Below are positions 1-64,000 of a stretch of 64,000 nucleotides of DNA, one piece after another. The notes under the pieces were generated by a model. That model was not told where the DNA came from. It saw only the letters and a program-made list of their open reading frames with translations, and ran no database searches. The stretch is from Egicoccus sp. AB-alg2. GTDB taxonomy: Bacteria > Actinomycetota > Nitriliruptoria > Nitriliruptorales > Nitriliruptoraceae. The stretch is taken from positions 1 to 64,000 of the forward strand of contig NZ_JBGUAX010000011.1 of NCBI RefSeq assembly GCF_041821065.1. Direction: 5' to 3'. The position numbers and the translations under genes were made by a program. Position 1 is the first letter of the stretch. Each line of letters begins with the position of its first letter.

Positions 1-67
1 GCTAGTCACCGCCACTCCCCGATCCAACGAAGCGCCGCCGATGGACACGGACGGGGGCGAGGGCCGG

Positions 68-898
68 TCAGGCCGGCAGTTCCTCGTGTCCCGGTGCCAG
101 GTCGTGGCGCAGCACGCGTTCCGGCCGTGGCGCCAGGCCATGGCCGAGCACTTCGCGGCCGAGCCACTCCGCGACGTCGTGCCGCAACACACGCCGGTCA
201 CGGCGCCGGTAGAGGCGGCCCTCGTCCGGCTGCGGCAGCCCGTGCAGCCGCCCCGTGCGGGCGACCTCTTCGAGGCAGCCCACCAACACCTCGGCTCCCA
301 GGCGCGCGCAACGCGCCATCAGGGTGGTCTCGTCGTCACCTGGCTCGATCGCCGGGAAGGCATGTGCGAGTAGCGGTCCCGTGTCGATGCCGCGATCGAC
401 CCGGTGGATCGTCAATCCGATGCCGTCGGCGTCAAGCTGGCGTAGGGCATGGAACAACGTGTGCTCACCGCGATAGGCGGGGGCGACACCGAGGTGCACG
501 TTGACGGTGCCGATCGTGGGAACCGCCAGGATGTCGTCGCGCAGGATCGGCGCCCCCGACAGCACCAGGACGTCGGGTCGCAGTCGCGAGACCAGCTCCA
601 CGCCGGGGCGAGCGTTGAGTTGCGTCTCGTCGATCGTGGCAACCGGCAGGGCACGGCGGGACACGACATCTGGCAGCAGGCGCTTCAGTTCGCGCTCGCG
701 ATGCCGCTCCTGCCGGCGGTACCAACTCCTTCGCGCGCCACTGATCGGTGCTCGAGCCACCCTTACCAGCCGATCACGCGTCGACGGGTCGGGAGGATCG
801 ACAGGGCGCACGACGGCCGTCGCGGGCCACCGCTGCTGCAGGCGGCCCACGATGTGGCGGTCGACGACCGCGCAGCCACTGATGACGACGACGTTCAT
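68..898 (-). CDS. Formyltransferase-like protein (putative sugar N-formyltransferase)
   Basis: A 276-aa protein of the formyl-transferase fold (Fmt / GART / sugar N-formyltransferase superfamily). The N-terminus MNVVVISG looks like the first Rossmann strand. The central block holds the N-x-H pair in VNVHLGVAPAYRGEHTLFHA and the later aspartate in VDRGIDTG, matching the catalytic Asn-His-Asp set. It lacks the C-terminal tRNA-binding domain of Fmt (about 310 aa), so an amino-sugar or other small amine is a likelier acceptor; this is inference. I chose the ATG at 898 because GGAG lies about 8 nt upstream and the fold begins there; the reading frame runs on to 961 without support. It diverges from the PRMT-like gene at 1026. 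A paralogue lies at 27863..28738 in the polysaccharide cluster. The acceptor is unknown. Confidence 0.8.
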   Translation of the reverse strand: MNVVVISGCAVVDRHIVGRLQQRWPATAVVRPVDPPDPSTRDRLVRVARAPISGARRSWYRRQERHRERELKRLLPDVVSRRALPVATIDETQLNARPGVELVSRLRPDVLVLSGAPILRDDILAVPTIGTVNVHLGVAPAYRGEHTLFHALRQLDADGIGLTIHRVDRGIDTGPLLAHAFPAIEPGDDETTLMARCARLGAEVLVGCLEEVARTGRLHGLPQPDEGRLYRRRDRRVLRHDVAEWLGREVLGHGLAPRPERVLRHDLAPGHEELPA

Positions 899-1025
899 GC
901 CGGCTCCAGTGACCGAGGTGCAGCCGAGTCTTGCAGCAGAGGCGCGGGGTGCCCGGGACACCTGCCCCTCGTCGTGCGGCTACCACCTCCGCATTCTGCA
1001 GCCACGTGTCGAGCCGGGGACCGAT

Positions 1026-2024
1026 GTGCCGAAAGCCGCGAGTATCGTCCTGCAGCGCGCCTACGAGGCCGCACTGCGTAACCGTTCCGTACGGAACGCC
1101 GTGTACGGCGAGTGGAACAAGCAGGCGTTCACCGACGTCTTCGAGCACGAGAAGATGCTGGCCGATCGCGTGCGGGTCGACGCGTACGCGCAAGCCATCG
1201 ACCGTCTCGTCGGGCCGACCGACGTGGTCGTCGACCTCGGCACGGGCACCGGCATCCTCGCCATGCTGGCCGCACGCCGTGCCAGACGCGTGTATGCGAT
1301 CGACCACTCGCCCTTCATCGACGTGGCCGAACGGATCGCGGCCCACAACGGCTTCACCAACATCACGTTCGTCCAGGAGCACAGCACGACGTTCCAACCG
1401 TCGGAGCCCGTCGACGTGGTCCTGCACGAGCAGATGGGCGACGAACTGCTCAACGAGAACATGCTGGACAACCTCCTCGACCTCAAACAACGGGTCGTGG
1501 CCGAGGACGGCCGCATACTGCCGGGTCGCTTCGAGTTCTTCGTCGAGCCGGTCGCGCTCGTCGAGGATCGGCAGGTGCCGTTCCTGTGGGACATGCAGGT
1601 CCACGGGATCGACTTCGGTTTCCTGCGCGGTGACCCGGCCGTGTCGGCGAACACCCGGAAGTCCTACGGTTACCGGCGGGTGTCCACGGGTGACGTCGCG
1701 CACTCGCTCGGGGTGCCGGCGCCGGTGCTGAGCTTCGACCTCGCCACCTTGCACCAGGTCGACGAGGTGCCTCGGGATCTCACCGTGCCGCGGCAGGTGA
1801 CCACCGACGGCTGGTTCGACGGCTTCTGCATCTGGTTCCGGGCGCACTTCGACGACCGGACCGTCCTCAGCACCTCGCCGCTGGAGGCGCGCACCTCGTG
1901 GACGAACCGGCTGGTGCGGACACCGCGCCGCAAGGTCGGCGCCGGCGAGACGATCCGGTATCGCGTGCAACTCCACGACCTGGTGCGCCCTGGGACGTGG
2001 ACGATCGCAGAAGAGGACGGCTGA
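1026..2024 (+). CDS. PRMT-like class I SAM-dependent methyltransferase
   Basis: A 332-aa protein that carries the hallmarks of protein arginine methyltransferases. The pre-motif FEHEKMLADRVRVDAYAQAI corresponds to the HEEMLxDxxRTxxY segment. SAM motif I is VDLGTGTGILAM (about residues 69-80). A double-E loop, HEQMGDELLNENMLD (about 133-147), has its two glutamates at the same nine-residue spacing as in PRMT1. A TSW triplet (about 289-291) sits where the THW loop of the beta-barrel occurs. Family knowledge: these residues bind SAM and clamp the substrate guanidinium. The GTG start at 1026 is preceded by GGGGA at 1016-1020; the open frame extends upstream to 501 but overlaps the divergent gene and has no recognisable protein content. 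Whether it methylates a protein or a small guanidino compound cannot be told. No membrane segments. Confidence 0.85.
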   Translation: MPKAASIVLQRAYEAALRNRSVRNAVYGEWNKQAFTDVFEHEKMLADRVRVDAYAQAIDRLVGPTDVVVDLGTGTGILAMLAARRARRVYAIDHSPFIDVAERIAAHNGFTNITFVQEHSTTFQPSEPVDVVLHEQMGDELLNENMLDNLLDLKQRVVAEDGRILPGRFEFFVEPVALVEDRQVPFLWDMQVHGIDFGFLRGDPAVSANTRKSYGYRRVSTGDVAHSLGVPAPVLSFDLATLHQVDEVPRDLTVPRQVTTDGWFDGFCIWFRAHFDDRTVLSTSPLEARTSWTNRLVRTPRRKVGAGETIRYRVQLHDLVRPGTWTIAEEDG

Positions 2025-2125
2025 CAGCGCGTCTTCCGGCCCGGGACGGCCGTACGTGGCAGCGGTGCCAGTGGGTCGTCTAAGCGTCATGGTCACGGTG
2101 AGCGAGAACCCGGAGGAGTCGACCA

Positions 2126-2362
2126 GTGGCGAGTTGTGAGGTCTGCGGCAACGACTACGACAAGGCGTTCGAGGTGCATGCGGCCGGAGCCGTCCACGTC
2201 TTCGACAGCTTCGAGTGTGCGATCCACCGCATGGCACCCATCTGCGAGCACTGCGGCGTCAAGGTGATCGGCCACGGCGTCGAGGCGGGCGGTCAGTTCT
2301 TCTGCTGTGCCCATTGCGCTCGGCACGAGGGCGTCGGCGAAGAGGTCGCCGACCGCGCCTGA
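2126..2362 (+). CDS. Small Cys/His-rich putative zinc-binding protein
   Basis: A 78-aa protein with paired cysteines: CEVC near the start, a lone Cys with a nearby His in FECAIHRM, CEHC in the middle, and CCAHCARH near the end. This pattern suggests two treble-clef or zinc-ribbon-like metal sites, but I cannot name a characterised family; similar short proteins are common in Actinobacteria and are sometimes labelled metallothionein-like. The GTG start at 2126 has a strong GGAGGAG at 2112-2118. It ends 9 nt before the cytochrome P450 start, so the two are probably co-transcribed. No signal peptide or membrane segment. Function unknown; a metal-binding or redox-sensing role is only inferred. 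Confidence 0.75.
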   Translation: MASCEVCGNDYDKAFEVHAAGAVHVFDSFECAIHRMAPICEHCGVKVIGHGVEAGGQFFCCAHCARHEGVGEEVADRA

Positions 2363-2371
2363 GGCGGGTCC

Positions 2372-3673
2372 GTGCGTGCCCCGTTCGGGGACCTGCTGGC
2401 GTTCCGCGCCGATCGCCTGGCGTTCCTGACCCGGCTGGCGCGCGAACGCGGCGACGTCTCGACGTTCCGCATCGGCCCGTACCGGGTCTGGCAACTGGCA
2501 CACCCGGACCTGGTCCGGGGGGTCCTGGTGACGCACGCGGCGAGGTTCCGCAAGGGCCCGGTGCTGCAGCGGGCGAGGATCGTGCTCGGTGACGGCCTGC
2601 TGACGGCCGAAGGAGCGCACCACCGCCGTCACCGGCGACTGCTGCAACCCGCGTTCCACCCGCAGCGGGTGCACGAGTACGCGACCACGATGGTCGACCG
2701 CGCCGAGCGCACCACACGCACGTGGCAGCCCGGCAAAGCGGTGGACGTGCACGCCCAGGCGGTGCGGATGACGCTGGCGACCGCCGGCGCCACGTTGCTG
2801 GGGACGGACGTCGAGGCGGACGTCGACCTGGTCCAGTCGGCGATCGACGACCTGCTCAGCGCCTACCGGCTCGCCTTCGTGCCGTTCGGCTGGCGACTCC
2901 AGCACCTGCCCGTCGGCCCACCGCGGCGCCTGCGCCGGGGACGCCGCGCCCTGCACGGCCTCGTGGACCGCGCCATCGCCGACCGGCGTACGAGGCGCGA
3001 GGACCGAGGCGACCTGCTGTCGACGCTGGTGCTGGCCGACGAGCAGGACCGACTGACCGACGACGAGATCCGCGAGGAGGCACTCACGCTGCTCCTCGCC
3101 GGACACGAGACGACCGCCAACGCGCTCGCGTTCGCCCTGCACCTCCTCGCCAGCGATCCCGCCCTCCAGGACCGGGTGCACGAGGAAGTCGACGGCGTGC
3201 TGGCGGGTCGGCCGCCGACGGCGGACGACCGCGAGCGTCTCCCCGTGTGCCGTGGCGTCTTCGCCGAGGCCCTGCGTCTGTTTCCGCCATCGTGGGCGAT
3301 GGGGCGCCAATGCATCGAGGACCATCCGCTCGACGGTCACACGATCCCCGTCGGCGACCTCGTCGTGCTGCCGCAGTGGGTCGTGCACCAAGACCCGCGA
3401 TGGTGGGAGGACCCGACCCGCTGCGATCCCGACCGCTGGACGGCCGATGCGCCGACGCGGCGTCCGCGGTTCGCCTACTTCCCCTTCGGGGGCGGGATCC
3501 GCCAGTGCATCGGCGAGGGCTTCGCCTGGACCGAGGGGGTGCTGGCGCTCGCGTCGATCCTTCGTCAGTGGCGCCTGGGTCCGGTGACGGAGCGGCCGTT
3601 GGCGCTCGAGCCCTTGATCACCCTGCGACCACGCAACGGCGTCTGGCTGCGCCCCCGCCTGCGCGACGCATGA
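2372..3673 (+). CDS. Cytochrome P450
   Basis: A 433-aa haem-thiolate monooxygenase. Visible landmarks are the I-helix oxygen-binding motif AGHETTAN (about residues 242-249), the K-helix ExxR in EALR (about 298-301), and the haem loop FPFGGGIRQCIGEGFA with the axial cysteine near residue 379. There is no N-terminal membrane anchor, as in most soluble bacterial P450s, although the sequence type (FPFGGGxRxCxG, long C-half) resembles fatty-acid/CYP102-like class II enzymes more than CYP107-type ones. Electrons must come from a redox partner not encoded nearby. The GTG start follows the Cys-rich gene by 9 nt. The substrate cannot be predicted; fatty acid, terpenoid or carotenoid hydroxylation are possible. 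Confidence 0.93.
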   Translation: MRAPFGDLLAFRADRLAFLTRLARERGDVSTFRIGPYRVWQLAHPDLVRGVLVTHAARFRKGPVLQRARIVLGDGLLTAEGAHHRRHRRLLQPAFHPQRVHEYATTMVDRAERTTRTWQPGKAVDVHAQAVRMTLATAGATLLGTDVEADVDLVQSAIDDLLSAYRLAFVPFGWRLQHLPVGPPRRLRRGRRALHGLVDRAIADRRTRREDRGDLLSTLVLADEQDRLTDDEIREEALTLLLAGHETTANALAFALHLLASDPALQDRVHEEVDGVLAGRPPTADDRERLPVCRGVFAEALRLFPPSWAMGRQCIEDHPLDGHTIPVGDLVVLPQWVVHQDPRWWEDPTRCDPDRWTADAPTRRPRFAYFPFGGGIRQCIGEGFAWTEGVLALASILRQWRLGPVTERPLALEPLITLRPRNGVWLRPRLRDA

Positions 3674-3675
3674 GC

Positions 3676-3702
3676 GAAGCCCCCGACACGGTCGGGGGCT
3701 TC
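3676..3702. terminator. Perfect hairpin between P450 and tRNA-Val (bidirectional terminator)
   Basis: A 12-bp perfect stem (GAAGCCCCCGAC / GTCGGGGGCTTC) with a 3-nt loop starts 3 nt after the P450 stop and lies 7 nt from the 3' end of the convergent tRNA. There is no strong U-tract, which is usual for high-GC Actinobacteria. It probably ends both transcripts. Confidence 0.75.
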
Positions 3703-3708
3703 GAGAAG

Positions 3709-3782
3709 TGGGGCGTGCAGGAATCGAACCTGCGACCTCTTGCGTGTCGAGCAAGCGCTCTAGCCGACTGAGCTAACGCCCC
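3709..3782 (-). tRNA. tRNA-Val (anticodon GAC)
   Basis: A 74-nt cloverleaf reads on the minus strand: acceptor GGGGCGT/ACGCCCC, D-stem GCTC/GAGC, anticodon stem CTTGC/GCAAG, T-stem GCAGG/CCTGC, T-loop TTCGATT and discriminator A. The anticodon loop is TCGACAC, giving anticodon GAC (valine, GUC codons). The residue before the anticodon, position 33, is C where U is nearly universal. CCA is not encoded. Confidence 0.93.
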
Positions 3783-3948
3783 GCAATGGCTCGCGAGCGG
3801 ACGAGCCGCTCGCGCGGCGCGAACGGTACCCACGCCCGGGGACGGAGGCAAACCTGTGGCCGGCTGCGCACCATCCCTGCCGAAGTGGCGTCGCCGGCCC
3901 TCCGTCGGCTCTGGACGCGAGGCGTACCGTGGGGACGGCGACCCCTCC

Positions 3949-3954
3949 TAGGCT
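3949..3954 (+). promoter_or_regulatory. Candidate -10 hexamer (TAGGCT) for the thioesterase gene
   Basis: TAGGCT fits the actinobacterial TAnnnT -10 consensus and lies 43 nt before the ATG at 3998. No convincing -35 element is visible. The same kind of hexamer recurs before several other genes in the window. Confidence 0.3.
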
Positions 3955-3997
3955 GCGGCCTCGAACGCCGTTCGTCCACGGCCCGGAGCCACGACCG

Positions 3998-4789
3998 ATG
4001 TCGACGCCGATCTTCGACCGTGACCGTGATCGCGTCGTCGCGACCGCCCTCGCCCGCGGACCGTGGGACCCGGATCACTGCCACGGTGGCGCGCCGGCGG
4101 CCCTGCTGACGGCCCTGATCGACGCGCTGCCGACGGCCGTCCCCATGCAGGTCGTGCGCCTGACCTTCGACCTGTTGCGACCGGTGCCGCTGCGCCCGCT
4201 CGACGTCCACACCCGCATCGTTCGCGACGGCAAGCGGGTCCAGCTCGCCGAAGCGTGGCTGACCGGTGCGGGTGGCGTGGAACTGATGCGCTGCCGGGCC
4301 CTCAGGCTCCGCGTCGGCGAGGTCGACCTGCCTGGCGATGCCGTGGTCGATGTGGCGCCGCCGGTCATCGGCCCGGAGGAACTCCCCCGCCTGACGGGTC
4401 GCGACGACTGGGAGGCCGACGGGTTCTGGCGCGCCGTCGACGTGCGGATGGTGTCCGGGGTCCTGGGCGAGGCTGGCCCCGGCACCGCCTGGTTCCGGGT
4501 GGTGGCCCCGCTGCTCGACGGGGTGGCGCTGACCCCCACCGCGCGGGTCGCGGCGGCCGCCGATTTCGGCAACGGCATCGGCTCGCCGCTGGAGATGGGC
4601 CCCTATCTGTTCGTGAACCCGGACCTGACCGTCCACCTCGACCGCCAACCAGACGGCGAATGGGTCGGCCTGGCCGCCGCGTCGGTGGCGCAATCGACGG
4701 GCAACGGCCTGACGTCCTCCACGATCTACGACCTGGGCGGCCGGATCGGCGTGGCGGCACAGAGCCTGTACGTCGACGTCACCAACTGA
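3998..4789 (+). CDS. Thioesterase family protein (TesB-like double hotdog)
   Basis: A 263-aa protein resembling actinobacterial acyl-CoA thioesterase-family proteins with two hotdog halves. The N-terminal half contains WDPDHCHGGAPAALL, similar to the HGG segment of the first hotdog (about residues 24-40). The C-terminal half contains ADFGNGIGSPLEMGPYLFVN and ends with a strand pattern typical of this group (VAQSTGNGLTSSTIYDLGGRIG). It would hydrolyse an acyl-CoA thioester in the cytoplasm; the chain length is unknown. The ATG at 3998 has GGAG at 3984-3987. Its last 11 nt overlap the end of the convergent NmrA-like gene. Confidence 0.8.
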   Translation: MSTPIFDRDRDRVVATALARGPWDPDHCHGGAPAALLTALIDALPTAVPMQVVRLTFDLLRPVPLRPLDVHTRIVRDGKRVQLAEAWLTGAGGVELMRCRALRLRVGEVDLPGDAVVDVAPPVIGPEELPRLTGRDDWEADGFWRAVDVRMVSGVLGEAGPGTAWFRVVAPLLDGVALTPTARVAAAADFGNGIGSPLEMGPYLFVNPDLTVHLDRQPDGEWVGLAAASVAQSTGNGLTSSTIYDLGGRIGVAAQSLYVDVTN

Positions 4790-5419
4790 CGACCGGCGCG
4801 CGGCCGACCCACGCCGCCTGCTCGGCCTCGTCGAGGAGGAAGGCCGCGAGGTCGGCGCGCCCGAGCGTGACGCGTGCCCGCCACCCACCCGCGCGACGGT
4901 CGTGACGCCACCTCGGGCGGCGGCGTCGACCAGTCGGGGCACACGCACGACCGTCACCTGCAGGTCGGCGGCCTGCAGCGTGCGGACCGCCGCCTCGCCG
5001 TCCTCGAGGAGTTCGCGTTGCAGCAGCGACATGACGCCGCGGATGGCCCGGTCGGGCAGCTTGGGGGTGTCACCGGGCTGGCGGACCCCCGCCCCCGTGA
5101 GCCACACGAGGCGCTTCACCCCGTGGCGCTGCATCGCGGGCACCAGCGCGCGGCTCACCTGACGGCGCAGGTCCTCCGGCGAGCCCTTGACCGGCCCCGA
5201 AACGTCGATCACGGCCTCGGCGCCGTCCACGGCACGCGCCACGGCCGTCGCATCCGTGAGGTCGCCCCGGAACAGGGTGAGTTCCTCGGACCCGGGCAGG
5301 ACGGCGGACGCCTTGTCGGCATCGCGCACGAGCGCGCGGACCTCGTGGCCACGCAGGAGCGCCTGCCCCACCACCTCGACGCCCGTGCGGCCGGTGGCAC
5401 CCAGCACGGCGAGTCGCAT
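4779..5419 (-). pseudogene. NmrA-like NAD(P)-binding reductase, interrupted by a frameshift
   Basis: This is an atypical short-chain dehydrogenase (NAD(P)H-binding, NmrA/SDR_a5-like). It begins at the ATG at 5419 after a strong AAAGGAGG. The first frame reads MRLAVLGATGRTGVEVVGQA (GxxGxxG nucleotide loop), continues through VIDVSGPVKGSPEDLRRQ and LVWLTGAG, and reaches VVRVPRLVDAA, a usual landmark about 50 residues from the family's C-terminus. After that the frame turns into nonsense, while the -1 frame supplies the expected tail, RARVTLGRADLAAFLLDEAE followed by APVVSW and a TGA at 4779. The switch lies between about 4890 and 4925, consistent with one missing base; repaired, the protein would be about 213 aa, normal for the family. 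It is either a recent pseudogene or a sequence error. It is divergent from, and probably regulated by, the MarR gene at 5497. Confidence 0.8.
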
Positions 5420-5431
5420 CTCGCCTCCTTT

Positions 5432-5448
5432 CGTCAAGTTGCTTGACG
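5432..5448. promoter_or_regulatory. Palindromic operator 1 (CGTCAAG-TTG-CTTGACG)
   Basis: A perfect 7-3-7 inverted repeat 13 nt upstream of the NmrA-like ATG. It shares its half-site with operator 2, centre to centre 38 bp away. It is a likely binding site for the adjacent MarR-family protein, placed to repress the leftward gene. Confidence 0.8.
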
Positions 5449-5465
5449 GTAAGCCGACCACGTAG

Positions 5466-5490
5466 CTTTCGTCAAGCCACTTGACGAAAG
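5466..5490. promoter_or_regulatory. Palindromic operator 2 (11-3-11 repeat containing CGTCAAG)
   Basis: A perfect 11-bp inverted repeat around a CCA spacer (CTTTCGTCAAG and its complement) ends 6 nt before the marR-type ATG at 5497. It contains the same half-site as operator 1. Its position over the probable start region suggests autorepression of the rightward regulator. Confidence 0.8.
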
Positions 5491-5496
5491 ACCGCG

Positions 5497-5934
5497 ATGC
5501 CGTCCCCACTGCCACCGGGTCGCCTCGCGGCCGAGCTCCTGCTCGCCAGCCGCTGGTTCGACGACGCCTTGCGTGCCCGTCTGGCCGCGGAAGGGTGGCC
5601 GCCGGTGACACCGACACGCTCGCGGGCCTTCCTCGCGATGTCCGGTGGCCCCGCACGCATCAGTGATCTCGCGCGCGAGCTGGACATCACCCGCCAGGCC
5701 GCGCACCAGCTCGTCGACGGCCTGGAGGCGGACGGCCTGGTGACGCGCCGGCCGGATCCGACCGACCGACGGGCGCAGACCGTCGATCTGACGACTGCGG
5801 GCCGGGACCTGGCACGGGCCGCCGGCCGCATCCTGCCAGCGTTGGAGCACGAGTTGTCCGACCGGATCGGGAGCGACGCCGTTGCGGCCCTCCGCGACGC
5901 ACTGGCCCGTGACCGGGGCCCCGCACCCGGCTGA
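5497..5934 (+). CDS. MarR-family transcriptional regulator
   Basis: A 145-aa winged-helix regulator. The DNA-binding core is ISDLARELDITRQAAHQLVD (recognition helix, about residues 53-72), followed by the wing GLVTRRPDPTDRRAQTVDLT, the DxRxR-like signature of the MarR family. Helices at both ends would form the dimer interface. It is transcribed divergently from the frameshifted NmrA-like reductase; the 77-bp gap contains two perfect palindromes with a shared CGTCAAG half-site. This MarR/NAD(P)-binding-protein pairing is common and usually ligand-inducible. The inducing ligand is unknown. The palindrome lies so close to the start codon that autoregulation is likely. Confidence 0.92.
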   Translation: MPSPLPPGRLAAELLLASRWFDDALRARLAAEGWPPVTPTRSRAFLAMSGGPARISDLARELDITRQAAHQLVDGLEADGLVTRRPDPTDRRAQTVDLTTAGRDLARAAGRILPALEHELSDRIGSDAVAALRDALARDRGPAPG

Positions 5935-6001
5935 CGGACGTACGAGCCGCGCGCGCTCCGTCCGAGCAGGACGTCGGACACCGCACGCGCCCGTCGTCGC
6001 G

Positions 6002-6030
6002 TGAACCGTCGCCGACCTTGCCGCTGTATC
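6002..6030 (+). promoter_or_regulatory. Candidate ECF-type promoter (TGAACC-N16-CTGTATC)
   Basis: TGAACC at 6002-6007 and CTGTATC at 6024-6030 lie 32 nt before the lipoprotein ATG. They resemble promoters described for mycobacterial SigL (TGAACC with a CGTGTC-like -10). The downstream operon encodes an ECF sigma factor with an RskA-type anti-sigma factor, so autoregulation is plausible. Confidence 0.4.
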
Positions 6031-6061
6031 GACGGTCGAGGACCGATCGAGAGGCACGAAG

Positions 6062-6658
6062 ATGCGATGCAGGGCACCGATTCTGATCGCGGCGGTCACC
6101 ACGGTGCTGGTCCTGGCCGCCTGCGCCGACGACCCGGCCGCCCCGGGCGACGACCCCGCCGCGACGGGTGACGACCCCGCCGCGACGGCCGGCGAGGAGG
6201 ACGCGGCCGCGGAACCGGATGCGGCCGACCCCGATGAGCCGGCGGCCGCCGACACCGGAGCGGAGTCGACGGGGCCGGCCGAGGTCGCCGTCGCCGCGAC
6301 CGACCTGGGCGACGTGGTCGTCGACGCGGAGGGCATGACCCTGTACCTGTTCCTCCCCGACGAGCAGGGCCCGAGTACGTGCACGGACGCCTGCGCGCAG
6401 GCGTGGCCACCGCTGGTCACCGATGGTGAGCCCGTGGCCGGTGACGGGACCGACGAGGCACTGCTGGGCACGACGGAGCGCGACGACGGCAACGTGCAGG
6501 TCACCTACGACGGTTGGCCGCTCTACTACTGGCAGGGTGACCGTGAGCCCGGGGACGTGACGGGCCAGAACGTCGAGGAGGTCTGGTTCGTGGTCTCCCC
6601 CACCGGCGAACCGGTGATGCAGGCGGCCGACACCGGAGACGACCGGTCCGGATACTGA
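6062..6658 (+). CDS. Lipoprotein with secreted-repeat (Lipoprotein_15 / COG4315-like) domain
   Basis: A 198-aa exported lipoprotein. A type II signal peptide ends in the lipobox LAAC (Cys about residue 21). It is followed by an acidic low-complexity linker containing three copies of the heptad DDPAA(P/T)(G/A). The folded part (about 75-190) has the two characteristic halves of this family: MTLYLFLPDEQGPSTCTDAC followed by WPPL, and WPLYYWQGDREPGDVTGQ followed by VWFVVSP. The family has no proven biochemical role; it is often found with sigma/anti-sigma pairs and with redox or envelope-stress genes. It ends 5 nt before the sigma-factor start, so it is the first gene of a three-gene operon. Confidence 0.9.
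   Translation: MRCRAPILIAAVTTVLVLAACADDPAAPGDDPAATGDDPAATAGEEDAAAEPDAADPDEPAAADTGAESTGPAEVAVAATDLGDVVVDAEGMTLYLFLPDEQGPSTCTDACAQAWPPLVTDGEPVAGDGTDEALLGTTERDDGNVQVTYDGWPLYYWQGDREPGDVTGQNVEEVWFVVSPTGEPVMQAADTGDDRSGY
6149..6190 (+). repeat. 21-bp tandem duplication inside the lipoprotein linker
   Basis: A 21-bp unit beginning GACGACCCCGCCGCGACGG occurs twice in direct succession (starts at 6149 and 6170). A diverged third copy of the encoded heptad lies just upstream. It lengthens the disordered acidic linker in frame. Confidence 0.7.
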
Positions 6659-6663
6659 CCGAC

Positions 6664-7215
6664 ATGGGTATGGCCGGTCCGACGGGTGAGGCGGGGTTGC
6701 TCGCCGAGGTCGCCGCGGGTGACCAGCGGGCGGCGGCGGCGCTGTACGACGCGTACGCCGGCCCGCTCTACGGGTTCGGGCTGCAACGCCTGGGCGACCG
6801 GGAACTCGCCGAGGAGCTCGTGCAGCGGGTGCTGCTCACGCTGTGCCGACGCGCCGACCGCTACGACCCCGGGCGCGGGCCGGTGCGCGCCTACGTGTTC
6901 GCGATCGCCGGGTCGACCGTGGTGGACCTGCGACGCGAGGCGGCACGCCGACCGTCGCCGACCGCGACGATCGCCGCGATCGAGGACGCACCGGACACGG
7001 CCGACCGTGTCGTGGCGGCCGCGACGGTGCGCGCCGCACTCGAGAGGCTCGGCGACGAGCACCGACGGGTCCTCGAACTCGCCTACCACCGTGGCCTCAC
7101 GCAACGGGAGATCGCCGAGGTGCTGGAGTTGCCGTTGGGCACGGTCAAGTCGCGGACCTACTACGCGCTGCGCGCCTTCCGGCTGGCCTGCGAGGAGCTG
7201 GGGGTGACGCCATGA
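6664..7215 (+). CDS. ECF (sigma-70 family) RNA polymerase sigma factor
   Basis: A 183-aa ECF sigma factor. Region 2 is visible at about residues 20-90 (ALYDAYAGPLYGFGLQRLGD, then ELAEELVQRVLLTLCRRADR, with VRAYVFAIAGSTVVDLRR for 2.4). Region 4 spans about 120-175, with the helix-turn-helix GLTQREIAEVLELPLGTVKS. It belongs with the SigK/SigL-type group judging by its RskA-type partner. It overlaps the anti-sigma gene by 4 nt (ATGA), indicating translational coupling, and follows the lipoprotein gene by 5 nt. The start at 6664 (ATG) could also be the next Met two codons on. Its regulon probably includes its own operon. Confidence 0.93.
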   Translation: MGMAGPTGEAGLLAEVAAGDQRAAAALYDAYAGPLYGFGLQRLGDRELAEELVQRVLLTLCRRADRYDPGRGPVRAYVFAIAGSTVVDLRREAARRPSPTATIAAIEDAPDTADRVVAAATVRAALERLGDEHRRVLELAYHRGLTQREIAEVLELPLGTVKSRTYYALRAFRLACEELGVTP

Positions 7216-7898
7216 GCCGCGGCTGCCCCGACCGACTCGGCGACCTCGGCGCGTACGTCCTCGACGGGCTCGCCCCCGAAGAGCGCATCGGCGTCGAGGC
7301 ACACCTCGCCCACTGCCCCGGCTGCCGTGCGGAGCTCGCCGAACTGCAGCCGCTACCGCACCTGCTCGCACTGGCGGAGAACGCGCCTCCGCCGCCGCCG
7401 GCCGACCTCCGCCACCGCGCCCTCGCGGCAGCCCGTCCGCGGCCGCGCGTCCGATGGCCGGCGGCCGCGGTCCTGGTGTTCGTGGCCGTGCTCGGCGGCG
7501 CGACGGTCGCCGGACTCGACGACACGACGACGCCTGACGGGCTCACCGTCGCGGTGCCCGCCGAACCCGCCGTCGGCGTGGTCGGCGAGGCGAACCTCGC
7601 CCAGGTCACGTCCGGCGTGCAGCTGCACCTCGACCTGCGCGGCCTGCAGCCGGCGGACGACGGCTACTACCACGCGTGGCTCACCCGCGGCGATCGGCGC
7701 GTGTCCGCGGGGACCTTCGTGGCCGGCGACGGTGGCCACGCCACGGCCCGGCTGCAGTGTGGCGGCCGGCTCGAGGACTACGACGCACTCCTCGTCACCT
7801 GGCACGGCCGCGGGTCCCCCGACGAGGTGGTCGCGGTGGAGCAACCCCTCCCCGACGCCACCGCTGCCCGCGCGCCCGACGCCGAAGGAGGCTGGTGA
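7212..7898 (+). CDS. Anti-sigma factor, RskA-type with zinc-binding ZAS motif
   Basis: A 228-aa membrane anti-sigma factor. The cytoplasmic N-terminus has the ZAS motif HLAHCPGC (HxxxCxxC, about residues 31-38), which binds and inhibits the sigma factor. A single transmembrane helix, WPAAAVLVFVAVLGGATVAG, lies at about 80-100. The outer domain (about 130-215) has the RskA-like pattern DDGYYHAWLTRGDRRVSAGT followed by a DALLVTWHGRGSP strand. Release of the sigma factor would be by regulated proteolysis or a redox signal through the Cys/Zn site; this is family knowledge. It is translationally coupled to the sigma gene. Confidence 0.9.
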   Translation: MSRGCPDRLGDLGAYVLDGLAPEERIGVEAHLAHCPGCRAELAELQPLPHLLALAENAPPPPPADLRHRALAAARPRPRVRWPAAAVLVFVAVLGGATVAGLDDTTTPDGLTVAVPAEPAVGVVGEANLAQVTSGVQLHLDLRGLQPADDGYYHAWLTRGDRRVSAGTFVAGDGGHATARLQCGGRLEDYDALLVTWHGRGSPDEVVAVEQPLPDATAARAPDAEGGW

Positions 7899-8054
7899 TT
7901 CGGGACCGCCTGCAACCCTCCGAGCCCGATGGGGGCCGGTGCTGGGCGCCGTGCGAGCACCGCATGCCTTCCGTCGCCCCTCACCTGGCCTGCCATGCTG
8001 AGCAGCGGTCGGGCTCGAGGGGCGGGCTCGCTGGGGCCCTTCGGTGTTGCGAAC

Positions 8055-10649
8055 ATGTCATCGATCCGTCGTCTGGTTCTGCTCACTGCGATCGCCGCCC
8101 TGATCCTGCCGCTCACCGGGGCGTCCTCGTCGGCTCTGGCCACCGGCGACGCGCCCGTCGCCGACCCTGTACCGGATCGACCGGTGGCCTCGGGCATCCA
8201 GGTGACGCTGGCGCCTTACGTCACCATTCCTGCCTCGAACCCGACGACGCCCACGGCAAGGATCAACTACCTGGGCGAGGTTCCGGACGGTTCGGGTCGA
8301 CGCTACGTCCCGGACCTGAACGGTGTCCTCTGGCTCGTGGATGACGGCGAACCCGTCCGCTACCTGGACCCGGCTTCGCTCCTACCTCGCTTCGTGCGTT
8401 CGCCCGGACTGGGTTCGGGGCTCGGTTTCGTCGCGTTCCACCCGGACTTCGCGAACAACGGCCGCTTCTACACCGTGCACACCGAGGACGGGATGGCCGC
8501 GGACGTGCCTCGGCCCTCTCTCCCGTCTCCCTCGACATCGCCACTTCACGGCGTCGTGACGGAGTGGCGTGCGGAGGATCCGGCGGCTGCGACGTTCAGC
8601 GGGACGCGTCGCGAGTTGTTGCGCATCGGCTTTCGCACCCCCAATCACGGCATACAACAGATCGGCTTCGATCCGACCGTGAGCGTGAACGACCCTGATC
8701 ACGGACTGCTGTACCTGGGAGTGGGCGACGGCGAGACGCCGTCGACGTGGACGGACGCTCCTCAGCGGCTCGACAGCCCCCGCGGCAAGATCCTGCGCAT
8801 CGACCCCACCGGGAGCAACAGCGGCAACGGACGCTATGGGATCCCCGCTGACAACCCGTTCGCCGGGCGGCACGGAGCACTGCCCGAGGTCTTCGCCCTC
8901 GGGCTTCGAAACCCGCACCGGTTCAGCTGGGACCCCCTCGACGGGCGCATGCTGCTGGGCAACATCGGTGAGAAGCGGGTCGAGTCGATCTACGACGTTC
9001 GCGCCGGGGACAACTTCGGATGGAACGTCCGCGAGGGCGCCTTCGCGTTCCGAAGGGAGGACCCCACACAGGTCTACCCCCTGCCAGCGGACGACCACGC
9101 CTCCGGTTTCACCTACCCCGTGGCCAGCTTCGACAATCCTGCCGATGGCGTCGCGATCGTGGGCGGGTTCGTCTATCGGGGCAGCGAGGTACCGGAGCTC
9201 CACGGTCGGTACGTGTTCAGCGACGTCGCGCGGGGTCGGTTGTACTACACGGATGCCGACCGCATGTCGCGTGGGGGCCACGCGGCACCGCTGCACGAAC
9301 TCGAGATCGTCACGCCGACGGGTGTCGTGACCGACATGCGGCAGCTCGCCGGTCAAGAACGTGTCGACCTTCGTCTCGGCCAGGATGCGAGTGGTGAGCT
9401 CTACGTTCTCGCCAAGGCCAACGGTCGAATCTGGCGCATCGTCGATGCCGAGCGAGTAGGCGCCTGCGGGTCGCCGGACACAACAGTCGCGGAAGTCATG
9501 GGCCGTGGCGACTGGGAGCCGGTGACCCCCACACGCTGGCGATTCCCTGGGTCGGAGGTCGTGCTGGCCGAGCCCGGCACCGCCCGGCCTGGACCACGAC
9601 GACCCTTCGAGTACGCACTCGTCGACGCTGGGCCGACCTACCGATCTGTCGTGATCGACGCCGAGGTGCGACTCGACACGCCGGTCAGCGGCCGCGGCGA
9701 AGACGTCGTCCTCGTCGTCGCACACCAGGCGGACACCCGGTTCTACTACGTCCACCTCGCCGACGTCACGAACGGAACCCACAACGGGATCTTTGCGGTC
9801 GTCGACGCACATCGCCGCCGGATCGACCAGCACTGGGACGGCCAGTCGGGCATCGCACCGGCACTGACGGACAACGACTGGCATCGCATCCGCGTGGTGC
9901 ACTGCTCGCCGACGGGGAGGCTCGAGGTCTACCTCGACGACATGTTGCGGCCTGCGATGACGGCAAACGACACGCGTCTCGACGGCGGTCGGGTCGGCTT
10001 CGGTTCCTTTGACAACACCGGGCGCATCCGAAACCTGAGGGTCAACGGCGAACGTCGTACCGGCCGGATCATGTCGTGTCCGGCCGGGACGGGCAGTGGC
10101 TTCGTCGACGTGCCGGCTTCCTCCCCGCATGCCGCCGGCACGCGGTGTGCCGACGCCCTCGGCCTGTTCGTAGGGGGCAACGATGGCCGCTTCCGCCCTG
10201 ATGGGACGCTCACACGTGCCCAGGCCGCGACGGTGATCGACCGACTCGCCACCGGGACCGGCCATCCGATCCGCGGGGCGAGACGGACCTTTCCCGATGT
10301 GTCCAGCACCGACGTGCACCGAGACGCGATCGAACGGTTGGCTGGCGCGGGCGTACTCGGCGGATTCGACGACGGGACGTTTCGGCCTCGGACGAGGATC
10401 ACCCGGGCACAGTTGGCGGCGCTTCTCGTGCGGCTCGCCGAGGAGGCCGGCGGGCAGTCGCTCCCGCGAGGCGAGCGCTTCGTCGACGTTCCGGCAGGCA
10501 GCACCCACGACGATGTACTGCGCAAGGCGCGCAGGGCAGGAATCTTCCTCGGTGACGAGCATGGGCGGGCATTCCCCAGCACCGACCTCCGCCGCGATCA
10601 GGCGGCGAGCCTCGTCACACGCTCGTTGTCCACGTTGCCCGCTCCATGA
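8055..10649 (+). CDS. Secreted PQQ/sorbosone-dehydrogenase-like enzyme with C-terminal SLH anchor
   Basis: An 864-aa exported protein. A signal peptide covers about residues 1-32 (LVLLTAIAALILPLTGASSS). A six-bladed propeller of the glucose/sorbosone dehydrogenase (GSDH) family spans about 40-475; HPDFANNGRFYTVHTE, VGDGE, GKILRIDP, ALGLRNPHRFSWDP and DNFGWNVREG are family landmarks. A jelly-roll (LamG/DUF1080-like) domain follows at about 490-675, with YYVHLADVTNGTHNGIFAVV. Three SLH repeats at about 681-864 (first: FVDVPASSPHAAGTRCADAL) would bind the enzyme to the cell-wall polymer. It probably oxidises a sugar or polyol outside the cell, perhaps using PQQ. I chose the ATG at 8055 because the signal peptide begins there; the frame is open from 7929. 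Confidence 0.88.
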   Translation: MSSIRRLVLLTAIAALILPLTGASSSALATGDAPVADPVPDRPVASGIQVTLAPYVTIPASNPTTPTARINYLGEVPDGSGRRYVPDLNGVLWLVDDGEPVRYLDPASLLPRFVRSPGLGSGLGFVAFHPDFANNGRFYTVHTEDGMAADVPRPSLPSPSTSPLHGVVTEWRAEDPAAATFSGTRRELLRIGFRTPNHGIQQIGFDPTVSVNDPDHGLLYLGVGDGETPSTWTDAPQRLDSPRGKILRIDPTGSNSGNGRYGIPADNPFAGRHGALPEVFALGLRNPHRFSWDPLDGRMLLGNIGEKRVESIYDVRAGDNFGWNVREGAFAFRREDPTQVYPLPADDHASGFTYPVASFDNPADGVAIVGGFVYRGSEVPELHGRYVFSDVARGRLYYTDADRMSRGGHAAPLHELEIVTPTGVVTDMRQLAGQERVDLRLGQDASGELYVLAKANGRIWRIVDAERVGACGSPDTTVAEVMGRGDWEPVTPTRWRFPGSEVVLAEPGTARPGPRRPFEYALVDAGPTYRSVVIDAEVRLDTPVSGRGEDVVLVVAHQADTRFYYVHLADVTNGTHNGIFAVVDAHRRRIDQHWDGQSGIAPALTDNDWHRIRVVHCSPTGRLEVYLDDMLRPAMTANDTRLDGGRVGFGSFDNTGRIRNLRVNGERRTGRIMSCPAGTGSGFVDVPASSPHAAGTRCADALGLFVGGNDGRFRPDGTLTRAQAATVIDRLATGTGHPIRGARRTFPDVSSTDVHRDAIERLAGAGVLGGFDDGTFRPRTRITRAQLAALLVRLAEEAGGQSLPRGERFVDVPAGSTHDDVLRKARRAGIFLGDEHGRAFPSTDLRRDQAASLVTRSLSTLPAP

Positions 10650-10722
10650 TGGCCGGGCGCGTCGAAGGCGAGTGAGCGCAGGGATCGGATCTCACCGCGG
10701 CGCACGTGGAAGAGCCTGCGGG

Positions 10723-11457
10723 TCACGTGGCCAGCAGTAGTGCCGTGTAGAGGACGGCTGCCAGGGCGAACGGCGACCATCTCGACGCGCGGTCCTCGGG
10801 AAGCTCCTCCTTCAGCACGTTCATGACCACGCCACCCGCGAGGAAGGCGACCAGCAACCCCAGCACTGCTGGTGCGAGGTCGGTCACTCCTCCGATCGCC
10901 CAGCCCGCCATGACACCGCCCGCCAACAGCCAGCGACCGACGGCGTGGTACAGACGCCCGTGATGCTGGCGCAGGCCGTAGTCGTTGACGAGGAAGTGCA
11001 CGCCCATGGCCACCGCGAAGAACACGAGGCTGGCGACGGACGCACGTTGCGTGAGCAGGTAGCCGATGATGCCGTTGTAGATCGCGTACGTACCCAGACG
11101 GAGCCAGCCCACACCTGCCGACGTCGACGCGGACGTCTCGCGCGGCGGTCGGCCCGACATCGCGCGCGTGGCTCGTGAACGCCGGGCCGCGAGCTCGAGC
11201 CCGTAGAACACGCCCAGCCCGAACAGCGCGACGATCCAGGCGTGGATCTCCAGGTACGCGAGCCACCCCTGGACGAGCGTCTCCTCCAGTTGCCGTTGGA
11301 TGTCGGCGAGCTCGGGCAGCAGGTGCACGAACACGTAGGCGACGGAGATCCCCGACCCGGCCGACAGCATCCAGCTGCGTGGGATGACCCGGAGCCGGCG
11401 GACGTGCCCGCCGACGACGTGCAGGGTCGCGAGTCCGAGGGCGGCCACGGCGTCCAC
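10723..11457 (-). CDS. Integral membrane protein of unknown function (ZIP-like topology)
   Basis: A 244-aa membrane protein with about seven or eight hydrophobic segments, for example SGISVAYVFVHLLPEL, WIVALFGLGVFYGLEL and VLGLLVAFLAGGVVMNVLKE. The VHLLPEL element in the second helix recalls the HxxPE motif of ZIP metal transporters, but the other conserved ZIP histidines are not obvious, so metal transport is only a possibility. The GTG at 11457 is preferred because AAGGGGA lies about 6 nt upstream; the frame continues to an alternative start at 11532. It is convergent with the SLH-GSDH gene and is at the left end of the leftward polysaccharide group. Function unknown. Confidence 0.7.
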   Translation of the reverse strand: MDAVAALGLATLHVVGGHVRRLRVIPRSWMLSAGSGISVAYVFVHLLPELADIQRQLEETLVQGWLAYLEIHAWIVALFGLGVFYGLELAARRSRATRAMSGRPPRETSASTSAGVGWLRLGTYAIYNGIIGYLLTQRASVASLVFFAVAMGVHFLVNDYGLRQHHGRLYHAVGRWLLAGGVMAGWAIGGVTDLAPAVLGLLVAFLAGGVVMNVLKEELPEDRASRWSPFALAAVLYTALLLAT

Positions 11458-11666
11458 GGTCGTCCCCTTCCATGCCGGTGCGCTGGCCCGCCGGCGAGAC
11501 TGCCCGGGCAGCACCGCCCGCGCCGGCCCCACCTCGCCGCCACGTGGCCCCGGCCGGGAGGACCTGGCCTCAGCGCTTCGGCGGCGGCTGCCGCTCTGCT
11601 TCGGCAGTCGGGTGGCTCGGCGGACGAGGTCGGCCCGCTCGGCGGCGGCCGAGCATGGCCGGTAGC

Positions 11667-12431
11667 TCAGCGGCGGAGGCGCAGCAGCCCCGCGACGCGG
11701 CGACGGCTCTGCGGCGAAGTGCCCGCAAGCCGGAGTCGGAGATAACCGGGCTGGGTCTTCACCCTCAGCCCACGCAGCGTGTTGACCCGGTAGATCCCCG
11801 TTCGCGGCACCGCGAGGGGACCGACCGGCTCCCGACGCTCCGGGAGGCTGAACGCGACGAAGTAGCCGGCACTCCTCGCGGCCTCGCGGGTCACCCGGTC
11901 GTGGTGACCGCGCGGGTAGGCCACCGTGTCGATGCGCTCCCCGAGCAGGTCTTCAAGGGCTTCACGGCTCTGCCGCAGCTCCTGCAACTGTTCCGCGAAG
12001 GTCAACTCCGGCAGGTCGCGGTGCGTGACGGTATGGGAACCGAACCGGATGCCGGCGGCACGCATCTCCAGGATCTGGTCCCGGTCGAGGCAGCGAAGGT
12101 CGCGCGGAACGACATCCTCACGGACCCAGTCCACGGGCGTCTCACGATCGTGAAGGGTCCGCGTCACCACGTAAACGGTGGCCGGGAGGCCGAGTCGTCG
12201 CAGGACCGGGAACGCGTGGTGGTACACCCCGTCGAAACCGTCGTCGAACGTCAGCAACGCCCATCCCGGTGGCAGCTGGCCCCGGCCGTCGAACCGCCGC
12301 TTGGCCTCGGGGAGGTCGACGACGCGGCGTCGACGAGCAAGCCACTCGGCCTGCTGCTCGAAGGCTTCGGGACGGACCGCGAGCGGGCTCTCCCAGCCAC
12401 TCTCGACCGTGTGGTAGCAGAGGACCGTCAC
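11667..12431 (-). CDS. Polysaccharide deacetylase (NodB homology)
   Basis: A 254-aa carbohydrate-esterase family 4 protein. Motif 1, LLTFDDGFDG (about residues 53-62), supplies the catalytic base and a metal-binding Asp. Motif 2, GSHTVTH (H-x3-H, about 114-120), supplies the metal-binding histidines. RIDTVAYPRGHHD (about 150-162) matches motif 3. It removes N- or O-acetyl groups from a glycan. The start is the GTG at 12431, where YHT (a typical N-terminal strand) begins three codons later; the ribosome-binding site is weak and an upstream start is possible. With no clear signal peptide from this start, it may act on lipid-linked or membrane-proximal intermediates. It lies downstream of two FemAB-like genes on the same strand. 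Confidence 0.88.
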   Translation of the reverse strand: MTVLCYHTVESGWESPLAVRPEAFEQQAEWLARRRRVVDLPEAKRRFDGRGQLPPGWALLTFDDGFDGVYHHAFPVLRRLGLPATVYVVTRTLHDRETPVDWVREDVVPRDLRCLDRDQILEMRAAGIRFGSHTVTHRDLPELTFAEQLQELRQSREALEDLLGERIDTVAYPRGHHDRVTREAARSAGYFVAFSLPERREPVGPLAVPRTGIYRVNTLRGLRVKTQPGYLRLRLAGTSPQSRRRVAGLLRLRR

Positions 12432-12600
12432 GGGCCGCTCACGTCGACTCGAGGAGCACCTGGCCCGGTCCCCATGGCCTCCTCCCGTTCCGCACCCGAC
12501 CACAGAAGCCCCGCCCTCGGATGCCCGTGGCAGGCAGGGTGCCAGGCTACCGACGCGGGGAGGTGACCGGCTGGGTCGGTGCGTTGCCGTCCGGGCACGT

Positions 12601-13686
12601 TCAGGCCGCGCGGTCAGATCGAACGGCGGCACGAAGCTCTCGTGCCGCTGCCATGAGCCGCTTGGCCCGCGGTCGGACCCGCTCCTGGAGCAGGAGCGAG
12701 GTGCGACCCGCGAGCGTGGCGGGATGCAGGTTGACGACGTTCCAGTTCCGCGTGAGATCGGTCCACTCACGCTTGTACTCGTCGTTGCGCCCACCGAACT
12801 CGTAGGAGCTCAACCGATGGTCGAAGGCACGCCGGATCATCTCCTCCCGCAGGAGCTGACCCGGCGCGTAGCGGTGCCACGCGGGGTCGTACCCCGTCTT
12901 CAGCAGATGGTGGCGTCCGTGCTGCTCGATGCACACGTCGACCGCGATAGCCGTGCCGCCGGCTTCCAGGAAGGCGAGGACGAGCCAGCCCTGCGAAGCG
13001 GCCCAACGTGCGAGACCCGTGTAGTAGTTCCGGGCCGGCGGGTCGGTGACGATCGCCGTGCCGGTGTCCAGCTTCCAGCCGGACGCCTCCAGAGCGAACG
13101 CGCGCGCGAGCAGCCCATCGAGATTGCGAGAGCCGTCGTGGACCACCACGCGAACCTCGCCGTGTTCGGCCAGCCGCCGTCGGCGACGGCGCAGTTCGCT
13201 CCGGAATCTGGTGCGCAATTGCTGGTGGTAGGCGTCGAAGTCCCCGCCCTCCACCCGGACGTAGGGTGAGCGTTCCAGAATGCGGTCGCGCAGCTGTGCC
13301 CGCCCGACGTGCACTGCTGCTCGCTGCAGTCGGTCGCGATCCTCGTCGGGGACGAACCGGAGTTCCGTGCGCGCCGGAGCCCGACGGCTGAGCAGCCACA
13401 CCATCCCCGCCACGGCCTCGTCGTCGGCCAGCAGCAGCTGGCTCGCCGGGGTGTGCCAATTCGTCACCGTCCGCCACGTGCCACGCACCTCGTGCAGCGG
13501 CAGCACACCGACCAGATCACCGTCCCGCTCGGCGAGCACCACCCGGAGCCGGCCGCCGCCGAACGCCCGTCGGTGGATGTCCACGTGAGCCGGACGCACG
13601 AAGGGCGATCCCCCCAGCCGCTCCGCGAGCTCCTCCCAGGCGTCCGCCACGGAGGGGATGTCGGACGACGTCCGCAGCCGCATCAT
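12601..13686 (-). CDS. FemAB/CelD-like GNAT acyltransferase (first of two)
   Basis: A 361-aa protein of the BioF2-like/CelD acetyltransferase group (double GNAT fold). The second GNAT half is marked by GWLVLAFLEAGGTAIAVDVC, then HHLLKTGYDPAWHRYAPGQL (acyl donor loop region, about residues 255-300), and YEFGGRNDEYKREWTD. Such proteins transfer acyl or aminoacyl groups to cell-surface polymers or their precursors; the exact donor is unknown. The ATG at 13686 overlaps the stop of the preceding gene (ATGA), so both are translated together; a second ATG follows immediately. Its companion at 13683..14837 is a distant homologue. Confidence 0.82.
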   Translation of the reverse strand: MMRLRTSSDIPSVADAWEELAERLGGSPFVRPAHVDIHRRAFGGGRLRVVLAERDGDLVGVLPLHEVRGTWRTVTNWHTPASQLLLADDEAVAGMVWLLSRRAPARTELRFVPDEDRDRLQRAAVHVGRAQLRDRILERSPYVRVEGGDFDAYHQQLRTRFRSELRRRRRRLAEHGEVRVVVHDGSRNLDGLLARAFALEASGWKLDTGTAIVTDPPARNYYTGLARWAASQGWLVLAFLEAGGTAIAVDVCIEQHGRHHLLKTGYDPAWHRYAPGQLLREEMIRRAFDHRLSSYEFGGRNDEYKREWTDLTRNWNVVNLHPATLAGRTSLLLQERVRPRAKRLMAAARELRAAVRSDRAA

Positions 13687-14837
13687 CGCGCGAGCCGCGC
13701 CCGGGCCTGCTGCCGACTCGCGCGCAAGGCCTGGAGCAGTCGGGCCGCACGCTCGTCGTCCCCTGCGGCCACTTCCAGCCGGCCCCGCAGACGTTGGGCA
13801 CCGAAGACTCGGACGCCGAGGGCCGAACTGGACCACGCCAGCAGTTCGAGTGCCCGCTCCTCGCCGTTGGCCATGCTCAGCTTGTAGGGCTCCTGTCCCA
13901 TCATCCAGTCGATGGTGTCCAGCGCGGGATCGTCGAGCACCCGTTTCACGAGCTCGAGCATGATGAGCCGCCCGGGGCTGTAGCTCGCCCAGCGGGGTGC
14001 GTGGTGGCCGTTGTAGAACCGGTAGGCGTTGCCGTCGAGCAGGTTGATGGTGTACCCCGCCACCTCGCCCCCGGCGCGGAGGATCACGAGCTCAACGGCA
14101 CCCTGGCCAGCGAGGGCGAGGGTCACCTCGCGCAGGAACCGCTCCCGGCCGGGCTCGTCGAGCGGAGAGCGACCGAGCATCTCCCGCTCCCGCGCTCGAC
14201 ACACCGCCACGATCTCGTCGAGCTCCGCGCGGATCCGGGCTGGCTCCCTCAGGAACTCCACCCGGGGGTGGTGACCGTCGCGTTCGAGGCGGTTCCACCG
14301 GTTCCGGGCCTGCCCACGGTGGTTCTTCGAGAGGTAGGCGCGGACCTCGCGTCGCGTGATGTGCGTCTGCGGCGAGGAGCGACCAGGCAGCAGCCGTGCA
14401 CGACGCAGCCGCGCAGCGACACGCACCGCGACCAGGTCGTCCGGGGGAAGCTGACGCAACGCCAGGGTCCAGCCCGAACGCAGATTCGCCAGCTGCGAGG
14501 TCAGCGCATCGGCCAGCCTGTTGGCCGCCGGTTCGTCGAGCGCGGGCAGCCGGGCATGGTCGCTCACCCCGTCGGCGATCAGGACGAGCTCGCTGTGCCA
14601 GCGCCGACGCTGCCGGACCAGCGGCGCGGCGGCCCGCAGCCGGCCGCGCGTGTCCCTTGCCGCCAACACCCACGGCTGCGCATCCGGGAACGCCCGTAGC
14701 CAGGTGCCGAGCCAGGACACCCGTGCGGTGATCGGTGCGTCGACGGCCTCCAGCAGCACCTCGAGTTCATCGGCGTGCTCCGCGAAACGGTCCCGGCCCG
14801 CCCACAACTCGACACGCAGATCACGGTCCGCCGACAT
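13683..14837 (-). CDS. FemAB/CelD-like GNAT acyltransferase (second of two)
   Basis: A 384-aa protein with the same architecture as its coupled neighbour. The core is YLSKNHRGQARNRWNRLERD (about residues 155-175), followed by an arm rich in Arg/Glu, then VELVILRAGGEVAGYTINLL and YRFYNGHHAPRWASYSPGRL (about 250-300), the usual CelD-type signature, and a YKLSMANGEE end. It is the first gene of the leftward group and diverges from the Wzy-like gene across a 203-bp gap. The ATG at 14837 is chosen because homology-like content begins there; an open frame runs up to 14909. It probably acylates a sugar unit of the polymer made by the locus; that role is inferred from location. Confidence 0.82.
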   Translation of the reverse strand: MSADRDLRVELWAGRDRFAEHADELEVLLEAVDAPITARVSWLGTWLRAFPDAQPWVLAARDTRGRLRAAAPLVRQRRRWHSELVLIADGVSDHARLPALDEPAANRLADALTSQLANLRSGWTLALRQLPPDDLVAVRVAARLRRARLLPGRSSPQTHITRREVRAYLSKNHRGQARNRWNRLERDGHHPRVEFLREPARIRAELDEIVAVCRAREREMLGRSPLDEPGRERFLREVTLALAGQGAVELVILRAGGEVAGYTINLLDGNAYRFYNGHHAPRWASYSPGRLIMLELVKRVLDDPALDTIDWMMGQEPYKLSMANGEERALELLAWSSSALGVRVFGAQRLRGRLEVAAGDDERAARLLQALRASRQQARARLAR

Positions 14838-15028
14838 CAGGCACCATCCGCCGTCGGCCTGCCAACAGCTGCGAGCTGCAGGAGCCGGTCCGACCGCCGT
14901 GCAACGCACAGGCTAACGCGCCACGCCGCGTGGCGGCCGTGGATCCCGGGTCGAGAGTTCGAGGGCATGTGTCCTGTGCACCGACCGTCGTCGCCGCGTG
15001 GACGACCGCCTCCGACACCCGGTCGACG

Positions 15029-15034
15029 TAGCAT
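15029..15034 (+). promoter_or_regulatory. Candidate -10 (TAGCAT) giving a leaderless wzy-like mRNA
   Basis: TAGCAT ends 6 nt before the ATG at 15041. No Shine-Dalgarno sequence lies between them. A transcript starting the usual 6-8 nt after the -10 would begin at or next to the start codon. Confidence 0.35.
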
Positions 15035-15040
15035 CTGCCC

Positions 15041-16357
15041 ATGCCACTGAACCCGGTGATCGTCGCGCTGGTTCTGGCGCTGCTGCCGTTTCTGGGGCTC
15101 GCCGGCCTCAGCGCGATGAGACGCCCCGTCGTGCTCCTCGCCACCTACGCCGCGATCGTGCCCTTCGGCTCCTCGTTGGCGGTCCCCGGGATCGGCGGGT
15201 CCTTCGGCACCGTCTCCACGATCCTCGCGCTCCTCATCTCCGGCATGCTCGTCGTCAAGCTGCTGCTGGGCGGGGATCGGGCGCCGGAGCTCCCGGCGCC
15301 TCTGCCGTGGTGGATGCTCGTGGTCGTCGCTGCCATGCTCACGGTGGCCTGGTCCATCGACACCTCGGCCACGATGGGCGGCATCGTGGTGCTGCTGAGC
15401 CTGTTGATGCTCTACGTCGTTGCCTCCCTGGTCGACGTACGCCCCGAGGGACTGATCACCATCGGGACCGCCTCAGCGGTCTCTGGAGCCCTGGTTGGCG
15501 TGACCGCCCTGGTGCAGCTCGCGACCGGCACGATGGCGACCGAGCCCGTGACCGGGGTGCCGAGGTTCGCGCTCGCCGGCGGCGGCGGCGAAACCGGCGA
15601 TCCGAACATCACGGCCGCAGGGCTGATGTTGCCGCTCTCGATCGCGGTGTTCCGAGCGGTGGAGCGGGGACGATCCCGGCGAAGCCGGTCCCTCTACAGC
15701 CTGGGAGCGGGACTGACGGTGACCGCGATCCTCCTGACCGGCTCGCGCGGAGGGATCCTGGGGCTGATGGCCATCACCGGGGTCCTGCTGTTGGCCGAGC
15801 CCGCGCGACGACCGAGCCCGCGCCACGTCCTGATCGGTCTGCTCGTGGTCAGCGCGCTCTTCACGCTCACACCTACGAACGTGCAGGAACGCCTGCAGGA
15901 CGCGAGCTCCACCGGCCGCACCGACATCTGGCGCATCGGTCTGGCCGCCTGCGACGACTACTGCCTGCTCGGCAGCGGCTGGGCGACGTTCCGGCAGGTG
16001 CACGCCCGCGGACTGCTCGAGTCGCCCGACCGGATCGGCTGGGTCTTCGGCTACGACCCCCACAACGTCTGGCTGCAGATGCTCGTGCAGGCGGGGGTGC
16101 TGGCGCTCGTGCTGTTCACGGGGGCCCTGGTGGTCAGCTACCGAGCGCTGCGCCGCGTCCCCGCCGCTTGGCGCGGACCGCCGATGGCCGCGCTCACCGC
16201 ACTCCTGGCTGCCAACATCTTCGTCAGCAACTTCGACTTCAAGTACTTCTGGTTGACGCTGCTGTACGTCAACCTCTCGCTCACCGCCTCTGGATATCTT
16301 CGGAACGGAGCGGTCCAGGGTCTGCCACGGGAGTCCCACGCGTTGGTCGGGGGCTGA
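15041..16357 (+). CDS. O-antigen ligase / Wzy polymerase-like membrane protein
   Basis: A 438-aa polytopic membrane protein with about 11-12 hydrophobic segments. The Wzy_C/O-antigen-ligase signature is present: TGSRGGILGLMAI (about residues 228-240), then a large external loop containing GSGWATFRQVHARGL and GYDPHNVWLQMLVQAGVLAL (about 340-360), the HN-xx-LQ motif. It would polymerise or ligate undecaprenyl-linked repeat units at the outer face of the membrane. It is the first gene of a rightward operon; the next start lies 24 nt beyond the overlapped stop. Wzy polymerase and ligase cannot be told apart from sequence alone. Confidence 0.88.
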   Translation: MPLNPVIVALVLALLPFLGLAGLSAMRRPVVLLATYAAIVPFGSSLAVPGIGGSFGTVSTILALLISGMLVVKLLLGGDRAPELPAPLPWWMLVVVAAMLTVAWSIDTSATMGGIVVLLSLLMLYVVASLVDVRPEGLITIGTASAVSGALVGVTALVQLATGTMATEPVTGVPRFALAGGGGETGDPNITAAGLMLPLSIAVFRAVERGRSRRSRSLYSLGAGLTVTAILLTGSRGGILGLMAITGVLLLAEPARRPSPRHVLIGLLVVSALFTLTPTNVQERLQDASSTGRTDIWRIGLAACDDYCLLGSGWATFRQVHARGLLESPDRIGWVFGYDPHNVWLQMLVQAGVLALVLFTGALVVSYRALRRVPAAWRGPPMAALTALLAANIFVSNFDFKYFWLTLLYVNLSLTASGYLRNGAVQGLPRESHALVGG

Positions 16358-16380
16358 TGGCCTCACCGGAGGAGGACCGG

Positions 16381-17643
16381 ATGGGTGATCGTCCCGATGC
16401 CGTTGCTCGCTTCGTCTGGGCGCTGCGGAACTCCTGGGGGCTGTGCGCGCTCGCCGGTCTGACCTTCCTGGCGCTGGTCGTCGGTGCTGGCATGCAGTTG
16501 GTGGGTCCGACGGAGTACTCGGCCCGAGCCCTGGTCGTCCCCCGCTCCCTCGGCGACGATCTGGACGCTCTGCGCCTCTCGCGCTTCCAGCAAGCGGTCT
16601 TCGAGAACGGTGGCGTCATCGAGGCAGCCCTCCTCGACGACGACGTGCCGTACACGGGCCGGACGGAGCTGCTCGCGCACGTCGAGCTGCAGCCGGTCGA
16701 GGACAACATCGCCCTCAACGTCGCCGCCACCGATGGCGACCCGGGTCGGGCCGCCGAGGTCGCCAACGCCGTAGCCGGGTACCTCGTCAGTGCGCTGAAC
16801 CGCGTCGGGGAGTCCGTCGGCACCTTTCAGGTGCACACGCCGGCGACCCCCCCGGCAGAACCCGAAGGGCAGCTGGCGCTGACCGTGCTGATCGCGGTCG
16901 GCGCGGTGGGCGGCCTGGCAACCGCCGTCGCCGTTGCGGCCCTGCTCGCCACGTGGCGACGGCCGGTGCTCGCCCCGGCGGACGCGGAAGAAGCCTTGGA
17001 CGCGCCCTCCCTCGGCCGCCTCCTGCTACCCGCCGACCCGGAAGCGCCGGTCCCGCTCGGCTACTTCCCGCCGCCCGCCGCACGGATGGGAGCGACCCCG
17101 CCCATTCGGGTGCTGGGACTCTCCGCACTCGTCGGTCGCCTCTACCCGCGACGCTCCGGGACGTGTGTCTTCGTCGCGTCCGAAGCCTCGAGTGCGGCCG
17201 CGCTCCAGGTCGCCAGCCTGGTGGCGCGCGCGCTGGCCCGGCAGGGTCCCGTGCTCTACGTCGCTGGCGGCGACGCACAGCACACCAACGGGGTACCACC
17301 GGACGGACGAGTGACGCGGTGCACTGCGGTGGAGGTGGCACCCGAGGACTGGCGGCGGGCGCCCACCGTGGTGGAGGGGCCGGGCATCGCGGACGTCGAC
17401 CTCGCCGAGCACATGCCCCTCGACGCTTCCATCGTGGTCGTCGTCACCGAGGGAGAGCGAGCGGCCTCACTCGAGCGACTCCGTCAGAGGTTCTACACCG
17501 GGGGGGTCGCCGGGGTGCTGTTCGTGCAACGAGAAAGGCGCCCACACCGCGCCGCCAGGAACCGCTCCGCGACCCCCGAGCTCGGGCCGGATGTACCACG
17601 AAAGCCCGCCCGCGTGGGTGAGGGCGCAGCCGACGAGCCGTGA
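16381..17643 (+). CDS. Wzz-like chain-length regulator with degenerate tyrosine-kinase-like domain
   Basis: A 420-aa protein. Two transmembrane helices (about residues 19-40 and 160-185) flank an extracytoplasmic domain, as in polysaccharide co-polymerases. The C-terminal cytoplasmic part (about 255-400) follows the outline of BY-kinase/CpsD domains: TCVFVASEASSAAALQVASL is where VTSxxPGEGKST would be, then PVLYVAGGDA replaces VLLIDAD, and SIVVVVTEGERAASLERL resembles the late strand and helix. No Walker A lysine, Walker A' aspartate pair or tyrosine cluster is present, so it is probably not a kinase. The ATG at 16381 has GGAGGAGG 5 nt upstream; an ATG at 16357 overlapping the previous stop is an alternative. 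It ends in a GTGA overlap with the flippase gene. Confidence 0.8.
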   Translation: MGDRPDAVARFVWALRNSWGLCALAGLTFLALVVGAGMQLVGPTEYSARALVVPRSLGDDLDALRLSRFQQAVFENGGVIEAALLDDDVPYTGRTELLAHVELQPVEDNIALNVAATDGDPGRAAEVANAVAGYLVSALNRVGESVGTFQVHTPATPPAEPEGQLALTVLIAVGAVGGLATAVAVAALLATWRRPVLAPADAEEALDAPSLGRLLLPADPEAPVPLGYFPPPAARMGATPPIRVLGLSALVGRLYPRRSGTCVFVASEASSAAALQVASLVARALARQGPVLYVAGGDAQHTNGVPPDGRVTRCTAVEVAPEDWRRAPTVVEGPGIADVDLAEHMPLDASIVVVVTEGERAASLERLRQRFYTGGVAGVLFVQRERRPHRAARNRSATPELGPDVPRKPARVGEGAADEP

Positions 17644-19208
17644 GCTCCGAGGACGGAATGCCGGACGGCGCCGCGGACGTGCGGGCGCAGGTCCGTGGTT
17701 CGGTGCTGTTGACCGGCGGCCGGATCTTCGCCACCGCGCTGAACATGGGCGTGCAGGTGCTCACCGTCCGTGCGTTGACGCAGTCGGGGTACGCAGCCTT
17801 CGCCTACGGACTGGTGGTCGCCGGGGTCGGCGAGTTGCTCTCCGTCACCGGGATGCACCGCGCGATCGTCATCCTGCTGCCCCGCCACGAGACAGCGGGT
17901 GACGTCCGCGCGGCGATGGCCACGCTGACGGCTGCCGCGCTGTCGGTGGTGGGAGTCGGCCTGGCCTTCGTGCTGGCCGTGTTCTCGTTCCGTGCCTTGA
18001 TCGCGGGCTCGCTGGCGGATGATCCGCAGGCCATCGTGGTGCTCACCCTGCTGGCGTTCCTCGGGCCGATCAAGGGCGCCGAGACCCTGTTCGACTCCAC
18101 CTACGCGGCGCTGGGTCGCCCCCGGGCGATCGTGCTACGGCAGTACCTGCTCGCGCCGCTGCTGCGCCTGGCCGCCGTCGTCCTGGTGCTGCTCGGCCCC
18201 AGCAACCCCGTCCTGCTCGCCTTCGGGTACGTGCTCGGAGGGCTGTTGGGTCTGGCGGTCGCGGGCCAGGGCCTGCGCCGGATCCTGCGCGCCCACGACC
18301 TCTTCCGTGGTGCCCGCCTCGGCATCCGAGGCCTCCCGGTCAAGCTCACGGCGTTGACGACCCTCCCGCTGTTCGCCAACAACCTGGTCGAGCTCGCATT
18401 GCAGACGCTGGACGTGGTGATGCTGGTGCAGCTGTCCACCCCGGAACAGGTGGCCTTGCTGCGCGCGATCATGCCGGTCGCTCGCGCGAACGAGTTCGTG
18501 GTCACCGGCTTCACGGTCCTGTTCACGCCAATGGCGGCACGGCTCCTGGCCCGGCGCCGGGAGGCGGAGCTGAACCGGCTGTACTGGCAGACGGCCCTCT
18601 GGCGTGCGGTGCTGGCCTTCCCGATCCTGATGTTGTGCACCGTGCTGGCCTCGCCGGTCACGGTCCTGCTCTTCGGTGAGCGCTATGCCGACTCCGCCCC
18701 GATGCTGACCGTCATCGGCGCCGGCGTCTACGTCGGCGCGCTCGCGGGACCGAACCAGGCCGTCCTCGAGGTCACGTCTCGGTTCCGGCAGTTGCTGGCG
18801 GTCAACATCGTGACCGTCGCGCTGTTGATCGTGCTCAATCTGCTGCTGATCCCGACGATGGGCGGGTTGGGGGCCGCACTCGCGACCGGCGGTGCGCTGG
18901 TGTTCCGCGGGGCAGCCACCCAGGTGCTGGTGCTGCTCCACGGATCGATCGGCCTTCCCGGTCGCGAGTTCCGCCGGCCCTACCAGGCCCTGTTCACCGC
19001 GCTCGCCGCGACCGGGGTCGTGCTGCTGGTCCAGCCTGGGCCGCTCACCTCGCTCCTGGTCGCTGCCGCCCTGAGCGTCGGCGTGTTGATCCCGGCACGG
19101 CAGGAACTCGATGTCATCAGCAATTTCCCCGCCCTGGCGAGGGTGCCGGGGCTGCCGCTGCTGCTCGGACACCGCGCCGAGCGGTCGACGGGCGAGGATC
19201 CCTCGTGA
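17640..19208 (+). CDS. Wzx-type polysaccharide flippase (MOP superfamily)
   Basis: A 522-aa membrane protein with about 13-14 predicted helices and the layout of polysaccharide-specific MATE/MOP exporters. The N-terminal VRGSVLLTGGRIFATALNMG and the later LTALTTLPLFANNLVELALQ and RANEFVVTGFTVLFTPMAAR segments are typical of the family. It would move undecaprenyl-linked repeat units across the membrane for the Wzy-like polymerase two genes upstream. The GTG start overlaps the preceding stop (GTGA), and the next gene's GTG overlaps its own stop, so translation of the three is coupled. Confidence 0.9.
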   Translation: MSSEDGMPDGAADVRAQVRGSVLLTGGRIFATALNMGVQVLTVRALTQSGYAAFAYGLVVAGVGELLSVTGMHRAIVILLPRHETAGDVRAAMATLTAAALSVVGVGLAFVLAVFSFRALIAGSLADDPQAIVVLTLLAFLGPIKGAETLFDSTYAALGRPRAIVLRQYLLAPLLRLAAVVLVLLGPSNPVLLAFGYVLGGLLGLAVAGQGLRRILRAHDLFRGARLGIRGLPVKLTALTTLPLFANNLVELALQTLDVVMLVQLSTPEQVALLRAIMPVARANEFVVTGFTVLFTPMAARLLARRREAELNRLYWQTALWRAVLAFPILMLCTVLASPVTVLLFGERYADSAPMLTVIGAGVYVGALAGPNQAVLEVTSRFRQLLAVNIVTVALLIVLNLLLIPTMGGLGAALATGGALVFRGAATQVLVLLHGSIGLPGREFRRPYQALFTALAATGVVLLVQPGPLTSLLVAAALSVGVLIPARQELDVISNFPALARVPGLPLLLGHRAERSTGEDPS

Positions 19209-20314
19209 GACGAGCGGGCACCGCCGCCGCCGATGCGCCGGGCCGTCCCCGACGCCAGGTCCTGCTGGTCGGCAAGGGGCCACCGGAGGTGGGTGGGATA
19301 CCCGCCTACCTGACGGCGGTCCTGGACAGTCGGCTGGCCGAGACGTACGAGCTCTCGCTGTGCAACCTCACCGACGACGCGAGCGCCGAGGGCGGTCGGC
19401 TCTCGGCGGAGAACCTGCGGCGGATGTGGCGCGATCTCCGGCGCGTGTGGCGCGCCGCTTCCGGGCGCGACGTCGTCCACATCCACACGGCACTCGCACC
19501 GACGGTGACCTGCCTCCGCGCAGGCGCGCTCGCGGCACTGGCCCGGCTACGCGCCCCGCGGGTGATCGTGCACATCCACGGGGGGTTGGTCGCCAGCTGG
19601 ATGGTGGGTCGAGTCCGTCGCGCCGCGGCCCGCGCCGCGCTGGCACCGGCGACGAGCATCGTGACGGTGTGTGCCGCGGGAGAGCAGGCCGTCACGGAAC
19701 TCATCGGTCCGACGAAGGTCGAACTGGTCGACAACGGGATCGACGTCCACCGCGTCCCGGCACGGGCAGCCCGAAGCGATGTCGTCCCCCGGGTGGTCTT
19801 CGCGGGTCTGCTCTCGGAGCGCAAGGGGTTGCTCGAGCTGTTCGAGGCGAGCCGCCGTCTGCACCGGGAGGGACTCGTCCACGAGCTGGTGGTCGCCGGT
19901 GGCAACCACGAGGAGGGCCCCGCCGAGGAGGCCCGCATGCGGCAGGCCGGTGCCGACGTCGCGACCTTCACCGGTCAGCTCGACCGGGCCGAGGTGATGG
20001 AGCTGCTCACGTCCTCCGACGTGCTGTGCTTGCCCTCTTGGGTCGAGGCGATGCCCCTGATCTTGCTGGAGGCGATGGCGGCGGGCGTCGCGGTCGTGGC
20101 CTCCGAGGTGGGCGACATACCGCGGGTCGTCATCGATGGCGAGACCGGCCGGCTGGTGCCGCCTCGGGACACCGACGCGCTCGTCGACGCCCTGCGGAGC
20201 CTTCTGCAGGACGCGGAAGGCCGCGCCCGGCTCGCCTCGGCCGGGCGCGAGCACGTCGCCACGAGCTTCAGCCTCGACCGCACGCTGAGCGCGCTGGACC
20301 GGCTCTACCGCTGA
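19205..20314 (+). CDS. Glycosyltransferase family 4 (GT-B fold)
   Basis: A 369-aa cytoplasmic glycosyltransferase. The N-terminal Rossmann half starts QVLLVGKGPPEVGGIPAYL (about residues 19-37), with the GG loop near the acceptor site, and includes DVVHIHTAL. The nucleotide-sugar-binding C-terminal half has VFAGLLSERKGLLELFEA (about 198-215) and the E-x7-E region in WVEAMPLILLEAMAAGVAVV (about 279-298). It is the last gene of the rightward operon and overlaps the convergent asnB-like gene by 10 nt. The sugar donor is unknown. Confidence 0.92.
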   Translation: MRRAGTAAADAPGRPRRQVLLVGKGPPEVGGIPAYLTAVLDSRLAETYELSLCNLTDDASAEGGRLSAENLRRMWRDLRRVWRAASGRDVVHIHTALAPTVTCLRAGALAALARLRAPRVIVHIHGGLVASWMVGRVRRAAARAALAPATSIVTVCAAGEQAVTELIGPTKVELVDNGIDVHRVPARAARSDVVPRVVFAGLLSERKGLLELFEASRRLHREGLVHELVVAGGNHEEGPAEEARMRQAGADVATFTGQLDRAEVMELLTSSDVLCLPSWVEAMPLILLEAMAAGVAVVASEVGDIPRVVIDGETGRLVPPRDTDALVDALRSLLQDAEGRARLASAGREHVATSFSLDRTLSALDRLYR

Positions 20315-22296
20315 CCACCGCCAGGTGAGCCCAGGCGCGCGGGAACCGGCGGGTGCCGCTGCGCCTCGAGCCACTGCTGGAAGACGAGCACCGCCCAGAG
20401 GTGGCGTGGGTCCCCACCGCGACCGGCCTGGTGGCGACGCCACGCCCGGGTGATGGGTTCGGGTTCCAGCAACCCTTCTTCGGCGACGCGACGCGGGTCC
20501 AGCAGCGCCTCACCCCAGTCGCGGAGCGGGCCGCGGAGCCACTCGCCGACGGGGACGACGAACCCTTTCTTGGGACGGTCGAGCAGCTGCCTGGGGACGT
20601 AGCGGTCCAGCACCTGCCGCAACAGCCACTTGGTCTGCCCGTCCCGGATGCGCGCGTCGGGCGGGATCCGCCAGGAAAGTTCGAAGACGTCAGGGTCGAG
20701 CAGCGGGAGCCGCGTCTCCAGGCTCGCCCCCATCGCCGCCCGATCGACCTTCGCCAGGATGTCGTCCGGCAGGTAGAGCAGCACGTCGACCAGTGGCATC
20801 CGATCGTCGGGCGGCATCCCGGCCATCCCGCAGGGCGGAGCCGTCAGCGCATCGGGGGGTTCACGCCCGCCGACCACCAGCGCCTCGGGTTGCTCCCAGA
20901 GGGTCAGCAGCGACCGGTACGCGAGGTCGTGGTCGTCGTGGCCGAGGGACTCACCGAGCTTGTGCACCTTCCAGCCGGGTTGGCTCTGACGCAGTTCACG
21001 AGGCAGCACCGGACCGAGGCGAGCGAACAGGCGGTCCCACTGGTCGACCGGGGGACGGACCAGGCCGGCCGCCAGCCCGCGACGGAGGGGCGATGGGAGG
21101 CGGTGGAGCTTCCCGACGGCGCCCTGCCGGTAGAGGTAGCGCGTGTACCCACCGAACAGCTCGTCGCCGCCGTCCCCGCCGAGGCACACCGTGACGTGGC
21201 GGCGCGCGAGCCGGCTGACCACGTGGGTCGGCAACTGCGACGAGTCGGCCATGGGCTCGTCGTAGAGCGCGGGTAGTTGCGGCACCACGGCCAAGGCCTC
21301 GACCCCGCCGACGTACAGCTCGGTGTGCTCGGTGCCGAGGTGCCGGGCGATGTCCCGAGCGAAGACCGCCTCGTCGAGGGACCGGTCGTGGAAGCCGATG
21401 GTGAACGACCGGACCGGTGAGCTGCTCTGCGCCTGCAGCATGGCCACGACGAGCGAGGAGTCGACCCCGCCCGACAACAACGCACCCAGGGGGACGTCCG
21501 CAGTCCGTCGGATGGCCACGGCGCGCAGCAGGGTCTCCTCGAGCGCGTCGGCCAACTCCCGGTCGCTGCCGTCGAGCGGGTCCGCCCGCGCGGCCCTCGC
21601 CACCTCGACGGCCGACCAGTAGGCGCGCACCTGCGGACCGACGCCACCTTCGTGCAGCTCAAGCCAACACCCCGGCGGCAGCTTGTGGACACCGCGCCAC
21701 ACGGATCGCGGTGCGGGCACGAAGCCGTACCGGAGGAAGGCGGTCAACGCGTCACGGTCGACGTCCAGGTCGAAGTCCGGGTGCACGCGCAACGAGGCGA
21801 GTCCCGACGCGAACACGAACGTCCGCCCGAGGAACCCGTAGTAGAGAGGCTTCTCGCCCATGCGGTCGCGTGCCAGACGCAGCACGCGCTCCTGCGCGTC
21901 CCACAGACCGAGCGCGAACATCCCGTTCGCGCGCGCCAGCGTCTTCTCGATCCCCCAGCGTGCGACGTGCTCGAGCAGGATCTCGGTGTCGGAGTGGCCG
22001 CGGAGCCGGACGCCGCCCAGTGCCGCGTGCAGTTCCTCGTGGTTGTACAGCTCGCCGTTGTAGACGATGGTGTACCGGCCATCGGCGGAGACCATCGGCT
22101 GCGCCCCGGCCTCGGAGAGGTCGATGATCGCCAGGCGTCGGAAGCCGAGAGCGATGCCGGCGCGCTCATCTGCCCACGCGCCACCGTCGTCGGGGCCGCG
22201 GTGCCAGAGGACGTCCGCCATGGCCGAGACGGTACGCTCGAGCGCCGACGCCTCGGTCGCCTGCTCGCGATCCCATTGCCCCGCGATCCCGCACAT
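20305..22296 (-). CDS. asnB: Asparagine synthase (glutamine-hydrolysing)-like amidotransferase
   Basis: A 663-aa two-domain enzyme. MCGIAGQWD places the nucleophilic Cys2 of the glutaminase domain (about residues 1-210; the RLAIIDLSEAGAQPM and YNGELYNH segments are typical). The synthetase domain (about 240-600) has the PP-loop LLSGGVDSSLVVAML and CLGGDGGDELFGGYTRYLYR. It makes an amide from glutamine ammonia and an adenylated carboxylate. In polysaccharide loci such genes may amidate uronic acids rather than make asparagine; that substrate is inference. It is the last gene of the second leftward group and follows the beta-helix lipoprotein gene by 4 nt. Confidence 0.92.
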   Translation of the reverse strand: MCGIAGQWDREQATEASALERTVSAMADVLWHRGPDDGGAWADERAGIALGFRRLAIIDLSEAGAQPMVSADGRYTIVYNGELYNHEELHAALGGVRLRGHSDTEILLEHVARWGIEKTLARANGMFALGLWDAQERVLRLARDRMGEKPLYYGFLGRTFVFASGLASLRVHPDFDLDVDRDALTAFLRYGFVPAPRSVWRGVHKLPPGCWLELHEGGVGPQVRAYWSAVEVARAARADPLDGSDRELADALEETLLRAVAIRRTADVPLGALLSGGVDSSLVVAMLQAQSSSPVRSFTIGFHDRSLDEAVFARDIARHLGTEHTELYVGGVEALAVVPQLPALYDEPMADSSQLPTHVVSRLARRHVTVCLGGDGGDELFGGYTRYLYRQGAVGKLHRLPSPLRRGLAAGLVRPPVDQWDRLFARLGPVLPRELRQSQPGWKVHKLGESLGHDDHDLAYRSLLTLWEQPEALVVGGREPPDALTAPPCGMAGMPPDDRMPLVDVLLYLPDDILAKVDRAAMGASLETRLPLLDPDVFELSWRIPPDARIRDGQTKWLLRQVLDRYVPRQLLDRPKKGFVVPVGEWLRGPLRDWGEALLDPRRVAEEGLLEPEPITRAWRRHQAGRGGDPRHLWAVLVFQQWLEAQRHPPVPARLGSPGGGQR

Positions 22297-22300
22297 TGCA

Positions 22301-23491
22301 TCACTCCTCGGGGCCGTCCTCCCAGCCGGTGTGGCCGTAGCCCGCAGCCTCGGGGTTGGACGGGATGAACCCGTCGCAGCTGTCGACGCGGTCGAATCCA
22401 GGATCGATCGGAAAGCGGTTGGCCCCCCCGTCGGCGAGGCCGGCGCCCTCCTCCGCGGTGTCGGGGACGTCGAGCAGCGTGGCCGCAGCGAACCCGATGT
22501 TGTCCCGGGCCACGTTGCCGGAGCCGGTCAGCTCGAAGCTACGGATGCTGCCGACCCCACCCCCCGTACCCCCGAAGATGTTGCGCTCGATGAGGTTGTC
22601 GCTGGACGCGCCCGAGACCAGCAGGTTCTGTGCGGCGCGGAAGAGCGTGTTGTTGCGGACGGTCACGTCGACGGCGCCGCCTTCCTGGCCCGGAGGACCG
22701 AGCTTGAGGTTCTCCCCGTTCGGCGCCCCGAACAACAGGTTGCCCTCGATGCGGCCAGGCCCGGCCGACAGCCCCGTGTTCACGTAGAGATTGTGGTCCT
22801 GGTTGACGCCGTTGGTCGGCGCGGTGTCCCGTATGCAGTTGCCGGAGACCTCCCAAGCGGCCGGCTCGCCGTCGCCGGTTCCGGCGACCAGCATCCCCGC
22901 GTAGGAGCGTGCGCCGGAGATCTCGGCTCCACGTACCGTCCAGCCGACGCCGTCGGTGACCTTGACCATGTGCTCGTGGGGGGCGCCGGTCTGTTCGTCC
23001 CAGGTCACGTCGAGCCCCTCGAGCACCCAGTTGCTGCCTCCCTCCAGCCAGAGCAGCCCTTGGATGACCGGTTGCTCCCCGGGCGCGCCACGCACCACGG
23101 TCGGCGCGCCCTCGTCGGCATCCGGCATGGGGACGTCGATGAGTCGCTCGCGGTAGACCCCACCACCGATGGTGAGCCGATCGCCGGCCGCCAGTTCCTG
23201 CAGCGCATGCCCCACCGTGCGCCACGGCTCGTCCTCGTTGCCCGAACCGGCGTCGTCCCCCTGCGTCTCGACGAACAGGTCACGCCCATCAGGGGTCGCG
23301 CCCGGCTGATCGGGCCGATCCTCTGGCGTGACCGTGCAGGAGCAGGTCACCAGTGCCGCCAGCAGTCCGCTCACACACCGACGCGTCGCCACTGATCGGG
23401 GGGTCCGCGGAAACGCCGCGCGTGGGACCCGCCCGTCACGGCCACGTGGATCCGGCATGCCGTCCGCGTGTCGGGAGTCATCCCCATGCAC
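22301..23491 (-). CDS. Parallel beta-helix lipoprotein (polysaccharide lyase/epimerase-like fold)
   Basis: A 396-aa exported protein. A long Arg-rich N-terminus leads to a hydrophobic stretch and a possible lipobox at SGLLAALVTCSC. The mature part starts with a DUF1565-like segment, EPWRTVGHALQELAAGDRLT, followed by GGVYRERL, and continues as right-handed parallel beta-helix repeats: VVRGAPGEQPVIQGLLWL, HEHMVKVTDGVGWTVRGAEI, LYVNTGLSAG, GAPNGENLKLGPPG, NTLFRAAQNLLVSG. No catalytic residues of a known lyase can be assigned. It is a close paralogue of the 24867..26360 protein but lacks its PKD domain. The start is the GTG at 23491; an ATG at 23458 is equally possible. It lies upstream of asnB in the same operon. 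Confidence 0.8.
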   Translation of the reverse strand: MHGDDSRHADGMPDPRGRDGRVPRAAFPRTPRSVATRRCVSGLLAALVTCSCTVTPEDRPDQPGATPDGRDLFVETQGDDAGSGNEDEPWRTVGHALQELAAGDRLTIGGGVYRERLIDVPMPDADEGAPTVVRGAPGEQPVIQGLLWLEGGSNWVLEGLDVTWDEQTGAPHEHMVKVTDGVGWTVRGAEISGARSYAGMLVAGTGDGEPAAWEVSGNCIRDTAPTNGVNQDHNLYVNTGLSAGPGRIEGNLLFGAPNGENLKLGPPGQEGGAVDVTVRNNTLFRAAQNLLVSGASSDNLIERNIFGGTGGGVGSIRSFELTGSGNVARDNIGFAAATLLDVPDTAEEGAGLADGGANRFPIDPGFDRVDSCDGFIPSNPEAAGYGHTGWEDGPEE

Positions 23492-23613
23492 CGTCCCATC
23501 CGCCTCCGCTCACCCGCCCGCGACGGCCGGACCCAGACCATAAGGGCGCGACCGGTCCGAGAAACCTGTCTGATGTCCCCGGTCGTCGATGGCGGGCACT
23601 GCCCGCGTAGCCG

Positions 23614-24705
23614 TCAACGGTGCCGCGACCCGGGCGGGCGCGCGGGACGCGGCGCCGGCACGAGCGGGCCCGCCGGCTTCCACGGAGTCGCACGCCAGCG
23701 CAGGGACGGGACCGCACCGCTCAGAAAGCCGATGCCCCACCCTGCGTGCATGGCGATGAAGGCACCGGGCAGGTGCCGTCGCACCCGGGGCTCGCTGATC
23801 CCACGTGCCGTCCAGGCGCTCGCGGCCAGGAGCCCGACGACATACGGACCCACGAGGCCCGCCGCCGCGCGTGGGCGACCGCGAACGAGCAGAACCAACG
23901 CGAGGAGCCACGAGATCACCAGTGTCGGTGCGGCGAGGTGGCGCGGCTGGAGCGAGTCCGGGTGTAGCCGCGCCACGCGGGTCTTTCCCCTGCCGTACCG
24001 GTGGTACTGCTTGGCCAGGTCGCGGATGGACTGCCGGCAGACCCAGTCGATGGTGAGCGCCGGGTCGAGCAGCAACTCGTAGCCCGCACGGCGGATGCGG
24101 TAGTCGAACTCGAAGTCCTGGTTGACCGCCAGGCGCTCGTCCCAGCCGCCGAGGCGGCGAGCGAGCTCCACCGGATAGCAGCCGAAGGGGATGTGATCGA
24201 CCGTCCTCGGCTCCGTGGCGTAGTGGTAGGCGGAGTTCCCCACGCCGAAGGGCGAGGCCATCGCCGCCGCGATCGCCTTGCCGGCGGGGGTCACACCGAC
24301 GCCGTCCTTGCGTCCGCCGACGCCACCCCACCGACCGGTCCGCAGATGCCCCACCGCGATGGACACGTACTCACGAGGGATCACGGCGTGCGCGTCGACG
24401 CGGACGAGCCACCGACCCCTGGCCGCCGCCAACGCGAGGTTCAGCGAGATCGGAATCCGCGATGCGGGGTTGTGCACCAACTCGACACGTTCGTCCTGCG
24501 CCAGCCGTGCCGCCACGATGTCCGCGGTGTGGTCACGAGACGCGCCGTCGACGACGACGACCTGGAGGCGGTGATGGGTCTGGGCGAGCACGGAGTCCAG
24601 GCAGGCGCCGATGTGCGCCTCCTCGTCGCGGGCTGGGACGACCACGGTGACGAGGTCCTCGCTCTCGCCGGTGTTGCCCGAGAGCAGCGGCGTTGAGGTC
24701 GGCAT
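23614..24705 (-). CDS. Glycosyltransferase family 2, ExoA-like membrane-bound
   Basis: A 363-aa glycosyltransferase. The GT-A core starts VTVVVPARDEEAHIGACLDS (about residues 19-38) and has VVVVDGASRDHT and VRVDAHAVIP (DxH/D metal site, about 107-116). An ExoA-type acceptor region follows, with NQDFEFDYRIRRAG and QYHRYGRGKTRVARLHP. Two or three hydrophobic helices near the C-terminus (APTLVISWLLALVLLVRG and the following segments) anchor it to the membrane. It would add a sugar to an undecaprenyl-linked intermediate. The ATG at 24705 has AGGGGA 6 nt upstream. It sits between the two beta-helix paralogues. Confidence 0.9.
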   Translation of the reverse strand: MPTSTPLLSGNTGESEDLVTVVVPARDEEAHIGACLDSVLAQTHHRLQVVVVDGASRDHTADIVAARLAQDERVELVHNPASRIPISLNLALAAARGRWLVRVDAHAVIPREYVSIAVGHLRTGRWGGVGGRKDGVGVTPAGKAIAAAMASPFGVGNSAYHYATEPRTVDHIPFGCYPVELARRLGGWDERLAVNQDFEFDYRIRRAGYELLLDPALTIDWVCRQSIRDLAKQYHRYGRGKTRVARLHPDSLQPRHLAAPTLVISWLLALVLLVRGRPRAAAGLVGPYVVGLLAASAWTARGISEPRVRRHLPGAFIAMHAGWGIGFLSGAVPSLRWRATPWKPAGPLVPAPRPARPPGSRHR

Positions 24706-24866
24706 GTGCGTCCCCTCGACACGCGGACGGGAGCCTCGCCCCGAGGGTAAGGCTCCCGTCAGCAGCCGGGCTCGGCACACGGCCCCGGTCACGCCAGGCA
24801 CGCGAGTCGCCGGCCGCGGCTCGTGCCAGGACCGAGTGGCCGGTCAGCGCCGGAGGATCGTCGTGC

Positions 24867-26360
24867 TCAGTTCCCGGAACGGTTGCGCAGCCAGCCGATC
24901 GCCTTGCCCTTCTTCGTTCGCTCGTCGACGGTCGGGTCCCCACCGCTGTCCGGGACCGGCGCGGGCGCCGGTTCGGCGGCGATGTGCAGCGGGTGGCGCA
25001 CCTCGGCCGTACGACCCTGCGCGTCGGTCACCCGCAACAGCAGGTCCGCCGTCCAGTCACCGTGATGGAAGGTGAAGGAGGCCCTCCCGTCGGCGCTCTC
25101 GGCGAGCTTGGTGTTCACCCTCGCGTCCCACCACTCCCACTTGACGATGTCACCGGTGGACTGGGAGCCGTCGAACTCGACCTCGTCACCGGCCACTGGC
25201 GCCTGCGGCGACCAGGTGAAGGACGCGGTCGGGGCGGGCGCCGGCGTCGGGGCGGGCGTCGGCGTCGGAGCGGGCGTCGGCGTGGGCGTGGGAGCGGGCG
25301 ACGACGTGACGGCGGTGTGGCCGTACCCGGTGACGGCCGGGTTGCGCGGCACGAACTGGTCGCAGCGCGAGGTGCCGTTGAAGTCCGGGTCGACCGGGTG
25401 GCGGTTCAGCCCCCCGTCCTGGACGCCGTTGCCGCCGTCGTAGTTGTCGATGGCACTGGCGGAAGCGAACGCCACGTTGTCCCGAGCGACGTTGTTGGTG
25501 CCCGTGATCCGGTAGCTGCGCAGACTGCCGTAGTTGCCCTTGGTCTTACCGACGATGTTGCGCTCGATCAGGTTGTCCCTCGACCCACCGGAGATCAGCA
25601 GGTTCTGGGCCGCGTCGTAGAGCGTGTTGCGACGCACCACGACGTTGGCAGCGCCCCCGTCGGCGCCCGGAGGGCCGAGCTTGACGTTCTCGCCGTTCGG
25701 CGCACCGTAGAAGAGGTTCCCCTCGATGACGCCGGCCCCGGCCGAGAGCCCCGTGTTGACGTAGAGGTTGTGGTTCTGGTTGAGACCGTTGCTCGCGGCG
25801 GTGTCCCGGATGCAGCTGCGCTCCAGCCGCCAACGCGCAGGTTGGCCCTGACGATCGCCGGCGATGAGCATCCCGGCGAAGGAGTGTGCGTTGGAGATCT
25901 CGGCGTTCCGAACCACCCAATCCGTGCCGTTGGTGACCTTGACCATGTGCTCGTTGCTGGAGCCGGTCGCGTGGTCCCAGGTCACGTTGATGCCGTCGAG
26001 CACCCAGTGCGAGCCGCCGTTGAGCCACAGCAGGCCCCGCACGACCGGACGCTCACCGGCATAGGCGACGATCCGGGTGGGCGCGCTCGCCGTCGAGTTG
26101 GGAAGCGAGACGCTACGCAGACGCTCCCGGTACTCGCCACCCCGGACATAGAGGGTGTCACCGGGTCGCAGCTGGCTCAACGCGTGGCCGAGCGTGCCGA
26201 AGGGGCGTTCGAGGGTGCCAGGGTTGCTGTTCGACGCTCCTGGGGCGACGTAGAGCGCCCGCTCCTGCGCCGAGACCGGCGTTACCGTGGCCACGAGGAG
26301 CGCCAGCATGACCGAGAGCAGCACTGCCCGGCGGAGAAGCCGGCGGGAGGGGTGTTTCAT
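24867..26360 (-). CDS. Secreted parallel beta-helix protein with Pro/Thr linker and PKD-like domain
   Basis: A 497-aa exported protein. A signal peptide spans about residues 1-32 (LLSVMLALLVATVTPVSAQ). The beta-helix part (about 35-345) begins LYVAPGASNSNPGTLERPFG and includes DTLYVRGGEYRERLRSVSLP, SNEHMVKVTNGTDWVVRNAE, LYVNTGLSAGAGVIEGNLFY and NGENVKLGPPGADGGAANVV. A proline/threonine/alanine linker of about 27 residues follows, then a PKD/Ig-like domain (about 375-460; PVAGDEVEFDGSQSTGDIVK, with KWEWWD after). It is highly similar to the beta-helix lipoprotein at 22301..23491. The ATG at 26360 has AGGTGG upstream. It may bind or cleave the locus' own polymer; no catalytic motif is certain. 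Confidence 0.85.
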   Translation of the reverse strand: MKHPSRRLLRRAVLLSVMLALLVATVTPVSAQERALYVAPGASNSNPGTLERPFGTLGHALSQLRPGDTLYVRGGEYRERLRSVSLPNSTASAPTRIVAYAGERPVVRGLLWLNGGSHWVLDGINVTWDHATGSSNEHMVKVTNGTDWVVRNAEISNAHSFAGMLIAGDRQGQPARWRLERSCIRDTAASNGLNQNHNLYVNTGLSAGAGVIEGNLFYGAPNGENVKLGPPGADGGAANVVVRRNTLYDAAQNLLISGGSRDNLIERNIVGKTKGNYGSLRSYRITGTNNVARDNVAFASASAIDNYDGGNGVQDGGLNRHPVDPDFNGTSRCDQFVPRNPAVTGYGHTAVTSSPAPTPTPTPAPTPTPAPTPAPAPTASFTWSPQAPVAGDEVEFDGSQSTGDIVKWEWWDARVNTKLAESADGRASFTFHHGDWTADLLLRVTDAQGRTAEVRHPLHIAAEPAPAPVPDSGGDPTVDERTKKGKAIGWLRNRSGN

Positions 26361-26865
26361 GAGGGACCACCTGTTCGGAGAAGCCGCGAGAAACGGAAAG
26401 CTGGCGCGGAGGCTTTCGGACATTTGTCCCGGCTTCCAGATCCTCTTTCATCGGCGCACTCGACGGAATTGCGGCTGAATTGACGTCTCGTGCGGGCAAG
26501 CGCACGTCATGCACCCGGGACAGACGTCCCATGTACGCAGGCGCAACTCGCGGCCAACTTGTGACGCCGCGCGATTCGCGCACCCGTCGCGGTGGAAACT
26601 GCGGGCCGGGAACTTCCCGCCACCCGCCCGATCGGGGCGTTCCATCCGATTTTCGCGGCCCCGACGCCGCCGTCGCCTTCCCGCCGAGCACGCGGGTGGC
26701 CATCGCTCCCGGGTTTCGCGAGCCACACGCGCGTTCAGGGCATCGCCCGGCTCCGCTCTCCCACCTCGGCCGTCACCGAGAAGGGTCGGCTTCGACCGTC
26801 ACCTGCGGCCCGACCGACCGTTCGTGGCTCGTGCGGAGGGCCGATCCGTCGGCGCACCGCGCCGT
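26361..26865 (-). other. 505-bp non-coding stretch upstream of the beta-helix gene
   Basis: No convincing gene is present; the short open frames here are Arg-rich and lack recognisable content. The local composition is less GC-biased than the flanks, and the stretch probably holds the promoter and 5' leader of the beta-helix gene. It includes one clear imperfect inverted repeat at 26481..26509. I recognised no known riboswitch consensus. Confidence 0.6.
26481..26509. repeat. Inverted repeat with 3-nt bulge (TGACGT...CGCACGTCA)
   Basis: TGACGT-ctc-GTGCG and CGCACGTCA pair over 9-11 bp around a 6-nt GGCAAG loop, with a 3-nt bulge on one arm. It lies about 120 nt upstream of the beta-helix start. 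It could be an operator or a leader hairpin. Confidence 0.5.
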
Positions 26866-27837
26866 TCACACACCGACGCGCACCCGATAGCCGTATCGCC
26901 ACATCAGCGGCAGGGTGAGCGCGTCGACGGTGAGGCGGTGACGGACCGGCAGCGACCGCCGCCACTCGTCGTCGGACCGGATCCTGGTGACGCCGTGCCG
27001 GAGGCGATCGGGATTCCCGGAGACGGTGTGGTTGGGTCCCAAGCGCGCTTCGTGCGAGGACACCAGTGGCAGGGAGCCCGCCGGGAGCCCCAGCCGCTCG
27101 AGCGCGGCGAGCAACTCCCGTCCGGGAGCGGCGACGAGGTCCTCGTATCGCAGCCGTACCACGTCGTCGGACGGCTCGCGCCAATAGGCCTCGACCGCGA
27201 GGTTCCAGACCAGCCACCGGGCGGAGCTCGCCGCTGGGGACCGGTACATCTCGAGATGCTGGTCGGGACGGTCGATCAACTGCTTGCGGCGCAGCCAGGA
27301 ATGAGCGACGGCGCGCGGGTCGCGAACGAGGTGCAGAACGCGCAGATCGACGGCGGAGGAGGCGTCGAGGAGGAGGCCGTAGGAGGGCCACTTCGACGAG
27401 TCGATGATGACCGCGGCGCCGGTGACGGTCGCGATCGCGCGGTACACACGGTCGAGGCTTCGCCGGAAGGTCTCCGCCTCGGCCAGTCGTCGCTCGCGCG
27501 AGGCGGGCCAGGCCAAACCAGCCATCCGGCGCGTCCGCGTCGTGTCGGTCGCCGCCGCGCGCATCCAGTCGGCGTCCACGCCCTCGGGGTACGCGGTCGC
27601 GATGACGGCCGACCAGAGCGGGCAATCGTGGAAACGGCGACCGCATCCACAGAGTGTGTTGTCGTGCCAGACGTAGTCCCACAGGTAGTACAGCTCACCT
27701 GCGTGGAAGTACCCAGGCAACTCACCCATCAAGTTCGCCGCGAGCGTGCTGCCACTCCGCTGCCAACCGGCGATGTAGAGCACCTTGACTGCCGACCCGA
27801 CCGCGGTCGGCCGCGCATCATCGGGAAGTGGTGTCAC
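26866..27837 (-). CDS. PAPS-dependent sulfotransferase family protein
   Basis: A 323-aa sulfotransferase. The 5'-phosphosulfate loop is LYIAGWQRSGSTLAANLMGE (about residues 20-39). The 3'-phosphate motif is HLVRDPRAVAHSWLRRK (about 168-184), with the conserved Arg and Ser of RDPRxxxxS. A Cys-rich stretch, CGCGRRFHDCPLW (about 63-75), is typical of a bacterial subgroup. It transfers sulfate from PAPS to a hydroxyl, here probably of the locus' glycan or glycolipid; the acceptor is inferred from context. The GTG at 27837 has GGGGGGAGGG upstream. It lies 25 nt downstream of the formyltransferase-like gene. Confidence 0.87.
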   Translation of the reverse strand: MTPLPDDARPTAVGSAVKVLYIAGWQRSGSTLAANLMGELPGYFHAGELYYLWDYVWHDNTLCGCGRRFHDCPLWSAVIATAYPEGVDADWMRAAATDTTRTRRMAGLAWPASRERRLAEAETFRRSLDRVYRAIATVTGAAVIIDSSKWPSYGLLLDASSAVDLRVLHLVRDPRAVAHSWLRRKQLIDRPDQHLEMYRSPAASSARWLVWNLAVEAYWREPSDDVVRLRYEDLVAAPGRELLAALERLGLPAGSLPLVSSHEARLGPNHTVSGNPDRLRHGVTRIRSDDEWRRSLPVRHRLTVDALTLPLMWRYGYRVRVGV

Positions 27838-27862
27838 CGTCGTCCCTCCCCCCTGACCGCAC

Positions 27863-28738
27863 TCAGGTGAGCCGGTTGCCCCGGCTCCCGACGGAGCCCT
27901 GCCTCAGGGCGAGTTCAGAAGCTGCGGGGAAGAACCGGGTCGTCTCCGCGACGCGGTGCGGGGGCCGACGGCGGAGGATCGATCTCGACGCCCACGACCG
28001 TATGTCCTTCCACAGGGTGCGATCATCCAGCCGGTACAACCGGCCCTTCGTGGTCTGCGAGGTCCCGAGCGCGGGTGCCCCTTCCTCGACGGTGTGCAGG
28101 TACTCGACCAGGACGCGGGCGCCGAGCTGCGCGCACTTCACGCCCAGACTGACCTCGTCGTCGGCGGCGGTCATGGCGGGACGGACGTATGCCAGAACCG
28201 GCCCGGTGTCGACGCCGGCGTCCACGCGGTGGATGGTCATGCCGACGTGGTCGTAGTCGCCGTGCAACAGGGCGTGGAAGAGCGTGTGTTCGCCCCGGTA
28301 CTGCGGCGCCACCCCGAAATGCAGGTTGACCGTGCCGTGCTTCGGGATCGCCAGCAGGTCCGGCGGCAGGATGGGCGCGCCGGACAAGACCAGCACGTCG
28401 GGTGCCAGGGCGGCGAGGATGTCGGCCGTCCGCCCGGTCCGTAGATCCCTGGCCGGCACGGCCAGGTGCGGCGGAAGGTCGAGCGAGTCGGCCGTGTCGC
28501 CGTACAGCAGTTGGACGGCGCGCCGTTCGTGTCGACGATCACGGACATCGTTCGAGACGCGGCGCAGGATCTTCGCGGCCCCGCGGAGCGGATGTTTGGA
28601 CCAGACACGAAGTTGCTGCAGGCTGCTGGATCCTTGCCACCAGGGACGCAGAATGATCGCCTCGGGAAACGTGCGTCGCACCACGTCGAGGATGTACCGG
28701 TTCTTCGCCCGGCAGGAACTGATGACGACCACCCTCAC
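27863..28738 (-). CDS. Formyltransferase-like protein (putative sugar N-formyltransferase), paralogue
   Basis: A 291-aa formyl-transferase-fold protein closely similar to the one at 68..898. The shared core is GTVNLHFGVAPQYRGEHTLF (Asn and His of the catalytic set) with HRVDAGVDTGPVLA (the Asp). As in the paralogue, the Fmt C-terminal tRNA-binding domain is absent; instead both end with a KGRLYRLDD-like segment. The GTG at 28738 is chosen because GGGAGGAG lies 6 nt upstream and VVVISSCRAKNRYI matches the paralogue's N-terminus. It is the first gene of the second leftward polysaccharide group, ahead of the sulfotransferase, which favours an amino-sugar acceptor. Confidence 0.83.
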   Translation of the reverse strand: MRVVVISSCRAKNRYILDVVRRTFPEAIILRPWWQGSSSLQQLRVWSKHPLRGAAKILRRVSNDVRDRRHERRAVQLLYGDTADSLDLPPHLAVPARDLRTGRTADILAALAPDVLVLSGAPILPPDLLAIPKHGTVNLHFGVAPQYRGEHTLFHALLHGDYDHVGMTIHRVDAGVDTGPVLAYVRPAMTAADDEVSLGVKCAQLGARVLVEYLHTVEEGAPALGTSQTTKGRLYRLDDRTLWKDIRSWASRSILRRRPPHRVAETTRFFPAASELALRQGSVGSRGNRLT

Positions 28739-29426
28739 GCAACTCCTCCCCACGTCGAGAGGCTGGGTGGCTCGTCGAAGGACGTCCGGTGAAGCCACGT
28801 TCGAACCGGCGTCGTTCGCGCGAACTCCCCAGAGAGGACGGGGTCCGGACGATCGATGGGAGGCGACGCGACCGCGGCCGCTGCAGCAGTGATGCTTCGT
28901 GCCGGACGCGGCGATGTTGCGCCCACTACCACCGTCGTCAACACGGCACTCGACACCAGCCCTGTCTGCGCGACGCTCTTCGCGTGGAGGTCGAACAGCG
29001 GCAGGTCCTCTTGTCCTTGGACGGGCGACGGAAGCCGGATGTCCATATGGCATGTCCCCCGCGTACATGTCGAACGAAACCTAAAGAATGGGTCGGCCAC
29101 GAAGGACGGGCAGGCGTCCTGCGAGTTGCACGGAGGAAACCGTCCTTGCTCACCCTCACCCGCGGCCGCTTCGGACCGTTCGGTTGGGCGGACCGGTCAC
29201 GGCGGCAGGCTGCCGAGTGGCCCCGGCACCACGGCGGCTGCATCCGCGGCGGGGGCGAAGCCGGGCCCGCTCCAGCATCGCGCACGAGTAGCCAGAAGGC
29301 CCGCTACATCCGGGCCGCTCCCGGCCGCGGGCACCCGCCTCGTCGGGACGCCTTGCGACGTCGAATCGGCAGCGAACGGGAACCGCCCCCGACCACGTGC
29401 GCAGGTCAGGGGCGGTTCCTCGCGAG
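28739..29426. other. 688-bp stretch upstream of the formyltransferase operon, no convincing gene
   Basis: Several frames stay open, but none has recognisable content. One leftward frame (ATG at 29046, 103 codons) ends in a TGA that overlaps the formyltransferase GTG, as real coupled genes do here. It has a weak ribosome-binding site, and about 73% of its codons end in G or C by hand count, which looks low for this window. I treat it as unproven. The stretch probably carries the promoter of the leftward operon. Confidence 0.5.
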
Positions 29427-29497
29427 AGGCGGGGACGGGAATCGAACCCGTGATAAGGGATTTGCAGTCCCCTGCCTTACCACTTGGCTACCCCGCC
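29427..29497 (-). tRNA. tRNA-Cys (anticodon GCA)
   Basis: A 71-nt cloverleaf on the minus strand: acceptor GGCGGGG/CCCCGCC, D-arm GCC..GGC, anticodon arm GGGGA-CTGCAAA-TCCCT (U33 and anticodon GCA), T-arm ACGGG-TTCGATT-CCCGT. CCA is not encoded. Confidence 0.95.
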
Positions 29498-29567
29498 GGG
29501 GCGGGCGCAGGGTAGCGCCCGCGTGCCACGGCGACACATCGGCCCTCGCCGACACGGCGGGCCGCGG

Positions 29568-29942
29568 TCACCAGCCGGCATGGTCCTCGGCCAGGACCCG
29601 CAGCGGCCCCTTGCCCCTGCTGCTGCCGAGCCACCAGGCGGCCCCGACCGCCCCGGCCCACACCAGCAGCCCCAGCGTCGGACCCGGCCGGCTCCACGCC
29701 TCGTTCACCTCACGGGGATCGACGTGCTGCCACGGTCCAGGACGGCTCACCTCGATGGTCGTCCGCGCGTCGAGGCGCGCTGCCCTGCCGTCCACGACGC
29801 GCCGCCAGTCCGCGTCGACCGACCACGTCGAGGGCAGGCTCGAGGTGTCGTCGCGTGCCGCCTGCACGCTGGGGCCGGTCATCGCCCGCCACGCCCGACG
29901 GGACGCGACGCGCACCGCCGTCCGTTGCCAGCTCGTCGCCAC
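29568..29942 (-). CDS. Hypothetical protein with C-terminal membrane helix
   Basis: A 124-aa protein with no recognised family. The N-terminal 85 residues are Arg/Asp-rich and soluble-looking. One transmembrane helix, PTLGLLVWAGAVGAAWWLGS, lies near the C-terminus (about residues 90-110), followed by a short basic tail, suggesting a tail-anchored topology. The GTG at 29942 has GGAG upstream. It follows rsgA by 40 nt on the same strand and may be co-transcribed. It could also be a lineage-specific membrane protein of no related function. Confidence 0.55.
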   Translation of the reverse strand: MATSWQRTAVRVASRRAWRAMTGPSVQAARDDTSSLPSTWSVDADWRRVVDGRAARLDARTTIEVSRPGPWQHVDPREVNEAWSRPGPTLGLLVWAGAVGAAWWLGSSRGKGPLRVLAEDHAGW

Positions 29943-29982
29943 CTCGCGCTCCTGGTCGGTCCTGCCGTGCGGCGTGGGGAGG

Positions 29983-30987
29983 TCAGGCCGCCTCGCGCAG
30001 CGCCGCGAGCAGGCGACGATAGCTGTCGAGCCGCGCCGGATGGATGCTGGCACCTTCCAGCGTGCAGCCGGGCTCGCCCTCGTGGATGCAGTCGTCGAGC
30101 TCGCAGTCCAGCGCTGCCAGCTCCGGGAAGTGCCCGGCGAGCTCGGTCGGCCGCAGCGTCCCCAGCCCGAACGAGCGCACCCCCGGCGTGTCCACCAACC
30201 ACGCGTCCAGCGCCGGGATCCGCATCGCCCGCGCCGCGACGGTGGTGTGGCGACCCCCGAAGCGGCCGATCTCGCCGACCTCGCGGCCCGCCTCGGGCAC
30301 CAACCGATTGAACAGCGAGGTCTTGCCGACCCCGGAGTGGCCGGTAAACGCCGTCCAACAGCCGGTCAGCGGGTGCGCGAACTCGTCGATCCCCTCGCCC
30401 GTGCGGGCCGAGGTCACCCACACGCCGACGCCGATGGCCTCGTAGCGCGCCGCGACCTGCTCGACCTCGCCGCGGTCGGCGACGAGGTCGACCTTGTTGA
30501 TGCACACCGCGGTGTCCAGCCCGCCGACGGACGCGGACACCATGACCCGGTCGAGGAAGCGCGTGCCGACGTCGAGGTAGTCCGCCGCCAGCACGACCGC
30601 GACCGTGTCGGCGTTGGCGACGACGACGCGTTCGTCGTCCAGCGCATCGTCGGCGGTCCGCAGCAGCACGGTGCGGCGCCCGAGCAGCTCGACGATGCGG
30701 GCCTCGTCCGTCTCGTGGCGCGGCGGGCGGACCCGGACCCGGTCACCGACGGCCACCTTCGTGCCGCGCATCGCGCCGGAGAAGCGGGCCGGCAGCACCT
30801 CGCCCTCGTACAGCACCCGCACCTGGCCCTTGTCGACGGCGACGACGCGGCCCTCCGCGTAGTCCTCGAGGCGCTCCCTCGCCGCCTGCGACAGCGGGTC
30901 GGATCGGCGCCGCTGTGCGAGGAGGTGGTGATCCTCCTCCCACTCGTCCTCGAGCGCCTCGATGTCGATGCGTGGCATGCGCGGCAT
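29983..30987 (-). CDS. rsgA: Ribosome small-subunit-dependent GTPase A
   Basis: A 334-aa circularly permuted GTPase that checks late 30S subunit maturation. An OB-fold covers about residues 45-110. The permuted motifs follow in the order G4 (NKVD), G1 (GHSGVGKTSLFNRL, about 206-219), G2-like GGRHTT and G3 (DTPG). A C-terminal zinc site is formed by CELDDCIHEGEPGC (about 284-300). The N-terminus carries an extra 30-residue acidic extension. The ATG at 30987 is the first of two possible (30978 is the other). It diverges from tldD across 190 bp. Confidence 0.96.
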   Translation of the reverse strand: MPRMPRIDIEALEDEWEEDHHLLAQRRRSDPLSQAARERLEDYAEGRVVAVDKGQVRVLYEGEVLPARFSGAMRGTKVAVGDRVRVRPPRHETDEARIVELLGRRTVLLRTADDALDDERVVVANADTVAVVLAADYLDVGTRFLDRVMVSASVGGLDTAVCINKVDLVADRGEVEQVAARYEAIGVGVWVTSARTGEGIDEFAHPLTGCWTAFTGHSGVGKTSLFNRLVPEAGREVGEIGRFGGRHTTVAARAMRIPALDAWLVDTPGVRSFGLGTLRPTELAGHFPELAALDCELDDCIHEGEPGCTLEGASIHPARLDSYRRLLAALREAA

Positions 30988-31138
30988 CCTGCCAGCCGCA
31001 CGGCGAGCGGCCCACTTTCGCGCGCTCGCGCCCCAGCGCGCCGCGGGACGGCCGCAGCGGCGGGTGGCGGTCCGGCGTGCACCACCGGTACGGGGTGCGG
31101 GCGCCGGGCGGCAGGAGCCCCACGCGGACCAGAACGGG

Positions 31139-31144
31139 TAGCGT
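31139..31144 (+). promoter_or_regulatory. Candidate -10 hexamer (TAGCGT) for tldD
   Basis: TAGCGT fits TAnnnT and lies 34 nt upstream of the tldD GTG, with GGGAGGG between. No clear -35. Confidence 0.3.
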
Positions 31145-31178
31145 CCCGGGCCGATCGCCGACCGGGAGGGCCGTAGAC

Positions 31179-32645
31179 GTGCGCGACGCGAGCGCCGGGG
31201 ACGAGATGTACGACTACGCACGTGCGGCGGTCGAGGCCGCCCTGGCGGCCGGGGCGGCCTACGCCGACGCGCGGGTGGTGATCCGCCGTCACGAGCGGAT
31301 CGCGGCCCAGAACGGCGAGTTGGAATCCGTCACCCACGCCGAGGACGCCGGGGTCGGGGTGCGTGCGCTGGTGGGTTCGTCGTGGGGGTTCGCCGCCACG
31401 GGCGAGCTGACCGACGTGGCCGCGAAGAAGGCTGGTGCGGAGGCCACCGCCACGGCGAAGGCCTCGGCACTGGTGCCCGGCTCGGCGATCGAGCTCGCCG
31501 ACGTGCCGATCGCGCAGGACGTCTACGAGACGCCGCACGCGGAGAACCCGTTCGACGTGCCGCTCGCGGAGAAGGTCGAACTCGTCGTCGGCGTGACCCG
31601 CACGATGCACGGCGTCGAGGGCATCGGCGTGGCCACCGCACACCTCGGCTTCTGGGACACCGACAAGTGGTTCGTGTCCTCGCAGGGCCACCGCATCCAC
31701 CAGCATCTGGTCGAGGCGGGTGGCGGCATGGACGCCACCGCCGTCGGCGAGCAGGAGACCCAGCGCCGCAGCTACCCGCAGTCGTTCGGCCACTACGAGA
31801 CGGGCGGCTTCGAGGTCATCCGCCGCTTCGACCTGCCGGGCAACGCCCTGCGGGTCGCCGAGGAGGCGGTGCAGCTGCTGGACGCGGACGTGTGCCCCTC
31901 CGGCGAGATGGACCTGGTCCTGGAGTCCAGCCAGCTCGCGCTGCAGATCCACGAGTCGGTCGGTCACGCGATCGAGCTGGACCGGATCCTGGGCTGGGAG
32001 GCGGCGTTCGCCGGCACCAGCTTCCTGGACCTGCAGCAGCTGGGCAGCCTGCGCTACGGCTCGGAGCTGATGAACATCACCGCCGACGCCACCATCCCGG
32101 GGGCGCTGTCGACGTTCGGCTACGACGACGAGGGCACGCCGGCGAAGGCGGTCGACATCGTCCGCGAGGGCACCTGGGTCGGGGTCCTCTCCGGGCGTGA
32201 CACGGCGCATCTGGCGGGCCTCGAACCCGGCGGGATGGTGCGCGCCGACGGGTTCAACCGCCTGCCCATGGTGCGCATGACCAACGTCGGCCTGAAGCCG
32301 GGCGAAGGCACGCTCGATCAGATCATCGCCGACACCAAACACGGCGTGTACATGGCCACCAACCGTTCCTGGTCGATCGACGATCGCCGGCTGAACTTCC
32401 AGTTCGGCTGCGAGATCGGCTGGGAGATCGTCGACGGCAAGCTCGGCCGCATGGTGAAGAACCCGACCTACACCGGCATCACGCCGCGCTTCTGGGCTTC
32501 GCTGGACCGCCTGGCCGGCCCGGACGAGTGGGTGCCCTGGGGCGTGCCCAACTGCGGCAAGGGCCAACCGATGCAGGTCGGTCACACCGGCCACCCCGCC
32601 TCCCCCGGGCGGTTCCGCAACGTCCGCGTCGGCGTGAAGGGCTGA
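31179..32645 (+). CDS. tldD: Metalloprotease TldD
   Basis: A 488-aa TldD/PmbA-family zinc protease subunit. The active-site motif HESVGHAIELDRILG (HExxxH, about residues 258-263, first His near 258) is intact. The later DDEGTPAK and YMATNRSWSIDDRRLNFQF segments are typical of the C-terminal domain. TldD forms a heterodimer with TldE that degrades unfolded peptides or matures ribosomally made peptides. The GTG at 31179 has GGGAGGG at 31164-31170. The TldE gene starts 4 nt after its stop, so subunits are made together. Confidence 0.93.
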   Translation: MRDASAGDEMYDYARAAVEAALAAGAAYADARVVIRRHERIAAQNGELESVTHAEDAGVGVRALVGSSWGFAATGELTDVAAKKAGAEATATAKASALVPGSAIELADVPIAQDVYETPHAENPFDVPLAEKVELVVGVTRTMHGVEGIGVATAHLGFWDTDKWFVSSQGHRIHQHLVEAGGGMDATAVGEQETQRRSYPQSFGHYETGGFEVIRRFDLPGNALRVAEEAVQLLDADVCPSGEMDLVLESSQLALQIHESVGHAIELDRILGWEAAFAGTSFLDLQQLGSLRYGSELMNITADATIPGALSTFGYDDEGTPAKAVDIVREGTWVGVLSGRDTAHLAGLEPGGMVRADGFNRLPMVRMTNVGLKPGEGTLDQIIADTKHGVYMATNRSWSIDDRRLNFQFGCEIGWEIVDGKLGRMVKNPTYTGITPRFWASLDRLAGPDEWVPWGVPNCGKGQPMQVGHTGHPASPGRFRNVRVGVKG

Positions 32646-32649
32646 ACCG

Positions 32650-34050
32650 ATGACCTCGCACGAACCGCAGCAGATCACCGAACACGTCGTTCGCGACCTC
32701 GACGACCTGCAGGCCCTCGCGGACCGGGTCGTGGAACTGGTCCAGGCCAGCCCCCGTGCCCAGGCGGCCAACGTGGAGGCCAACGTCCTGGTCGGGCGCA
32801 CCCGCCACGCGCTGACCCGCTTCGCGAACTCGTTCATCCACCAGCACGTCGGCGAGGACACCGTCTCCGTCGGCCTGACGGTGGCGGTCGACGGCCGCAC
32901 GGCGACGGCGGGCACGACCGACACGCGCGAGGAGGCGCTTCGCACCCTCATCGAGGCCACGCTGGAGTCGGCGGCGCTGCAGCCGGTCGACCCCCACTGG
33001 CCCGGTGCCACGCCCCCCGCCGACGTGGCGGCCAGCGGCAACTTCGACCCGGACACCGCCGACGCCCGCCCCGAGCAGCGCGCCGAGCGCGTCAAGGCCT
33101 TCGTCGACGTGGCCGCCGACCTGCGGGCCGCGGGCTACCTCGACACCGAGGCGACCTGGGCGGCGTTCGCCTCGACGGCCGGCCAGCGCGCCGTGGGCCG
33201 GGCCACCCGCGCGACCGTCGACGGCATCCACCAGACCGACACGTCGGCCGGTTCGGCGCACCAGACCTCCCACCGGCTCGCGGACCTCGACGCCGCGGCC
33301 GCCGGCACGGTCGCCGCCGACCGGGCCCGCCGCTCGGCCGAGTTCGTCGACCTCGACCCGGGCGTGTACGAGGTGGTGCTCGGCCCCGAGGCCGTGTCCA
33401 CGATGCTCACGTTCCTGGGCGTGTACGGGTTCAACGCGAAGATGCACCTCGAGGGCGCCTCGTTCGCCAAGCTCGGCGAGGCACAGTTCGACCCGGCCAT
33501 CACGATCCTGGAGGACCCGGCCGACCCGCGCGCGATCGCGCTGCCGTTCGACAACGAGGGTTCGCCGCGACGGTCGTTCCCGCTGGTGGAGGCCGGCGTC
33601 GTCCGCAACCTCGCGCACGACCGGCGCACCGCGAAGCGCGCCGGTGCGGAGACGACGGGCAGCGCCGTGCCGGGCGGCTCGGAGTTCGGCGCCGTGCCGA
33701 CCACGATCAAGCTCGTTCCCGGCACCACCGCCCCCGACGACCTGGTCGCCGACGTCGAGCGGGGCCTGCTGGTCACCCAGTTCCACTACTGCCGCGTCCT
33801 GGACCCGAAGACGCTGGTCGTGACGGGCCTGACACGGAACGGCACCTTCCTGGTGGAGAACGGCAAGCTCGCCGGCGCGGTCGGCAACCTGCGCTTCACG
33901 CAGTCGTTCGTCCAGGCCCTGGGTGCCGGGCAGGTGGTCGCGATCGGCGACGATGACCGCTACGCCGACGGCGAGTTCGGCGCCGGCGTGGTGATCGCAC
34001 CGTCGCTGCGACTGCGAGCCTGGAACTTCACCGGGGGCGCCAAGGGATGA
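32650..34050 (+). CDS. tldE: TldE/PmbA-like subunit of the TldD/TldE protease
   Basis: A 466-aa protein homologous to TldD but without the HExxxH zinc motif, as expected for TldE/PmbA. The N-terminal LVQASPRAQAANVEANVLVG and the central LGPEAVSTMLTFLGVYGFNA are usual family landmarks; the C-terminal half has LVTQFHYCRVLDPKTLVVTG and a typical LVENGKLAGAVGNLRFTQSF ending. It is the partner of the adjacent tldD. Its stop overlaps the SDR start (ATGA). Confidence 0.92.
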   Translation: MTSHEPQQITEHVVRDLDDLQALADRVVELVQASPRAQAANVEANVLVGRTRHALTRFANSFIHQHVGEDTVSVGLTVAVDGRTATAGTTDTREEALRTLIEATLESAALQPVDPHWPGATPPADVAASGNFDPDTADARPEQRAERVKAFVDVAADLRAAGYLDTEATWAAFASTAGQRAVGRATRATVDGIHQTDTSAGSAHQTSHRLADLDAAAAGTVAADRARRSAEFVDLDPGVYEVVLGPEAVSTMLTFLGVYGFNAKMHLEGASFAKLGEAQFDPAITILEDPADPRAIALPFDNEGSPRRSFPLVEAGVVRNLAHDRRTAKRAGAETTGSAVPGGSEFGAVPTTIKLVPGTTAPDDLVADVERGLLVTQFHYCRVLDPKTLVVTGLTRNGTFLVENGKLAGAVGNLRFTQSFVQALGAGQVVAIGDDDRYADGEFGAGVVIAPSLRLRAWNFTGGAKG

Positions 34051-34853
34051 CGACACGGCGGTTCACTCGCGCACTGGTCACCGGCGCCTCCTCGGGCATC
34101 GGCGACGCCTTCGCCCGATTGCTGGCCGCTCGCGGCGTCGCGACGGTGTTGGTGGCCCGCTCGGCCGACCAGCTCGCCGACCTGGCCGCGGGTCTCCGGA
34201 CCGAGCACGCCGGCGACCCGGGCGGCGACGTCGAGGTACTGCCGGCCGACCTGACCGACCCGGCCGGCCTGCAGAAGGTGTGCGACCGCCTCACCGACGA
34301 GGACCTGCCCATCGACCTGCTGGTCAACAACGCCGGCGCCGGGCAGGTCGGTGCGTTCGCCGAGCTGGACGTCCAGGACGCGGAGACCGCCGTCCGCCTG
34401 AACGTGCTTGCGCCGCTGCGCCTCACCCATGCGGCGCTGCCCGCGTTGGCGGAGCGGGGTGGCGCGGTACTGAACGTCGCTTCGGTCGCGGCGTTCCAGC
34501 CGGTGCCGATGATGGCCACCTACGCCGCCTCCAAGGCGTTCCTGTCCAGCTGGTCCGAGGCGCTGTACGAGGAACTGCGTGACGCCGGCGTGACCGTCAC
34601 CGCCCTGGCGCCCGGCTTCACCCGCTCGGGGTTCGTCGACGCGGCCGACGCCGAGGACATCGCCACCCGCATCCCCGGCTTCGTCTGGGACAGCCCGGAG
34701 GAGGTCGCCCGCGCCGGGCTGGACGGCGTCGCCCGCGGCCGCGCACTGGTGGTGCCCAGCTGGCTTTACCGGGTCGGCGTCGCCGCCTCGTCGGTCACCC
34801 CGACCCTCGTGACGCGCCGCCTGGTCGGCGGGGTGACCCGGCGCCTGCGCTAG
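34047..34853 (+). CDS. Short-chain dehydrogenase/reductase
   Basis: A 268-aa classical SDR. The nucleotide loop is VTGASSGIGDAFA (about residues 12-24). LLVNNAGAG is the NNAG motif (about 91-99), the catalytic Ser is in LNVASVAAF, and YAASKAF (about 156-162) holds Tyr and Lys. The C-terminus (WLYRVGVAASSVTPTLVTRR) resembles the DltE-like/short-chain group that uses lipid or polyketide-like carbonyls; the substrate is unknown. It is coupled to tldE by an ATGA overlap, possibly only for expression. It overlaps the convergent M15 gene by 4 nt. Confidence 0.9.
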   Translation: MTTRRFTRALVTGASSGIGDAFARLLAARGVATVLVARSADQLADLAAGLRTEHAGDPGGDVEVLPADLTDPAGLQKVCDRLTDEDLPIDLLVNNAGAGQVGAFAELDVQDAETAVRLNVLAPLRLTHAALPALAERGGAVLNVASVAAFQPVPMMATYAASKAFLSSWSEALYEELRDAGVTVTALAPGFTRSGFVDAADAEDIATRIPGFVWDSPEEVARAGLDGVARGRALVVPSWLYRVGVAASSVTPTLVTRRLVGGVTRRLR

Positions 34854-36160
34854 CTCGGGGCCTCGAAGTGCTGGTAGTCCTTGAGCGTCTGCCAGCGCCC
34901 GCCCCAGGTCCACCCGATGGCGTCGAACGCGCGCACGACCGGGTCCCCGGCGACCAGCATCCCCGGGCGCACGTCACCGCGGTCGGTGTAGGCGGCGCCA
35001 GCCGACGGCAGGACCGTGCCGCCACGGACGTAGGGGTTCTGTACGGGGTTGAGGTCGATGGCGGTGCCGTAGGCGTGCCGTGACCACGACGTGCCACCCG
35101 TGACCCGCCGGCAGTTGAACGCCGAGGTGTTGTTGGCCGCCATCGACCGGTCGTCGCTGCCGGCGTAGTGCTCGATGCGCACCACCCGCCGCAGCGGGAA
35201 GTCCGCGTCGTACGCGGCCTGGAAGACCTGCCGAAGCGGGGTGACGGCCGAGCGGTGCACGACCAGTTCGCCCCGGTGCAGGCGCCCGTCGAAGCCGCGG
35301 TGCGTGAGCACCACCAGGCGCAGGTCGTCGAAACCGACCGGACACCCGGTGTGCATCGACACCCCCGCCATCTCCTGGCGGACCGCCGCCGGGATCCCGG
35401 TGGCCTCCCAGCGCAGTCCCGGGACCGGCGGACGCGCCAGACGGCCGTCGATGACGAAGCGGTCCAGCGTCCGGGTCAGCACGGTCGCCGTCTGGTCGCG
35501 GCGCAACGCGTTGCCGGGCTCGTAGCGGGTAGCGGTGCGTCCGACGACCAGCCCGGCGGCGGCCGCCCGGTCGATGTTGGCCTCGTGGAAATGGCCGTCG
35601 TCGTCACGGAACGCATCGGGCCCGGTCGGCAGTGGCCGCCCCTCGGCGTACTCGACGGCGGCCACGATCAGCGTTGCCAGCTGCCCGCGGGTCAGGCGCT
35701 GGCCCGGCGAGGCGGTCCGCGGCGCCGTGCCCCGCAGCAGCCCGGCCGCGTGCAGACGCTCCATCGCGTCCCCGTGCGTGACGCCGCGGGTGTCGTCGAA
35801 GGCCCGCGCCCCCAGCGCGGGCACCGGCACGGCGGCCTCCTCCAGCTTGCGCAGCAGCAGCGAGGCGAACTGCCCCCGCGTCGTACGTCCGCGAGGTGCG
35901 AAGCGGTCCGCACTGCGCCCGTTGGCGAGCCCGTACCACGCCAGACAACGGATGCCGTCCTCGTGCGCGCCGACGATGTCGAGGAAGTCGGTCGGCGGCA
36001 GGTGGCGCACCGGACACGCCGAGGTGGCCGGCGCCGCGGCGGTCACCGCCGAGGAAGCGGCCTCCGCGCCGGCGGCGGTGCCGGTGGGCATCGCGGCGGC
36101 CAGCAACGCCCCCGCCGCGCCCACGGCGAACGCCCGCCGCCACCGCTGCAATGATCGCAT
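34850..36160 (-). CDS. Secreted M15-family D-Ala-D-Ala carboxypeptidase-like protein with SLH repeats
   Basis: A 436-aa exported protein. A signal peptide covers about residues 1-32 (AVGAAGALLAAAMPTGTAAG). Three SLH repeats follow at about 50-250 (DILDIVGAHEDG-like first repeat; AFDDTRGVTHGDAMERLHAA; AFRDDDGHFHEANIDRAAAA). The C-terminal zinc peptidase (about 300-436) is of the VanY/M15C type: SWSRHAYGTAIDLNPVQNPY supplies a His and an Asp ligand and DYQHFE the last His. It would trim peptidoglycan stem peptides while held at the wall by its SLH repeats. The ATG at 36160 has GGGGAGC upstream. Confidence 0.9.
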   Translation of the reverse strand: MRSLQRWRRAFAVGAAGALLAAAMPTGTAAGAEAASSAVTAAAPATSACPVRHLPPTDFLDIVGAHEDGIRCLAWYGLANGRSADRFAPRGRTTRGQFASLLLRKLEEAAVPVPALGARAFDDTRGVTHGDAMERLHAAGLLRGTAPRTASPGQRLTRGQLATLIVAAVEYAEGRPLPTGPDAFRDDDGHFHEANIDRAAAAGLVVGRTATRYEPGNALRRDQTATVLTRTLDRFVIDGRLARPPVPGLRWEATGIPAAVRQEMAGVSMHTGCPVGFDDLRLVVLTHRGFDGRLHRGELVVHRSAVTPLRQVFQAAYDADFPLRRVVRIEHYAGSDDRSMAANNTSAFNCRRVTGGTSWSRHAYGTAIDLNPVQNPYVRGGTVLPSAGAAYTDRGDVRPGMLVAGDPVVRAFDAIGWTWGGRWQTLKDYQHFEAPS

Positions 36161-36348
36161 TCCGTGCTCCCCTGCCCACGTGGCGCGACATGCTGCCGGA
36201 CCTGGGCCGGCCGAGGGCACGCCGCGCGCATCGCGCCTGCCGGGAACCGGTGTGCCCGCAGGAGCGCACCACCGCGCCCGGCGCCGTTCCACCGCGGCCG
36301 GCGTGCCGCGGGTACCGTCGCGTCCGGGAATCGCGGGAGGGGCACCAG

Positions 36349-37539
36349 GTGCCGCTGAACGGCGAGCTGTGGGAGAAGCGGGACCGGGTCCGAGCAGCCT
36401 GGGACCGCTACGTCGCCCGCTGCGCCCCCGCCCCCGGCACGGTCCGGACCGAGGTGCTGGCGTCCTGGCAGCGCTCGGCCACGCACGTGCGCCCCGACGC
36501 GCCCGAGGCACCGGTCGACGACCTCGACCGCACCGCCGAGCAGTGGCGGCACTCCCCGCTCTACGGGCCGGTACAGGAACTGCTGCCCGAGCTGAGCCGG
36601 CTGGCGACCGACGACTTCGTCGTGGCGGTCACCGACCCGGACGGCAAGATCCTGTTCGCCCACGGCGGGCACCACATGCGCGACCGGGCCGCCACGGTGA
36701 ACTTCGTGGTCGGCGGCCGCTGGGACGAGGCCTCCGTCGGCACCAACGCCCTGGACCTGGCGCTGCGGACCGGCACCGCCCAGACGGTGTTCTCGGCCGA
36801 GCACTTCAGCCTCGCCGTGCACGACTGGGTGTGCTACTCGGCCCCCGTCCGCGACGCGAGCGGGCGGCCGCTGGGCGTCATCGACCTGTCCACCACCTGG
36901 GACCTGGCCCACCCGCTGGCGATGACGACCGCCGCCACGCTGGCCCGATACCTGCAACAGCAGGTCGACGTGAACGCCGACGTCCGGGGCACGCTCCTGC
37001 TGCGCACGCTCGGGTCCGACCCGGCGGTTCGGGTGGACGGCCGCCCGGTGCGTGTCTCGCCCCGCCACCTGGAGCTGCTGACCGTGCTGAGCCTGCACCC
37101 CGAAGGTCGCGACCTCGAGCAGCTCCACGCCGACGTCTACCCCGACCACGCCGCGGCCACGAACTCCTGCAAGGCCGAGGTGTCCCACCTGCGCCGCCAG
37201 CTCGACGGCGTCATCGGCTCGCGGCCCTACCGGTTCACCTGCCGCGTCGCCGCCGACCACCTCGAGGTCGAGCGGCTGCTGGAGGCGGGCCTGGTCGGGG
37301 CGGCCGCGGCGGGCTATCGCGGCCCGCTGCTGCCGCGCTCGGAGTCGCCGGCGATCGTCGCGCACCGCGACTTCCTGCACGTCGCGCTGCGGACCGCGGT
37401 GTTGCGCAGCGCGGATCCCGCCGCCGCCGTCGCGTTCGGTCGCGTGGACCCGGACGACACCGAGGTGCACCGTCACGCGCTGCGCCTGCTGCCCGACGGC
37501 GATCCTCGCCGGAATCTCGTCCGCGCCCGGCTGGCCTGA
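36349..37539 (+). CDS. GAF-domain transcriptional regulator with C-terminal winged helix
   Basis: A 396-aa cytoplasmic regulator. The N-terminal EVLASWQRSATHVRPDAPEA is the start typical of acetoin/GAF activators. A GAF domain spans about residues 60-210 (FVVAVTDPDGKILFAHGGHH, RWDEASVGTNALDLALRTGT, YSAPVRDASGRPLGVIDLST). A winged-helix/OmpR-like DNA-binding part follows at about 225-300 (VSPRHLELLTVLSLHPEGRD and SCKAEVSHLRRQLDGVIG). There is no sigma-54 AAA+ domain, so it is not a classical enhancer-binding protein. It precedes acs by 332 bp on the same strand and probably regulates acetate activation; that target is inferred from position. The GTG at 36349 has GGGAGGGG. Confidence 0.85.
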   Translation: MPLNGELWEKRDRVRAAWDRYVARCAPAPGTVRTEVLASWQRSATHVRPDAPEAPVDDLDRTAEQWRHSPLYGPVQELLPELSRLATDDFVVAVTDPDGKILFAHGGHHMRDRAATVNFVVGGRWDEASVGTNALDLALRTGTAQTVFSAEHFSLAVHDWVCYSAPVRDASGRPLGVIDLSTTWDLAHPLAMTTAATLARYLQQQVDVNADVRGTLLLRTLGSDPAVRVDGRPVRVSPRHLELLTVLSLHPEGRDLEQLHADVYPDHAAATNSCKAEVSHLRRQLDGVIGSRPYRFTCRVAADHLEVERLLEAGLVGAAAAGYRGPLLPRSESPAIVAHRDFLHVALRTAVLRSADPAAAVAFGRVDPDDTEVHRHALRLLPDGDPRRNLVRARLA

Positions 37540-37701
37540 ACGGCCTGGTGGGCTCCGGGGAGGCGTCGGACCCACCGTCGGCCGGTCGGCGCCGGCCCGT
37601 CCGGGCGCTCGGCGGCGAGTATCCGGGCAGCCCGTCCCTACCTGCTCCCAACCCTGCCGCGGCATGCTGGCCGGCACGGTGCGAACGCGCCGTCGCGACC
37701 C

Positions 37702-37737
37702 GCTGGAGGAGGCGCGTCCGCCCGCGCCTCCTCCAGC
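37702..37737. terminator. 15-bp perfect hairpin, probable terminator before acs
   Basis: GCTGGAGGAGGCGCG and its exact complement flank a 6-nt loop (TCCGCC). It is 162 nt downstream of the regulator's stop and about 135 nt upstream of acs. There is no U-tract. Confidence 0.65.
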
Positions 37738-37795
37738 CGTGTCCGGCACCGGACGGGGGCCAGGGACCACCGGCGCGACACGCGTCGCGAAGGGC

Positions 37796-37801
37796 TAGCG
37801 T
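37796..37801 (+). promoter_or_regulatory. Candidate -10 hexamer (TAGCGT) for acs
   Basis: TAGCGT lies 70 nt upstream of the acs ATG, downstream of the hairpin. GCGACA at 37775-37780 resembles a -35, but the spacing is only 15 nt. Confidence 0.3.
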
Positions 37802-37871
37802 CGGGCCTCGAAGGCGCGGCCCGTTCCGGCCACGGACGGGCGCGAGTCCGACGTCGACCGGGAGCGCGAAG

Positions 37872-39833
37872 ATGGGAGCGGAAGCGATCGAGGGCCTGCT
37901 GGACGAGGGACGGACGTTCCCGCCCCCGCAGGACTTCAAGCGGCAGGCGCTGATCACCGGCGCGGAGGTCTACGACGAGGGCAACACCGACTACGAAGGC
38001 TTCTGGGCCCGCGAGGCGGCCGAGCTGGACTGGTTCCGGGAGTGGGACACGATCCTGGACTGGCAGCCACCGCACGCGAAGTGGTTCGTCGGCGGGACCC
38101 TGAACGTCGCCCACAACTGCCTCGACCGGCACGTGCAGGCGGGCCACGGCGAGCAGGTCGCCTACCACTGGGAGGGCGAGCCCGGCGACACGCGCACCAT
38201 CACCTACCAGCAACTGCTGCAGGACGTGCAGCGGGCCGCGAACGCGTTGAAGGAGCTGGGGGTCGGCCGCGGTGACCGGGTGGCGATCTACCTGCCGATG
38301 GTCCCGGAGCTGCCGACGATCATGCTCGCCTGTGCGCGCATCGGGGCGATCCACTCGGTCGTGTTCGCGGGCTTCTCCTCCGCCGCGCTGCGCGACCGGA
38401 TCAACGACTCCGAGTGCAAGGTGCTCGTCACCGCCGACGGCGCCTGGCGGCGCGGCAGCGTGTTCCCGCTGAAGGAGAACGCCGACGAGGCTCTGACCGA
38501 GACGCCATCCATCGCCAAGGTGCTGGTGGTCCGGCGCACGGAGAACGAGGTGTCGATGGACGCCGAGCGGGACGTGTGGTGGCACGACCTCGTCCCGGAC
38601 CAGACGGCGGACTGCCCGCCGGAGCACATGGACGCCGAGGACCTGCTCTACCTGCTCTACACCTCGGGCACGACCGGCAAGCCCAAGGGGATCATGCACG
38701 CCACCGGCGGGTACCTCACCCAGGTGGCGTTCACGCACCGGTACGTCTTCGACCTGAAGCCCGACACCGACGTCTACTGGTGTGCCGCCGACATCGGGTG
38801 GGTCACCGGCCACAGCTACATCGTGTACGGGCCGCTGGCGAACCGCGCCACCTCGGTGCTCTACGAGGGTACGCCGAACTTCCCGGCCGAGGACCGCTTC
38901 TGGCAGATCGTGGAGAAGTACCGGGTCACGCAGCTGTACACGGCGCCGACCGCGATCCGCGCCTTCATGAAGTGGGGTGACGAGCACCCGGCCAAGCACG
39001 ACCTGTCGAGCCTGCGGCTGCTGGGCACGGTCGGCGAGCCGATCAATCCCGAGGCCTGGATGTGGTACCGCGAGCACATCGGTGGCGAGCGCTGCCCGGT
39101 CGTGGACACGTGGTGGCAGACGGAGACCGGCGCCATCATGATCTCGCCGCTGCCCGGCGCCACGACCACCAAGCCGGGCTCGGCGACCTTCCCGCTGCCC
39201 GGCATCTCCGCCACGATCGTGGACGACCGCGGTCAGGAGGTCGGCGTCCCGGGCGGCGGTTACCTGGTCCTGGACCGGCCGTGGCCGTCGATGCTGCGGG
39301 GCATCTGGGGGGACGAGCAGCGCTTCCGCGACACCTACTGGTCCCGGTTCGGCGAGGGCATCTACTTCGCGGGCGACGGCGCGAAGCGCGACCAGGACGG
39401 CTACTTCTGGCTGCTCGGCCGCGTCGACGACGTCATGAACGTCTCCGGACACCGCATCTCCACCACGGAGGTGGAGTCGGCCCTGGTGTCGCACCCGTCG
39501 GTCGCCGAGGCCGCCGTGGTCGGCCGCAGCGACGCGCAGACCGGCCAGGCCATCGCGGCGTTCGTGACCCCGCGCGGTGACGTCGAGGGCGACGAGGCAC
39601 TGGCCAAGGAGCTGCGCGACCACGTCGCCAAGATGATCTCCCCCATCGCCAAGCCGGCGTCGCTGCTGTTCACCCACGACCTGCCGAAGACCCGCTCCGG
39701 CAAGATCATGCGGCGCCTGCTCAAGGACATCGCCGAGGACAAGGAACTGGGCGACACGACCACGCTGGCCGACGCCAGCGTGGTCGACGCCATCAAGGGC
39801 CGCTACCTCGACCACAGCAAGAGCCAGCCCTGA
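37872..39833 (+). CDS. acs: Acetyl-CoA synthetase (AMP-forming)
   Basis: A 653-aa acyl-adenylate-forming enzyme that makes acetyl-CoA from acetate, ATP and CoA. The AMP-binding P-loop is YTSGTTGKPKGIMHATGGYL (about residues 266-285). Family landmarks include WWQTETGAIMISPLPGATTT (about 415-434) and the A8 hinge GRVDDVMNVSGHRISTTEVE. The C-terminal PKTRSGKIMRR carries the catalytic, acetylatable Lys near residue 611. The length is normal for Acs. The ATG at 37872 has GGGAG about 7 nt upstream. A hairpin follows 16 nt after the stop. It is downstream of the GAF regulator. Confidence 0.95.
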   Translation: MGAEAIEGLLDEGRTFPPPQDFKRQALITGAEVYDEGNTDYEGFWAREAAELDWFREWDTILDWQPPHAKWFVGGTLNVAHNCLDRHVQAGHGEQVAYHWEGEPGDTRTITYQQLLQDVQRAANALKELGVGRGDRVAIYLPMVPELPTIMLACARIGAIHSVVFAGFSSAALRDRINDSECKVLVTADGAWRRGSVFPLKENADEALTETPSIAKVLVVRRTENEVSMDAERDVWWHDLVPDQTADCPPEHMDAEDLLYLLYTSGTTGKPKGIMHATGGYLTQVAFTHRYVFDLKPDTDVYWCAADIGWVTGHSYIVYGPLANRATSVLYEGTPNFPAEDRFWQIVEKYRVTQLYTAPTAIRAFMKWGDEHPAKHDLSSLRLLGTVGEPINPEAWMWYREHIGGERCPVVDTWWQTETGAIMISPLPGATTTKPGSATFPLPGISATIVDDRGQEVGVPGGGYLVLDRPWPSMLRGIWGDEQRFRDTYWSRFGEGIYFAGDGAKRDQDGYFWLLGRVDDVMNVSGHRISTTEVESALVSHPSVAEAAVVGRSDAQTGQAIAAFVTPRGDVEGDEALAKELRDHVAKMISPIAKPASLLFTHDLPKTRSGKIMRRLLKDIAEDKELGDTTTLADASVVDAIKGRYLDHSKSQP

Positions 39834-39849
39834 CAACCTCGGCTCTGGA

Positions 39850-39876
39850 CGCCCGCGACCGGTAGGGTCGCGGGCG
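39850..39876. terminator. 11-bp hairpin after acs
   Basis: CGCCCGCGACC / GGTCGCGGGCG with a 5-nt loop starts 16 nt after the acs stop. It is a likely factor-independent terminator without a U-tract. Confidence 0.7.
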
Positions 39877-39901
39877 CCTCGTCGTCGGCCAAGGTGGCAT
39901 C

Positions 39902-40222
39902 GTGTCGTTCCGGTACGTCTGGGAGAAGAGCCACGAGGCCGTCCGGTCGCTCGCGTTGTCCGACGAGCCGCTGGCCACGCGGCTCGCTCGCTCGCTCGAC
40001 GCGCTGCTGCGGCTGCAGAGTGAGGCGGATTTCGGCAGTGGCGATGCCCGTCGTCATTTCGAAGAGCTCGTGCAGCAGTTCGGCGGTTCGGACACCGTCG
40101 CGACGACCACCGGCGCGATCGAACGGCTCGACAACGACGCGCTGCACCGCGCCGCGGAGTCGATCCTGTTGCTGTACAGCGAGGTGGAACGCGAGCACGG
40201 ACGACGCCACGGGCCGTCCTGA
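39902..40222 (+). CDS. Small hypothetical protein (mostly helical)
   Basis: A 106-aa soluble protein beginning FRYVWEKSHEAVRSLAL, with regular Leu/Ala/Arg spacing that suggests a helical bundle. No domain, signal peptide or membrane segment is recognised. The GTG at 39902 has AAGGTGG upstream. It lies between acs and the copper-protein gene; the 128-bp gap to the latter suggests separate expression. Function unknown. Confidence 0.65.
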   Translation: MSFRYVWEKSHEAVRSLALSDEPLATRLARSLDALLRLQSEADFGSGDARRHFEELVQQFGGSDTVATTTGAIERLDNDALHRAAESILLLYSEVEREHGRRHGPS

Positions 40223-40350
40223 CACGGGCGCCCGACCGGCCGGGCGGCGCCGTGGCCGTTGGCGAACGGCCGGGGTCCCCAGTCACCACCGTGGGTGCGC
40301 GACCGCAGAGTGGTCGCGGACATCACGCCCCGACGAGCATCGGAGGGACC

Positions 40351-40740
40351 ATGGCGATCGGTGAAGTCCTGCGCGACCATGGTGACGACCTGCGCACCGA
40401 GCAGCTGGCAGCCGTCATCGAAGCGGCCATCGACTGTGCCGCGCACTGCGCGGCCTGCGCCGACGCCTGCCTCGAGGAAGGCGACACGGCCCTGACCCGC
40501 TGCATCCGCGCCGACCTCGACTGCGCCGACATCTGCGCGGCGACCGCCAAGGTCGTCGCGCGTGCCGGCGCCTCCGGCGCGCCATGGCTCGAGCTCGTGC
40601 GCGTGTGCGCCCAGGCCTGCGCCAACTGTGCCGAGGAGTGCGAGCAGCACGCTGAGCACCACGACCACTGTCGCGCCTGCGCGGAGGCCTGCCGGCGCTG
40701 TGAGGCGGCCTGCCGTGAGCTGCTCGACGCCGTCGGGTGA
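40351..40740 (+). CDS. Four-helix-bundle copper-binding protein (Csp-like, DUF326)
   Basis: A 129-aa protein with regularly spaced cysteines facing one another in four helices: CAAHCAACADACLEEGD, CIRADLDCADICAATA, CAQACANCAEECEQHAEHHD, CRACAEACRRCEAACREL (about 15-20 Cys in total). This is the Csp3-type copper-storage arrangement, in which a helical bundle binds many Cu(I) ions. There is no signal peptide, so it is cytosolic. The ATG at 40351 has GGAGGGACC. The stop overlaps the DUF421 start (TGATG), a coupling that suggests related function, which is not described for DUF421. Confidence 0.9.
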   Translation: MAIGEVLRDHGDDLRTEQLAAVIEAAIDCAAHCAACADACLEEGDTALTRCIRADLDCADICAATAKVVARAGASGAPWLELVRVCAQACANCAEECEQHAEHHDHCRACAEACRRCEAACRELLDAVG

Positions 40741-41312
40741 TGCCGGCGACGACCGCGGCACCGTTCGCCGCCGCCGAGCTCGGTGCCGAGCTGGGCGCCG
40801 GCCTCCAGCAGCTGGGCGTCGTCGCGATCGCGGCGGTCGCCATCTACGGGTGGGTCATCCTGGCCTCGCGCGTGCTGGGCCTGCGCAGCTTCGCCAAGAT
40901 GTCGGCCTTCGACTTCGCGATGACCGTCGCGATCGGCTCGGTCATCGCCGGGATCGCCATCGGGACCGCACCGTTGGTGGCCGGGATCCTGGCCGTGACC
41001 GTGCTCTTCGGAGCGCAGTACCTCGTCGCGCAGTTGCGCCGAGGCACCCGGTTCGACCGTGTGGTCGACAACCAGCCGCTGCTGCTCGTGCACGAGGGGC
41101 GCATCCTCGACGAACACCTGGCGCGGGCCCGACTCACCCGCGGGGACCTGTTCGCCAAGCTGCGGGCCGCCAACGTGCTCGACCCGCACGCGGTGCGGGC
41201 CGTGGTCTTCGAGACGACCGGTGACATCACCGTCCTGCACGGCTCCGGCCCGCTGGACCCCGCCCTGCTCGAAGGGGTGCAGGGCCGGCCCGGCGACACG
41301 CGCGACGCCTGA
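40740..41312 (+). CDS. DUF421 (YetF-like) membrane protein
   Basis: A 190-aa protein. Two or three N-terminal helices (LGVVAIAAVAIYGWVILASR; FDFAMTVAIGSVIAGIAIGT; VAGILAVTVLFGAQYLVAQL) precede a cytoplasmic domain typical of DUF421 (LLLVHEGRILDEHLARARLT then LFAKLRAANVLDPHAVRAVV). The fused pattern matches YetF/YdfR-type proteins of unknown function, some of which affect spore or envelope properties. Translation is coupled to the copper-protein gene: ATG at 40740 sits in TGATG; GTG at 40737 is an alternative start. Confidence 0.85.
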   Translation: MPATTAAPFAAAELGAELGAGLQQLGVVAIAAVAIYGWVILASRVLGLRSFAKMSAFDFAMTVAIGSVIAGIAIGTAPLVAGILAVTVLFGAQYLVAQLRRGTRFDRVVDNQPLLLVHEGRILDEHLARARLTRGDLFAKLRAANVLDPHAVRAVVFETTGDITVLHGSGPLDPALLEGVQGRPGDTRDA

Positions 41313-41317
41313 CCCGT

Positions 41318-41323
41318 CGTAGG
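41318..41323 (+). promoter_or_regulatory. Candidate -10 hexamer (TAGGCT) for the MFS gene
   Basis: TAGGCT lies 33 nt before the TTG start at 41357. No clear -35. Confidence 0.3.
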
Positions 41324-41356
41324 CTCCGGCCACCTCGCCGTCTCCGGAGCCCGCCG

Positions 41357-42538
41357 TTGCCCGCCGCCGACCTCGTGGTGCCGGACCGTGCCGCGAGAGC
41401 CGCCGTGACGGCGGCGTTCCTGGCCAACGGCGCGGCCGTCGCCTCATGGATCGCCCGGATCCCGGACGTGCGCGTCGGGCTGGAGATGAGCGAGGCGACG
41501 CTGGGCCTGGTCCTGCTCGGCCTGGCGGTCGGCACCATCGTCGCCCTGCCGGTCGCGGGCGGCGCCGTCGCGCGGGTCGGCAGTCGCGCGGTGACGCTCA
41601 CGGGCGCGGTCGTGATGGTCGGCATGCTGCCGCTGCTCGGCCTGGCACCGAGCCCGCCGACCCTGGCCCTCGCCCTCGTCGGGCTCGGTATCGGGGTCTC
41701 GACGATGGACGTCGGGATGAACGCCCAGGGGGTCGGGGTCGAGCGCACGTACCGGCGCTCCATCATGGTCGGGCTCCACGCCGCCTGGAGCGTCGGCAGC
41801 CTGCTGGGTGCGTTGGCGGCAACCGCGGCGGTGCGGGCACGCGTCCCGGTCGAGATCCACCTGACCGCCATGGCGGTCGTGATCGCGCTCACCGTCGCGG
41901 CCGCGGCCAGATGGGTGCGCATGCGCGATCGCGCTTCCGCCGGCACCAGCGCACCCCGCTTCGCCCTGCCCCGTGGAGCGCTGCTGCCGATCGCGCTGAT
42001 CTGCTTCGCCTCGGCCGTCGGCGAGGGCACGGCGTCGGACTGGAGCGGTATCCACCTCGCCGACGTGGTCGGTGTGCCGGAGTCCCGGGTGACCTGGGGC
42101 TTCGTCGCCTTCACGGCCGCCATGACCGTGTCGCGGCTGCTCGGTGACCGGATCACACGACGGGTCGGCCCGGTCCGGGTCGTGCGCACGAGCGGCCTGG
42201 TCGCGGCCGTCGGCTTCGCGCTGGTCTCGCTGGTGCCGTCGCTGCCGGCCGCGATCGTCGGGTTCGCGCTCGTCGGCGCCGGACTCGCCTCGATCGTGCC
42301 GCTGTGCTTCAGCGCCGCCGGGCGCGTCGCCCGCACACCGGGCGAGGGCGTCGCGGCCGTCGCCACCGTCGGCTACGCCGGCTTCCTGGCCGCACCGCCC
42401 GTCATCGGTGTGCTCACCGAGGCGCTGGACCTGCGTGTGCCGCTGTTCCTCGTCGGGGTGCTGGTGCTGGTGCTGACGCTGCGATCGGGGGTCGTCGCCG
42501 ACGACGGGGCCGCCGGCGACGACGCCGCGCGCGCCTAG
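41357..42538 (+). CDS. Major facilitator superfamily transporter
   Basis: A 393-aa membrane transporter with 12 hydrophobic segments. The first helix AVTAAFLANGAAVASWIARI ends in a motif (WIARIPDVR) typical of the sugar/drug MFS group that also contains FucP/YfkF-like proteins. Helix 4-5 shows MDVGMNAQGVGVERTYRR, and helix 7 contains CFASAVGEGTASDWSGIHLA, again typical of this sub-group. The TTG start at 41357 has CCGGAG upstream. The substrate cannot be assigned. It overlaps the convergent hemerythrin gene by 4 nt. Confidence 0.88.
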   Translation: MPAADLVVPDRAARAAVTAAFLANGAAVASWIARIPDVRVGLEMSEATLGLVLLGLAVGTIVALPVAGGAVARVGSRAVTLTGAVVMVGMLPLLGLAPSPPTLALALVGLGIGVSTMDVGMNAQGVGVERTYRRSIMVGLHAAWSVGSLLGALAATAAVRARVPVEIHLTAMAVVIALTVAAAARWVRMRDRASAGTSAPRFALPRGALLPIALICFASAVGEGTASDWSGIHLADVVGVPESRVTWGFVAFTAAMTVSRLLGDRITRRVGPVRVVRTSGLVAAVGFALVSLVPSLPAAIVGFALVGAGLASIVPLCFSAAGRVARTPGEGVAAVATVGYAGFLAAPPVIGVLTEALDLRVPLFLVGVLVLVLTLRSGVVADDGAAGDDAARA

Positions 42539-43077
42539 AGGTCGCCGCGCTCCCGGGCCTCCTGCACCAGCCGGCCGACGTTGCGCACGTCGCCGGGCGA
42601 GCCCTCGAGCAGTTCCTCACGGGCGGCGAGGAAGGCGCGGCCGAGCGTCGCCCGTTCGTCGGCCGGGACGTTCTCCCGCGCGGCATTGAGAATGTCGCGC
42701 TCCTCCTCGTCGATGTGGTGGTTGAGGGCCTCGACGAGCTCCTCGAGCTTCTCCTCGAACTCCTCGTGGTCGTCGACGTCCTCGACCCGCAGCAGCTCGA
42801 GCAGCGCCTCGTGCCCCTCGGCATGCTCCTCGGAGCCGTGCTCGATCTCCTCGGCCTCCTCTGGCGCACGCTCGCGCAGCGCGGGGTACACCTCACGCTC
42901 CTCCGCCTCGGCGTGCGCGACCAGCAGGTCGGCCAGTTCCGATCGGGCGCTGGCGCGGTCCGCCTCGCGGTTGCGCAGCAGACGGAACAGTCGCTCGAAC
43001 TCGCGGTGGTCGGCCAGGATCAGGTCGACCACGTCCTCGGTGTCCGCCGTGCTCGCGCCGCCGTGGGTGTCGCTCAC
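42535..43077 (-). CDS. Hemerythrin HHE-domain protein
   Basis: A 180-aa protein with a hemerythrin-like four-helix bundle. Candidate di-iron ligands are in ILADHREFERLF (about residue 27), VAHAEAEEREVYP (about 55-67, the HxxxE pair), a His in AEGHEALLEL, and LNHHIDEEERDIL (about 123-135). Such domains bind O2, NO or act as redox sensors. A Glu/Asp-rich surface fits a halophile. The GTG at 43077 has GAGGAG upstream. It diverges from mrpA over 272 bp. Confidence 0.9.
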   Translation of the reverse strand: MSDTHGGASTADTEDVVDLILADHREFERLFRLLRNREADRASARSELADLLVAHAEAEEREVYPALRERAPEEAEEIEHGSEEHAEGHEALLELLRVEDVDDHEEFEEKLEELVEALNHHIDEEERDILNAARENVPADERATLGRAFLAAREELLEGSPGDVRNVGRLVQEARERGDL

Positions 43078-43349
43078 GGATGTGCTCCTCGTCGCGGGGG
43101 AAGCACGGGCCGCCGGTCGGGACCGTGCGTCGCGCATCCTCCCAGCGGGCGCGCGTCGCGCGGACCCCGCGTGGCGACCGGACGGACACCGACGCGGCGG
43201 CGACGGCCGCGCCGGATACCGTGCGCGTCGATCCTGATGGGTCACTGAACTTTCCGTGCGGCCGACCGACCGGTCCCGGAAGCGATCCGCACCCGCACCG
43301 GCGCCGTCGTGCCACGCTCGTGACGGCTTGGCAGGGGACTGAAGAACTC

Positions 43350-46274
43350 GTGACACTCGCTCTCGCCGTCGGCACGGTGTTTGCGCTCGCTGCACTCACA
43401 CCCGTGCTCGTTCGGCTCTTCGACCGCAACGCCGGCTACGTCGGCGGCGCGGCGCTGGCGACCCTGACCGTCTGGTTCGGGCTGCAGGCGCCGGCCGTGT
43501 TCGACGACCGTCCGTTGACCGAGTCGACGACCTGGCTGCCCGACGCCGGCATCGCCCTCGCGTTCCGGCTCGACGGCCTGTCGCTGCTCTTCGCGCTGAT
43601 CGTCCTGGGCATCGGCGCCCTGGTCCTCGCCTACGCCGCACGCTACTTCGGGACCGGCAGTCCCAAGACCTCCCGCTACCTCTCGCTGCTCACGCTCTTC
43701 GCCGGGGCGATGCTCGGGCTGGTCCTGGCCGACGACGCGCTGCTGCTGTTCGTCTTCTGGGAACTGACCAGCGTCTCCAGCTTCTTCCTCATCGGCGGGC
43801 TCGGCGAGGGCAAGCAGGGCGCGACCCGCGCGTTCCTGACCACCGCACTCGGCGGCCTGGCCCTGCTCGCCGGCGTGACCCTGCTGGCGGTGGCAGCGGG
43901 CACGGGCAACCTGACCGAGATCCTGGCCTCGCGCGACGTGATCCTGGACTCGGGCATCGCCTCGGCCGCCATCGTGCTGCTGCTGCTGGGCGCCTTCACG
44001 AAGTCCGCGCAGTTCCCGTTCCACTTCTGGTTGCCGGGCGCGATGGTCGCACCGACCCCGGTCTCGACCTACCTGCACGCCGCAACGATGGTCAAGGCCG
44101 GCATCTACCTGCTGTTCCGCTTCACCCCGCTGTTCGGCGGCGTGGCGCTCTGGCAGACGACCCTGGTGCTGGTCGGCCTGGGCACCGCCCTGTTCGCCGC
44201 CGTCGTGGCCACCAAGCAGACCGACCTGAAGGCGCTGCTGGCCTATTCCACGGTCAGCCAGCTCGGCCTGATCACGGGCATCGCCGGGATCGGCACGTTC
44301 GAGGCGCTCGCCGCCGCCTCGATCCACGTCTTCGCGCACGCCCTGTACAAGGCCGCGCTGTTCATGACCGTCGGCATCGTCGACCACGAGACGGGCACCC
44401 GTGATCTGCGTCAGCTGGGGGGCCTGCGCCGGACGCTGCCGACGACCGCGCTGGCCGGCGGGCTGGCCGCGGCGTCGATGGCCGGCATCCCGCCGCTGCT
44501 CGGCTTCGTCTCCAAGGAGGAGATCTTCGCCGGCTTCCTCGAGACGCACGACCCGGCGTGGCTGGGCACCGTCGGCATCGTGCTCGCCGTGCTCGCCAGC
44601 ATCGGGACGGTCGCCTACAGCGCCCGCTACTACCTCGGCACCTTCGAGGGCCCGGAACGCGCCCATGCACACCGGGCGCCGACCGCGTTCGCGGCCCCGG
44701 CCGCGCTCCTCGGCCTCCTCGGCCTCGGGTTCGCGGCCGTCGTCTGGATCTTCGATCCGCTCGTCGACGCCGTGGGCCACGTCACCACCGGCGACCACGA
44801 CGGGCACATGCACCTCGCGCTGTGGCACGGGTTCGGCCTGCCGCTGCTGCTGTCGACGATCGTGCTGGGGGTCGGGCTCGGCGCCGTGCTGCTGCGCACC
44901 CGGGTCGAGCGGTGGCAGGGCCTGCTGGAGTTGCCGCGCGGCGCCGACGCGTTCGACCGCCTGTACGACGGCGTTCTGGCGCTCGGCGCCCGTGTCGGCA
45001 CTCCGTCGGTGCCGCACGGCGCCGCCTACTACCTCCTGCCGGTGCTACTGACCATCACCGGGGTCGGCATCGCCGCGACGGCCCGGGTGGGCACCGACGG
45101 GCTCGGCGACCCGGCCCCATGGCTGCCGGTGGACTGGGCCATCGTCGTGCTGCTCGCCGGGTGCATCATCGGCACGATCCAGGCCCGAAGCCGGCTGGCC
45201 GCGATCGCGACCCTGGGCATGGCCGGCTTCACCGTCGCCGGCTGGTTCGTCCTGCTGGGCGCCCCGGACCTGGCGCTCACCCAGTTGCTGGTCGAGACGC
45301 TCTCGGTCGCCCTGTTCGTCGTCGTCTTCCGGCGTCTGCCCTCGACCTTCCCACGCGTCGGCAACGTCCGGAAGGGCGTCGCCGGCGTCGTGGCCGTCAG
45401 CGTCGGCACCCTCGTCGCCGTCGCCACCTACCTGTTCACCGGCCGCCGCGGCATCTCCGACATCGGTGCGGAGTTCCTCGCCGAGGGCGAGGGGCTCACC
45501 GGCGGCGGCAACGTCGTCAACACGATCCTCGTCGACTTCCGTGCGCTGGACACCCTGGGCGAGATCACCGTCCTGGCCGTCGCCGGCGCGGCCATCTTCT
45601 CGCTCGTGCGGCTGTCCTCGCACGGCGCCGTCCCCCGCCCCGGCGGCGACGGCGAACCCACCCGGGCGTCACAGTGGAGCGGCATCGGCATGGTCGACAG
45701 CGCGATCCTGCGCACGGCCACCGACCTGCTGGCGCCGGCCATGGTGCTGGCCTCGGTCTGGCTGCTGCTGCGCGGCCACGACGCCGTCGGCGGTGGCTTC
45801 ATCGGCGGTCTGGCCGTCGGCGCGGCCGTCGTGCTGCTCTACCTCAGCAGGGGCCACCAGCGCATCTGGCAGAGCCGCCTGCTGCGCACGCTGCCGCTAG
45901 TCGGTCTCGGGCTGCTCGTCGCCGTCGGCTACGGTTTCGGCGGCCTCGTGACCACCGGGGCGTTCCTCGACGGCGCCAAGTGGTACCTCCCGTTCCACCT
46001 CGAGGTCGCTGCGTCCCTGGTGTTCGACATCGGCGTGTACCTCGTGGTCGTCGGCCTGGTCGTCGCCATCGTGCGCCACCTCGGCCAGGGCATCCCCGAA
46101 CCGTCACCCGACCCCGGCCGCATCGGCGTCCCGACCTGGGCGTCCGACACCGGCGAGGCGGTTCCGCGCGGGACGGGGCGCGCCACGTCGGACGGCGGCG
46201 CGCCCGCCGGCGCCGACACCGACGACCACTCCTACTCCAGCGCCAGCCGCGCCCGCCGGGAGGACCAGCCGTGA
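43350..46274 (+). CDS. mrpA: Na+/H+ antiporter subunit MrpA fused to MrpB (MnhA-MnhB)
   Basis: A 974-aa membrane protein, the large subunit of the Mrp multisubunit antiporter. The N-terminal proton-channel half (about residues 100-420, homologous to NuoL) has FVFWELTSVSSFFLIGGLGE with its conserved Glu, and later PFHFWLPGAMVAPTPVSTYL. A DUF4040/MrpB-N part follows (about 620-770). The C-terminal MnhB domain (about 790-930) is marked by SVWLLLRGHDAVGGGFIGGL. Actinobacteria often carry such an A-B fusion. I chose the GTG at 43350 (VTLALAVGTVF) over the GTG at 43320 because a membrane helix starts there. The stop overlaps the mrpC start (GTGA). It is the first gene of a six-gene operon. Confidence 0.93.
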   Translation: MTLALAVGTVFALAALTPVLVRLFDRNAGYVGGAALATLTVWFGLQAPAVFDDRPLTESTTWLPDAGIALAFRLDGLSLLFALIVLGIGALVLAYAARYFGTGSPKTSRYLSLLTLFAGAMLGLVLADDALLLFVFWELTSVSSFFLIGGLGEGKQGATRAFLTTALGGLALLAGVTLLAVAAGTGNLTEILASRDVILDSGIASAAIVLLLLGAFTKSAQFPFHFWLPGAMVAPTPVSTYLHAATMVKAGIYLLFRFTPLFGGVALWQTTLVLVGLGTALFAAVVATKQTDLKALLAYSTVSQLGLITGIAGIGTFEALAAASIHVFAHALYKAALFMTVGIVDHETGTRDLRQLGGLRRTLPTTALAGGLAAASMAGIPPLLGFVSKEEIFAGFLETHDPAWLGTVGIVLAVLASIGTVAYSARYYLGTFEGPERAHAHRAPTAFAAPAALLGLLGLGFAAVVWIFDPLVDAVGHVTTGDHDGHMHLALWHGFGLPLLLSTIVLGVGLGAVLLRTRVERWQGLLELPRGADAFDRLYDGVLALGARVGTPSVPHGAAYYLLPVLLTITGVGIAATARVGTDGLGDPAPWLPVDWAIVVLLAGCIIGTIQARSRLAAIATLGMAGFTVAGWFVLLGAPDLALTQLLVETLSVALFVVVFRRLPSTFPRVGNVRKGVAGVVAVSVGTLVAVATYLFTGRRGISDIGAEFLAEGEGLTGGGNVVNTILVDFRALDTLGEITVLAVAGAAIFSLVRLSSHGAVPRPGGDGEPTRASQWSGIGMVDSAILRTATDLLAPAMVLASVWLLLRGHDAVGGGFIGGLAVGAAVVLLYLSRGHQRIWQSRLLRTLPLVGLGLLVAVGYGFGGLVTTGAFLDGAKWYLPFHLEVAASLVFDIGVYLVVVGLVVAIVRHLGQGIPEPSPDPGRIGVPTWASDTGEAVPRGTGRATSDGGAPAGADTDDHSYSSASRARREDQP

Positions 46275-46720
46275 CCGCCGCCATCGTCGTCGGCCTGCTC
46301 GCCGCGGGCGGGACCTACCTCGTGATGCAGCGCGGCATCGTGCGCATCACGATCGGGTTCGCACTGCTCGGTCACGCCGCCACCACGATCCTCGTCACCT
46401 CCGGCGGGGTCGCCCGCCGGGGCGTGCCGTTCATCGGCGAGCCCGGCACGCCCGCCGACCCGCTCCCCCAGGCGTTCGCCCTGACGGCGATCGTGATCTC
46501 GTTCGGGATCACCGCGTTCCTGCTGACGCTCGCGTTCCGGGGCCGTGACGTCCTCGGCCACGACGACGTCGAGGCCGACGCCGACCCGCGCCTGTCCGAC
46601 GGATCCGACCAGCGTCTGTCCGACGGATCCGACCAGCGTCTGTCCGACGACGAGGACGTGGACCTGCCCGTCGACGAGTACGTGCTGCCCGGGCGCGCCG
46701 ACCAGGAGGAGCGCCCGTGA
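46271..46720 (+). CDS. mrpC: Na+/H+ antiporter subunit MrpC
   Basis: A 149-aa membrane protein homologous to NuoK. Three transmembrane helices (about residues 3-20, 25-45, 70-95) contain the NuoK-type pattern RIVRITIGFALLGHAATTIL and PLPQAFALTAIVISFGITAF. The C-terminal 50 residues form an acidic tail with a repeated SDGSDQRL motif from a 24-bp tandem repeat. It overlaps both neighbours by 4 nt (GTGA). It is a core part of the Mrp complex membrane arm. Confidence 0.93.
   Translation: MTAAIVVGLLAAGGTYLVMQRGIVRITIGFALLGHAATTILVTSGGVARRGVPFIGEPGTPADPLPQAFALTAIVISFGITAFLLTLAFRGRDVLGHDDVEADADPRLSDGSDQRLSDGSDQRLSDDEDVDLPVDEYVLPGRADQEERP
46592..46648 (+). repeat. 24-bp tandem repeat, 2.4 copies, in the mrpC tail
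   Basis: A 24-bp unit beginning CTGTCCGACGGATCCGACC starts at 46592 and 46616, and its first nine bases recur at 46640. It encodes LSDGSDQR repeats and adds acidic residues in frame. It probably arose by slippage. Confidence 0.8.
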
Positions 46721-48264
46721 GCACCCTCCTGCCGCTCCCGTTCGCGCTGCCGCTGCTCGCGGCCGCCCTCGGGATGCTGTTCCGCGGCCGTCGACGCGTC
46801 CAGCGCGCCATCACGACCGTGCTGATGGTCGCACTGGTCGGCCTGGCCGCCTCACTGGTCGTCGCCACCCGCGGCGGCGGGGCCGTGGCCGCCGACATCG
46901 GCAATTGGCCGATCAACCTCGCCATCCCGTTCGTCGCCGACGGGTTCGCGGCGCTCGTGCTGCTGACCGTCAGCGTCTCGGCGGTCCTGGCGCTGGTGTT
47001 CGCCGTCTCCCGGGGCGAGGACGCCCATCCGCTGTTCCACCCCATGGTCGGCGTCCTGCTCGCCGGTGTGCTCGGCTCGCTGCTGACCGCCGACCTGTTC
47101 AACTTGTTCGTCACCTTCGAGGTGATGCTGATCGGCTCGTACGTGCTGCTCACGCTGCGCGGCGACCGACGCCAGGTCCGGGCCGGGGTCATCTACGTGA
47201 CCGTGAGCCTGCTGGCCTCGACGACGTTCCTCGTCGGCATCGCGCTGGTGTACGGCACGGCCGGGACGGTGTCCTTCGCGAACCTGTACGGCGTGGTCCA
47301 GTCCACCCCGACGGCGGCCGTCGGCGCGTCGCTGGTCCTGGCCGCCATCGCCGTCAAGGCCAGCCTGGTTCCCATGCATGCCTGGCTGCCGCGGACCTAC
47401 GTCCAGGCCGGCCCCGGCGTGACCGCACTGTTCTCCGGGTTGCTCACCAAGGCCGGCGTGTACGTGCTGTTCCGCCTCTACAGCGTGCTGTTCGCCGGGG
47501 ACCCCGGCTATCGCGGCCTGTGGCTGACCGTGGCCGGCATCACGATGGTGGTGGGCGTGCTCGGCGCCGTCGGCCGCGGCGACATGCGCGGCATCCTCGC
47601 CTATCACATGGTCAGCCAGATGGGGTACCTGATCCTGCCGCTGGGGCTGTGGACCCTGGCGGGCGTCACCGCCGGGATCGTCTACCTCGTGCAGTACGTG
47701 CTGGTGAAGGGCGCGCTGTTCGTGGCCGTCGGAACGGTGGAGACCCTCACGGGGACCGGCCGGCTGAAGGCCCTCGGCGGCATGGTGCGGACACGCCCGT
47801 GGTTGGCGGTGGCCTTCCTCCTGCCCGCCCTGGCGCTCGCCGGTATCCCGCCGACCTCCGGGTTCGTCGGCAAGTACCTGCTCATCCGGGCTGCCTTCGT
47901 CGACGCGGCGTGGGTCGCCGGCGGCGTGGCCGTACTGGTGAGCCTCTTCACCCTGCTGTCGATGGTGAAGATCTGGAACGGCGCCTTCTGGGGTGTGCTC
48001 ACCGAGCGGGTCCGGCAGGAGCCCGGCGGGGTCGCGGTCGGTCTGCGGCCCGTGCCGGCCGGCGGCGCCGGTGACGACGACCCCGTCGTGCCGCGGGCCG
48101 CCTCCAACCGGCGCGTCACCGGCATGGTCGCACCCGCGCTGCTCGTCTCCGTCGCCGTGTTCGTGCTGGGCATCGGTGCCCAACCCCTGCTCGAACTCGT
48201 CGAGCCGGCCGCCCGCGGGTTGCTGGAGCCGACGGCCTACCTCGAGGCGGTGAGGTCCCTGTGA
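46717..48264 (+). CDS. mrpD: Na+/H+ antiporter subunit MrpD (first operon)
   Basis: A 515-aa membrane protein (about 14 helices), homologous to NuoN/NuoM proton channels. The TM5 region is LFNLFVTFEVMLIGSYVLLT, with the essential Glu; VKASLVPMHAWLPRTYVQAG holds the TM7 Lys and the helix break. ILAYHMVSQMGYLILPLGLW is the usual TM8-9 segment. It forms part of the ion-translocating arm together with MrpA. The GTG start overlaps the mrpC stop. Confidence 0.95.
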   Translation: MSTLLPLPFALPLLAAALGMLFRGRRRVQRAITTVLMVALVGLAASLVVATRGGGAVAADIGNWPINLAIPFVADGFAALVLLTVSVSAVLALVFAVSRGEDAHPLFHPMVGVLLAGVLGSLLTADLFNLFVTFEVMLIGSYVLLTLRGDRRQVRAGVIYVTVSLLASTTFLVGIALVYGTAGTVSFANLYGVVQSTPTAAVGASLVLAAIAVKASLVPMHAWLPRTYVQAGPGVTALFSGLLTKAGVYVLFRLYSVLFAGDPGYRGLWLTVAGITMVVGVLGAVGRGDMRGILAYHMVSQMGYLILPLGLWTLAGVTAGIVYLVQYVLVKGALFVAVGTVETLTGTGRLKALGGMVRTRPWLAVAFLLPALALAGIPPTSGFVGKYLLIRAAFVDAAWVAGGVAVLVSLFTLLSMVKIWNGAFWGVLTERVRQEPGGVAVGLRPVPAGGAGDDDPVVPRAASNRRVTGMVAPALLVSVAVFVLGIGAQPLLELVEPAARGLLEPTAYLEAVRSL

Positions 48265-48629
48265 GCGAACGGTCACGCGGGCTGCCGCGGCGGGTCCTCG
48301 GCCTGGTACGCCGGCTGCCCTTCATCGTCTGGGCGCTGCTGGTCTTCCTGTGGGCGCTGCTCGTCTCCAACGTCCGGGTGGCCTGGGAAGTGCTCACCCC
48401 CGGCTTCGGCATGACGCCGGCGATCGTGCGCGTGCCGACGTCCACCCGGACGGACTGGGAGACGACGCTGCTGGCCAACATGATCACGATGACGCCCGGG
48501 ACGCTGTCGATCGAGATCGACGAGGACACCCGGGACCTGTACGTCCACACCCTCTACTACGAGGGTCGCGAGGCTTTCCTGGCCGACATCGCGAGCCTCG
48601 AACGCACCCTGCTGAAGGCGACCCGATGA
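48261..48629 (+). CDS. mrpE: Na+/H+ antiporter subunit MrpE (first operon)
   Basis: A 122-aa protein with one or two N-terminal helices (FIVWALLVFLWALLVSNVRV) and a C-terminal globular domain. The LLANMITMTPGTLSIEIDED segment is the MnhE signature. It helps assemble the complex. Start and stop both overlap neighbours (GTGA, ATGA). Confidence 0.93.
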   Translation: MSERSRGLPRRVLGLVRRLPFIVWALLVFLWALLVSNVRVAWEVLTPGFGMTPAIVRVPTSTRTDWETTLLANMITMTPGTLSIEIDEDTRDLYVHTLYYEGREAFLADIASLERTLLKATR

Positions 48630-48883
48630 CCCTCGTCGACCTGGGACTGGCCGTGCTGGCGCTGTCCTTCGCCCTCGGGATCGTCCGGGCGGTGCGCGGC
48701 CCGAGTGTGGCCGACCGCGCCATCGCCGCGGACCTGTGCCTGTACGCCCTCGTCGGCGCCATCGCACTGCTGGCGCTGCGCACCACGTACGAGGAGTTCC
48801 TCGACGTGATCCTGATCGCGACGCTGCTGGGCTTCCTCGCGACGATCTCCCTGGGGGCCCTGGTCGGGAGGCGTGACCAGTGA
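48626..48883 (+). CDS. mrpF: Na+/H+ antiporter subunit MrpF (first operon)
   Basis: An 85-aa protein with three transmembrane helices (LVDLGLAVLALSFALGIVRA; CLYALVGAIALLALRT; VILIATLLGFLATISLGALV). VRGPSVADRAIAAD is the typical RGP-DR family element. It overlaps both neighbours. Confidence 0.92.
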   Translation: MTLVDLGLAVLALSFALGIVRAVRGPSVADRAIAADLCLYALVGAIALLALRTTYEEFLDVILIATLLGFLATISLGALVGRRDQ

Positions 48884-49230
48884 CCGACGTCATCGGGGCC
48901 GTCCTGATCGGGCTGGGCGTGTTCCTCGTCCTGCTCGCCGGCATCGGGCTGCTGCGCTTCCCCGACGTCTTCATCCGCTCGAGCGCCACCACCAAGGCGG
49001 CCGGGCTGGGCATCGCCCTCGTCCTGGCCGGCACGGCGTTCGCCATCGGCACGCCCGAGGCCGCCGTCAAGATGAGCATCGCCATCGTGCTGCAGTTCGT
49101 CGGCGCTCCCGTCTCCGGTCACGTGATCGCCCGGGCGGCCTACCGTGCCGGCGCGCCGCTGTGGGACCGCACGGTCACCGACGAGTTGCAGGGATTCGTC
49201 GAGCGACCGCACGAAACCGAGGTCCGCTGA
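48880..49230 (+). CDS. mrpG: Na+/H+ antiporter subunit MrpG (first operon)
   Basis: A 116-aa protein with three helices. GIGLLRFPDVFIRSSATTKA is the family motif (usually LRxPDxYxRxHAxxK). GAPVSGHVIARAAYRAGAPL is the C-terminal signature. It ends the first operon. Confidence 0.93.
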   Translation: MTDVIGAVLIGLGVFLVLLAGIGLLRFPDVFIRSSATTKAAGLGIALVLAGTAFAIGTPEAAVKMSIAIVLQFVGAPVSGHVIARAAYRAGAPLWDRTVTDELQGFVERPHETEVR

Positions 49231-49312
49231 AGTTCCGATGAAGGTTTGAGCCGGAAACGCCGAAACCGGCCGCTGGTCGGGTCGGCCGTTTCCCGGCATC
49301 TGCCACCTCCAC

Positions 49313-49318
49313 TAGGCT
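49313..49318 (+). promoter_or_regulatory. Candidate -10 hexamer (TAGGCT) for the second Mrp operon
   Basis: TAGGCT lies 133 nt before the first start codon (49452) in the only gap (220 bp) between the two operons. This suggests the second operon has its own promoter and a leader of about 125 nt. No clear -35. Confidence 0.35.
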
Positions 49319-49451
49319 CGAACATCCACGCGACACCCGGTGCCCACCCCGTCGCTCTCCCCAGCGGGACGTGGGCCGGTGCCACGGCATCCAGGCACCG
49401 TCGACCGGTGTCGTCCCCACCTCGCCGTCGTGTTCTTGCCCCCGGAGGCCA

Positions 49452-50942
49452 ATGAGCCCCCAGGCTTCGCTGTTGCCGCTCGCCGCTGTCGGCGTGCCGG
49501 TGCTGACCGCCGTGGCCATCGTCGTCACCCGGCGGAAGCCGACGCTGCGCGACGCGCTCCTGGTCGTCGGCGCCGTGGTCACCTTCGTGGTGGTCGGCGC
49601 GCTGGTGCCCGCGGTCCTGGCCGGCGAGGTGCCGACGACCCGCCTCGGCCAGCTGGTCCCCGGCGTCGAGCTCAGCCTGCGCGCCGACGGCATGGGCATG
49701 CTGTTCGCGCTGCTGGCGTCGTTCCTGTGGGTGCTCGCGGGCTCGTACGCCGTCGGGTACATGCGCGGTGACGCCGCGGCCAACCAGACCCGCTTCTACG
49801 CCTTCTACGCGCTGTGCCTGTCGACCGCCTTCGGCGTCGCGTTCGCCGGGGACCTGTTCACCTTCTTCGTCTTCTACGAACTGCTGACGATCGCGACCTA
49901 CCCGCTGGTGACCCACAAGGGTGACGCGAAGGCGATTGCGGCCGGGCGCCTCTACCTCGGTGTGCTCCTGTCGGGCGGCGTGCTGGTGCTGGCAGCCACG
50001 CTGCTCGTGTGGGCCAACGTCGGCGAGCTCGGCTTCGCGCCCGGCGGCATCGTCGGCGACACCATGGGCACCGGGCTGACCGTGCTGGTGTTCGCGCTGT
50101 TCGCCGCCGGGTTCGCCACCAAGAGCGGCGTCATGCCGGTCCACCGGTGGCTGCCGGCCGCCATGGTCGCGCCCACGCCCGTCAGCGCCCTGTTGCACGC
50201 CGTCGCCGTGGTCAAGGCCGGGGTGTTCGCGTTCGGGCGTGTCGTCGGCTTCGTGATCGGGCCCGGTGTCCTGCTCGACCTCGGCGTCCAGGGCTGGCTG
50301 TCGCTGGCGGCCGGGATCACGATCGCGGTCGCGTCGGTGGTCGCGCTCCGGCAGGACCACCTGAAGCGGCGGCTCGCGTTCTCCACGATCGCCCACCTGT
50401 CGTTGATCGTGCTCGGGTTCTCGCTGCTGTCCGCGACCGCCTACGAGGGCGGGCTGCTGCACATCGTCAACCACGGGCTGCTGAAGATCACGCTGTTCTT
50501 CTGTGCGGGCGCGATCCACATCGCCGCGCACAAGGACCATGTCAGCGAACTGGACGGCATCGGCCGGCGCATGCCCTTCACGATGGTCGCCTTCGCCGTG
50601 GCGTCCTACGGGCTGGCGGCCCTGCCACCGATGGGCGGGTTCGTCAGCAAGTGGTACCTCTCCCTCGGTGCGCTCGATGCGGACCAGCAGGTCTACGCCG
50701 CACTCATCGTGATCAGCGGCCTGTTCACGGCCGGCTACCTGTTCCCGGTCGTCTACCGCGCCTTCTTCAAGCCGCTCTCCGAGGAGGCGCGCGCCCACCC
50801 CCACGGCGAGGCATCCCCGCTGATGGTGGTGCCGTTGTGCGTCACCGCGTTGGTCGGGCTGCTGCTCGGACTGGGGGACCTCGGCGGCGTGTACTCGATC
50901 GCCTCCGACGTGGCCGCCACCGTGACGGGGGGTGCGCCGTGA
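49452..50942 (+). CDS. MrpD/NuoN-like proton-conducting antiporter subunit (second operon, first)
   Basis: A 496-aa polytopic membrane protein homologous to MrpD/NuoL-M-N. The TM5 segment DLFTFFVFYELLTIATYPLV keeps the Glu, and MPVHRWLPAAMVAPTPVSAL is the channel loop. An AHLSLIVLGFSLLSATAYEG segment follows, and IVNHGLLKITLFFCAGAIHI carries a charged Lys. It resembles haloarchaeal and Mbh-type stand-alone D subunits more than canonical MrpD. The ATG at 49452 has GGAGG. It is the first gene of the second operon and overlaps the next by GTGA. Confidence 0.9.
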   Translation: MSPQASLLPLAAVGVPVLTAVAIVVTRRKPTLRDALLVVGAVVTFVVVGALVPAVLAGEVPTTRLGQLVPGVELSLRADGMGMLFALLASFLWVLAGSYAVGYMRGDAAANQTRFYAFYALCLSTAFGVAFAGDLFTFFVFYELLTIATYPLVTHKGDAKAIAAGRLYLGVLLSGGVLVLAATLLVWANVGELGFAPGGIVGDTMGTGLTVLVFALFAAGFATKSGVMPVHRWLPAAMVAPTPVSALLHAVAVVKAGVFAFGRVVGFVIGPGVLLDLGVQGWLSLAAGITIAVASVVALRQDHLKRRLAFSTIAHLSLIVLGFSLLSATAYEGGLLHIVNHGLLKITLFFCAGAIHIAAHKDHVSELDGIGRRMPFTMVAFAVASYGLAALPPMGGFVSKWYLSLGALDADQQVYAALIVISGLFTAGYLFPVVYRAFFKPLSEEARAHPHGEASPLMVVPLCVTALVGLLLGLGDLGGVYSIASDVAATVTGGAP

Positions 50943-51208
50943 CCCGCCGCCGCATCTGGCTCGTCACCGCCGTGGCCTTCGTGGTCGTCGTCCTGCTCGA
51001 TCTCGTCGTGCAGTACGCCCGTTTCCCCGGCTACGGGGCGCTCCTCGGCTTCGCGGGCTGCTACCTGCTGGTCTACGTCGCCAAGTGGCTCGGCCAGTCG
51101 GTCCTGCAGCGGCGCGAGACCTACTACGCCGACGACCTGACGCCCGACGTGCAGGACGACGTGCGCCCGGACGTCTCCCCCGAGGTGGGAGGTGAGGTCC
51201 GTGGCTGA
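50939..51208 (+). CDS. Small membrane protein in the second Mrp operon
   Basis: An 89-aa protein with two transmembrane helices (LVTAVAFVVVVLLDLVVQYA and LLGFAGCYLLVYVAKWLG) and a 25-residue acidic tail (rich in Asp, Val and Pro). It does not match any named Mrp subunit. The GTG start overlaps the preceding stop and its end overlaps the following D-like gene, so it is part of the same translational unit. It may be an accessory subunit. Confidence 0.8.
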   Translation: MTRRRIWLVTAVAFVVVVLLDLVVQYARFPGYGALLGFAGCYLLVYVAKWLGQSVLQRRETYYADDLTPDVQDDVRPDVSPEVGGEVRG

Positions 51209-52937
51209 GCTGCTGCTGCATCCGATCGTGCCGATGCTGCTCGGCGCGGCGCTCGTGCGCGTCGCGCCGCGGGCGGTCGGCAACGTCGTCATGCTGCTCG
51301 CGCCGGCGCTGGCGCTCGCGGCGGTGTGGGTCCTGGAGCCCGGCACGTCCGTGACCGTGCCGTGGCTGCAGTGGGAACTCGAGGTCCTGCGCGTCGACGG
51401 CCTGTCGCGGCCCTTCGGGATCATCTTCGCCGTCGCCGCGATCTGCGCCGGGCTGTACGGGCTGCGGACCCAGCAGGCATCCGAGCGCACCTCGGCGCTG
51501 GTCTACGCCGGCGCGGCCATGGGCGTGGTGTTCGCCGGCGACCTCATCACCTTCTTCCTGTTCTGGGAGATCAAGGCGGTCGCCAGCACGCTGGTGATCA
51601 TGGCCCGGCGCAACGCCCGTTCGGGGCGGTCGGGCATGCGCTACCTGTTCGTGCACGTGCTCGGCGGCAAGCTGCTGCTCGCCGGCATCCTGTGGCACTG
51701 GACGGCGACCGGCTCGCTCGCCTTCGACCGGTTCGAGCCGTCGGCCGGCGCCGTACTCATCCTGCTGGCCTGCCTGCTCTCCGCCGCCGTCCCGCCGATG
51801 CACGCCTGGTTGCCCGACGCCTACCCGGTGGCCACCGTCGCTGGCACCGTCTTCCTCTCCGCCTACACCACCAAGGCCAGCGTGTACGCCCTCGCCCGCG
51901 GGTTCGCCGGCTGGGAGGTGCTGGTGTGGCTCGGCGTGGTCATGGCCGTCTACGGCGTGATCTACGCCATCCTGGAGAACGACATCCGGCGGCTGCTGGC
52001 CTACCACATCGTCAGCCAGGTGGGCTTCATGGTCACGGGTGTCGGCATCGGCACCGAGGTGGCCATCAACGGCACCACGGCCCACGCGTTCGCGCACATC
52101 CTCTACAAGGCGCTGCTGCTGATGGGCGCCGGCGCGGTGCTGTACGCCACCGGACGCAGCAAGGCCAGCGCGCTGGGGGGCATCGCCAACCGGATGCGGC
52201 TGGTCCTCGGCCTGTACCTCGTCGGCGCGCTCAGCATCTCGTCGCTGCCGTTCCTCAGCGGCTTCGTGTCCAAGGAACTGGTGGTGGAGTCGGCCTACGT
52301 CGACGAACGCGCGCTGGTCGTCCTGATCCTGCAGATCGTGTCGGTGGGTACCTGGCTGTCCACCGGGCTCAAGCTGCCCTACGCGGCCTGGTTCGGCACC
52401 GACGGCGCCGGCCCGCGCACCAACGACGAGGGCCACCCGATCCACGTGGCGCCGGTGCCGCGCACGATGCTGGCCGCCATGGGGATCGTCGCGGCGCTCA
52501 ACCTCGCGATCGGCCTGGCGCCCGGGCTGCTGTACGACCTGCTGCCCCACCCGGTCGACTACCAGCCCTACTCGGTGGGCAAGGTGCTGGAGAAGATCCA
52601 GATCCTGCTGTTCACCGCGTTCGCGTTCGGGCTGCTACTGAAGAAGCTGCAGGCCAAGGCGATGATCACGGTGGACACGGACTGGGTGTACCGGCGCCTG
52701 CCGCTGGTGGTCGGGGAGCTCGGCCGCCGCGGCCGCACCGCCGAGGCGCCGGTCGCGGCACCGGCACCCGCACGGCCGGCGCTGCTCACCCGGTTCCAGG
52801 CCGCGCGGACCGACGTGCTGGCACGCTTCGGACGAGACCGCGAGGGGCCGCCGCCGGTCGCCGCGACCTGGACGCTGGGCTCCGTGCTGCTGGCCGCCGG
52901 CATCGTGCTGTTCCTCGTCAGCGTGGTGCCGTCATGA
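51201..52937 (+). CDS. MrpD/NuoL-like proton-conducting antiporter subunit (second operon, second)
   Basis: A 578-aa membrane protein. DLITFFLFWEIKAVASTLVI carries the TM5 Glu; VPPMHAWLPDAYPVATVAGT and YILENDIRRLLAYHIVSQVG-like segments mark TM7-8; HAFAHILYKALLLMGAGAVL is a further channel region. A long C-terminal extension (about residues 470-578) includes helices and an Arg-rich loop before a last helix. The GTG at 51201 is chosen: it begins the first helix and has GGGAGGTGAGG upstream; 51192 is an alternative. It overlaps both neighbours. Confidence 0.88.
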   Translation: MAELLLHPIVPMLLGAALVRVAPRAVGNVVMLLAPALALAAVWVLEPGTSVTVPWLQWELEVLRVDGLSRPFGIIFAVAAICAGLYGLRTQQASERTSALVYAGAAMGVVFAGDLITFFLFWEIKAVASTLVIMARRNARSGRSGMRYLFVHVLGGKLLLAGILWHWTATGSLAFDRFEPSAGAVLILLACLLSAAVPPMHAWLPDAYPVATVAGTVFLSAYTTKASVYALARGFAGWEVLVWLGVVMAVYGVIYAILENDIRRLLAYHIVSQVGFMVTGVGIGTEVAINGTTAHAFAHILYKALLLMGAGAVLYATGRSKASALGGIANRMRLVLGLYLVGALSISSLPFLSGFVSKELVVESAYVDERALVVLILQIVSVGTWLSTGLKLPYAAWFGTDGAGPRTNDEGHPIHVAPVPRTMLAAMGIVAALNLAIGLAPGLLYDLLPHPVDYQPYSVGKVLEKIQILLFTAFAFGLLLKKLQAKAMITVDTDWVYRRLPLVVGELGRRGRTAEAPVAAPAPARPALLTRFQAARTDVLARFGRDREGPPPVAATWTLGSVLLAAGIVLFLVSVVPS

Positions 52938-53503
52938 GCCGGCTACGCGGCCCCGTCCTGTTCGCCCTGTTGCTGGGGTTCTGGCTGCTGCTGTCGTGGC
53001 GGCTCGACCCGCTCTTCCTGGTGATGGGTGTCGGCTCTGCCGCGCTGGTGACCTGGTTGAGCCGCCCACTTCTGGACGCGGTGCTCGGCGACCGGGGCCG
53101 GGCGGCCCGCCACGTGCGTCCGTGGTATCTGCTGCTCTACGTGGTCTGGCTCATCGGCCGCCTGCTGCCCGCCGGCCTGCACATCCTGCGCGTCGTGCTC
53201 GACCCGCGGGTGCCGCCGCGACCCGGGGTCGCACGGTTCCGCACCAACCTCGCCAGCCCTGCCGCCCGCACCATGCTGGCCACCTCGATCACGATGGTGC
53301 CCGGCACCATGACCCTCGACGTCGACGGCGACGAGTTCACCATCCACGCCTTCACCCCCACCGCGGTCGCCGACCTCGCCAACGCCGCGACGCAGCGCCG
53401 CATCGCGCGCGTCTTCGGCGACCCACCAGACGACCCGCCACGGATCGTCTGGGACGAGCGCCGGCCGTCGCCGGTCGATCCCGACGACCTGGGGAGGCGA
53501 TGA
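52934..53503 (+). CDS. mrpE: MrpE-like subunit (second operon)
   Basis: A 189-aa protein with three N-terminal helices (LFALLLGFWLLLSWRLDPLF; LFLVMGVGSAALVTWLSRPL; WYLLLYVVWLIGRLLPAGLH) and the MnhE segment ARTMLATSITMVPGTMTLDV. It is longer than its first-operon counterpart (122 aa) because of an extra N-terminal helix pair and a C-terminal tail. Start and stop overlap neighbours (ATGA). Confidence 0.9.
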   Translation: MSRLRGPVLFALLLGFWLLLSWRLDPLFLVMGVGSAALVTWLSRPLLDAVLGDRGRAARHVRPWYLLLYVVWLIGRLLPAGLHILRVVLDPRVPPRPGVARFRTNLASPAARTMLATSITMVPGTMTLDVDGDEFTIHAFTPTAVADLANAATQRRIARVFGDPPDDPPRIVWDERRPSPVDPDDLGRR

Positions 53504-53874
53504 TGGGCGACTGGGACCCGTTCCTCGTCGGCGTGCTGCTGGTGGTCGCCGTCCTGATCGCGCTGGGCCTCACACGCGTCTGGTCCGGACCGACGGTGTT
53601 CGACCGCCTGGTGGCGGTCGCGCTCGTGGCGGTCAACGGCGTCGTCGTGATGGTGGTGCTCGGGTTCGTGCTCGGCCGGCCCGGGTTCTTCCTCGACATC
53701 GCCCTGGGGTTCATGCTGCTGGCCTTCCTGCTGCCCATCGCCCTCGGCCGCTACTTCCAGGGCCGCGAGACGCCGCCGGACGATCCGCGCCGCGTCGACG
53801 GCGGCCCGATCGACGGCGCCCCCATCGACCGCGGCGCGACCGAAAGCGACCCGCGGGACGGGGGTGGACGATGA
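53500..53874 (+). CDS. mrpF: MrpF-like subunit (second operon)
   Basis: A 124-aa protein. Three helices (LVGVLLVVAVLIALGLTRVW; LVAVALVAVNGVVVMVVLGF; FFLDIALGFMLLAFLLPIAL) with WSGPTVFDRLVA as the family GPT-DR element. The last 35 residues form a hydrophilic tail with repeated GGPIDGAPID motifs. Two adjacent ATGs (53500, 53503); GGGGAGG is 5 nt before the second. Confidence 0.9.
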   Translation: MMGDWDPFLVGVLLVVAVLIALGLTRVWSGPTVFDRLVAVALVAVNGVVVMVVLGFVLGRPGFFLDIALGFMLLAFLLPIALGRYFQGRETPPDDPRRVDGGPIDGAPIDRGATESDPRDGGGR

Positions 53875-54248
53875 GCTGGATGCTGTTCGTCTCCACGCCG
53901 CTGATCGTGTTCGGCCTGGTGCTGCTCGTGGCCTCCACGGTGGGGCTGCTCAAGCTCCCCGACCTGTACACACGTGCCCACGCCGTGGCGAAGTCGGAGA
54001 CACTCGGACTGCTGCTGCTGTTCGTCGGCCTGCTGTTCCGTCCGGAGCTGGAGATCGACGCGAGCTTCCGGCTCGCGTTCGTGCTCATCGCCTCGCTGAT
54101 CCTGAACCCCACCGCCGTGCACGCGCTGGTCCGGGCGGCTCACCGTTCGGGCGCCCTGCCGGTGCAGACGGTCGACCAGGCCTCGGCCGAGGCCGAGATC
54201 CAGCAGGCGCTGGCGGACACCGCCGTCGAAGAGGAGGAACGCGCGTGA
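53871..54248 (+). CDS. mrpG: MrpG-like subunit (second operon)
   Basis: A 125-aa protein with three helices. GLLKLPDLYTRAHAVAKSET is the MrpG motif with the conserved LPDLYTRAHA. NPTAVHALVRAAHRSGALPV matches the C-terminal signature. It overlaps both neighbours (ATGA, GTGA). Confidence 0.92.
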   Translation: MSWMLFVSTPLIVFGLVLLVASTVGLLKLPDLYTRAHAVAKSETLGLLLLFVGLLFRPELEIDASFRLAFVLIASLILNPTAVHALVRAAHRSGALPVQTVDQASAEAEIQQALADTAVEEEERA

Positions 54249-54856
54249 TCGTCCCCCTCGACATCCTCTTGTTCGTCATCCTGATCGCCACCGCGATCCT
54301 GGCCCTGCACGTCGAGGACCTGCTCGCGGCCGTGGCACTGCTGTCGGCCTACAGCCTCTTCGCCGCGCTGCTGTTCGCGGGCCTGTCCGCCCTGGACGTC
54401 GCCCTGGTCGAGGCGGCGCTGGGAGCGGGCCTGACGGGCGTGCTGTTCATCGCCGCGATCCTCGCCACGACGCGGCGGTCGCAACCACGCACGGACCGCC
54501 GACGGTTGTGGGTCGTGCTCCCGCTGATCGCCGGTTTCATCGGCCTCATGCTCTACGCCAGCACGGGGCTTCCCGACCGTGGCGACCCCGAGGCGCCCGC
54601 CCACCAGGGCGTCGCCACGGCCTACATCGAGGGGTCGCTCGAACAGACGCAGACGCCCAACGTCGTCACCGCGATCCTCGCCGACTACCGCTCGCAGGAC
54701 ACCCTCGGCGAGACGCTGGTGATCGTCACCGCCGCCCTGGCCGCCGCGCTGGTGCTCGTCCGTCATCGCGGCGACGACGAGGAGCCGGCCAGCGGGGACA
54801 CGCCACGACCGTCGCCGACGGCCGACGACCGACACGGCGAAGGTGACGGGCGATGA
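54245..54856 (+). CDS. DUF4040 / MrpB-N-like subunit (second operon)
   Basis: A 203-aa protein corresponding to the DUF4040 part that is fused inside MrpA in the first operon. Helices include ILLFVILIATAILALHVEDL (HVEDL motif), LSAYSLFAALLFAGLSALDV and VEAALGAGLTGVLFIAAIL. The later NVVTAILADYRSQDTLGETL segment is the MbhE/MrpA-B linker signature (VNxILxDfRaxDTLGE). It overlaps both neighbours. Confidence 0.88.
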   Translation: MIVPLDILLFVILIATAILALHVEDLLAAVALLSAYSLFAALLFAGLSALDVALVEAALGAGLTGVLFIAAILATTRRSQPRTDRRRLWVVLPLIAGFIGLMLYASTGLPDRGDPEAPAHQGVATAYIEGSLEQTQTPNVVTAILADYRSQDTLGETLVIVTAALAAALVLVRHRGDDEEPASGDTPRPSPTADDRHGEGDGR

Positions 54857-55290
54857 TCGGCGCCTACCCGTCCGAGGTCGTCCGCGTCATCTGCGCGGTC
54901 GCGAGTCCGTTCATCGCCCTGTTCGGGCTGTACGTGATCGCCCATGGCCACTACGGCCCCGGCGGCGGCTTCGCCGGCGGGGTGTTCGTGGCGGTCGGTG
55001 CGATCCTGCCCCGGTTGACGCTCGACGAGTCCCTGGCGTACCGGCTCATCCCCCGCTCGGCCGGGCCGCTGGCCGCCGGGGTCGGCATGCTGCTGTTCCT
55101 CGTCGTCGCCACACTGCCGCTGCTGGTCGGTGGGGCGTTCCTCGACTACGGCGCCATCCAGGTTGCCGGCATGGAGGCCGCGCGCGTGCGCTACCTCGGC
55201 ATCCTGGTCGTGGAGATCGCCGTCGGCCTGGCGGTGTTCGGCGCCATGGTCCTGATCTTCGACGCCATCACGGGGCGGAGCAGCCGATGA
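54853..55290 (+). CDS. mrpB: MnhB-like subunit (second operon)
   Basis: A 145-aa protein with four helices and the MnhB signature FIALFGLYVIAHGHYGPGGG followed by FAGGVFVAVG. It is separate here, whereas the first operon carries it as the C-terminal part of the A subunit. It overlaps both neighbours (ATGA). Confidence 0.92.
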   Translation: MIGAYPSEVVRVICAVASPFIALFGLYVIAHGHYGPGGGFAGGVFVAVGAILPRLTLDESLAYRLIPRSAGPLAAGVGMLLFLVVATLPLLVGGAFLDYGAIQVAGMEAARVRYLGILVVEIAVGLAVFGAMVLIFDAITGRSSR

Positions 55291-55775
55291 TCGACCTGTT
55301 CCTCGCCCGCTACATCTACGTCCTGGTGCTGGTGCTGCTCGCCATCGGCCTGTACGGGATGCTGGCCAAGGGCGACCTCGTCAAGAAGGTCGTCGGCATG
55401 ACGATCTTCACCACCGCGATCTACCTGTTCTTCATCGAGGGCAGCGTCCAGGACGGCGCCACCGCGCCGATCATCGACCCCGCGCTGGGTTCGGACCCGC
55501 AGGCGTACGTCGACCCGCTCCCCCACCTGCTGATCCTGACCGCCATCGTCGTCGGGGTCGGCGTCGTCGGCGTGGCACTGTCGCTGCTCGTGCGGCTGTA
55601 CCGGGCGCACGGCACCCTCGACGAGGCCGTCATCGCCGACCGCCTCTCCGGCCGGGCCGAGCCGATCGGCACCCCCACCGAGGCCGACCCGGTCGACGCC
55701 ACAGGCCGGGGACGCCGGCGCGCGGGCCCCGCGGACGGCCAGCGGCCCGGCCGCGACGACCAGGCGGGTCGCTGA
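55287..55775 (+). CDS. mrpC: MrpC-like subunit (second operon)
   Basis: A 162-aa NuoK-like protein. Helices YIYVLVLVLLAIGLYGMLAK, VVGMTIFTTAIYLFFIEGSV and HLLILTAIVVGVGVVGVALS, with the DPLPHLLILTAIVV pattern of the family. It lacks the repeat tail of the first MrpC but has its own hydrophilic C-terminus. The final D-like gene starts 1 nt after its stop. Confidence 0.9.
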   Translation: MIDLFLARYIYVLVLVLLAIGLYGMLAKGDLVKKVVGMTIFTTAIYLFFIEGSVQDGATAPIIDPALGSDPQAYVDPLPHLLILTAIVVGVGVVGVALSLLVRLYRAHGTLDEAVIADRLSGRAEPIGTPTEADPVDATGRGRRRAGPADGQRPGRDDQAGR

Positions 55776-55776
55776 C

Positions 55777-57252
55777 GTGGAAAACCTGCCGATCCTCGTC
55801 CTGCTGCCCCTGCTGTTCGGGGCCATCCTGAGCATGATCGCCGGGCTGTGGCGGCCGCTGGCGGCCCAGGTCATCGCGGTGGTGTCGACCGCGGCGTCGC
55901 TGGTCCTGGCCGTCGTCGGACTGCTGCGCGTGGTACCAGACGGCCGGCTCACCCACGACCTCGGCGGCTGGGCGCCGAGCATCGGCATCGAGTACGTCCT
56001 CGACCCGCTGTCCGCGTACATGACCGTGATCATCGCGCTCATCGGACTGCTGGTCTGCGTCTACCCGGTGGGGGCCGCGTTCGACCTGAAACCGCGCGGC
56101 GGCGCCCCGCTGTACCCGCTGGCGCTGCTGCTGCTGACCGGACTGACCGGCGTCGTGCTCAGCGGCGACCTCTTCCACCTGTTCGTCATGCTCGAGATCT
56201 ACGCGATCGCGACCTACGGACTGGTGTCGCTGGGCGGCGACCGCGGCGTACTCGCGTCGCTGCGCTACCTGCTGCTGGGCACGCTGGGCAGCGGCCTGTA
56301 CCTGCTGGGGGTCGGGTTCCTGTACTTCTCGACCGGCACGCTCAACATGGCGGACATGGCGCAGGCCCTGCCGCCGCTGGCCGACTCCCCCACCACCCTC
56401 GGGGCCATGGCACTGATCGTCATCGGCCTGGCGCTAAAGATGGCGCTGTTCCCGCTGCACGTGTGGCTGCCGGACGCGCACAGCTACTCCCCGCCCGGCG
56501 TCGCGGCCCTGCTGGCCGCCGTCCAGGTCAAGGCCGGCGCCTACGGGCTCGTGCGCATCCTCTTCGACGTGTTCGGCCCCGCCTACGGGGACGGCGCGGG
56601 CCTGCCGGTCAGCACGGCACTGACCTGGTTCGGCCTGGCCGGCATCCTCGTCGGCTCGGTCCTCGCCATCCAGCAGACCGACCTGAAGCGGCTGCTGGCT
56701 TACTCCACGGTCGCGCAGCTCGGCTACATCGGGGTCGGGATCGGCCTCGCGAACCCGCTCGCGCTGGTCGGCGCGCTACTGCACGTGCTGAACCACGCCG
56801 TGATGAAGAGCGGCCTGTTCCTCGTGGCCGGCGGCATCATCCAGCAGACCGGCCTGAAGACGATCGCGAAGTTCGCCGGCCTCGGCAAGCGCATGCCGCT
56901 GACCATGGCCGGGTTCGCACTGGCCGGGCTGTCGATGGTCGGGATCCCGCCCACCGCCGGGTTCTTCTCCAAGTTCTACCTCGTCTGGGGCGGCATCGAG
57001 GCCGGCAACTGGGCCGTCTTCGTGGTGGTCGTGTCCTCCAGCCTGCTGACGGCCGTCTACTTCCTGCGTCTGTTCGAGCAGATCTTCGTCCGCGAGCCGG
57101 AACTCGAGGTGGTCGCCGCCGCCCGGGAACCCGGTCCCCGCGTGGTCGGCACCGTCGCCGTGTTGGGTGCCGCCGTCGTGCTCATCGGGGTGTTCAACGC
57201 CGTCATCGTCGAGAACGTCCTCATGCCCGTCGCCGACCGCATGCTCGGGTGA
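55777..57252 (+). CDS. mrpD: MrpD subunit (second operon, third D-type)
   Basis: A 491-aa membrane protein close to canonical MrpD. GDLFHLFVMLEIYAIATYGL holds the TM5 Glu; KMALFPLHVWLPDAHSYSPP is the channel helix break with its Lys; LLAYSTVAQLGYIGVGIGLA and VLNHAVMKSGLFLVAGGIIQ are later channel segments. GTG start at 55777. It ends the second operon; a 14-bp hairpin follows. Confidence 0.93.
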   Translation: MENLPILVLLPLLFGAILSMIAGLWRPLAAQVIAVVSTAASLVLAVVGLLRVVPDGRLTHDLGGWAPSIGIEYVLDPLSAYMTVIIALIGLLVCVYPVGAAFDLKPRGGAPLYPLALLLLTGLTGVVLSGDLFHLFVMLEIYAIATYGLVSLGGDRGVLASLRYLLLGTLGSGLYLLGVGFLYFSTGTLNMADMAQALPPLADSPTTLGAMALIVIGLALKMALFPLHVWLPDAHSYSPPGVAALLAAVQVKAGAYGLVRILFDVFGPAYGDGAGLPVSTALTWFGLAGILVGSVLAIQQTDLKRLLAYSTVAQLGYIGVGIGLANPLALVGALLHVLNHAVMKSGLFLVAGGIIQQTGLKTIAKFAGLGKRMPLTMAGFALAGLSMVGIPPTAGFFSKFYLVWGGIEAGNWAVFVVVVSSSLLTAVYFLRLFEQIFVREPELEVVAAAREPGPRVVGTVAVLGAAVVLIGVFNAVIVENVLMPVADRMLG

Positions 57253-57315
57253 CCTTCCCGGGGTGCCGCCACCGGCGCGTCCTGGGCGGCACCCGTGACG
57301 TCCGCCACGAACGGC

Positions 57316-57347
57316 GTCGCCCCCGCCGACGGGTCGGCGGGGGCGAC
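57316..57347. terminator. 14-bp perfect hairpin between the Mrp operon and the LVIVD gene
   Basis: GTCGCCCCCGCCGA / TCGGCGGGGGCGAC with a CGGG loop lies 64 nt after the last Mrp gene and 21 nt from the convergent gene's stop. It is probably a bidirectional terminator. Confidence 0.8.
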
Positions 57348-57367
57348 GGTCCTCGGGTGCGACGGCG

Positions 57368-59500
57368 TCAGCTCTCCGTGGGCGCCGGAAGCGCGCACGA
57401 CCAGCCGTAGACCTCGTCGGGCTGCAGCGACGCGGTCACCTGCTGGGCGGAGGTCAGCTGGGCCCCCGACAGCCGTGGTGCCAGCACTTCGGCGCGCGTC
57501 TGCATCGCCGCCTCGGCGTCCTCGTCCAGCGTCAGCACGTGGATGCCCAGCACCGAGTCACCCGCGTAGATGACGTCGTCGTGCCACATCGGCATGAACG
57601 CGTTGCCGCCCTCGGGACGGAAGTACGCCACCTGGATCGGGTCGGTCGGGTCGCTGACGTCGAGGAACCGGAAGCCCTGGGTGTACCAGGCACCGGCCGC
57701 GATCCCGTCGCGCAACTGGAAGTAGTGCGCGGAGCAGGTGATCGGCGCGACGTCCAACGCCGAGCCCTCCTTGTCCGCGACGCTCCACACGCCGACCTGC
57801 TCGAGCGCGAAGCCCGGCTCGGTCTCCGGGTCCGCGTCCTCGTCGTACCAGCCCTGACCGTCCTTCGCGCCCTCGATCGAGGCGATGTAGAACTTGCCCG
57901 CCTCGGAACACGGCGCGGAGAAGTTCTCGTCGGTGACGTAGAGCAGGTCGCCGGTCGCCCAGTCGCCGCCGGCACCGTCGGCCAGGCCGGGACGCCGCGG
58001 ACGCTCGGAATCGGTCAGCAGCCGGTCTCCGGCCCCGTCGATCGGACGCTCGGAGTTGTGGATCGCACCGAACATGCGCGACGGGTCGTCGGGGTCGTTG
58101 TACTCGCCGACCTCACCGCCGGCGAAGGGCACCGGGTCCCAGGCGGTCGCCTCGCGCGGCAGGCCGTCGTTGGTCGGGTCCGGGTGGATCCCGTCGGTCC
58201 AGTAGCCGCGCACACCCCCGCGACCGGACACCCACGCGACGCCGGCCTGGTCGACCTGGACGTCGTGTGCGTAGTCGGTGGCGCCGCGGTAGCGGCCCGT
58301 GTCCACGGGCTCCTCGAACGTGGTGATGTTCGTCAGGTCGCGCACGTCGGTGACGAAGATCGGCCGGCCGATCCACTCGTCCGGCTGGTAGGCCGCCGTG
58401 GCCGGACCACCGCTCCACAGGTAGTCGCAGTCGTTCACGCAGGTCGCCGTGTGCCCGGCGGGCACCTCGTGGAAGAGCACGACCTCGGGGGCGGTCACGT
58501 CGGACAGGTCGATCACGTAGAAACCGGCCACCCCGGTGGGTTGCGGGTTCTGGAACGCCCGTGGGTCACGCGACAGGAACGCGACCTGACGGTCCTTGTC
58601 GATGTTGAGCGACTCCGCCGACCAGAACGTCCCTTCCGCGTCGTCCGCGTCGAGGTCGTAGTCGTCGTCGTCGAGGCGCAACTCGTCCAGTTCGACGGCA
58701 CCGACCTCCTGCGGGTCCAGCGGGTCCGTCAGGTCGTAGACGCGCAGCCCCATGGCGGTACCGAACGCCACCATGTACTCGGTCCCGCCCTGCTCCATCA
58801 CGTTGATCGACGACACGCCCCGGACGTCGATGGTGGTGTGATGGGTCACGCCCTGCGAGGTCGCCTGGTCGAGCCCTTCGACGTGGCGGACCGTCCGCCA
58901 CACGAACGACGCGGCCTGGTCACGGCGCAGGTCGCGACGCGGCCGGAAGGTGCCGTCGTCGAAGCCCAGCGCGATGCCGAGGTCGGCCAGCGCGTTGATC
59001 TCGTCGGCGTGCACGCTGCCGGCGAGGTCGGTGAACCGGTCCTCGCCGTCGACCGCGTCCGGGCTGAACCACCGGTGCAGCACGGCGGCGACCTGGTCGC
59101 GGGTGATGTGCGCGTGGGGACGGAACGTGCCGTCCCGGTAGCCCTGCACGAGGCCGGCCTCGTAGGCGGCGGCGATGTTGTCGGTGTGGTCGAACTCCGG
59201 GACGTCGTCGAACGGTCGGGCGTCCGACGGGGGCAGCCCCGCGGCGCGGACGACGACGCTGGCGAGCTGGGCCCGTGTCAGCGTGCCACCGACGTCGAAG
59301 CGCCCGTCCGTACGGCCCTGCATGATCCCGCGCTCGGCGAGCTCGTAGATGGCCTCACCGTGTGGTCGTGTATCGGGGTCCACGTCGCTGAACGGCGGCT
59401 GTGCCGCGGCAGTGGCGACCGTGGACGCGACGAGCGTCCCGGCCGCCAGCACGGCGATCCCACCGTTCCGGCGCGTGAACCGTCGTTTCGTGACGGTCAC
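57368..59500 (-). CDS. Secreted SLH-repeat protein with LVIVD-like beta-propeller
   Basis: A 710-aa exported protein. A signal peptide covers about residues 1-33 (GGIAVLAAGTLVASTVATAA). Three SLH repeats span about 36-210 (FSDVDPDTRPHGEAIYELAE; FDDVPEFDHTDNIAAAYEAG; FTDLAGSVHADEINALADLG). The rest (about 225-700) has repeats such as MGLRVYDLTDPLDPQEVGAV, GFYVIDLSDVTAPEVVLFHE and GFRFLDVSDPTDPIQVAYFR, typical of LVIVD-type propellers found on prokaryotic surfaces. The ligand is unknown. Asp/Glu-rich stretches (LRLDDDDYDLDADDAEG) fit a salt-adapted surface protein. The GTG at 59500 has GAGGGAG. Confidence 0.9.
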   Translation of the reverse strand: MTVTKRRFTRRNGGIAVLAAGTLVASTVATAAAQPPFSDVDPDTRPHGEAIYELAERGIMQGRTDGRFDVGGTLTRAQLASVVVRAAGLPPSDARPFDDVPEFDHTDNIAAAYEAGLVQGYRDGTFRPHAHITRDQVAAVLHRWFSPDAVDGEDRFTDLAGSVHADEINALADLGIALGFDDGTFRPRRDLRRDQAASFVWRTVRHVEGLDQATSQGVTHHTTIDVRGVSSINVMEQGGTEYMVAFGTAMGLRVYDLTDPLDPQEVGAVELDELRLDDDDYDLDADDAEGTFWSAESLNIDKDRQVAFLSRDPRAFQNPQPTGVAGFYVIDLSDVTAPEVVLFHEVPAGHTATCVNDCDYLWSGGPATAAYQPDEWIGRPIFVTDVRDLTNITTFEEPVDTGRYRGATDYAHDVQVDQAGVAWVSGRGGVRGYWTDGIHPDPTNDGLPREATAWDPVPFAGGEVGEYNDPDDPSRMFGAIHNSERPIDGAGDRLLTDSERPRRPGLADGAGGDWATGDLLYVTDENFSAPCSEAGKFYIASIEGAKDGQGWYDEDADPETEPGFALEQVGVWSVADKEGSALDVAPITCSAHYFQLRDGIAAGAWYTQGFRFLDVSDPTDPIQVAYFRPEGGNAFMPMWHDDVIYAGDSVLGIHVLTLDEDAEAAMQTRAEVLAPRLSGAQLTSAQQVTASLQPDEVYGWSCALPAPTES

Positions 59501-59545
59501 GTCGTACTCCCTCTCTCCATGGCCGCATGGCCGCGGCCCATGGCG

Positions 59546-59551
59546 ACCCTA
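59546..59551 (-). promoter_or_regulatory. Candidate -10 hexamer (TAGGGT) for the SLH-LVIVD gene
   Basis: TAGGGT on the minus strand lies 45 nt before the GTG at 59500. No clear -35. Confidence 0.3.
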
Positions 59552-59607
59552 GGTGGCGGCCGGGCGGCCGTGGGGCCGCATGCGCTGACGGCACGACGCC
59601 CGCAGCG

Positions 59608-61763
59608 TCAGGCGGGCGCCGCATCGACGACGACCAGGACCGTGTCCGCGTCGACGTACTCACCGGGGGCGACGTGAACGGCGGCCACCTCACCGGCGAC
59701 GGCAGCCGTGATCCGGTGCTCCATCTTCATCGCCTCGATGACGGCGAGGAGGTCGCCGCGGGCGACCCGGTCGCCGGGAGCGACCGCGACCCGGGTGACC
59801 GCGCCGGGCATGGGCGCCGTCGTGGCACCCGCCACCTCGGCGGCCGCCGCAACGGGGAAGCGCGGGAGCACGGTGACGCCCACCCAGCCACGGGCCGTGT
59901 CGACCAGTGCGACGCGCACGGCCTGCTCCCCCGCGCCGGCCGGCGTCAACCATCGCACGGCCAGCCGTCGGCGGTGCCCCTCGACCTCGAGGGCGAGGAA
60001 GTCGGGCCCGACCTCGATCACCTCGACGTGCTGCTCGGACGCGGGTGCGGCGTCGTCCTGCAGCACGCCCGGGCTCACGTCGTCGAAGACCCCGATTCGC
60101 CAGGCGCCTCCGTCGCGGTCGCGTGGCTGGATGCGCACCGTCCGGGGCGCGGTCGCTCCCGGAGCCGTCACCCGGAGCTGCTGCCCGAACGCCCGGGTGT
60201 TCGAGAACCCGGCGGGGACGCCCCGGGGCAGCGCGCCCGAGTCCGCCGTGAGCAGGGCGTGCAGGCCGGCGGCGGCCACGGCGAGCTCGACGGCCGCCGG
60301 ATCCGGTGCCGGCAGGGGCCGCGTCGCGGGGTCGAAGCGCTCGGCGAGGAAGGCGGTGGTCGTGTCGCCTTGGAGGAACGCGGTGTCGCGCAGGACGGCG
60401 ACCAGCAGGTCGCGGTTGGTGGTGGCGTGCAGCAGCGTCCGCTCGAGCGCGGCGGCGAGCCGGCCGGCGGCCTCGCCGCGCGTCGGCGCCCAGCCGATGG
60501 CCTTTGCCAGCATCGGGTCGTAGTCCGGACCGACGACGTCGCCGCCGCGGACGCCGACGTCCCAGCGGATGCCGTCCCCCGCGGCCGGCTCGAACACGAG
60601 CAGCGGGCCTGGCGCCGGCCGGTGGCCGTGCGCGGGATCCTCGGCGTACAGCCGCGCCTCGATGGCGTGGCCAGCCTGCCGGACGTCCGCCTGCGCGAAC
60701 GGCAGCGGCAGGCCCGCCGCGACCAGGAGCTGGAGGCGCACGAGGTCCAAGGTGCCGTCACCGTCGTCGCCGGCGATGCGGACCGTCGCCTCCGTCACGG
60801 GGTGCTCGACCTGCAGCCGCGTGTTGACCTCGAGGAAGGCGAACGCCTCCCGGGGATCGACCTCCTCACCGCCACGCCGCCGCGCCAGCACGGCGTCGTC
60901 CGCGACGAATTCGACCGTGCCGGCGTTGACGTAGCCGATCGCACGGGCGGCGCTGACCGCGGCCGAGGTCAGGGCCTCGCGCACCTCGGTGTCCACGGCC
61001 GGGGACGGGGTCTCCTCGACGACCTTCTGGTGCCGGCGCTGGATGGAGCACTCGCGCTCGAACAGGTGCACCACGGCGCCGTGGGCGTCGGCGAGGACCT
61101 GCACCTCGAGGTGGCGGGGGCGCTGGACGAACCGCTCGAGGAAGACCCGGTCGTCGCCGAACGCCGACGCCGCTTCGCGCCGCGCACCCGAGACGGCCTC
61201 GTTCAGCTCCGCCGGGTCGGCGACCAGGCGCATGCCCTTGCCCCCACCGCCCGCCGCCGCCTTCACCAGCAGCGGATAGCCGACCTCGTGCGCCAGTTCG
61301 GCCACCTCTGCGTCGTCGAGGCCCGACGTCAGCTCGCGGCCCGGCAGGACCGGAACGTCCGCAGCCGCCAGGCGTCGCTTGGCCTCCAGCTTGTCGCCCA
61401 TCGCCGCGATGACGTCCGGCGGCGGCCCGATCCAGGTGAGGCCGGCCGCGGCCACCGCCGTTGCGAACGCGGCGTTCTCCGAGAGGAAGCCGTAGCCGGG
61501 ATGGACCGCGTCGGCGCGGCAGCGCAGCGCCGCCTCGACGATCCGGTCGATGCGCAGGTAGCTGTCGACCGCCCGGGCACCGCCGATGCGGACCGCCTCG
61601 TCGCAGACCTCGACGTGGAGGGCGTCCGCGTCGGCGTCCGAGAACACGGCCACGGTGGCGATGCCGAGCTGCCGGCAGGTCCGGGCGACCCGGACGGCGA
61701 TCTCGCCGCGGTTGGCGATCAGGACGCGGCGCGGCAGCCGCGGAGCGGAGGTCGGCACGGCGC

Positions 61764-61767
<4 letters not shown>
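59608..61767 (-). CDS. Acyl-CoA carboxylase alpha subunit (biotin carboxylase + BCCP)
   Basis: A 719-aa biotin-dependent carboxylase subunit. The biotin carboxylase part (about residues 10-460) begins RVLIANRGEIAVRVARTCRQ and has the ATP-grasp glycine loop KAAAGGGGKGMRLV and ERECSIQRRHQKVVEETPS with the catalytic EHPVTE later. A middle linker/BT-like part follows, then the biotinyl domain with EAMKMEH (biotinyl-Lys near residue 681). Size and layout match methylcrotonyl- or acetyl/propionyl-CoA carboxylase alpha chains; the length and partner favour 3-methylcrotonyl-CoA carboxylase, but specificity is not provable. The GTG at 61767 overlaps the beta-subunit stop (GTGA), so the two are made together. 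Confidence 0.92.
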
Positions 61768-63395
<1,628 letters not shown>

Positions 63396-63466
63396 CGTCT
63401 CACGTCCGACGTACGGAACGGAAACCTACAGAACGTTCTGGCCGGGCGCCGCGTCGGCGAACACGT

Positions 63467-63607
63467 TCAGGACGTGCCCATCTTCCGAAGACCGTCGACC
63501 AGGACCTCGATCTCCTCGTCGGTCAGGCGGGCGCCGCGATGCACCAGGGTGAAGCGCCGGGGCGGCATCCCACGACGACCGCTCGGGATGCGGACCACGG
63601 CCAGCAC
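63467..63607 (-). pseudogene. 46-codon remnant resembling the C-terminus of a haem-binding-domain protein
   Basis: A 46-aa frame (GTG at 63607) reads RGMPPRRFTLVHRGARLTDE followed by EEIEVLVDGLRKM-like sequence. This resembles the last segment of the haem-binding-domain (Haem_bd) family, where MPPxxYxLxHPxARLSDxExxxL is common; that similarity is from memory and was not tested. The CxxCH haem motif and the rest of the domain (about 100 residues) are absent; the upstream sequence belongs to the GGDEF gene. It is probably a truncated relic, or possibly a small coupled gene, since its start is 2 nt after the GGDEF stop. Confidence 0.45.
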
Positions 63608-63609
63608 GC

Positions 63610-64000
63610 TCAGCTGGCGGCCAGAACGCGGTCCTTTCCGGCATGCTTGGCCGCGTACAGCGCACGGTCGGCAGCCTGCAACAGCAGTTCCCCGTCCATC
63701 CCGACGCGCAGCTCGGCGACGCCGACGCTGGTCGTCACCTCGAGTCCGTGCGCGAGTTCCGCCCACCGGCCGTCGTCTCGCACCGCGACCCGGACGTCCT
63801 CGGCGATCCGGTGGGCCTGCACGTGGTCGCAGTCCGCGAGCACGACGACGTACTCCTCACCGCCGTAGCGGGCGCAGGCGTCGGTGGGCCGGACCGATGC
63901 CTGCAGCAGCGTGGCCACGCGCCGCAGCACCTGGTCCCCGACGGCGTGCGAGAACCGGTCGTTGACCTGCTTGAAGTCGTCGAGGTCGAGCAGCAGCAGG
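63610..64000 (-). CDS. Diguanylate cyclase (GGDEF domain), 5' end beyond the window
   Basis: The C-terminal 129 codons of a GGDEF protein; the N-terminal part lies outside the window. The frame enters with LLLLDLDDFKQVNDRFSHAV (metal-binding Asp and substrate region). The active-site loop is GGEEY, a functional variant of GGDEF. An RxxD product-inhibition site (RPTD) lies five residues before it, so allosteric c-di-GMP feedback is probably kept. ALYAAKHAGKDRV is the usual C-terminal signature. It makes c-di-GMP from two GTP; sensor domains, if any, are off-window. Confidence 0.93.
   Translation of the reverse strand, partial: LLLLDLDDFKQVNDRFSHAVGDQVLRRVATLLQASVRPTDACARYGGEEYVVVLADCDHVQAHRIAEDVRVAVRDDGRWAELAHGLEVTTSVGVAELRVGMDGELLLQAADRALYAAKHAGKDRVLAAS

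Follow-up and report, generated by a model that had tools for sequence, protein, structure and literature searches.

A tRNA-bounded Wzx/Wzy-type locus of Egicoccus sp. AB-alg2 with predicted functions for a decorated surface polysaccharide

Few sulfated polymers are known beyond those of animals, algae and cyanobacteria, and the available portions of two papers treat bacterial sulfated polysaccharides as known essentially from cyanobacteria (PMC13390465, PMC8205485). An earlier note on the DNA studied here had remarked that few actinobacterial polymers are sulfated, and these sources agree with it. In the synechan xss cluster of Synechocystis sp. PCC 6803, as described in the part of the paper available, sulfation is proven and sulfate in the polymer was measured (PMC8205485). 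The only actinomycete sulfated-polysaccharide cluster in the sections of literature examined is wps-1 of Actinoplanes missouriensis, for which knock-outs were made and the sulfated exopolysaccharide itself is a prediction (PMC13390465). These two clusters are the closest published relatives of the locus described below.

The window, meaning the whole stretch of 64,000 nucleotides that was analyzed, carries a locus that, like xss, brings together Wzx, a Wzy-family protein, a putative chain-length protein, glycosyltransferases and sulfotransferase content. The xss cluster, which lies on a megaplasmid, differs in being cyanobacterial and in having two sulfotransferases and eight glycosyltransferases; its available descriptions, which give part of the gene list, name no formyltransferase, AsnB, deacetylase or FemAB gene (PMC8205485). 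With wps-1 the window locus shares an actinobacterial Wzx/Wzy setting, sulfotransferase content and a putative polysaccharide-degrading enzyme, but wps-1 encodes two sulfotransferases (with differently named families), a GH26 enzyme, a methyltransferase and a kinase, and the accessible part of its text does not mention formyl, FemAB or asparagine synthase (PMC13390465). Within the limited collection searched, no publication was found to treat sulfotransferase, formyltransferase, exopolysaccharide and wzy together. The locus would be a further Wzx/Wzy cluster of an already known sort, with predicted sulfation and formylation. The polysaccharide block (11667-28738) comprises 13 genes between tRNA-Val and tRNA-Cys:

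3708-3782, minus strand, tRNA-Val (gac), left border of the variable interval, also bordering it in genomes G002, G003, G004 and G019
11667-12632, minus strand, polysaccharide deacetylase with TFDDG and SHTVTH (PF01522, 90.6 bits; start uncertain)
12601-13686, minus strand, FemAB/CelD-like GNAT acyltransferase 1 (PF13480, Acetyltransf_6/FemAB-like, 120.5 bits)
13683-14837, minus strand, FemAB/CelD-like GNAT acyltransferase 2 (PF13480, 84 bits; open frame begins at 14909)
14838-15040, no strand, divergent intergenic region, from gene anatomy
15041-16357, plus strand, Wzy polymerase/O-antigen ligase family protein with about nine membrane segments (Wzy_C, PF04932, 71.8 bits)
16357-17643, plus strand, putative Wzz-like chain-length protein, from homology and its position between wzy and wzx
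17640-19208, plus strand, Wzx flippase (PF01943, 39.8 bits, cut-off 28.2; 38% to the G004 Wzx)
19205-20314, plus strand, GT4 glycosyltransferase (PF00534, 114 bits)
20305-22296, minus strand, AsnB-like glutamine amidotransferase with MCGI and SGGVDSS (asparagine synthase, PF00733, 343 bits)
22301-23458, minus strand, secreted right-handed beta-helix protein 2 with a lipoprotein-like N terminus (weak Beta_helix match)
23614-24705, minus strand, GT2 glycosyltransferase (PF00535, 79.5 bits; 60% to a G004 gene)
24867-26423, minus strand, secreted right-handed beta-helix protein 1 with a signal-like N terminus (PL9/PL6 and glycoside hydrolase fold matches)
26866-27837, minus strand, sulfotransferase with both PAPS-binding motifs (PF13469, 45.1 bits; PF00685, 25.6 bits)
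27863-28738, minus strand, formyltransferase with Asn-x-His and Asp intact (PF00551, 67 bits)
29426-29497, minus strand, tRNA-Cys (gca), right border, 3' end towards the locus; the same tRNA has an integrase in G010

The families named in the earlier note were confirmed by Pfam profile searches, with matches over the curated cut-offs, Wzz excepted; the two secreted beta-helix proteins had been overlooked. The catalytic or cofactor-binding motifs were all intact in the window proteins, namely TFDDG and SHTVTH (deacetylase), MCGI and SGGVDSS (AsnB-like protein), GWQRSGST and RDPRAVAHS (sulfotransferase), and NLHFGVAP and DAGVDTG (formyltransferase). The gene families and motifs give good support to the proposed decorated polysaccharide of the Wzx/Wzy type, and the block looks able to build a surface sugar polymer of an actinobacterium and to decorate it with sulfate and formyl groups. 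Such a polymer might, as the earlier note proposed, play a part in salt adaptation. Pfam searches found neither an initiating phosphoglycosyltransferase nor sugar-nucleotide synthesis genes among the block's genes. The genome holds five PF02397 genes, all outside the block, so that the Wzx/Wzy pathway can still be complete. The divergent intergenic region is likely a shared promoter region, by prediction, for the left (minus-strand) and middle (plus-strand) operons.

In the left operon, the open frame of the deacetylase starts at 12794, which is too far upstream, and translation probably starts at 12632 or a lower position; no signal peptide was seen. The two FemAB/CelD-like genes were indeed found to be coupled as proposed, both matching PF13480 and the start of the first overlapping the stop of the second by 4 bases. 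The AsnB-like protein scored 431 bits against TIGR01536, above the cut-off. A search with asnB at E 1e-130 recovered 5 relatives among 100, whose asnB-bearing loci, the G035 locus aside, have few further window genes in common. The formyltransferase matches methionyl-tRNA formyltransferases and sugar enzymes equally well, and its structure model (mean pLDDT 52) was too poor for a structure search. No amino-sugar aminotransferase that would provide its substrate was found among the block's genes by Pfam searches, and the deacetylase could supply the amine in place of an aminotransferase.

Exopolysaccharide loci of the XrtA/PEP-CTERM type share with the window an AsnB of the TIGR03108 kind, a Wzy/O-ligase and a GT4 of related families, and a FemAB-like gene and a deacetylase also occur in such loci. 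This exosortase assignment, prompted by the AsnB, FemAB and ligase matches, was rejected, since PF09721 had 0 matches in the genome and all such models scored below their cut-offs (509.8 bits against 816.9 for the amidotransferase model TIGR03108).

Of the Wzx/Wzy/Wzz core named in the earlier note, Wzx, a member of the PST family, and Wzy_C both have Pfam matches, the latter in a family that includes ligases as well. The Wzz-like protein had no match in Pfam; it has about two membrane or hydrophobic segments, and its homologues adjoin wzy in the relatives' loci L056 (36% identity) and L050 (31% identity).

The two beta-helix proteins are 57% alike, and protein 1 ends in a PT-rich linker followed by a PKD-like C terminus. 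Foldseek searches with a moderately confident model (mean pLDDT 60) returned PL9 and PL6 matches at E 2e-5 to 8e-4 with 12-16% identity, and VIA-align gave Z of about 20-23. Glycoside hydrolases match the model as well as lyases do, and alginate epimerases, glycoside hydrolases and phage tailspikes all fall within a few Z units. What the pair has in common with PL6/PL9 lyases and RbmB is the right-handed beta-helix, a resemblance of predicted fold, and the proteins may be described as putatively lyase-like by fold.

The gap between tRNA-Val and tRNA-Cys is 25.6 kb here, against 7.7 kb in G002 and 12.2 kb in G003 (same genus) and 1.9 kb in G004 and 9.3 kb in G019 (same family). The locus genes are absent from this interval in all four relatives in which both tRNAs were found, and in G002 and G003 it is filled by different, unrelated genes. 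Mean GC3 was 0.867 for the 13 locus genes and 0.940 for 16 flank genes (Mann-Whitney p 7e-6); polysaccharide loci often have a low GC3, which is not necessarily a sign of recent import. In G010, tRNA-Cys is followed at its 3' end by integrase and relaxase genes, and an integrase lies at tRNA-Val in G019. No copy of at least 14 bases of either tRNA, as an attachment repeat would leave, was present elsewhere in C11:1-124000, and none of three ORFs tested at 6-8 kb was an integrase for the island itself. Taken together, the absence in four relatives, the lower GC3 and the integrases at the same tRNAs point to an island in an integration hotspot, and the block is probably a laterally acquired Wzx/Wzy-type polysaccharide island, lying between tRNA-Val and tRNA-Cys and predicted to make a decorated polymer.

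Whether the genes stay together in relatives was put forward in the earlier note as a test, and the outcome was mixed. In G004, of another genus in the family, Wzy, Wzz, the deacetylase, Wzx, a sulfotransferase, GT4 and GT2 (7 of the 13 window genes) lie on one 19-kb contig, but no FemAB, AsnB, formyltransferase or beta-helix gene turned up on it. G009, of the same family, has Wzy, Wzz, GT4 and beta-helix homologues. G035, of the same order, combines a sulfotransferase, formyltransferase(s), AsnB and a deacetylase with Wzx and Wzy_C in one locus, but its sulfotransferase and Wzx are not orthologous to those of the window, pairwise comparison giving no meaningful match for the former and a weak one for the latter. 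Against conservation stands the absence of these genes from the tRNA interval of the four relatives. The G004 core and the recurrence in G035 with non-orthologous sulfotransferase and Wzx suggest a recurring set of chemistries whose genes are exchanged.

PF13469 had 10 matches across the genome, and the genome encodes a PAPS supply: APS kinase had five matches, four of them strong and two on the contig of the window, and one match is an ATP-sulfurylase/APS-kinase (Sat-CysC) fusion. Immediately beyond the right end of the window, a second Wzx/Wzy locus carries five sulfotransferases together with a PAPS synthase and an APS kinase, and its presence raises the likelihood that sulfation really takes place in this genome. 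In the proposed pathway, sugars would be assembled on a lipid carrier by GT4 and GT2 after initiation by an enzyme encoded elsewhere in the genome. Before flipping, the deacetylase would free an amino group, which the formyltransferase could cap with formyl, AsnB would convert a uronic acid to its amide, the FemAB-like pair would attach acyl or aminoacyl residues, and sulfate would be transferred from PAPS by the sulfotransferase. The Sat-CysC fusion and the CysC of the neighboring locus are plausible sources of this PAPS. Wzx would then flip the product, Wzy would polymerize it with chain length set by the Wzz-like protein, and the exported polymer would be trimmed or remodeled by the secreted beta-helix pair.

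Alternatively, a lipid or secondary metabolite could be the substrate of the sulfotransferase, which would then be a mere neighbor of the polysaccharide genes, with the polymer left unsulfated. Mycobacterial and rhizobial sulfotransferases do act on lipo-oligosaccharides, according to the part of PMC8205485 available, and the PDB sequence matches, of low score, were polyketide-synthase sulfotransferases. The subfamily survey kept 80 loci of 477 confirmed, from many phyla and with many loci ending at contig ends, and 34 of the 80 lacked any polysaccharide homologue at the chosen threshold. A Wzx homologue was nevertheless present in 29 of the 80, within 800 bases in 11, against none of 20 control stretches (arbitrary 20-kb pieces of four genomes, all from the class of the window alone); any Wzx, Wzy, Wzz, phosphoglycosyltransferase or glycosyltransferase homologue was found in 46/80 and 2/20, respectively. 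With the G004 sulfotransferase adjoining Wzx, and the window gene packed on one strand with the formyltransferase and beta-helix genes, an unsulfated polymer is rather unlikely. In the sulfotransferase tree, whose 96 rows comprised kept loci and nine further rows taken from the window and other genomes (matches with at most 250 aligned columns, or on the minus strand of a locus, were left out, while the 80-locus count covers all kept loci), the window sequence has a long end branch and falls in no well supported group; it pairs weakly with a paralogue on contig C4 (81/77) and does not group with the G004 enzyme. An ancestral block, present in the genus and lost in relatives rather than imported, would account for the related core in the same family (G004, G009), but it is decidedly unlikely given that the G004 core sits on a contig other than that of its tRNA interval, that locus GC3 differs from the flank and that the G002 and G003 intervals hold other genes.

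The product might instead be an oligosaccharide for protein (S-layer) glycosylation, with the Wzy_C gene as a ligase and the glycan placed on surface proteins without polymerization. PF04932 covers polymerases as well as O-antigen and O-oligosaccharide ligases, and the best NCBIfam match of the gene is TIGR03097 (putative O-glycosylation ligase), although at 49 bits this is far under the cut-off of 188. An SLH protein adjoins the locus (7929-10649) and CWB2 proteins lie inside the G004 and G035 loci, but wzy is accompanied by a chain-length-like gene in G004 and G009, the genome has no exosortase and SLH domains are scattered genome-wide (74 matches), which leaves this reading unlikely. The same SLH and CWB2 neighbors could mean that the polymer is a wall polysaccharide bound by such proteins. 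This is very improbable, as SLH proteins are abundant in genomes of the genus without the locus at this position, SLH matches were none in G004 and G035, and the genome's two PF04230 pyruvyl-transferase (CsaB family) genes are on other contigs; the 74 matches and the location of the PF04230 genes imply that an SLH gene next to the locus is hardly informative.

Returning to the decorated polymer of an acquired island, a bolder form of it is possible though doubtful: a glycosaminoglycan-like polymer new for the group, in which amino sugars, once deacetylated, would carry N-formyl in place of N-acetyl groups and the same chain would bear sulfate and amidated uronic acids, with its own paired lyase-like remodeling proteins. 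Together with the neighboring locus, with its five sulfotransferases and own PAPS synthase, one cell would then make two distinct sulfated polymers. If this were true, the same four chemistries in G035 with a non-orthologous sulfotransferase and Wzx would point to joint selection for sulfation and formylation in these polymers. Novel sulfated polymers and the lyases acting on them are of interest for practical purposes as well. The ten PF13469 matches, the dedicated PAPS synthase beside a sulfotransferase-rich Wzx/Wzy locus and the tRNA-bounded island with its additional decoration genes would make it directly testable whether deep-branching actinobacteria produce sulfated polymers and whether such traits are passed on by islands.

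The locus at 11667-28738 lies on a 145 kb contig (C11), of which the window covers bases 1-64000, in a 4.84 Mb genome with an estimated completeness of 98%, and comprises 13 genes arranged as three runs:

Left run, leftward strand: FemAB2-FemAB1-PDA (two FemAB/CelD-like acyltransferases and a polysaccharide deacetylase)
Middle run, rightward strand: Wzy-Wzz-Wzx-GT4
Right run, leftward strand: formyltransferase-sulfotransferase-beta-helix 1-GT2-beta-helix 2-AsnB (the last an AsnB-like amidotransferase)

Several adjoining genes overlap by 4 bases (13683/13686, 17640/17643 and 19205/19208), and motifs that we take to be functional are intact in the sequences. The genes from which an earlier note had proposed a sulfated, formylated, acylated and amidated Wzx/Wzy/Wzz polysaccharide were all found, and their assignments have Pfam support in every case save Wzz; the two beta-helix proteins were missing from that list. 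Judged by its gene content, the locus would very probably direct synthesis of a cell-surface or extracellular polysaccharide. Adjoining the locus (7929-10649, forward strand) is a glucose/sorbosone dehydrogenase-like protein with SLH domains, an unusual combination. A second formyltransferase (134-898, reverse strand), with intact catalytic residues and 44% identity to that at 27863-28738, lies near the contig end, where a further locus may be cut off.

The two beta-helix proteins are 57% alike. An AlphaFold model (mean pLDDT 60, above 70 for most of the first 160 residues) was matched by Foldseek to PL9 rhamnogalacturonan lyase, PL6 alginate lyases and chondroitinase B (E 2e-5 to 8e-4), and VIA-align superposed it on a glycoside hydrolase (Z 23.5, rmsd 2.8, 268 aligned) and on Pel9A (Z 22.6, rmsd 3.4, 294 aligned). 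The modelled likeness to lyases and hydrolases is one of fold alone. Tandem secreted beta-helix proteins also occur near the same sulfotransferase subfamily in an Actinomycetota MAG (L103, 7062-9682) and in Tetrasphaera (L109, 3678-8120), which may be chance.

The sulfotransferase carries both PAPS-binding motifs, and its subfamily has 37 invariant columns across eight sequences. A scan covering a single genome for each species retained 80 of 477 confirmed loci, many of them from Rubrobacter, Micromonospora, Nocardia, Nonomuraea, Nocardioides and Myxococcaceae; a Wzx homologue was present in 29 of the 80 and lay no more than 800 bases away in 11. Twenty control stretches, drawn from four genomes of the same class and so taxonomically narrower than the test set, gave no Wzx homologue and a GT or PGT in two. 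Since 46 of the 80 loci hold some Wzx, Wzy, Wzz, PGT or GT homologue, yet 34 showed none, the subfamily accompanies polysaccharide genes frequently but not invariably. The window sequence forms a long branch by itself in the sulfotransferase tree, pairing weakly with its own paralogue on contig C4. In several Rubrobacteraceae loci (L060-L065, L072 and others), a Wzx homologue is followed directly downstream by the sulfotransferase.

The locus, a probable island, sits between tRNA-Val (gac) and tRNA-Cys (gca), a span of 25.6 kb here, 7.7 kb and 12.2 kb in two same-genus genomes (G002 and G003), and 1.9 kb and 9.3 kb in two of the same family (G004 and G019). At E 1e-4, the locus genes were absent from this interval in all four; in G002 and G003 it holds transhydrogenase, catalase, dehydrogenase and ligase genes instead. 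The RsgA and TldD-like genes of the window and the next 30 kb are collinear with G003. Mean GC3 was 0.867 in the 13 locus genes versus 0.940 in 16 right-flank genes picked by hand. In relatives, both bracketing tRNAs serve as integration sites: after the tRNA-Cys 3′ end, G010 carries genes for an integrase and for a TrwC relaxase (L179, 13720-18194), and G019 has an integrase piece after tRNA-Val (L193, 8559-9119). A search for an integrase or repeat marking the island itself found none.

Among 61 genomes, the sulfotransferase was matched in 12, its own included, and in none of the three other genus members; at least one PF13469 match occurred in 38, with 10 in this genome versus 0, 1 and 2 in the congeners. 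A single contig of G004, from another genus, encodes Wzy (38%), Wzz (33%), PDA (52%), Wzx (37%), sulfotransferase (37%), GT4 (48%), GT2 (60%) and an initiating transferase, and in another family member GT4, a beta-helix protein, Wzy and Wzz fall within 9 kb. In G035, of the same order, one locus (L047/L048, C16:44.7-62.4 kb) brings Wzx, Wzy_C, glycosyltransferases and an initiating transferase together with a sulfotransferase, AsnB, PDA, two formyltransferases and a CWB2 protein; the match of the second formyltransferase to PF18216, the C-terminal domain of sugar enzymes, scored 25.5 bits, just below the 25.8 cut-off. The formyltransferases of the window and G035 are related (43% over 79 residues), the sulfotransferases gave no meaningful pairwise alignment and the Wzx alignment was weak, so the chemistry recurs with genes partly swapped. 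CWB2 cell-wall-binding proteins inside the G004 (L056, 13370-15376) and G035 (L047, 8230-10821) loci raise a possible link of these polymers to wall anchoring.

Work on synechan has shown sulfated polymers to be products of Wzx/Wzy clusters with sulfotransferases (PMC8205485), and a 2026 paper on Actinoplanes predicts a sulfated polymer for an actinomycete, chemical proof being lacking by its authors' account (PMC13390465); sulfate-containing Streptomyces polymers are also reported in the literature. The present locus is of the same kind as the synechan and Actinoplanes clusters, with a wider decoration set. The earlier observation of the locus was borne out, and its interpretation holds as a gene-based prediction, strengthened by the island context and a PAPS-equipped neighbour locus and weakened because the decorating genes are not orthologous among relatives. 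From these genes, sulfation of the polymer is modestly favoured; N-formylation, at slightly under an even chance, is a tentative prediction.

The neighbour locus (C11:65362-100489; L029 and L030), about 1-36 kb right of the window, encodes an ATP-sulfurylase/APS-kinase (Sat-CysC) fusion, a separate APS kinase (CysC), five sulfotransferases (one, at C11:84482-85063, scored by genome searches only), three FemAB-like genes, two GT4, a DegT aminotransferase, Wzy, a Wzz-like gene, Wzx, a Gfo/Idh oxidoreductase and an initiating transferase. Evidence for a sulfated polymer in this genome is better here than at 11667-28738, and both loci could draw PAPS from the enzymes of this neighbour.

Follow-up and report, generated by a model that had tools for sequence, protein, structure and literature searches.

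Why does an actinobacterial genome carry two Mrp-type operons in a row, and is the second simply one more Na+/H+ antiporter of the same kind? The question arises from a 64,000-nt stretch of DNA (hereafter the window) taken from the 4.84 Mb genome, in 29 contigs, of Egicoccus sp. AB-alg2, where two consecutive Mrp operons lie on the + strand. The first (operon 1, 43080-49230) is a group-2 Mrp operon in which, as the original prediction described, a fused A-B gene (43080-46274, its real start probably further in) is followed by C (46271-46720), D (46717-48264), E (48261-48629), F (48626-48883) and G (48880-49230), with five 4-nt overlaps. A gap of 221 bp follows (49231-49451); a consensus scan of 42400-57600 recognised no sigma-70-like promoter or intrinsic terminator between the operons, a result that is uninformative in so GC-rich a genome. 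The second operon (operon 2, 49452-57252), also on the + strand, has ten genes in the order Da-small-Db-E-F-G-DUF4040-B-C-Dc.

Operon 2 opens with Da (49452-50942), a Proton_antipo_M protein equivalent to MrpD1 of green complex I, which has the TM5 Glu and the TM7, TM8 and TM12 Lys of antiporter-like subunits, plus a TM8 His as in MrpA and NuoL. A small protein of 89 aa (sm, 50939-51208) separates it from Db (51192-52937), a NuoL-shaped Proton_antipo_M protein equivalent to MrpD2 of green complex I, which scores 626.5 bits against NF009310 (PRK12668; curated cut-off 564). Then come E (MrpE, Pfam MNHE, 52934-53503), F (MrpF by Pfam and NCBIfam, 53500-53874), G (MrpG, MnhG by both, 53871-54248), DUF4040 (54245-54856, above the NF009159 cut-off), which is the C-terminal part of MrpA as a stand-alone protein (MbhD+MbhE), B (MnhB by both, 54853-55290), the NuoK-like C (MrpC, MnhC, above the NF005621 cut-off, 55287-55775) and Dc (55777-57252), a Proton_antipo_M protein equivalent to MrpD with its key residues retained. 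Pfam and NCBIfam name nine of the ten genes, the small one being the exception, and recognised no redox subunit among the ten. All frames are intact and of the families that were first assigned to this unfused operon, and the 4-nt overlaps expected at nearly all junctions occur at seven of nine; sm and Db overlap by 17 nt, and C and Dc are separated by 1 nt.

With homologues of the MrpA C-terminal part (DUF4040), B, C, D, E, F and G together, operon 2 has the general Mrp/CPA3 gene set, and with every subunit, an irregular order and no group-2 A-B fusion it falls within group 3 Mrp, whose definition is loose. Group 3, and the presence of groups 2 and 3 in one actinobacterium, are already known from a review, where Microbacterium sp. 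TS-1 has mrpFGBCDDAE beside two group-2 clusters and cyanobacteria have mrpCD1D2EFGAB (PMC5703873). These operons share with operon 2 all subunits, the irregular order and an additional D; the passages on group 3 do not mention a small gene. Canonical Mrp complexes (Anoxybacillus 6z16, Bacillus 7qru, Dietzia 7d3u) have the same subunit families and fold. Unlike operon 2, they have two antiporter-like subunits, hold MrpA and its C-terminal part in a single chain, carry the TM7 Lys in both large subunits and keep MrpF D35 and MrpC H37.

Operon 2 is not a chance arrangement, because all 20 related loci keep its gene order up to the limits of their contigs (overlapping frames may trade places in the gene listings of these loci), and because dN/dS of its genes against a same-genus genome is 0.09-0.21 (operon 1: 0.07-0.27); judged from these comparisons, all ten genes are under purifying selection. 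NF009310, the marker for Db, exceeds its cut-off in 23 of 61 relatives. Had the arrangement been standard in Actinobacteria, the original prediction would have been refuted; with 26 of 396 genomes of the phylum carrying the marker, 16 of which belong to the window's own class, it is not standard. In Halobacteriota, 121 of 295 genomes have the marker. In a scan of named genomes, with their gene orders, the Da-small-Db cassette occurs in three settings. The order of operon 2 is that of Nitriliruptoraceae and Acidimicrobiia; the order E-F-G-MbhD-MbhE-B-C-Dc-Da-small-Db is found in Chloroflexota, Bacteroidota, Gemmatimonadota, ANME archaea and others; and NuoH-I-J-K-Da-small-Db-M-N is complete in a Rhodobacterales genome, with Da-small-Db lying beside two NuoM/N-like subunits in rhizobia and in some Acidobacteria and Verrucomicrobia. 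As the gene set of operon 2 recurs rotated in Chloroflexi, Bacteroidota, ANME archaea and haloarchaea, its parts travel as a unit. Several of the Nitriliruptoraceae MAG relatives come from "CSSed" samples, which we take to be soda-lake sediments. Adaptation to high salt or high pH is a plausible candidate role in some hosts. The class is not a halophile signature, since it is also present in groundwater Chloroflexi, ANME archaea and Acidobacteria.

Could operon 2 have arisen by local duplication of operon 1, with later divergence and splitting? The two are adjacent and on the same strand, as a duplication would leave them. In a tree of 93 rows (quick method, LG+G4, SH-aLRT only; one long-branch warning, for another gene), however, Da, Db and Dc each lie on one side of a fully supported branch, separate from A and D of operon 1 and from the NuoL, NuoM and NuoN of this genome, and form clades with sequences of other phyla. 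In each of the three subtrees the nearest neighbours of the window's class are Acidimicrobiia or another actinobacterial genome, and Chloroflexota come next. The clade nearest to Da is MrpA/NuoL, from which Dc stands apart. In pairwise comparison, Da, Db and Dc are 29-35% identical to A and D of operon 1. Moreover, 9 of 20 related loci have operon 1 upstream in the same orientation, 8 of these at no more than about 300 bp from the Da frame, and at least 9 others with more than 2 kb of upstream sequence do not have it there, so that the adjacency is missing in about half of the loci. The simple local duplication that the original prediction had named as its own possible undoing is refuted by the tree, and we give it a negligible probability.

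The same prediction had likened operon 2 to haloarchaeal and Mbh-like split Mrp modules, which proved right in gene content and inexact in arrangement. On plasmid pHTUR04 of Haloterrigena turkmenica (HTUR_RS24330-RS24290), E, F, G, DUF4040, B, C, Dc, Da and Db are all present, with Asn at the Db TM7 position, Asn in place of MrpF D35 and an MrpC that lacks both His, as in the operon 2 class; in addition, F, C and DUF4040 of operon 2 score higher against archaeal MBS/MBH than against any other PDB chains. The plasmid order, E-F-G-DUF4040-B-C-Dc-Da-Db, is rotated relative to operon 2 and has no small gene between Da and Db, and its MrpE bears a long N-terminal extension that operon 2 does not have. 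This order without the small gene is general among haloarchaeal-type operons, a label inferred for loci from named plasmid records, so that operon 2 shares their gene set and not their layout. A recent acquisition from haloarchaea is not supported, as the haloarchaeal-type sequences are remote in all three subtrees of the quick tree.

The clearest departure from canonical Mrp is found in Db. Key residues were taken from a single alignment of all gathered antiporter-like subunits and counted on distinct sequences. The TM5 Glu is present in all three D-type subunits of operon 2, as was first noticed, and is retained in the Db and non-Db sets alike. Da and Dc have the canonical four residues (TM5 Glu and TM7, TM8 and TM12 Lys), whereas Db keeps the TM5 Glu, TM8 Lys and TM12 Lys and has lost the TM7 Lys. 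None of the 114 distinct Db sequences, bacterial and archaeal, has this Lys (Asn in 90, Ser in 22, Gly in 2), and all 266 non-Db antiporter-like subunits have it, one gap aside; these counts take in related species and not independent events. Most simply, the loss in Db is one ancestral change retained since. In one archaeon, a fused Da-Db protein has Lys in its Da half and Asn in its Db half at this position, and an apparent Db with a TM7 Lys turned out to be the Da portion of a frame in which Da and Db are fused. The Mrp structure paper describes the TM7 Lys as absolutely conserved and as part of the coupling point between adjacent subunits (PMC7419157). In one study, NuoL K229A made no difference to growth when complementing an mrpA mutant, and so the loss may matter less than supposed.

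AlphaFold2 models Db confidently (pLDDT 87.3). The model can be aligned with NuoL from residue 4 to residue 524, a stretch that takes in TM15 and the first part of the amphipathic helix, but with MrpD only until about residue 455; on this modelled likeness, Db resembles an end subunit and looks like the end of the row. A longer Db amphipathic helix spanning three subunits was considered and set aside, because the region is no longer than in green complex I (the motif used missed some loci).

Between Da and Db, the small membrane protein of the original prediction is indeed present and conserved across related loci. Its AlphaFold2 model (mean pLDDT 73.5) has two helices, 2-24 and 32-56, followed by an unstructured tail; Gly37, Lys49 in helix 2 and Tyr63 are invariant, and the tail is of a conserved (R)EDYY type. 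Profile searches of Pfam, NCBIfam and PDB gave no match to a known family. We found this two-helix family, located between Da and Db, in bacteria and in methane-cycle archaea, and it is absent from the haloarchaea examined. Lys49 might be thought to substitute for the lost TM7 Lys of Db, but haloarchaeal Db lacks that Lys in operons with no small gene, so that there is no simple swap.

Residues of the cation path have changed as well. In the operon 2 MrpF the equivalent of Asp35 is Ala, and in MrpC the equivalents of His37 and His40 are Thr and Tyr, so that the canonical path of MrpF D35 and MrpC H37/H40 is missing; operon 1 retains MrpF Asp35 and MrpC His37. Across the class, D35 is replaced by Ala, Ser, Gly or Asn almost throughout, and H37/H40 are mostly Thr and Tyr, Phe or Ile. 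Since the TM7, D35 and H37/H40 changes are class-wide or nearly so, they do not represent drift within one genome. The conclusion first drawn, that the operon is functional because the TM5 Glu is kept, overlooked both the Db loss and these altered residues. The replaced residues are called essential for cation transport in the Mrp structure paper, in which MrpC H37/H40 bind cations and D35L in MrpF inactivated Anoxybacillus Mrp (PMC7419157); Na+ antiport in the usual mode is therefore not assured.

Even so, operon 2 might be a classical Na+(K+)/H+ antiporter, identical in working to operon 1, in which all three D subunits pump and neighbours compensate for the changes, for example through an MbhD-type Glu or acidic and polar residues elsewhere. 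Its full Mrp gene set would fit such a working, as would several retained residues: the MbhD-type Glu (DVALVEAALGAG) and DTLGE in DUF4040, the equivalents of H42 and P86 in MrpG, and P114/H131-like residues read by eye in MrpE. Neither of the two MrpC His is present in the sequence of MBS subunit G, and the tolerance of NuoL K229A in a complementation assay points the same way. Against all this stand a TM7 Lys gone from every Db and a cation path replaced almost class-wide, and we regard an unchanged classical antiporter as rather unlikely, though the most serious of the alternatives.

Another reading is that operon 2 encodes the membrane arm of a redox complex in the style of Mbh/Mbs or green complex I, whose catalytic subunits would come from genes outside the operon. 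In the green complex I of rhizobia, the place of NuoL is taken by two MrpD-like subunits (PMC9040806, citing Degli Esposti & Martinez-Romero 2016). We found there an orthologous Da-small-Db cassette with Asn at the Db TM7 position, and an annotated Sinorhizobium plasmid confirmed the cassette inside a complex I operon, where the equivalent of sm is annotated as "hypothetical protein". The cassette of green complex I stands on NuoH-I-J-K-M-N and redox subunits, whereas that of operon 2 stands on E-F-G-DUF4040-B-C-Dc with neither nuo nor redox genes: the MrpD1-MrpD2 pair is present and its nuo operon is not. Pyrococcus MBH/MBS (6cfw, 6u8y) likewise have separate MbhD/MbhE-type subunits, in keeping with the high scores of F, C and DUF4040 against these chains; unlike operon 2, they have a redox module and retain MrpF D35. 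No NuoH, hydrogenase-like or iron-sulphur gene was recognised in operon 2 or in the haloarchaeal operon, and E, F and G are Mrp features absent from complex I, which makes a redox arm improbable.

In DAB systems, antiporter-like subunits act as a proton path. Operon 2 might by analogy serve uptake of bicarbonate/CO2 or of another anion, its antiporter-like subunits playing that role (compare PMC13144422), and a group-3 Mrp lies beside bicA in an alkalitolerant Nitrospira (PMC7784846). No DabA-like or bicarbonate gene was recognised in or beside operon 2, however, and its Mrp cation module is complete, so that we consider such uptake very improbable.

We consider it moderately probable that the products of operon 2 form a single membrane complex and that this is a secondary cation/proton antiporter of the Mrp type (group 3), built with three antiporter-like subunits where two are usual. 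From the observed gene set, order, conservation, residue changes and relatives, we infer how this complex may be assembled and stacked, and which way which ion may move. E, F, G, B and C, with the separate MbhD/E (DUF4040), would form the cation module; Dc would sit on it at the place of MrpD, with the MrpA/NuoL-like Da next, and Db would cap the far end with its NuoL-like C-terminal helices. The small protein may bridge Da and Db or hold them together, a contact suggested by the fusion of Da and Db in one archaeon and by the replacement of NuoL by the same cassette in complex I. Inward proton flow through Dc and Da would drive cation export. Lacking the TM7 Lys, Db would have no working TM5/TM7 pair and probably does not act as a third full proton pump; it would more likely be the end of the chain, a proton antenna and electrostatic partner for Da. 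Compared with classical Mrp the cation site has been rewired, so that operon 2 may move another ion than operon 1, or work at another stoichiometry. Our search of the open-access literature returned no transport measurements for any member of the class. The amphipathic region of Db, no longer than that of green complex I though it may need to span more than one neighbour, is an observation that counts against this build.

In the part of the open-access literature covered, we found no prior report that mentions the TM7 Lys loss, treats the MrpF and MrpC changes as common to a class or counts the small protein among the subunits. Apart from group 3 itself, the MrpD pair of green complex I was already known (PMC9040806); new here are the loss of the TM7 Lys in Db, the MrpF and MrpC changes as a feature of a class, and a conserved two-helix family of small proteins. 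We tentatively propose, as a possibility that we hold less firmly than the single antiporter complex itself, a distinct Mrp-like functional class that extends over bacteria and archaea. Its end module, Da-small-Db without the "essential" TM7 Lys, would be swappable, mounted either on an Mrp cation module with a rewired site or, as a substitute for NuoL, on complex I. The small protein, conserved and named by none of the family models used, is a candidate subunit. The mechanism of proton movement in complex I and Mrp is still debated; most models centre on the TM5 Glu/TM7 Lys pair, which has been described as absolutely conserved (PMC7419157). A Db family that has lost the TM7 Lys in all sequences examined and kept the rest, in Mrp-type as well as complex-I-type operons, constitutes a natural experiment on this pair. 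If the proposal is true, the class would not be a plain Na+/H+ antiporter, and an antiporter-like subunit could serve without the TM5 Glu/TM7 Lys pair that underlies current mechanisms.

The genome of Egicoccus sp. AB-alg2 also contains a third Mrp-like operon, of the split kind, with the order F-G-MbhD-MbhE/MnhB-C-D (locus L133, 7770-12470, corresponding to about 207.8-212.5 kb of contig C1, minus strand), and it carries only one D subunit. Two separate sets of NuoL/M/N genes were found about 15 kb apart on contig C14 of the same genome (loci L131 and L132), and therefore it seems to encode two complex I operons. In the window, the start of operon 1, the group-2 Mrp operon, is overlapped by a hemerythrin-domain frame on the minus strand (42538-43395). 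Beyond operon 2, the ten-gene split operon, lie an SLH-domain protein (57371-59500, minus strand) and then acyl-CoA carboxylase genes encoding the biotin carboxylase and the carboxyltransferase (59611-63395, minus strand).

We found the ten-gene order of operon 2 again in two loci (L136 and L112) from actinobacteria outside the class of the window, and in L112 the ten-gene operon is adjoined by operon 1 on the opposite strand. In archaea, many Halobacteriota genomes have 2-4 copies of Db, the NuoL-shaped subunit without the TM7 Lys, and an ANME-1 (Methanophagales) locus (L128, 8717-13578) contains a small gene together with a tandem pair of Db genes. Another archaeal genome (L160) encodes a single-frame fusion of the antiporter-like subunit Da with Db, of about 1,095 aa, which is present twice within the same region on opposite strands (2-2893 and 14277-17567).

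Three Actinobacteriota loci (L137, L139 and L140) encode NuoM/N-like subunits, two Da-like subunits and one Db, all consecutively. Complex I with additional pump-like subunits has been described in Manganitrophaceae, and the arrangement in these loci may represent such a complex.
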